A DNA stretch of 20,154 nucleotides from a virus: positions 1 to 20,154 of the IMG/VR virus record IMGVR_UViG_3300044712_000297; one strand, given 5' to 3'. The stretch's first letter is position 1. Each line of letters begins with the position of its first letter. Below are positions 1-20,154 of the stretch, piece after piece. Position numbers and translations under genes: made by a program. The notes under the pieces were generated by a model. That model was given only the letters and a program-made list of their open reading frames with translations, did no database searches and had not been told where the DNA came from.

Positions 1-2
1 GT

Positions 3-215
3 ATTGATACAATAAAATCAAAGAAGATATATGTCACAAAGGATAGTATTAACCTTTTAAAAGAATATAAGGGTTATAGTTGGAAGACAACAGCAGACGG
101 AAAAATACTTGATGAACCAGTACGAGTGAATGACGATGCTTGTTGTGCTTTGAGATATGGAGTGCATACTTACATTACAAAGAAAGCAAAACGCCCTAAT
201 ATTAGACTATTATAA
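3..215 (+). CDS. terL: Terminase large subunit, C-terminal end (partial)
   Basis: This is the 3' end of a gene that starts before the window; the visible frame gives the last 70 residues. The terminase large subunit is the ATP-driven motor and nuclease that cuts phage DNA and packages it through the portal. The visible part matches the end of the nuclease (RNase H-like) domain: a lysine-rich beta strand, a 'YKGYSWKTT' strand, 'DGKILDEPV', then an acidic 'NDDACCALRYG' helix where the family usually has a D/H-x-x-D-A-x-R-Y motif carrying a metal-binding aspartate. Its position just before a portal gene supports the call. The ATPase domain lies outside the window, so catalytic competence cannot be judged. 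The portal starts 22 nt after the stop codon. Confidence 0.82.
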   Translation: MDTIKSKKIYVTKDSINLLKEYKGYSWKTTADGKILDEPVRVNDDACCALRYGVHTYITKKAKRPNIRLL

Positions 216-231
216 ATAACATAAGTATAAT
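203..231 (+). promoter_or_regulatory. Candidate promoter, leaderless start of portal gene
   Basis: TAGACT (203-208, 4 of 6 matches to TTGACA), a 17-nt spacer and a perfect TATAAT (226-231). Six nt (AAAGAT) separate the -10 box from the portal ATG at 238, so a normal initiation distance would put the first transcribed base on the A of the ATG. It overlaps the end of the terminase gene. The same geometry recurs at 9042, 10057 and 19545, which raises confidence above that for an isolated AT-rich hexamer. Confidence 0.55.
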
Positions 232-237
232 AAAGAT

Positions 238-2268
238 ATGGATTTCCTCAATAAACTTTTTAACAACACACAACAAAAAGGCATTAAGTTGCCAATTATT
301 AGTTCAATGATGAATGGCTCAAAGTATTATCTGCCTAATCAAAGAGAAGATAGTGCTTATTTTAAAGAATATAAAAACTGGGTATTTGCTTGTATCAATG
401 CACGAGCAGAAGAAGTGGCAAGTATTGAATTGAAACTTGAAAACAAAAAGACAGAAACTTATATTGAATCACACGAGGTATTAGATTTGTTGAATGATGT
501 GAACCCTAATATGACCAAATATGAGTTGTTCTTCGGTACACAAGCTCTCTTAGACCTTACAGGTAATGCTTACTGGTACTTGGCACGAGATAACGAAGGA
601 AAGGGCAAAATACGCCAAATATACCTACTCTCGCCAGATAAGGTAAACATAATCATCAATAAAGATAATCCTATTGAAGTTCTTGGGTATTCTTATGGTA
701 CAAACAAAGAGAAAGTAATGTTTGAAAAGAATCAAATCATACACTTTAAGAACTTTAATCCTAATGGAGATTATCCAAAACCTCATAAAGGAGTTGGAGT
801 AGTTGAATCTGCACTATGGGCTATTGAAACAGATAACGAAGCACGAAACTGGAACTATTCTTTCTTTAAAAACTCTGCAAGACCAGATGGAATATTGGCA
901 ACAGAACAGATACTTGGTGAAGATGAGTACCAAAGACTTAAAGAACAATGGGAACAAAATTACAGAGGTTCAAAGAACAATGGAAAACCTGCTATTCTTG
1001 AATCAGGACTTAAATGGCAAGACATATCAAAGACACAAAGAGATATGGACTTTATTGCTCAAAGAACTTTCTCACGAGATGAAATCCTTTCACTATTTAG
1101 AGTACCAAAGACAGTTGTTGGTATCACTGATGATGTGAACAGAGCAAACGCAGAAGCAAGTGATTATGTATTTGCAAGACGAACTATCAAACCTTTGATG
1201 GAACGATTTGTGACCGTATTGAATGAATATCTATTACCAGAATATGGAGCAGACCTTGAATTTGAATTTGAAAATCCAGTACCAGAAGATGTTGTAGCAA
1301 AGAATACAGTATATTCACTTGGAATAAACAAATGGCTTACACGAAATGATATTAGACGAGAAGAAGGACTTATTGAATCAGATAACGGAGATACTTTCTA
1401 TGGACCATTTTCAGAATCTCCACAAGATGCAGTAACTCAAACAAAAGCAGTAAAAGTATCAAAAGCAAATACGGTAAGTAAAACCATTGATGACTTTGTA
1501 GCTAAATTACCTAAAAAAGAGATTACATATAGAAAACTTACACAAGCACAAAAAGAGATTCATAAAGAGGTTTGGATTAAACGCTTTGATAAGAATGAAA
1601 AACAACTTATATCAGACCTTAATAAGTACTTTAAGGCACAAGAAGAAGAAGTATTAAAGAACGCCAAAGAAGAATATGCAGGATTAAAACCAAAAGAATA
1701 TAAACTTAAAGGGGTTGAAGATGTATTGTTTGATGAGAAGAAGGCAGTAGCTACTGGTATTTCACTTATCACACCACACCTTAGAAACTTCTTAAAAGAA
1801 GGAGCAGAGATGGCAGATAGCCAAACAGGAGGTGAATATAATATCAATGACCCTAAGTCTTTGAAGTTTATTCAAGATAGAGCTAAATTCTTTGCAGAAA
1901 CCATAAATGAAACTACAAGTACAGAGCTTATCAAGAAAATAAATGAAGCACTTGCTAATGATGCAGGGTTTGATGTAATTGCTCAAACTATCGGAGAGGT
2001 ATATCAACAAGCCTATGATTATAGAACAGAGAGAATTGCTCGAACAGAAGTATCAGCATCTTTAAATGAAGGAGCTATTGATGCATACAGACAAGCAGGT
2101 ATTGAAGATGTAGAATGGGTAGCAGTATTAGATGATGCGACAGCAGATATTTGCATTGATAATGACGGAGAGATCAGAAAAATAGGAGAGGAGTTCTCAT
2201 CAGGTGAAACACAACCACCAAATCATATCAATTGCCGATGCACAACAGTTGCAGTATTTAAAGACTAA
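238..2268 (+). CDS. Portal protein fused to Mu-F-like head morphogenesis domain
   Basis: The 676-residue protein has two parts. Roughly residues 1-400 look like an HK97/SPP1-type portal, the dodecameric DNA gate at one capsid vertex. Seen are an N-terminal 'NWVFACINARAEEVA' helix, 'QALLDLTGNAYWYL', a loop with 'IIHFKNFNPNG', and the stem helix segment 'FSRDEILSLFRVPKTVVG'. After a lysine-rich linker, about residues 430-676 match the phage Mu F / SPP1 gp7-type minor head domain: 'RIARTEVSASLNEGAIDAY' near residue 600 and a C-terminal D-x-C...PPNHINCRC motif near 660-668. In many phages these are two neighbouring genes. The start codon has no Shine-Dalgarno sequence; it sits 6 nt after a perfect TATAAT. 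The next gene begins 2 nt after the stop, suggesting coupling. Confidence 0.9.
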   Translation: MDFLNKLFNNTQQKGIKLPIISSMMNGSKYYLPNQREDSAYFKEYKNWVFACINARAEEVASIELKLENKKTETYIESHEVLDLLNDVNPNMTKYELFFGTQALLDLTGNAYWYLARDNEGKGKIRQIYLLSPDKVNIIINKDNPIEVLGYSYGTNKEKVMFEKNQIIHFKNFNPNGDYPKPHKGVGVVESALWAIETDNEARNWNYSFFKNSARPDGILATEQILGEDEYQRLKEQWEQNYRGSKNNGKPAILESGLKWQDISKTQRDMDFIAQRTFSRDEILSLFRVPKTVVGITDDVNRANAEASDYVFARRTIKPLMERFVTVLNEYLLPEYGADLEFEFENPVPEDVVAKNTVYSLGINKWLTRNDIRREEGLIESDNGDTFYGPFSESPQDAVTQTKAVKVSKANTVSKTIDDFVAKLPKKEITYRKLTQAQKEIHKEVWIKRFDKNEKQLISDLNKYFKAQEEEVLKNAKEEYAGLKPKEYKLKGVEDVLFDEKKAVATGISLITPHLRNFLKEGAEMADSQTGGEYNINDPKSLKFIQDRAKFFAETINETTSTELIKKINEALANDAGFDVIAQTIGEVYQQAYDYRTERIARTEVSASLNEGAIDAYRQAGIEDVEWVAVLDDATADICIDNDGEIRKIGEEFSSGETQPPNHINCRCTTVAVFKD

Positions 2269-2270
2269 TT

Positions 2271-2594
2271 ATGTTCAACATAACACCAACAACAGAATTA
2301 CAAGCACTTAAAGAGTTAGACTTGATGGATAGTAATGCTACTATGGGCTTGAATCAGCTAAAACACTACGCAGGACAGTCGTTTAACTCATTTTGGTATG
2401 GAGATATATCCCCTATTGTTAAAGTTCAACTACTAGGCAATAAGGCACTATCTGTATTTCAAGCATCTGCCCTTACACAACAGTTTATTAAAACACTAGA
2501 CCCTGAATGGAACGAACTTACAGTACCTCCACAATATGAAGTTATCTTTAATGAAGATGGAAGTGCTACAATCAACGAGATAATACCAGAATAA
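2271..2594 (+). CDS. Small conserved-type phage protein, unknown function
   Basis: A 107-residue acidic protein with no membrane segment or signal peptide. It has a central 'SFNSFWYGDISPIVKVQLLG' segment, followed by a helix that looks able to pack against others ('KALSVFQASALTQQFIKTL') and a C-terminal strand pair ending in 'YEVIFNEDGSATINEI'. From memory, similar short proteins with an 'FW' motif followed by 'LG..a...f' occur next to structural genes in other phages, but I know of no assigned role. It lies 2 nt after the portal gene and 1 nt before the first fibre gene, so it is probably translated with them. A virion accessory or fibre-attachment role is inference from position only. Confidence 0.7.
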   Translation: MFNITPTTELQALKELDLMDSNATMGLNQLKHYAGQSFNSFWYGDISPIVKVQLLGNKALSVFQASALTQQFIKTLDPEWNELTVPPQYEVIFNEDGSATINEIIPE

Positions 2595-2595
2595 A

Positions 2596-4899
2596 ATGGA
2601 TAAAAAAGAAATAAAACAACTTATTAAAAACGAGATAACTCCTTTGTTGATTGGGATTAGAAATGATCTTGATGAGTATAGAAGTAAATTTTTTTATGAG
2701 GACAGTGAAATAGCTGGTGTTTTAATTAAGGGAGAGAAAGGTGAAAATGGTGTAACACCAGTATCTGACAAAGACTATCCATCAGAAGAAACAGTATTTA
2801 ATTTTATAAAAGAAAACTTACCTAAAAGAGGGAAGGATTATTTTACTAATAGTGATATTAAAGACATTGTTCAACAAGTGTCAAAATTGATTCCTAAGCC
2901 ACAAGACGGAAAAGATGGTGTGGTTGACTATGAAGTGGTAAAAAACCTCGCTAAACCCATAATAGAGGGCAAATACAAGGAATTAAAGGGATATGTTAAG
3001 GATATGTCTGATGCTATCTTAGAAAAGATAGAAAACTCTAAAAAGCCAGAACTAACAGCAAGTCAAATTCGTAACAAATTAGAATCACTTACAGGTAAAG
3101 ATAGGCTAGATGCAAAGGCTATCAAAGGGCTTGAAAAGTTTATGTCTACATTTATAGCTACATCAGGAGGAGGAGGAGGTAGTGGAGGTTCACAAACAAC
3201 TAGCCCCGCAGGTTCTAATACTGAAATACAATTTAATGATAATAATGCTTTTGGTTCATCAGATCTATTTAAGTTTAATAAAACAGACAAAAGACTAGAA
3301 ATGGACGGCTCTGATATGAGATTTAATCTTCTAAAACTTGGAGATGAGCTTGTAGTAAATGGAACATTTGATACTGATTTAAGTGGTTGGACTTATGGAG
3401 CTGGTGTAACTTGGGTTAGTGGAAAAGCAAACATAACTGGGAATACCGACTTTTCACAAACTGTTCCAGTAACAGTAGGTGTTACATACCAGGTTGAGTT
3501 TACTATTTCAAGTTATTCAAGACCGACAACTCCTGGAACACTTAACTTTACTTTTGCAGGAGTTACTTTGGCAAGTTTTCCAGTAGACTTTGGAGTACCA
3601 GCCAATGGAACATATATACTCTATGTGACAGCATTAAACACAAACGCATTTGTCGTAGATGTGCCATCTAGTGGGCTAGTTGGATTTCAGCTTGATGATG
3701 TTTCAGTAAAAGAAGTCATCAATATTTCAAAAGGTTTAGAAATAATTACAAGTGATAATCCATTTTTAATGGGTGATTTTTCAGGAAACACACGAGGTAC
3801 TGGTTCTATTGATATGCAATTTTCTCGAACAGCTATTACACAAGTCGCATCAGGTACAGATTCTTTGGCTTTTGGATATAAAAATACAGTAAGTGGGCAA
3901 GAAGCATTTGCAGTTGGTCATACTAATACGGCAAGTGGTTATCGTTCAACCGTATTTGGATATAATAATAGTAATACAGGTACACAATGTCTTACTGTTG
4001 GGATAGGAAATACACAAGCAGGATCTAATGGTACTGTTGTAGGAGTATCGAATGTTATTTCTGGTGGAACAGGTGTTGGTTCTTCTAATAGAACTAATGG
4101 AGGAACAGTTATTGGTTCAAGTTCAATTAGTGTAACAGGAACTTCTGTGGGAAATAGTGTAGTTAATCGAATAGCATCTTCTGCAACTTTTGGAGTGAGT
4201 TCAAGTAATGTACACACAAGAAGTGGTTTTATAGGCTTGAATACAGTATCTAATGTAAAATCGTTAAGTTTGAATGGCACAACATCAGTATTTGACACAG
4301 CTTCTTTGGGAACTGAGTTAGTAACCAATGGGGACTTTACTACTAATACTACTGGTTGGACTTTGCCAACTGGTTGGACTTATGCTTCACAAAGAGTTTT
4401 TCATAGTGCCGATGGAACAGGAGCTTTGACACCGACTACACCACTTTCTATTACAGCTGGTAAAATATACAATGTTTCTTTTGGTCTGATTTTTTCAGGA
4501 GGTATCTTTGACGGTTCAGGAACACTAACTGTATCTTTGGGTGGTGTAACATCTCCTATTATTCAATGTGAATTATTACAATCAGAAACTATAACATTAC
4601 AATTCAAAGCCACAACAACTGGTAACCTAACATTTACACCAAGTAATACAGCAAGATTCTCAATAGATGCTGTTTCAGTAAAAGAAGTCTTGGGTGGGGA
4701 TATTTATGCTAATAAAAATATAGGTGTAGGTACTATGGAGGAAACAGACTTCGGAGGAGGTTCAGGAGTGTTTGCTTTACCTAACTGCAAGACAGTACCA
4801 ACAACAAATCCAGCATCAGGTTTTATCCTTTATTCAGAAGCAGGAGTATTAAAAGTACGAGATTCATCTGGTACTGTAAAGACAGTAGATTTAACATAA
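2596..4899 (+). CDS. Tail fibre / receptor-binding protein with CBM-like and YadA-head-like repeats
   Basis: 767 residues. Residues 1-185 form an anchor with a collagen-like patch ('GEKGENGVTP'), helices and the phage-fibre signature 'LTASQIRNKLESLTGKDRL'. A glycine hinge follows (GGGGGSGG, about 191-198; DNA is a GGA-type repeat). Residues about 250-373 look like a carbohydrate-binding beta-sandwich ('LVVNGTFDTDLSGWT' to 'LDDVSVKEV'). Residues about 413-555 hold repeats of the kind 'SLAFGYKNTVSGQEAFAVG', resembling the left-handed beta-roll head of YadA/Hep_Hag trimeric adhesins. Residues about 572-698 are a second sandwich of the first type ('LVTNGDFTTNTTGWT' to 'IDAVSVKEV'). A trimeric fibre that binds surface glycans is the likely role. 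The anchor is shared with the next gene. There is no enzyme motif, so depolymerase activity is not supported. Confidence 0.75.
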   Translation: MDKKEIKQLIKNEITPLLIGIRNDLDEYRSKFFYEDSEIAGVLIKGEKGENGVTPVSDKDYPSEETVFNFIKENLPKRGKDYFTNSDIKDIVQQVSKLIPKPQDGKDGVVDYEVVKNLAKPIIEGKYKELKGYVKDMSDAILEKIENSKKPELTASQIRNKLESLTGKDRLDAKAIKGLEKFMSTFIATSGGGGGSGGSQTTSPAGSNTEIQFNDNNAFGSSDLFKFNKTDKRLEMDGSDMRFNLLKLGDELVVNGTFDTDLSGWTYGAGVTWVSGKANITGNTDFSQTVPVTVGVTYQVEFTISSYSRPTTPGTLNFTFAGVTLASFPVDFGVPANGTYILYVTALNTNAFVVDVPSSGLVGFQLDDVSVKEVINISKGLEIITSDNPFLMGDFSGNTRGTGSIDMQFSRTAITQVASGTDSLAFGYKNTVSGQEAFAVGHTNTASGYRSTVFGYNNSNTGTQCLTVGIGNTQAGSNGTVVGVSNVISGGTGVGSSNRTNGGTVIGSSSISVTGTSVGNSVVNRIASSATFGVSSSNVHTRSGFIGLNTVSNVKSLSLNGTTSVFDTASLGTELVTNGDFTTNTTGWTLPTGWTYASQRVFHSADGTGALTPTTPLSITAGKIYNVSFGLIFSGGIFDGSGTLTVSLGGVTSPIIQCELLQSETITLQFKATTTGNLTFTPSNTARFSIDAVSVKEVLGGDIYANKNIGVGTMEETDFGGGSGVFALPNCKTVPTTNPASGFILYSEAGVLKVRDSSGTVKTVDLT

Positions 4900-4903
4900 T
4901 ATT

Positions 4904-7900
4904 ATGGATAAGCAAGAATTTAAAAAACTAATAAAGAAAGAAATTGCTCCACTACTTATTGGTATCAGAAATGATATTGATGACAAAACTAAAAGACCTT
5001 TAATAGACAAAGTAGAAGGTGTCCTTTTGAGAGGTAAAAAAGGAGATGATGGATATACACCTATTGCAGATAAAGATTATCCAAGTGAGCAAACAGTATT
5101 TCAATTTATAAAGGACAATTTGCCAAAGAAAGGTAAAGACTATTTTACTGATGCAGATATAAAGGACATTGTATCTAGTGTCTTTAATCTAATGCCTAGT
5201 AAAGAAGAATTGAAAGGTGAAGATGGTAAAAATGGACAGGTGGACTATTCTGTTGTCGAGAAATTAGCCTTGCCTTTAATTGAGAATAAATACAAGGCTT
5301 TTAAAAAGGATCTAAACTATGTAACTGATAGAGTATTTAAAGCAATAGAAGAAAATAAAATACCAGAGCTTAGTGCAAGACAGATAAGAGATAAACTGGA
5401 AGGGCTTAGTGGTAATGATAGATTATCAGCAAAAGCAATTAAAGGCTTAGAAAAGTTTGTGGGTGTGATCGTAGGTCAATCAGCAGGAGGTGGTGGATTT
5501 ATACCAACACTTCAACAAGTAACAGAAAAAGGTTCAACAACTGATAGATCAATAGAAGCACAATCATTCATTACAACAGGAGGTACATCATCTGACTTTG
5601 TGAAAGGTGATGGTTCACTTGATAGTAATACTTACCTAACAGTTGAATCAGACACACTTGCAGATGTAACAGGTCGTGGTGCTACAACCTCAACACAATC
5701 AACCTTTTCAGGAGGACTTTTGTCAGGATTAGGTACAGCACTTTTGCCATCATACTCATTTACAGGTGATACAGACACAGGAATGTGGTCATCAGGTGGA
5801 AATAATATTAGCTTCTCTACCAATGGAACTTATCGAGGTGGATTTTTAAATGGTGGGAAATTTGAAATAGATAGAAATGGTATTAACTTTTTATATGTAA
5901 CTAAACCAACAGCTCCGACACTCGCACTTGCAGGAGTTGCTGGGTTAGTGCCAGTTGGGAATCATTATTATTATGTATCTTATGTGACTGCAGATGGTGA
6001 AACGCAATTAAGCCCAGTTAGTTTATTAATAAATGTTGCATCTGCCGCTAATGCTCAAGTGATTGTAACGATACCAGTTTCATCAGACCCTCGTGTTACA
6101 GCTAGAAAGATTTATCGCTCAACTTCATCTGTAGTTGGTGCTTTTCTTGCAACGGTTGCGGATAATGTAACTACTACATATACAGATAACATAGCTTCTG
6201 TTGGTTCAAACATACAATATAGAACACCAAGTGTTGGTAACACAACAGCGGGAAACATCTACTCTGGTGGAACAAAGGTAATTGAGATTGATAATGTAGG
6301 CTCAATGCGTTTCAACAATTCGCTTGCGTCACTTCGTATGGCAAAAAGCACATCAACTATTCCACAGTTATTGCTCTATAACACAACAGACGAAGAAAAC
6401 AATGTTGAGTATGGAGGTTTCAAATGGACATCTAACATTTTTGAAGTTGGTACTTTTGCAAGAGGTTCAGGTGCGGCTAGAAAAGTAAGACTCAAATCTT
6501 CTAATGTTTCAGTATCAATGAACTTTGACCTTGAACGAGGTGGTACTGACTGGGCTTCTTTAATTGATAGTGGTACATCTGCTGTGGGTGTTTCGTTTGT
6601 GAGATACAACCCAACCACTTGGACAAACACATCAGGTGAAAACAGAATACTCACACTGGGAAGTGTTGCTATAAACCAATCAAGTTCTGGTGGATATTCC
6701 TTATTTAACATTGATGCAACTCACACAGCAACTGGTTCAGGTAACAAATTCTTTTCTCGATATACATTGGGAGGGACGACTATCCACAGTGTAAACAGTG
6801 ATGGACAACAATATATGCTGGGCAACATTGGTATCAACACAGCCCCTAACACCACTTACAACCTAGATGCTTCTGGGGTTACTCGTTCGGGATTTAGATT
6901 TGTTTCAGGTACTCGTTCACTTACTTTTGCAAACTTCGCCGCAGACTTAAACTATCTAACAACATCGGGAGCAAACCTTAGAATTACAACATCAGACGCA
7001 ACGGCTATTGAATTTTGGACAACTAACACACGAAGAATGGTTATGGGTGCGGGCGGTCAAATCAATATGGGGACACCAAACAACCTCTCGCTCACCTATC
7101 AGGTTTCAGTACAGCCAACTGTTGCAACAAACTTAGGTTTAGTTGTTCGGGGATTCACAGCTCAAACAGCCAATCTCCAAGAATGGCAAAATGATGCTGG
7201 TACAGTTTTGGGGGCATTTACGGCAGCAGGCAGACTCGGGGTTGGTATTACTAGTCCAACTTATCTAGCACAAATTGCTGGGACAGGTCTTGCGACTGAT
7301 GGTTTGCTAGTAAGCACATCAGTATTTACATCTATTCCAAACTTAGGAACAGTAAACGGAGTTTTGCTAAACGCTCGGGGGTTTAATATGGTTGTAGATA
7401 CCACTGCTTTGTCTGCAACATACGAATCATCTTTTGGAATTGGTATGGTAAGTAACCGAGCTCAGCCTCTTTTGGGATTAAAAAATGGTACGGCAGCAAC
7501 CTCAACAAACCCAGCAATTGCTATCGAATTTGGAAGAATTGGAGTGTACACCCCAGCACCAGCTGCACCAATTGATTGTCGAGGGGAAATTAGAGCACAC
7601 TCTGACCAACAAAGTGCTTTTGAAACTCGTGTATCAATGCGTGGTAACCAATATCTTGAAGGAGGTACGAATGTGGCTTCAGGAGGTTTGTATGTAGAGG
7701 GTGTGGTGAGTGGAGTTGGATATGGTTATATCGGCGCAACATACTTTTACACAGGAAACGATACAGACGCTAACAGGGGGTGGGCTTGGAAAGCTAACGG
7801 CAACTTGACAGAAGCGACAAACTTAGCTGGGTCAGGTGCTCAAATGGTATTAAATAAAGCAGGGTATCTTGGTGTTAATACGGTTGCCCCAACATCTACT

Positions 7901-8194
7901 TTTCATTTTAATGGTTCAATAACTGGCGCATATAGAGCTATTACAGCCCTTAGAACACTAGACATAACTGATTACACAGTAGATTGTACAGCAAACACAT
8001 TTGCAGTAACTCTCCCAACAGCTGTGGGGATTACAGGTCGAACATACATTATTAAAAATTCGGGTACAGGTATCATTACCCTAAACACCACATCATCACA
8101 AACGATAGATGGAACTGCATCAGGTGTACTAACCCTTGTACAGTATGACTCAATCACCTTAATGAGTAATGGAGCTAACTGGATAAAAATATAA
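4904..8194 (+). CDS. Large tail fibre / receptor-binding protein, paralogue of preceding anchor
   Basis: 1096 residues. Residues 1-197 are clearly paralogous to the preceding protein ('APLLIGIRND', 'DKDYPSEQTVFQFIK', 'SGNDRLSAKAIKGLEKF') and end in a short glycine hinge. The rest differs. About 334-441 is a fibronectin-III-like or other beta-sandwich domain ('PTAPTLALAGVAG', 'YYYVSYVTADGETQLSP', 'ARKIYRSTSS'). Beyond it are many short beta repeats of the type 'LGVGITSPTYLAQIAG' and 'NIGINTAPNTTYNLDASG', common in phage fibre shafts. The end, about 1025-1096, is a beta-rich cap finishing 'ITLMSNGANWIKI', also common in phage fibres. Arginine codons include CGT, CGC, CGG and AGG, unlike the capsid and tail-tube genes. 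The start lies 4 nt after the previous stop. No protease or hydrolase motif was seen. Confidence 0.75.
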   Translation: MDKQEFKKLIKKEIAPLLIGIRNDIDDKTKRPLIDKVEGVLLRGKKGDDGYTPIADKDYPSEQTVFQFIKDNLPKKGKDYFTDADIKDIVSSVFNLMPSKEELKGEDGKNGQVDYSVVEKLALPLIENKYKAFKKDLNYVTDRVFKAIEENKIPELSARQIRDKLEGLSGNDRLSAKAIKGLEKFVGVIVGQSAGGGGFIPTLQQVTEKGSTTDRSIEAQSFITTGGTSSDFVKGDGSLDSNTYLTVESDTLADVTGRGATTSTQSTFSGGLLSGLGTALLPSYSFTGDTDTGMWSSGGNNISFSTNGTYRGGFLNGGKFEIDRNGINFLYVTKPTAPTLALAGVAGLVPVGNHYYYVSYVTADGETQLSPVSLLINVASAANAQVIVTIPVSSDPRVTARKIYRSTSSVVGAFLATVADNVTTTYTDNIASVGSNIQYRTPSVGNTTAGNIYSGGTKVIEIDNVGSMRFNNSLASLRMAKSTSTIPQLLLYNTTDEENNVEYGGFKWTSNIFEVGTFARGSGAARKVRLKSSNVSVSMNFDLERGGTDWASLIDSGTSAVGVSFVRYNPTTWTNTSGENRILTLGSVAINQSSSGGYSLFNIDATHTATGSGNKFFSRYTLGGTTIHSVNSDGQQYMLGNIGINTAPNTTYNLDASGVTRSGFRFVSGTRSLTFANFAADLNYLTTSGANLRITTSDATAIEFWTTNTRRMVMGAGGQINMGTPNNLSLTYQVSVQPTVATNLGLVVRGFTAQTANLQEWQNDAGTVLGAFTAAGRLGVGITSPTYLAQIAGTGLATDGLLVSTSVFTSIPNLGTVNGVLLNARGFNMVVDTTALSATYESSFGIGMVSNRAQPLLGLKNGTAATSTNPAIAIEFGRIGVYTPAPAAPIDCRGEIRAHSDQQSAFETRVSMRGNQYLEGGTNVASGGLYVEGVVSGVGYGYIGATYFYTGNDTDANRGWAWKANGNLTEATNLAGSGAQMVLNKAGYLGVNTVAPTSTFHFNGSITGAYRAITALRTLDITDYTVDCTANTFAVTLPTAVGITGRTYIIKNSGTGIITLNTTSSQTIDGTASGVLTLVQYDSITLMSNGANWIKI

Positions 8195-8199
8195 AATAT

Positions 8200-8661
8200 A
8201 TGTCATACTCACAACCCCACATATCGTTGCTCGACACCACAACACAAACAATAGCAAGTGCTAACACACCACAAGTTGTTACATTTAACACAACACTTAA
8301 CAATGACAAGATTGCGGTCACATCAACATCACGCTTTACTTTTAATGAAGCTGGGAGCTATTCGGTTAATCTTGGAGCAGAAATTACAGCTGGTGTAGCC
8401 AATAAAACAGGAGATATCTGGATTAGAGTAAATGGTTCAGATGTAGCAAACTCAAATCGTAAACGAACAATTATAAACAACGAAACTGGTTTGATAACGC
8501 TTATTGGTTTTACCATTACTGTCACAGCGGGACAATATGTCGAGGTTTGGTTTTCGGGAGATGACACATCAGTTGCACTTCCAGCTTTTGCGGCTGGGAC
8601 AACACCAACACGACCAGTAACACCATCAATTATGATGGAAATTATTAGAACCCACCCATAA
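8200..8661 (+). CDS. C1q/TNF-like beta-sandwich phage structural protein
   Basis: 153 residues, almost all beta-strand, with no membrane segment. The pattern 'VVTFNTTLNND', 'STSRFTFNEAGSYSVNLG', 'GDIWIRVNGSDVANSN' and 'ITVTAGQYVEVWFSGD' follows the strand order of the C1q/TNF-like jelly roll found at fibre tips and as separate phage head or tail proteins. It begins 5 nt after the second fibre gene, so it could be a separately encoded fibre tip or an accessory receptor-binding protein. The fold call is by pattern. The role is inferred from the neighbours. Confidence 0.6.
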   Translation: MSYSQPHISLLDTTTQTIASANTPQVVTFNTTLNNDKIAVTSTSRFTFNEAGSYSVNLGAEITAGVANKTGDIWIRVNGSDVANSNRKRTIINNETGLITLIGFTITVTAGQYVEVWFSGDDTSVALPAFAAGTTPTRPVTPSIMMEIIRTHP

Positions 8662-8665
8662 ATAT

Positions 8666-9022
8666 ATGATTACATTTAAACAACAAATTAGTGTACCCGA
8701 AGAATTAGTAGAAGCTATGGCTATTGAATTTGGATATAAGCCCCTTCTTACAAGACAAATAGAACAAATTGATTATGCAGAAATTGATGGCGAACAAATA
8801 GAGCAATCAAGATATTTTGTTACTGAGGAATATGAAAATCCACAAACATCAGCAGAATTTATAGATAATGTTGCCAAACAACACACAATAAATTTGTTTA
8901 AACCTTTTGGAAATAAATTAGTAGAACAGGCTGTGGCAGAAGCAAAAGAACAAGCAGAGGCACAAATTGTTGAACCTATCGTAAATGCATTATCCACAGA
9001 AATAATTTACCAAGAAGAATAA
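8666..9022 (+). CDS. Hypothetical protein following fibre genes
   Basis: 118 residues, acidic and mainly helical in its C-terminal half ('LVEQAVAEAKEQAEAQIVEPIV'), with an N-terminal segment 'TFKQQISVPEELVEAMAIEFGYKP'. I recognise no enzymatic motif, signal peptide or membrane segment. It is the last gene of the fibre block: it starts 4 nt after the C1q-like gene and is followed by a 19-nt gap with a promoter-like element. Small helical proteins placed after fibre genes are sometimes fibre-assembly chaperones, but this is position-based inference only. Confidence 0.6.
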   Translation: MITFKQQISVPEELVEAMAIEFGYKPLLTRQIEQIDYAEIDGEQIEQSRYFVTEEYENPQTSAEFIDNVAKQHTINLFKPFGNKLVEQAVAEAKEQAEAQIVEPIVNALSTEIIYQEE

Positions 9023-9035
9023 ATTATTATATAAT
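9007..9035 (+). promoter_or_regulatory. Candidate promoter, leaderless start at 9042
   Basis: TTACCA (9007-9012, 4 of 6 matches), a 17-nt spacer and a perfect TATAAT (9030-9035), then exactly 6 nt (AATATT) to the ATG at 9042. The -35 box lies inside the end of the preceding gene and the -10 box in the 19-nt intergenic gap. The surrounding DNA is almost pure A/T, so a chance match is easier here than at 238. Confidence 0.45.
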
Positions 9036-9041
9036 AATATT

Positions 9042-9188
9042 ATGAAACAAATAAAAACAGAACAAATTGAAGCAGTATTACAAGTTATTTACTCAACAAA
9101 TATTCCAGCATCTCAATTTGATGCTCTCAGAAAACTATTTTCTGAATTACCAGATATTAAAGAACCAAAAGATGACCAAAAAAAGTAA
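9042..9188 (+). CDS. Small acidic/basic helical protein, unknown
   Basis: A 48-residue reading frame too short for a standard ORF cutoff. It begins 'MKQIKTEQIEAVLQVIYST' and continues 'PASQFDALRKLFSELPDI', ending in a charged tail 'KEPKDDQKK'. Support for it being real comes from its position after a 19-nt gap with TATAAT exactly 6 nt upstream, codon use like the neighbours, and a 17-nt overlap between its end and the next gene's start, typical of translational coupling in phage lysis cassettes. From memory, short proteins of the pattern 'I..vlq.i........fd.l..ll..lp' occur beside holins in other phages. Function unknown. Confidence 0.6.
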   Translation: MKQIKTEQIEAVLQVIYSTNIPASQFDALRKLFSELPDIKEPKDDQKK

Positions 9189-9384
9189 ACAAATCTATAT
9201 CAATAGACTAAAATCATTTGCTTGGAGAACATTTGGATTATCAGTTGTATTCGTTTGTGGTTTTATAGTAACAGCAGGAAGTATTTATTCAGTTGATTGG
9301 AAAACTCTTGCAGATGTGCTTGTACTTACAGTATTAGGAGCGATTGGTAATGAAGTTACAAAATACCTTAACACAGGAGAGTAA
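9172..9384 (+). CDS. Small two-helix membrane protein, holin candidate
   Basis: 70 residues when started at the ATG at 9172. A longer version from 9067 would read backwards in the gene order through the whole preceding small gene and is less likely. The N-terminus is basic ('TKKSKQIYINRLKSF'). One hydrophobic segment spans about residues 18-38 ('TFGLSVVFVCGFIVTAGS') and a second about 44-60 ('LADVLVLTVLGAIG'). Size, charge and two membrane spans fit phage holins, which permeabilise the inner membrane at lysis. No endolysin is visible in the window, so the lysis role is unproven. The start overlaps the previous gene by 17 nt and the next gene begins 1 nt after the stop. Confidence 0.6.
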   Translation: MTKKSKQIYINRLKSFAWRTFGLSVVFVCGFIVTAGSIYSVDWKTLADVLVLTVLGAIGNEVTKYLNTGE

Positions 9385-9385
9385 T

Positions 9386-9631
9386 ATGAGCTTCTGGAAA
9401 TTCTTAAAAGAATACTGGATCATATTCGCCTTTGCAACACAGATTGTTTTTAACTATGCAGGGTATGTTGCTTTTAAAGACAGTATCACAAAAGATTTTA
9501 CACAAGTCGTTGCACGAGTAGAAAAACTAGAAGCAAGAAGTGTGTCTGATGCTTTGATAGTATCAGAAATAAATAGCCGACTTGCATCTATGGAAACAAG
9601 CCTGAGATACATTGAAAGATTATTAAAATAG
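9386..9631 (+). CDS. Small membrane-anchored coiled-coil protein (holin/spanin-like accessory)
   Basis: 81 residues from the ATG at 9386, 1 nt after the preceding stop. A longer start at 9344 would overlap the holin candidate by 41 nt and is not preferred. An N-terminal hydrophobic stretch (about 8-29, 'EYWIIFAFATQIVFNYAGYV') is followed by a charged segment with heptad-like spacing (about 38-80, 'VVARVEKLEARSVSDAL', 'INSRLASMETSLRYIERLL'), suggesting a coiled coil. There is no lipobox cysteine. GGAGAG lies just upstream (9376-9381), one of very few Shine-Dalgarno-like sequences in the window. A membrane-bound lysis accessory is the best guess. A structural anchor is possible. Confidence 0.55.
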   Translation: MSFWKFLKEYWIIFAFATQIVFNYAGYVAFKDSITKDFTQVVARVEKLEARSVSDALIVSEINSRLASMETSLRYIERLLK

Positions 9632-9632
9632 T

Positions 9633-9661
9633 TTGTATTATATTTTCATACCTATTATAAT
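9633..9661 (+). promoter_or_regulatory. Candidate promoter upstream of the interrupted gene and head block
   Basis: TTGTAT (9633-9638, 3 of 6 matches), a 17-nt spacer and a perfect TATAAT (9656-9661). The -10 box lies inside a perfect 12-bp palindrome, CTATTATAATAG (9652-9663). Unlike the leaderless sites, it is 27 nt from the next ATG (9689), giving a predicted leader of about 20 A/T-rich nt with no Shine-Dalgarno. It lies in the 57-nt gap between the lysis-type genes and the head genes. Confidence 0.4.
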
Positions 9662-9688
9662 AGATACATTAAAATAATAATAAATAAA

Positions 9689-10033
9689 ATGAAAAAATTT
9701 AATTTAGATGTAAACTATGAATTAGCAAAAGAAAATGCAGAAGGTAAAGCATATACACCTGAGGAACTTTCACAAGGTAATGCATAACTTACTAACAACT
9801 ATATTGAAACAGCTGTACTACTTACTAATAAAGATGGACTTGATTCTCAATTTAGAAGAATTTGGGTAAAGATCCAATCTAAAATTCAAACAGCACTTAA
9901 TACAAAAGATTATGTAGTTGAATTTGAACAAGGAGAATTTGATTTTATTAAAAACGCAATCCTTAATGCAAAATTCAATCCAACTATTGCAAAATATGTT
10001 GTAGCACTTGAAGATGCAATTTTGGGTGTATAA
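9689..10033 (+). pseudogene. Small structural-type phage gene interrupted by an in-frame TAA
   Basis: From the ATG at 9689 the frame encodes 32 residues ('MKKFNLDVNYELAKENAEG' to 'LSQGNA'), then TAA at 9785-9787. The same frame continues for 81 more codons ('LTNNYIETAVLLTNKDG', 'WVKIQSKIQTALNTKDY', 'VVEFEQGEFDFIKNAIL', 'YVVALEDAILGV') to TAA at 10031-10033. The downstream part has codon use like its neighbours and no ATG, GTG or TTG until its last four codons, so it could not easily start on its own. As one unit it would be 114 positions long. From memory, this size and pattern match small proteins encoded next to phage capsid genes (basic 'MKKINLD' start, then helices ending 'iakaqllea'). 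Explanations are a one-base nonsense mutation, a sequencing error, or stop-codon readthrough. Protein function is unknown. Confidence 0.65.
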
Positions 10034-10050
10034 AGAATTTACTATATAAT
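10022..10050 (+). promoter_or_regulatory. Candidate promoter, leaderless start of prohead protease
   Basis: TTGGGT (10022-10027, 3 of 6 matches), a 17-nt spacer and a perfect TATAAT (10045-10050), then 6 nt (AAGAGT) to the ATG at 10057. The segment ACTATATAATAA is nearly identical to the one before the gene at 19545 (ACTATATAATTA), and both have the -10 box at the same distance from the ATG. Confidence 0.5.
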
Positions 10051-10056
10051 AAGAGT

Positions 10057-10854
10057 ATGAATAAGACATATCTAAAAGGTTACATTAAAAAAGCACAAGA
10101 TACAGAACTCTATGAGTTTATTGCATCAACAGCGAGTGTAGATAGACAAGGAGATAGTATTGACCAATCAGGTTGGGAGCTAGATAACTATTTGAAAAAT
10201 CCAGTTATTCTATTTGCTCATAACTATTCAGAATTACCTATTGCAAAAGCAGTTGAAGTAATCAACGCAGGTTCATCTCTTATTATTAAGATTCAATTTG
10301 CATCAGAAGAAGCTAACCCGAAAGCACAACAAATTAAAAAACTTGTAGACGAAGGAATTTTAAATACTACATCAGTTGGATTTATCCAAAAGGAACGAAA
10401 TGGAAACATTATCACACGAGCAGAACTACTTGAAGTATCTATTGTACCAGTACCAGCTAATCAAGATGCACTTAGACTTGCTTATAAAGGACTTGATGCA
10501 GATATTGTAAAAGAGTTTGAAGATTATCTTGCAGTACCACAAGACAACGAAGAAGAAGATGAGGAAGTAGTAACACCAGAAGCACCAACAGAAGAAGAAA
10601 CTGTTGAGAAGGCTGGTCGTGTTATTAGTTCAAAGAATCGAAAGTTGCTTGAAAGTACGAGAGATGCCTTGAAGACATCACTCTCTGAGATAGAGAAACT
10701 CCTTGCAGAAGGGGTGGCTACGACAGAGGAAGATGTTGAAGGTAAAGGTAATCTTGTCCTAATAGACCGAACACTTATTGAAGACTTAAAGTTTATGTTA
10801 CGAAGTGATAATCGGACAAACGATAAGATTCTATCTACACTCAAAAACATCTAA
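10057..10854 (+). CDS. HK97-family prohead maturation protease with scaffold-like C-terminus
   Basis: 265 residues. The N-terminal 150 residues match the HK97/U35 prohead protease family, which cleaves the capsid protein's delta domain inside the procapsid. Seen are 'FIASTASVDRQGD', 'NPVILFAHNYSELPIAKA' with candidate catalytic His55, 'ILNTTSVGFI' with candidate Ser106, and 'AELLEVSIVPVPANQDA' with Glu126 as the likely third residue. After about residue 160 comes an acidic linker ('DNEEEDEEVVTPE') and a helical tail ('RKLLESTRDALKTSLSEIEKLL', 'LIEDLKFMLRS'), which in related proteins acts as scaffold. The ATG is 6 nt after a perfect TATAAT. It lies 23 nt downstream of the interrupted gene and 27 nt before the major capsid gene. 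Confidence 0.93.
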   Translation: MNKTYLKGYIKKAQDTELYEFIASTASVDRQGDSIDQSGWELDNYLKNPVILFAHNYSELPIAKAVEVINAGSSLIIKIQFASEEANPKAQQIKKLVDEGILNTTSVGFIQKERNGNIITRAELLEVSIVPVPANQDALRLAYKGLDADIVKEFEDYLAVPQDNEEEDEEVVTPEAPTEEETVEKAGRVISSKNRKLLESTRDALKTSLSEIEKLLAEGVATTEEDVEGKGNLVLIDRTLIEDLKFMLRSDNRTNDKILSTLKNI

Positions 10855-10872
10855 TTATTATTAGATTATAAA
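10844..10872 (+). promoter_or_regulatory. Weak candidate promoter of the major capsid gene
   Basis: AAAACA (10844-10849, 3 of 6 matches), a 17-nt spacer and TATAAA (10867-10872, 5 of 6), 9 nt before the ATG at 10882. The predicted leader would be about 3 nt. The capsid gene should be strongly expressed, so a dedicated promoter is plausible, but this site departs from the 6-nt spacing of the other candidates. Confidence 0.3.
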
Positions 10873-10881
10873 CTTATCAAA

Positions 10882-12048
10882 ATGGATAAAGTAGAAATCA
10901 CACGAGATGAGCTAACATCTTTGCTTAAAGATGTTGCTTCAACAATCGTAAAGGAAGAAGTTGATGCACAAGTTAAAGACTTTGGCACATCTATTGACCA
11001 AAAATTCGCAAAATTATCAGCAAAAGCAGAAGATATTTCAGGACTTGATGGAAAAGAAAAGTCAGCAAAATTCTTTAAAGCTCTTTACAACAAAGACTTA
11101 GGAACACTTGCTTCTTTCAAAGCTATGAATGAAACTACTGGATCAGCAGGAGCATTCCTCGTACCAGAAGAATTTACAGCAGAAGTATATCGAGTAGTAG
11201 AAGACTATGGACTAGTAGCAAAAATGGCTACTAAATTCCCAATGGGTTCTGATACACGAAATATCCCAACTGTGGCTTCATCAGTAACTGGTTCATATCC
11301 AGGAGAAGCAACAGCAGGTTCAGCATCACAACCAGTTCTAGCACAAGTACAACTTATTGCTAAAACTTGGGTAGGACTTACTCCTATGAGTAATGAACTT
11401 CTCGAAGATGCTAATGTGTCTGTTGTAAACCTTCTAGTAGAATTGTTTGCAGAAGCTATTGCAGGAGAACTTGATTCACAAGGACTTGCAGGAACAGGAT
11501 CGCCTTTCACAGGTATTCTTGGAAACGCATCTGTAAACATTGTTACAATGGGAGCTGGAAAAGACACTTACATTGAAGCAGATCTAGCGGATTACCGATC
11601 ACTTATCACACAAGTGAAACCGTGGGCATTACAAGGAGCAGGATTCATTATGCACCGAACTATTTGGGCTAATATCCAAACTCTACGAACAGGTGGAACT
11701 AACTCAGGAGATTTCTTCGGAGCAAGTACAAACCCAGTTATCGTAGGTGTACCACAAGGTTACCCAACTGCAACAGCTGGATTCCTTTGGGGTTACCCAG
11801 TTTACTTGTCAGACAAAATGCCTTCAACAGCAGTTGTTTCACAAACAGCAACTAAATTCTGTATCTTTGGTAACTTGAAACACCTTTATATGGGAGATCG
11901 AGCAAACCTCGCGGTTGCTATCTCACAAGAAGGTGTTATCAACTCAGTATCTCTTTTTGAAACTAATCAATCAGCAGTACGAGTTATCGCACGACACGCA
12001 CTTGCAGTTGGACTTCCAACAGCATTTGCAGTTCTTAAAACAGCTTAA
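10882..12048 (+). CDS. Major capsid protein (HK97 fold)
   Basis: 388 residues, a usual length for an HK97-type capsid precursor. The first 80-90 residues are charged and helical (delta domain, internal scaffold), ending near 'FKAMNETTGSAGAFLVPEEF', the family's typical boundary where maturation cleavage occurs. The fold continues with 'RVVEDYGLVAKMATKFPMGS', an E-loop/A-domain stretch 'TPMSNELLEDANVSVVNLL', 'LDSQGLAGTGSPFTGIL' and a C-terminal A-domain strand 'SAVRVIARHALAVGLPTAF'. It follows the protease and precedes a decoration-type gene. All nine arginines are encoded by CGA, and Gly, Pro, Ala and Ser codons are also strongly A-ending, consistent with selection in a highly expressed gene. 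The start has no Shine-Dalgarno sequence. Confidence 0.95.
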   Translation: MDKVEITRDELTSLLKDVASTIVKEEVDAQVKDFGTSIDQKFAKLSAKAEDISGLDGKEKSAKFFKALYNKDLGTLASFKAMNETTGSAGAFLVPEEFTAEVYRVVEDYGLVAKMATKFPMGSDTRNIPTVASSVTGSYPGEATAGSASQPVLAQVQLIAKTWVGLTPMSNELLEDANVSVVNLLVELFAEAIAGELDSQGLAGTGSPFTGILGNASVNIVTMGAGKDTYIEADLADYRSLITQVKPWALQGAGFIMHRTIWANIQTLRTGGTNSGDFFGASTNPVIVGVPQGYPTATAGFLWGYPVYLSDKMPSTAVVSQTATKFCIFGNLKHLYMGDRANLAVAISQEGVINSVSLFETNQSAVRVIARHALAVGLPTAFAVLKTA

Positions 12049-12061
12049 TTGTTTGTTTATT

Positions 12062-12093
12062 CAGGAGAGGAGGGCTTCGGCTTTCCCCTCTTG
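12062..12093 (+). terminator. UUCG-loop hairpin after the major capsid gene
   Basis: Starting 14 nt after the capsid stop, the two arms pair around a C(UUCG)G tetraloop (12075-12080), an exceptionally stable loop. The inner stem from 12069-12075 to 12080-12086 includes two G-U pairs; one A-C mismatch (12068/12087) separates an outer G-C-rich stem. No T-run follows directly, so it is not a textbook intrinsic terminator. It could be a partial terminator or a 3'-end stabiliser for the capsid mRNA. Confidence 0.6.
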
Positions 12094-12096
12094 GGT

Positions 12097-12114
12097 TAAG
12101 CAAGAGATTGCTTA
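12097..12114 (+). other. Second hairpin with GNRA-type loop before the decoration gene
   Basis: A perfect 7-bp stem TAAGCAA/TTGCTTA closes a GAGA loop (a GNRA-type tetraloop). It starts 3 nt after the UUCG hairpin and is followed by ATTATCA. The two hairpins fill most of the 89-nt gap between the capsid and decoration genes and would be part of a 5' leader or a processed 3' end. Confidence 0.5.
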
Positions 12115-12125
12115 TTATCAGAATA

Positions 12126-12139
12126 ATTGTAATTACAAT
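12126..12139. repeat. 14-bp perfect palindrome overlapping a start codon
   Basis: ATTGTAATTACAAT reads the same on both strands and its last two bases are the first two of the ATG at 12138. It could be an operator half-site pair, a weak RNA hairpin around the start, or chance in AT-rich DNA. A TATTAT hexamer (12113-12118) lies just upstream, in a plausible -10 position for a leader of about 13 nt. Confidence 0.4.
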
Positions 12140-12554
12140 GTTAGACTTAAATCAAGAATACAAGGTGTTCAATCTCCTTGCATCTACAACTGTGACAGCA
12201 GATTTGAATGGTACAGGAATTGACCTAGAAGAATATGAAGCAAATGCTTTGGTTATTCTACAAACAGGACTTATTTCAAGTACATCAGCAACTTACGCAG
12301 TTAATGTACAAGGTTCTACAACAGTAGCAGGTGTATACACAACTCTTGCATCTTTCTCAACAGTAAGTTCAGGAAGTGACTTCGGAGTAGCAGTATTGCC
12401 AGTAAATATTGAAGGGCTAGATCGAAAATTCATCAGATGCCAAGTTGATACAGCACTAAACGGTGGAGCAACTGTATCTGCAATTATGGGTGCAACTATC
12501 CTTGCACGACCAACTATTGCAGGATCAGGACAAAACTCAGAAGCAGTAGCATAG
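12138..12554 (+). CDS. Capsid decoration-type / capsid-adjacent structural protein
   Basis: 138 residues from the ATG at 12138. A start ten codons upstream would lie within the second hairpin and adds an implausible isoleucine-rich peptide. The protein is beta-rich and mostly neutral: 'YKVFNLLASTTVTADLNGTG', 'EEYEANALVILQTGLISS', 'TYAVNVQGSTTVAGVYTTL', 'IMGATILARPTIAG'. The pattern (two strands leading to a central 'x-VILQxG' strand and an Ig- or jelly-roll-like end) is common in small proteins encoded directly after the capsid gene. Decoration of the capsid outer surface is the likely role, by position. It sits between two hairpin pairs, so its transcript may be uncoupled from both neighbours. 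Arginines are CGA twice and AGA once. Confidence 0.65.
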   Translation: MLDLNQEYKVFNLLASTTVTADLNGTGIDLEEYEANALVILQTGLISSTSATYAVNVQGSTTVAGVYTTLASFSTVSSGSDFGVAVLPVNIEGLDRKFIRCQVDTALNGGATVSAIMGATILARPTIAGSGQNSEAVA

Positions 12555-12566
12555 TTTTATGTTCAT

Positions 12567-12588
12567 ACAGACCCTTTATGGGGTTTGT
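12567..12588 (+). other. Hairpin after the decoration gene
   Basis: ACAGACCC and GGGTTTGT can form an 8-bp stem, including one G-U pair, around a 6-nt loop. It lies 12 nt after the decoration gene stop and 4 nt before the next hairpin, mirroring the hairpin pair after the capsid gene. Confidence 0.5.
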
Positions 12589-12591
12589 AAT

Positions 12592-12611
12592 GAGCAGGAA
12601 ACTGCTTTTAT
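12592..12611 (+). terminator. GAAA-loop hairpin followed by a short T-run, candidate terminator
   Basis: AGCAG/CTGCT closes a GAAA tetraloop (12598-12601) and is followed by TTTAT. The stem is only 5-6 bp and the T-run only three or four, so termination would be weak or partial. It is the best intrinsic-terminator candidate in the window and separates the head genes from the neck genes. The next gene starts at 12629; a TATAAG at 12609-12614 could serve as a following -10 box. Confidence 0.5.
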
Positions 12612-12628
12612 AAGTAAAAGATAAATAT

Positions 12629-12817
12629 ATGTATAAAGCAAAATGTAACATCGCTTGTGGTCAAAGATACTTTGAAGCAGGGCGAGAATATACTAAAAAA
12701 GAAATTGAAGGACTTGATGTAAATGACTTTGAACTTATTGATGTAAAAGCACCAAAAGAAGAAAAGCCAAAATCAATGACAACAGAAAGTGTGAAACCAA
12801 AAAAAGCTAAGAAATAA
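12629..12817 (+). CDS. Small neck-region protein with lysine-rich tail
   Basis: 62 residues. It starts 'MYKAKCNIACGQRYFEAGREY' with two cysteines, has a 'KKEIEGLDVNDFELIDV' core and a lysine/proline-rich disordered C-terminus ('PKEEKPKSMTTESVKPKKAKK' region). The core follows a pattern I recall for short phage proteins encoded between capsid and head-tail connector genes, with a strand, a 'y..Ge.v..ee...l' turn and a second strand. No role is established. The next gene starts 2 nt downstream, suggesting coupling with the connector. Confidence 0.65.
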   Translation: MYKAKCNIACGQRYFEAGREYTKKEIEGLDVNDFELIDVKAPKEEKPKSMTTESVKPKKAKK

Positions 12818-12819
12818 TT

Positions 12820-13413
12820 ATGTCAGCATTACTTACTACAAAAGAAAAGGTAAAAGCATATCTTGGATTAAGTGGTACTACTCACGACAACTTAATTGAT
12901 GAATTGATTAAAAATGCAAGTGCTAGTATTGAAAGGTTTTGTAATAGAAGTTTTAAAGAAGAATCTTATACAGAATACTTTGATACGACAGCAGGGCATC
13001 ATAAACTCTTTTTAAGAAACTATCCAGTTGCTTCACTTACATCTGTTAAATACAGAAGTGGAACTTGGGGAGCCATTACTTGGGAATCTCTTAATGTAAA
13101 TGACTATATCTTAAATGACAATGGAAAAGTTGCTTTTGCATTTGCTATGCCAGAAGCAGAAAAGTACATAGAGATAGTTTATACAGGAGGATATAAAATA
13201 GACTTCACAGATGAGCTTGATATAACGGCTCATACCCTTCCATTTGACCTCACACAGGTCGCAACAGAGATAGTTGTCCAATCCTTCAACCAAAGGACTT
13301 CAAGTGGAATTTCGAGCGAATCTACGGAAGGTCAATCAATTACTTATAAAGACAGTGATATTACTAAACAATACCAATCAAGACTATTATCTTTTAGAAA
13401 TATAAACATATAA
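12820..13413 (+). CDS. Head-tail connector / adaptor protein (gp6-like)
   Basis: 197 residues. It has the N-terminal pattern of the HK97 gp6 / SPP1 gp15-type connector, a helical ring bound beneath the portal: 'LTTKEKVKAYLGLSGTTHDN', 'LIDELIKNASASIERFCNRSF', then 'YTEYFDTTAGHHKLFLRNYP' and 'VASLTSVKYR'. The C-terminal helix-rich part ('DLTQVATEIVVQSFNQRTSSGI' region and 'QYQSRLLSFRNINI') is also typical. It is the first of a run of tightly spaced neck genes (gaps 2, 1, 1 and -4 nt), in the standard order connector, stopper, gp10-like, completion. Confidence 0.88.
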   Translation: MSALLTTKEKVKAYLGLSGTTHDNLIDELIKNASASIERFCNRSFKEESYTEYFDTTAGHHKLFLRNYPVASLTSVKYRSGTWGAITWESLNVNDYILNDNGKVAFAFAMPEAEKYIEIVYTGGYKIDFTDELDITAHTLPFDLTQVATEIVVQSFNQRTSSGISSESTEGQSITYKDSDITKQYQSRLLSFRNINI

Positions 13414-13414
13414 A

Positions 13415-13732
13415 ATGCTTCAATTTACAACCCAAAAAAGCATAAGTTCAGTTACAAGAGTTGCAGGATATGTAAATGGTATTTCAACTTCAACAACAGT
13501 ATCAGGTATTACCTCTTGCTATTTAAGACCACTTTCAGAAACAGAAGCAAGTAACAATGGGTATCAATATGGTATAGCCTTTAATGCTATATTTGAAATA
13601 GGTACTGATATTAGGCAACAAGATAAGATTACGATAGAAGGGGTTGAATATCTTGTAAAAGGTACTGTAAACCACGACAGAGGGTTTGGTACTCAATATG
13701 TGAAAGCCTTAATGGTAAAACCAGAAAACTAA
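13415..13732 (+). CDS. Head closure / head-tail stopper protein
   Basis: 105 residues, beta-rich. The end 'FEIGTDIRQQDKITIEGVEY' and 'LVKGTVNHDRGFGTQYVKAL' matches the small beta-barrel stopper family (SPP1 gp16 / HK97 gp7-type joining proteins), where an 'I..gD.i...g..y.V.g......' motif precedes the last strands. It starts 1 nt after the connector gene and ends 1 nt before the gp10-like gene. Position and length support the call; sequence identity to named families cannot be tested here. Confidence 0.72.
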   Translation: MLQFTTQKSISSVTRVAGYVNGISTSTTVSGITSCYLRPLSETEASNNGYQYGIAFNAIFEIGTDIRQQDKITIEGVEYLVKGTVNHDRGFGTQYVKALMVKPEN

Positions 13733-13733
13733 A

Positions 13734-14213
13734 ATGAGCAACGGATTTACAATAGAGGTAAAAGGATTAGATGAGCTTATGCTGGTTGCAGAAAAGTACC
13801 CTAATATATCAGAAAAGCATATCAATAAGGCTATCAATCGTTCTCTTATCCGTATTCAAGATCAAGCAAAGAAGAACGCACCATCAGGGGATAGTCAACA
13901 ACTAAGGCAAAACTGGAAAATAACAATGGGTAGATTTGCAGGATCATTACAATCAGGAGCAAAGAATGGTGGATATAGTTATGGGCTTGCTATTGAGTTT
14001 GGAACAAGACCTCACTATATACCAGTTAAAAACAATCCTATGTTTCAGCTATGGGCTACAAGAAGAGGTTTGAATCCTTATGCAGTATCTAAGAGTATTA
14101 GCAAGAAGGGGACAAAAGCAAAACCTTTCTTCCAGCCATCTATTGATAGTCAAAAATCAAAGATTGATGAAGAATTTAATAAAGCGATGGATAACTTAAT
14201 GAAGGAACTATGA
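13734..14213 (+). CDS. HK97 gp10-like neck / tail-component protein
   Basis: 159 residues. It matches the HK97-gp10-like family: 'FTIEVKGLDELMLVAEKYPN', 'INKAINRSLIRIQDQAKKNAP', 'GDSQQLRQNWKI', then 'GLAIEFGTRPHYIPVKNNP' and a C-terminal 'KPFFQPSIDSQKSKIDEEFN'. The 'EFGTRPHYI' turn and 'P..FfqP' segment are characteristic. Family members sit between stopper and tail-completion genes and take part in head-tail or tail-tube assembly. The gene overlaps the next one by 4 nt (ATGA), indicating translational coupling. Confidence 0.88.
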   Translation: MSNGFTIEVKGLDELMLVAEKYPNISEKHINKAINRSLIRIQDQAKKNAPSGDSQQLRQNWKITMGRFAGSLQSGAKNGGYSYGLAIEFGTRPHYIPVKNNPMFQLWATRRGLNPYAVSKSISKKGTKAKPFFQPSIDSQKSKIDEEFNKAMDNLMKEL

Positions 14214-14638
14214 TAAGCATTTCAACAATTAGATCTAATCTAAAAACAGTAATAAGCAACCTCGTTACAAGTACAACCGTATCAGTTGTATATGACTACT
14301 TTGAACCTAATGTATCAGGCTATCCAGCTATTGTTTTTGACATTACAAACAATACAGATGATTACCTTACTAACAAAGAAAATCTATTAAAAATAACATT
14401 TAGTGCATATATTATAGTTGAGATATTTGAAAACGGTGTTGAAGATGCTACTAAACTTCTTGATACTGTTACAGATGCTTTGATTGTAGAGCTTAGAGAT
14501 GAGGACAACTTATCTTTATCAGGAGCAGTTGATTGGATTAGTCCAGTTGTCGGTCCAAGACAACAAGTGGAAACTCCACGAGGTATGGCATTTCAACAAC
14601 AACTAGATATTGTTTTGAATGTTGCAGATACAATATAA
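14210..14638 (+). CDS. Tail completion / tail terminator protein
   Basis: 142 residues. It opens with 'MISISTIRSNLKTVISNLVT', then 'YDYFEPNVSGYPAIVFDITN', 'ITFSAYIIVEIFENGVEDAT' and 'LLDTVTDALIVELRD'. This alternating strand-helix pattern with a 'GYPA' turn is typical of the gpU / SPP1 gp17-type tail terminator, a hexameric ring that caps the tail tube and meets the neck. The ATG is embedded in the stop of the gp10-like gene; AAGGAA just upstream is one of few Shine-Dalgarno-like sequences here. A 23-nt gap with promoter-like hexamers follows. Confidence 0.78.
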   Translation: MISISTIRSNLKTVISNLVTSTTVSVVYDYFEPNVSGYPAIVFDITNNTDDYLTNKENLLKITFSAYIIVEIFENGVEDATKLLDTVTDALIVELRDEDNLSLSGAVDWISPVVGPRQQVETPRGMAFQQQLDIVLNVADTI

Positions 14639-14655
14639 TTTTTAAATGATATTAT
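14627..14655 (+). promoter_or_regulatory. Candidate promoter, leaderless start at 14662
   Basis: GATACA (14627-14632, 3 of 6 matches), a 17-nt spacer and TATTAT (14650-14655, 5 of 6), then 6 nt (ATAGGT) to the ATG at 14662. A perfect TATAAT also lies at 14634-14639, overlapping the upstream stop codon. It is 22 nt from this ATG, so it could be an alternative -10 box giving a leader of about 16 nt. Confidence 0.4.
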
Positions 14656-14661
14656 ATAGGT

Positions 14662-14805
14662 ATGGAGAAAGCACAAAACAAGATGATTAAGAAAGAGGAA
14701 GTAAAACAAAAAGACTACTTCTTTCCTGATTATGGAATTACTGTATCAGCATCAACGCAAGAAGAAGCAGAACAAAAATTATCAGAAATTATAAATAAGA
14801 AATAA
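14662..14805 (+). CDS. Small phage protein before the tail tube gene
   Basis: 47 residues, missed by usual length cutoffs. The N-terminal half is lysine-rich ('EKAQNKMIKKEEVKQKD'). The second half 'YFFPDYGITVSASTQEEAEQ' follows a pattern I recall from short phage proteins placed near tail or capsid genes ('YfFP..g.tv.A.s.eEA...'). The frame is open from an ATG 6 nt after a TATTAT hexamer to a stop only 2 nt before the tail tube start, an arrangement like the coupled genes elsewhere in the window. Function unknown. Confidence 0.65.
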   Translation: MEKAQNKMIKKEEVKQKDYFFPDYGITVSASTQEEAEQKLSEIINKK

Positions 14806-14807
14806 AT

Positions 14808-15794
14808 ATGACAAAGTTTATAGGAAGACGATTCAATATCGGAGTAGGTAGAGAAACTGTACGAGGTACAGCACGACCAGTACAAAGATGGTTGCCAACA
14901 ACCGAACTTACTTTTGATGAAAAAGTAGAAATGGCAAAAGAAGAAAGTGTATTTGGTGTAATTGAAAATCAAACTGATGCAGATGTAGTAAAGACTTTTG
15001 CAGAAGGTTCAATCTCAGGATTGATTGATGATAACTCTATTGGGTATATCCTTTATGGAGCTTTGGGAACTGTTGGAGTATCAGGACCAGCGACAGGTGC
15101 GTATACACACACATTTACAGTTACACAGTCATCACAAATTCAATCACTTACACTTACAGCAAGTGAACCTAACGCTCAAACATCAGCATCACTTCTATTC
15201 CCTCTCACAGTAATAGATAGTCTTGACCTTGATTTTGAAGTTGGACAATACCCAACATACTCAGCATCATTTATGAGTAATGTATCAAGTACAACAACAG
15301 CGACAGTATCTTATGTAGCACCAGCTAACTTCCGACCACAAGATGGAGTTGTTAGAATTGCTACTACTTACGCAGGACTTGCATCAGGTACTACTTATGC
15401 AGTACGAAAAGCATCTATCTCAATCTCAAAGAATGTTGAAGATGATCATAATATTGGTTCAATCGCAGTAACAGACCGACTTAATAAACAATTTGGAGTT
15501 ACAGGTTCACTTGAAATCGTATACGATGCTCGAACAAACATTACAGAACTTCTCACAAACGCTACACGAGCAATTCAATTAGAGTTCACAAACACTAACA
15601 AGACTATTGTTGGAGGTTCAATCAACCCTAAAATTACTATAAGACTTGCAAAAGTTAAGTTTGTTGAAGTTGCACGAAATATCGGTAAAGATGACATTGT
15701 AATGCAAACAATGAACTTTGAAGCCTTCTACTCACTCGGAGATACACGAATGATCGATGTAGTTCTAGTAAATGATGTTGCATCATACGCTTAG
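14808..15794 (+). CDS. Major tail tube protein
   Basis: 328 residues. The N-terminus 'FIGRRFNIGVGRETVRGTA' and segments 'TELTFDEKVEMAKEESVFG', 'VIENQTDADVVKTFAEGSI', then paired beta strands and 'TVIDSLDLDFEVGQYPTYSA' fit a siphovirus tail tube protein of the larger type. These form stacked hexameric rings. The later part 'VRKASISISKNVEDDHNIGS' and 'KQFGVTGSLEIVYDARTN' forms further strands that end in 'QTMNFEAFYSLGDTRMIDVV', typical of this family's C-terminal strand. Arginine codons are CGA (ten) and AGA (five) only. It precedes the chaperone and tape-measure genes, the expected order. The protein could carry an added Ig-like domain given its length above 200. Confidence 0.88.
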   Translation: MTKFIGRRFNIGVGRETVRGTARPVQRWLPTTELTFDEKVEMAKEESVFGVIENQTDADVVKTFAEGSISGLIDDNSIGYILYGALGTVGVSGPATGAYTHTFTVTQSSQIQSLTLTASEPNAQTSASLLFPLTVIDSLDLDFEVGQYPTYSASFMSNVSSTTTATVSYVAPANFRPQDGVVRIATTYAGLASGTTYAVRKASISISKNVEDDHNIGSIAVTDRLNKQFGVTGSLEIVYDARTNITELLTNATRAIQLEFTNTNKTIVGGSINPKITIRLAKVKFVEVARNIGKDDIVMQTMNFEAFYSLGDTRMIDVVLVNDVASYA

Positions 15795-15806
15795 TAGTGG
15801 GATAAT
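15778..15806 (+). promoter_or_regulatory. Candidate promoter, leaderless start at 15813
   Basis: TTGCAT (15778-15783, 3 of 6 matches), a 17-nt spacer and GATAAT (15801-15806, 5 of 6), then 6 nt (AAATGT) to the ATG at 15813. The -35 box lies within the end of the tail tube gene and the -10 box in the 18-nt gap. Confidence 0.4.
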
Positions 15807-15812
15807 AAATGT

Positions 15813-16151
15813 ATGGACAGAACTACAAAAATAATTACATTACCAACAACAAAGTTAGAAGTTGAGTTTTATACATACATTACAGCTGGTGAAAAAAGAC
15901 AAATTACAGAAATTCTAACTACTGGAATGTCAGCAGATTCAAGTGGAAGCATTAAAGGAGAAATACCTTTATCTCTTGTATACAAATCAAATGATAAAGC
16001 AATCGAACTATTGATTAAGCGTATTGGAGAATTTACAACTGATGTGCTTTCAAATGTAAATAATCTGCCATCAAATGATTATGATTTTCTGCTTGAAGAA
16101 ATCAATAAAGTATCAAACAATACAGACTTTATTGAAAAAAAAACGATATAG
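15813..16151 (+). CDS. Tail assembly chaperone (gpG-like), zero-frame product
   Basis: 112 residues in the slot between tail tube and tape measure that is occupied by the tail assembly chaperone in siphoviruses (lambda gpG equivalent). Seen are 'TTKIITLPTTKLEVEFYTYI', 'TAGEKRQITEILTTGMSAD', 'AIELLIKRIGEFTTDVLSNV' and 'LPSNDYDFLLEEINKVSNNT'. Pre-tail-tube chaperones bind the tape measure and the tube subunits before tube assembly. The frame closes at TAG (16149-16151) just after a run of nine A residues (16135-16143). A second product made by -1 frameshifting here is annotated separately. The ATG follows a GATAAT by 6 nt. Confidence 0.78.
   Translation: MDRTTKIITLPTTKLEVEFYTYITAGEKRQITEILTTGMSADSSGSIKGEIPLSLVYKSNDKAIELLIKRIGEFTTDVLSNVNNLPSNDYDFLLEEINKVSNNTDFIEKKTI
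16136..16142 (+). promoter_or_regulatory. Candidate -1 ribosomal frameshift slippery site
   Basis: In the zero frame the codons read GAA AAA AAA ACG, so A-AAA-AAA is a correctly phased X-XXY-YYZ heptamer (16136-16142). A -1 slip lets both AAA tRNAs re-pair and moves reading to AAC at 16142, skipping the TAG at 16149-16151. The site lies at the 3' end of a chaperone gene, where lambda-type phages use programmed frameshifting. No clear downstream stimulatory stem was identified. Confidence 0.72.
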
Positions 16152-16360
16152 AGTACGCCTATAAAGTTCTATTAAATGGGAATAAAAGTGAACTGCCAAA
16201 AGAATTAACTATATCTATGGTATGTGAAAAAATGTGCTGGACTTATCAGGAATTTGAAAATCAACCTGATTGGTTTATACAACTTCTTTTATTCAAATGG
16301 TCACTAGATAACGAACACCAAAATAAAAATGCAAGACAAAATTCTCCAAATAGTCATTAA
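16142..16360 (+). CDS. Tail assembly chaperone extension (gpT-like), -1 frame
   Basis: The -1 frame is open from 16142 to TAA at 16358-16360 and encodes 72 residues: 'NDIEYAYKVLLNGNKSELP', 'KELTISMVCEKMCWTYQEF', 'NQPDWFIQLLLFKWSLDNEH'. Joined to the first 110 residues of the zero-frame protein this gives a product of about 182 residues, analogous to lambda gpG-gpT. The pattern 'C.km.WTyqef.nqp.wfi' looks like the C-terminal domain of such chaperones. The frame overlaps the tape measure start by 32 nt and fills what would be a 177-nt empty gap. It has no start codon at its beginning; an internal ATG exists but would omit the first third. Confidence 0.75.
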   Translation, partial: NDIEYAYKVLLNGNKSELPKELTISMVCEKMCWTYQEFENQPDWFIQLLLFKWSLDNEHQNKNARQNSPNSH

Positions 16361-18113
16361 GGCAAAAAATGAAGCAGAGCAAACTTTGAAAGGACTTAAT
16401 CGTACTCTTAAAGAAAACGAACAGTCATTTAAAAGTATGTCGCTTGTTGGTACAGCAGGTCTTGCAGGTATTACAGCAGTTGTTGCGACTTCGGTAAAGG
16501 CATTTGGTGAATCAGAGAGAAGTCAAAGACAACTTGAACACGCAATTATAGGTGTTTCAAAAGGAACAAAAGAACAAGTCGAACAAGTCAATGCACTTAC
16601 ATCAGCCCTTCAAAAAAAGGCTGGTATCGATGGAGATAGTTTAAATGCAGGAGTTGCTCAACTTTCTACTTTTGGACTTCAATCAGAATCAGTTGTTAAA
16701 CTTACAAAATCTCTTGCAGATCTAACTGTAAACCAAGATGGAGTAAATGCTGGTGCAGATAGTTACATATCAAGTGCAAATATAATGGCAAAAGCATTGA
16801 GAGGTGAGTTCGGTATGCTTTCAAAGATGGGTATTCGCTTTACAGAACATCAACAAGAACTTATTAAAACAGGTACAGAAGCACAAAAAGTTGCTACTAT
16901 CCAAGAAGGATTTGCTCAGAACTTACGAGAAACAACTGATACTGTTGGTGGGTATGATGTAATGATTGGTCAACTCAGACAATCATTTGGTGAAATACAG
17001 GAATCAATAGGAAAAGGATTACAACCAGTTATAAAACAACTATCAGATGTTGTTGTGCCTTTTATTCAGAATATAGGTGATTGGGTTGCAAAAAATCCAC
17101 AGTTAACTACAACTATAATACTTGTAACGACTGCTATGTTTGGTTTTTTGACTGTTGTGGGACTATTAGGAATAGCTATACCAGCTTTGACAGCAGGTCT
17201 TGCAGTTTTGTTTAGTCCAGTTACCTTGATTACTGTTGCAATAATGGCTCTTGTAGGAGTTGGTTATTTGCTCTATAAGAATTGGGATTATCTAAAAAAT
17301 CAAGCAATAAACATTTTTGAAGTTATCGGTGCAACTATTATGGGTTGGGTAGGTTATGTAACAGGATTGTTTAGCTCTCTAATGTCAGGTATAAGCTCTA
17401 TTGCTTCAAGTATCTGGGAAACAATTAAGACTATATTTTGGACTTCAATAAACTTTATAGTTGGACTTTTTGCTTCTTTGATGGATTTAATTTTTCCTAA
17501 TTGGCAAGGAAATCTTGGTATGCTTTATGAAACAGCTGTTGGAATATGGACATCAATTACAACTTTCTTTACTGGTGTATTTGATACTTTATTCACAACA
17601 ATAAAAACAACACTTGATCTAATAAAAGCAGTTTGGAGTGCTATTTGGACAGAAGTAAAAAGTGTATTCACAACTATATGGGAATCTATTGCAAGCGTAT
17701 TTGATACTGTTATATCGGGTATTAAATCAGGTATGGAATCACTTGTTAAACCAATTCAAAAAGTTATAGATCTTGCCACAAAAGCATTGTCCCTTGCAGG
17801 AGGTGCAGTTAAGTCAGTTGGTGGTGGTATATCAAACACCGTAAAATCAATTATTGCCAGAGGTTCTTCAATTACAGGTAAAGCAGTTGGAGGAGGTGTA
17901 CAAACAGGACAATCATATATGGTAGGAGAGAAAGGACCAGAATTGTTCACACCATCTTCTAATGGATCTATTACACCTAATTATAAACTTGCAGGAGCAG
18001 GAGGTGTAAACCTTACTATCAATATGAATGGTGGAACATACCTTGATGACAATGTTGCAGAAATGATTGGAGATCGTCTAGTACAAGTCTTTAAACGCAC
18101 AGCAAGAATATAA
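16329..18113 (+). CDS. Tail tape measure protein
   Basis: 594 residues. A helical N-terminus 'LQIVIKAKNEAEQTLKGLN' leads to the tape-measure domain ('VATSVKAFGESERSQRQLEH', 'ALTSALQKKAGIDGDSLNAG', 'LADLTVNQDG', 'MAKALRGEFGMLSKMGIRFT'). Hydrophobic segments around residues 257-315 and tryptophan-rich helices after 320 ('IWTSITTFFTGVF', 'VWSAIWTEVKSVFTTIWESI') follow. The typical 'GEKGPELFTP' motif is at about 533-542. The protein sets tail length and enters the host envelope with the DNA. A rule of about 1.5 angstroms per residue would give a tail near 90 nm. No lysozyme or peptidase domain is visible. The start overlaps the chaperone extension by 32 nt; the next gene begins 1 nt after the stop. 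Confidence 0.92.
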   Translation: MQDKILQIVIKAKNEAEQTLKGLNRTLKENEQSFKSMSLVGTAGLAGITAVVATSVKAFGESERSQRQLEHAIIGVSKGTKEQVEQVNALTSALQKKAGIDGDSLNAGVAQLSTFGLQSESVVKLTKSLADLTVNQDGVNAGADSYISSANIMAKALRGEFGMLSKMGIRFTEHQQELIKTGTEAQKVATIQEGFAQNLRETTDTVGGYDVMIGQLRQSFGEIQESIGKGLQPVIKQLSDVVVPFIQNIGDWVAKNPQLTTTIILVTTAMFGFLTVVGLLGIAIPALTAGLAVLFSPVTLITVAIMALVGVGYLLYKNWDYLKNQAINIFEVIGATIMGWVGYVTGLFSSLMSGISSIASSIWETIKTIFWTSINFIVGLFASLMDLIFPNWQGNLGMLYETAVGIWTSITTFFTGVFDTLFTTIKTTLDLIKAVWSAIWTEVKSVFTTIWESIASVFDTVISGIKSGMESLVKPIQKVIDLATKALSLAGGAVKSVGGGISNTVKSIIARGSSITGKAVGGGVQTGQSYMVGEKGPELFTPSSNGSITPNYKLAGAGGVNLTINMNGGTYLDDNVAEMIGDRLVQVFKRTARI

Positions 18114-18114
18114 T

Positions 18115-19527
18115 ATGAGTACAGTCATTACAATAGATGGTGTAGATAAAAGCTCTCTTGTAAACTGGAAGTCTGTTCGCAGGGAGCAAGTATTAAGTCG
18201 TGAACCCGACAAGCTATCTTTTCTTATTAAAAAACACAATGGTCAAACATACAAACCAGTCGTTGGTGACGAGGTTGTTTTGACAGTTGGTGCTATAAAA
18301 GAATTTGGTGGGTATATCATTGAACTTCAAGAAGATGTTGAAGCGAGAGTTGAATACATCAAGGTAATCTGCAAGGATTACACACACGAACTTGATAGGC
18401 AACTTGTATCAAAGACTTACCAGAACCAAAGTGTGAATGATATTATCGCAGATCTTATTGGTACATTTGCATCAGGTATAACAGACACGAATGTTGATTG
18501 CCCAACAGTTATTGAATCAGTAACATTTAACTACCTGCCTATATCAAGATGTCTAGAACGACTTACAGATATTGTTGAGGGCTATGAGTGGTACATAGAC
18601 TATGACAAGGACATACACTTTTTCTTATCAGAATCAGAAGCAAGTACATTTAATCTTACAGACACATCAGGAAACTATGTATATAATTCCCTATCCTTGC
18701 GACAAGATACACACCAACTTAGAAACGAGGTAATTGTGCGAGGAGGACTTTTGACATCAGAAACATTGAGAACAGAGTATCTTTCAGGAGATGCTACCAA
18801 AACTGTATTTCCTCTTGCTACAAAATTTGCAAATATACCAGTAGTTAAAATATCATCAGTTGTTCAAACAGTTGGTATTGAAAACATAGACATTACAGGA
18901 TTTGATTGTTATTGGAACTACAATGAAAAGTCTTTGAAATTTACTGTTGCACCTGCATCAGGTACTTCAAATATTGAAGTGATAGAATATCCACAATACC
19001 CTCTTATCCTTCAAAAAAGAAACGAGGATAGTATCGCTTTATATGGTTTATTTCAAACAGTGATCGTGGATAAGAACATACGAGATTTAGAAACAGCAGG
19101 ACTTAGAGCAGATGTAGAATTACTTAAATATTCAGAGCCAGAAAAAACAGCAGAGTTTACAACTTATACAGGTGGGCTTATGACTGGCCAGACTATAAAT
19201 ATTCAATCTGATATACGAGGAATCAATCAAGATTATAAAATACAAAGTATTCGTTCAACTTTAAAAACACCAGATACAGACGAGATGGTACACGAGGTAA
19301 ACTGTGTGACAGCAGAGGATATTGGAATCAATGATATTCTCGCAAGGCTTCTTGTAAAAAACCCTAGTGATCAAATTGATATTCAGGCAGATGAGTTTGT
19401 GGAACGAATAAGACAATTTACAGAAGTAATGGCAATCGGAGAATCATCTCCAACAGTATCAACAAGTGTTGCACCTTATTATTGGGGAGCATCAACAAGT
19501 GTATGGGGTTTTGCAACTTGGTCATAA
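18115..19527 (+). CDS. Tail tip / hub protein (gp27-like baseplate hub family)
   Basis: 470 residues. The first 100 residues resemble the hub barrel domains of phage tail-tip proteins (Mu gp44 / T4 gp27-like): 'MSTVITIDGVDKSSLVNWKS', 'LSFLIKKHNGQTYKPVVGDE', 'LTVGAIKEFGGYIIELQED'. Next is 'KVICKDYTHELDRQLVSKTY' and 'QNQSVNDIIADLIGTF', the usual second hub segment, and 'YNSLSLRQDTHQLRNEVIVRG'-like strands in the middle. The C-terminal 80 residues form a helix ('FVERIRQFTEVMAIGES') ending in an aromatic tail. It starts 1 nt after the tape measure. No separate distal tail protein gene lies between them, so this protein, or a domain in it, may provide the ring that anchors fibres. No hydrolase motif seen. 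Confidence 0.8.
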   Translation: MSTVITIDGVDKSSLVNWKSVRREQVLSREPDKLSFLIKKHNGQTYKPVVGDEVVLTVGAIKEFGGYIIELQEDVEARVEYIKVICKDYTHELDRQLVSKTYQNQSVNDIIADLIGTFASGITDTNVDCPTVIESVTFNYLPISRCLERLTDIVEGYEWYIDYDKDIHFFLSESEASTFNLTDTSGNYVYNSLSLRQDTHQLRNEVIVRGGLLTSETLRTEYLSGDATKTVFPLATKFANIPVVKISSVVQTVGIENIDITGFDCYWNYNEKSLKFTVAPASGTSNIEVIEYPQYPLILQKRNEDSIALYGLFQTVIVDKNIRDLETAGLRADVELLKYSEPEKTAEFTTYTGGLMTGQTINIQSDIRGINQDYKIQSIRSTLKTPDTDEMVHEVNCVTAEDIGINDILARLLVKNPSDQIDIQADEFVERIRQFTEVMAIGESSPTVSTSVAPYYWGASTSVWGFATWS

Positions 19528-19538
19528 AACTATATAAT
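19511..19538 (+). promoter_or_regulatory. Candidate promoter, leaderless start at 19545
   Basis: TTGCAA (19511-19516, 4 of 6 matches), a 16-nt spacer and a perfect TATAAT (19533-19538), then 6 nt (TAAGTT) to the ATG at 19545. The segment ACTATATAATTA resembles the one before the protease gene at 10057. It would start a new unit for distal tail genes. Confidence 0.55.
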
Positions 19539-19544
19539 TAAGTT

Positions 19545-20033
19545 ATGAATAAAACTATTAAAGAAAATTCAGGAATAAAAGGAAAGTTTAGAGTAATTAA
19601 AACCTGTGCTTTAACTGGCAAAGTTTTAGAAGAAACACCTTTTTATGAAAATATAATAGTGAATGGAACTGATACAGGACTTAATCTTATACTTGATAGG
19701 TTGAATGGGAAAAACACTTATAGTTTAAACATTAATCATTTGGATATTGGAGATGATAATACTACACCAACTGTATCAGATACAGCACTTGGAAACGCAG
19801 TGGCCAGAAGTGCAAAAGTGACAGGTGTTATTTCAGGAAGTGATTTAACTTTGAGATTCTTTTTTGCAAGTGCAGATTTGGCAAATGGAACTTATTATGA
19901 GGTTGGTACTTTCATTGATGGAACAGCCAGTGTTGATACAGGAAAAATGTTTAATCACGCTTTGTTCGGTAGTGCATATACAAAGGGTACAAACGAAAAT
20001 ACAACGATTGAGGTAGTTTTTAATATTAGTTAA
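19545..20033 (+). CDS. Distal tail / fibre-type structural protein
   Basis: 162 residues, beta-rich. Features: 'KGKFRVIKTCALTGKVLEET' , 'PFYENIIVNGTDTGLNLILD', then 'LNINHLDIGDDNTTPTVSDT', 'ALGNAVARSAKVTGV' and a late strand 'TYYEVGTFIDG'. The pattern 'NiIVn.G....l...l......l..l.iG.....p...dt.L' is one I know from phage structural proteins encoded near tail hub and fibre genes. It follows the hub gene after a 17-nt gap and precedes another fibre-type gene by 9 nt. A fibre-connecting or tail-tip role is likely; no family name is assigned with confidence. Confidence 0.68.
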   Translation: MNKTIKENSGIKGKFRVIKTCALTGKVLEETPFYENIIVNGTDTGLNLILDRLNGKNTYSLNINHLDIGDDNTTPTVSDTALGNAVARSAKVTGVISGSDLTLRFFFASADLANGTYYEVGTFIDGTASVDTGKMFNHALFGSAYTKGTNENTTIEVVFNIS

Positions 20034-20042
20034 ATAAATTAT

Positions 20043-20154
20043 ATGACAATAGTAAATGGACAACAAATAGATGCAGATGATTTTGTTTCAACATCAGCAG
20101 GTGCAGGTGATAGTGGTAAAGTTCCTAAACTAAATGGAAGTGGTGTGATTGATA
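20043..20154 (+). CDS. Fibre-type protein, N-terminal part (truncated by window edge)
   Basis: 37 complete codons are visible before the window ends. The sequence 'QIDADDFVSTSAGAGDSGKV' followed by 'PKLNGSGVID' is a common opening of phage tail fibre or appendage proteins, a short strand followed by a 'Ga.daGK.p.Ln..G.id' repeat that is often used in fibre N-termini. It starts 9 nt after the previous stop and has no Shine-Dalgarno sequence. Length and receptor-binding part lie outside the window. Confidence 0.65.
   Translation, partial: MTIVNGQQIDADDFVSTSAGAGDSGKVPKLNGSGVID

Follow-up and report, generated by a model that had tools for sequence, protein, structure and literature searches.

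Leaderless genes with a TA signal are established in Actinobacteria, Deinococcus-Thermus and some Firmicutes, and TA signals about 10 bp 5′ of starts have been interpreted as leaderless genes (Zheng 2011, PMC3160421). In Deinococcus, a -10 motif 6–7 bp before ORFs was shown by mutation to act as a promoter (Zhong 2025, PMC12340547). The phage locus described here resembles the TA-led genes of Actinobacteria and Deinococcus-Thermus in having a -10-type hexamer about 6–7 nt before the start codon (PMC3160421, PMC12340547), and in having several box variants in which T, A and T at positions 1, 2 and 6 are strongest. The box form is TANNNT in those bacteria and the extended -10 TGnTATAAT here. There, leaderless genes are a property of the host genome and stand beside Shine-Dalgarno (SD) genes, whereas here they would belong to a phage lineage without SD. 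The genomes of Lactococcus and other low-GC Firmicutes otherwise use SD, whereas the phage clade does not. As in our phages, TATAAT in these Firmicutes is preceded by a TG peak, which is thought to replace the -35 region (Zheng 2011, PMC3160421; PMC10986495). Among phages, the PY54 cI and cro mRNAs have their 5′ end on the AUG, as determined by RACE, and the lambda cI mRNA also lacks a leader (PMC4488713). A phage mRNA beginning at the AUG is also predicted from the sequence here. The lambda and PY54 cases are single regulatory genes in SD-using hosts, whereas multiple structural-gene units in one phage are concerned here. A limited search of the open-access literature turned up no phage lineage in which several structural units are headed by leaderless promoters. 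The new element, as predicted, is the use of leaderless promoters to head structural operons in an SD-free phage lineage.

The window is the whole of the IMG/VR virus record IMGVR_UViG_3300044712_000297 (20,154 bases), which comes from an uncultivated phage. Its G+C content is 35.6%, and the main genes all lie on the + strand. Judged by protein matches, the window is the structural module of a tailed phage (Table 1). An overlapping contig, L011, shows the terminase gene just upstream. Neither the window nor its near relatives contain tRNAs.

Table 1. Annotated genes and putative promoter boxes of the window
Feature	Position	Strand	Remarks
-10 box TATAAT, N6 to ATG 238	226–231	+	Full TATAAT-N6-ATG 226–240
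Portal protein, C-terminal Mu F-like domain	238–2268	+	PF04860 3e-77, PF04233 1e-15; PHROG portal; predicted head of transcription unit
Fibre-like protein	start 2596	+	
Fibre-like protein	start 4904	+	
-10 box TATAAT, N6 to ATG 9042	9030–9035	+	Full TATAAT-N6-ATG 9030–9044
48-aa unknown protein	9042–9188	+	Ortholog in L005 38% identical; predicted head of transcription unit
-10 box TATAAT, N6 to ATG 10057	10045–10050	+	Full TATAAT-N6-ATG 10045–10059
Prohead serine protease	10057–10854	+	PF04586 5e-6; PHROG head maturation protease 7e-21
Major capsid protein	10882–12048	+	PHROG major head protein 3e-47
Head-tail connector	start 12820	+	
Head-tail connector	start 13734	+	
Extended -10 box TGaTATTAT, N6 to ATG 14662	14647–14655	+	
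47-aa unknown protein, directly 5′ of major tail gene	14662–14805	+	Putative head of transcription unit
Major tail protein	start 14808	+	
Extended -10 box TGgGATAAT, N6 to ATG 15813	15798–15806	+	
112-aa protein, probable tail assembly chaperone (G-like)	15813–16151	+	Assigned from its place between major tail and tape measure genes and its conserved -1 frame extension; predicted head of transcription unit
Tape measure	start 16329	+	
Hub-like tail protein	start 18115	+	
-10 box TATAAT, N6 to ATG 19545	19533–19538	+	Full TATAAT-N6-ATG 19533–19547
162-aa tail-associated protein	19545–20033	+	PHROG 5417 1e-10; PHROG 4176 tail fiber 5e-8; predicted head of transcription unit

The sequence-only reading had placed TATAAT exactly 6 nt (N6) before the ATG at 238, 9042, 10057 and 19545, and one-mismatch boxes at the same spacing before 14662 (TATTAT at 14650) and 15813 (GATAAT at 15801). 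All of these coordinates proved correct. All six sites have T directly before the ATG and follow the previous stop after gaps of 22, 19, 23, 23, 18 and 17 nt, within the 17–23 nt first noted. For 10057, the gap was counted from 10033, where the preceding gene ends when intact. That gene (9689–10033) is shortened by a stop codon, while L011, which is otherwise identical, has a sense codon by a one-base difference and a 114-aa frame; the stop is either a strain variant or a sequencing error. A fifth TATAAT-N6-ATG (14634–14648) was rejected as a gene start, as it opens a frame of only 14 codons and overlaps the stop of the preceding gene.

The claim that this spacing is not due to chance was borne out. 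Over the 24 starts of the window, perfect TATAAT occurs four times at N6 and zero times or once at each other spacing. Dinucleotide shuffles gave a mean of 0.056 at N6, and none of 2000 reached 4, either at N6 or at any of the 50 spacings from 0 to 49. With at least 5/6 matches, the window has 6 boxes at N6 against 0.58 in shuffles, and 0/2000 shuffles reached 6. The total number of TATAAT hexamers was 27 in the window and 26 in shuffles, so the N6 signal is an effect of position and not of composition.

Relatives were retrieved by their capsid, portal, hub and major tail proteins, and the box was never used as a query. For each ORF, the longest frame was taken and its first ATG called as the start. 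The clade set comprised 35 loci around the window with 556 starts after removal of near-duplicates. A positional peak in related phages had been expected by the sequence-only reading; the related IMG/VR contigs of the clade show a sharp one at N6 and the SD-using loci show none, which supports the predicted leaderless starts. Among clade starts with gaps of 12–120 nt, 36/221 have a hexamer with at least 5/6 matches at N6, compared with 1.9 ± 1.3 (maximum 6) in shuffles. Other spacings average 2.1, with two cases at N5 and five at N7. The N6 hexamer is weaker at short-gap starts (10/200), where some of the ten are AT-rich chance matches, and it occurs at 5/69 starts after gaps above 120 nt. With gap length as a proxy for unit borders, N6 boxes are concentrated at the heads of transcription units (36/221 versus 10/200). 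In a wider set of SD-poor loci (59 loci, 834 unique starts), perfect TATAAT was found 21 times at N6 and 0–5 times at each other spacing, against one case at N6 in 54 SD-using loci (641 starts). Remote capsid relatives use SD (327/914 starts versus 122 shuffled); their N6 hexamer occurs at 9/914 starts, not above some other spacings.

The boxes carry further hallmarks of promoters. TGn stands directly 5′ of the hexamer at 26/43 clade N6 sites versus 21/514 other starts (p = 8e-21; this and the following clade p-values are optimistic because sites across relatives share ancestry). Before similar hexamers elsewhere, TGn was found in 45/510 cases. TG precedes 19/24 imperfect and 7/19 perfect N6 boxes (p = 0.011), the compensation that would be expected of extended -10 promoters. 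The window shows the same pattern: both imperfect boxes have TG (TGaTATTAT, TGgGATAAT) and the four perfect boxes do not. A pyrimidine occupies -1 at 41/43 N6 sites versus 164/249 (p = 2e-5). The triplet that follows TGnTAnAAT-N6 is ATG in 21 cases and the next commonest in 6; GTG is not among the twelve triplets listed. The weak -35 boxes of the first reading are present as described (3–4 of 6 matches, spacing 16–17), but chance alone gives as many matches when the best of five spacings is taken. Similarity to TTGACA at the 43 clade sites averaged 3.09 matches versus 2.90 ± 0.11 in shuffles, and 30/500 shuffles reached 3.09. A generic scan of the window for -35/-10 pairs returned 57 sites, fewer than in shuffles (73.5). 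On these counts, the auxiliary element is the extended -10 TGn, not a -35 box.

The N6 layout is kept at the same structural genes in relatives spanning 32% to 62% G+C, including those with 55–62% G+C (L103, L101 and L104). The proteins of box-keeping orthologs are between about 80% and about 30% identical. The box is found at the protease orthologs of L005, L006, L015, L016, L150 and L107, and at the orthologs of the last gene (19545) in L005, L006, L093, L098, L101, L103, L104, L105 and L153. The small gene before the major tail gene has it in L005, L157, L151, L150, L096, L099, L103, L153, L104, L107 and L155, and similar small genes in L016 and L097 keep it too. In L005, the orthologs of genes 9042 and 15813 have TGtTATAAT-N6-ATG and a perfect TATAAT at N6, respectively, and the portal ortholog keeps TATAAT-N6-ATG despite an upstream gap of 453 nt; the portal orthologs of L103 and L107 have the N6 box with one mismatch. 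The box is retained while gap length and flanks vary; with gaps that span 15 to 453 nt in this set, its position tracks the start codon and not the previous stop. Some orthologs have no box or have it at another spacing, such as N12 at the last gene of L157 and N7 in L006, which would result in leaders of 1–6 nt.

SD-like tetramers precede 46/556 clade starts versus 50.7 in shuffles, that is, there is no SD signal, so the predicted leaderless heads and the internal genes would both be translated without SD. Most internal genes begin -4 to +5 nt from the stop of the gene before, a spacing that fits coupling or reinitiation. Structural genes without a box (capsid gene 10882 and genes after gaps of 0–5 nt) must, on this layout, depend on upstream promoters. 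The capsid gene has a 27-nt gap before its start with neither N6 box nor SD, and is probably transcribed from the protease promoter; the protease gene would thus head a unit that probably includes it. The N6 starts had been described as those of a late module. The boxes do lie in the late module, but whole records also have them elsewhere: G006 has one just upstream of the terminase gene and another further upstream, and G009 has four in the first 13 kb, apart from its tail genes. The boxes thus characterise the genome and are not confined to the late module. Not all members show the layout, with only one case each in G007 and G010.

A strong hairpin lies directly 5′ of the connector-gene box in several relatives (L153, L107, L099). 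This order would fit a terminator placed ahead of a new leaderless start, a reading that is suggestive only, because a simple terminator scan of the window was not above shuffles. Before the connector gene of L097 (2436–2495), L101 (2275–2335) and L104 (2123–2183), the outer stem of a strong hairpin includes the -10-like box itself (TCGTTGT...ACAATGA) about 8–12 nt from the ATG; an attenuator or a promoter-terminator overlap is possible. Stable hairpins were also found between the capsid and next genes of the window, at 12049–12137 (z -3.9) and 12555–12628 (z -5.3), with a similar one in L006. They may serve either as a terminator or in mRNA-end protection. In the region 16131–16360 of the window, gene 15813 has an A-rich run, GAAAAAAAAACG, immediately before its stop. 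The -1 frame is open for a 74-residue extension (EKMxWTYQEY..QP.WFI) that is conserved in L005, L006, L157 and L150, an arrangement that resembles the programmed -1 frameshift of tail assembly chaperones (G/GT).

The observed box position and its enrichment, the promoter hallmarks, the conservation and the absence of SD are best explained by extended -10 sigma-70 promoters whose transcripts start on the A of the ATG and give leaderless mRNAs at unit heads. We consider this explanation very probable. The boxes would be -10 elements of sigma-70-type promoters of the host, of the extended -10 class (TGnTATAAT), with TG dispensable where the hexamer is perfect. A hexamer that ends at -7 puts the A of the ATG at +1, the standard sigma-70 start distance. 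As the box lies at -12 to -7 relative to this A, RNA polymerase is predicted to start on it, with the pyrimidine at -1. The transcript from each box would then have no 5′ leader, and the ribosome would initiate at the 5′-terminal AUG without an SD sequence. Each N6 promoter would head one short transcription unit, whose further genes, with starts a few nt from the preceding stop, probably rely on coupling or reinitiation for translation.

The same hexamers could instead be an AT-rich context for translation initiation, either unstructured or bound by S1, of the kind put forward for SD-poor phyla. This is very unlikely in our view. The clade lacks SD, the remaining starts of the window are AT-rich too, and an AT-rich bias 5′ of starts may reflect S1 sites and not Pribnow boxes (Nakagawa 2017, PMC5397173). 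But a general context would hardly take the form of one hexamer at one spacing with TGn in front, found also in GC-rich relatives, and it would mark short-gap genes as well, whereas the signal is strongest after gaps of at least 12 nt. Highly improbable is the alternative that the boxes are promoters which start a few nt off the A of the ATG, giving very short leaders or a true start codon further downstream. Start points on real promoters do scatter by 1–2 nt, and a few relatives have N7, N8 or N12, but the peak at N6 is far sharper than its neighbours (36 versus 2 and 5). The pyrimidine at -1 followed by a purine, the A of the ATG, is what a start point is expected to show, and the N-terminal residues from the annotated ATG are conserved, for example MNK in the protease orthologs. 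Chance occurrence of TATAAT in AT-rich intergenic gaps, to which the unremarkable total in the window would point, has almost no probability left: no window shuffle reached the observed count, the clade shuffles reached 6 at most against 36, and the box is conserved at orthologs up to 62% G+C. The shuffle and ortholog tests refute it.

The sequence gives few pointers to the host of these predicted leaderless phages. The nearest named phages are remote (Thermoanaerobacterium THSA-485A, hub 27%; Geobacillus GBK2, portal 29%; an Oceanotoga phage, capsid 25%). A plasmid search returned only a Paenibacillus plasmid (25%), and a capsid search of genome contigs returned two MAGs (about 25%). A link to Nitrobacter vulgaris, from whose assembly L120 (hub 27%) comes, was rejected as too remote for host assignment. 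Searches run without a positive control found no hub relatives in 297 genomes of the phylum of G005, an Acidobacteria MAG, or in 296 genomes of the phylum of G001, a Bacteroidales MAG. TGnTAnnnT-N5Y-ATG is not enriched in one Bacteroidales MAG (14 versus 24 control matches). G005, the source of L014, has 52 matches versus 19 in the reversed control, which suggests that its genome may have some leaderless genes. As a guess, the host may belong to an SD-poor lineage such as Patescibacteria; a limited open-access search of the literature on leaderless expression in Patescibacteria or Saccharibacteria returned nothing relevant. In record G002, L164 and L165 have a replication-relaxation protein, a type IV coupling-protein-like ATPase, a PstI-type restriction enzyme and a methylase beside the phage structural genes, and this relative is possibly a phage-plasmid.

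TGnTATAAT-N6-ATG offers a rule, readable from sequence, for promoters and correct starts in uncultivated SD-less phages. Leaderless expression in phages would be extended from repressor genes to the virion-building programme. The layout suggests that translation of leaderless mRNA is a main route in the hosts, and host assignment becomes testable, with the same N6 peak expected in the host genome. We speculate, with about even confidence, that the whole siphophage-like lineage and by implication its hosts (32–64% G+C) may have abandoned SD, with leaderless extended -10 promoters as the standard opening of a unit, structural genes included.
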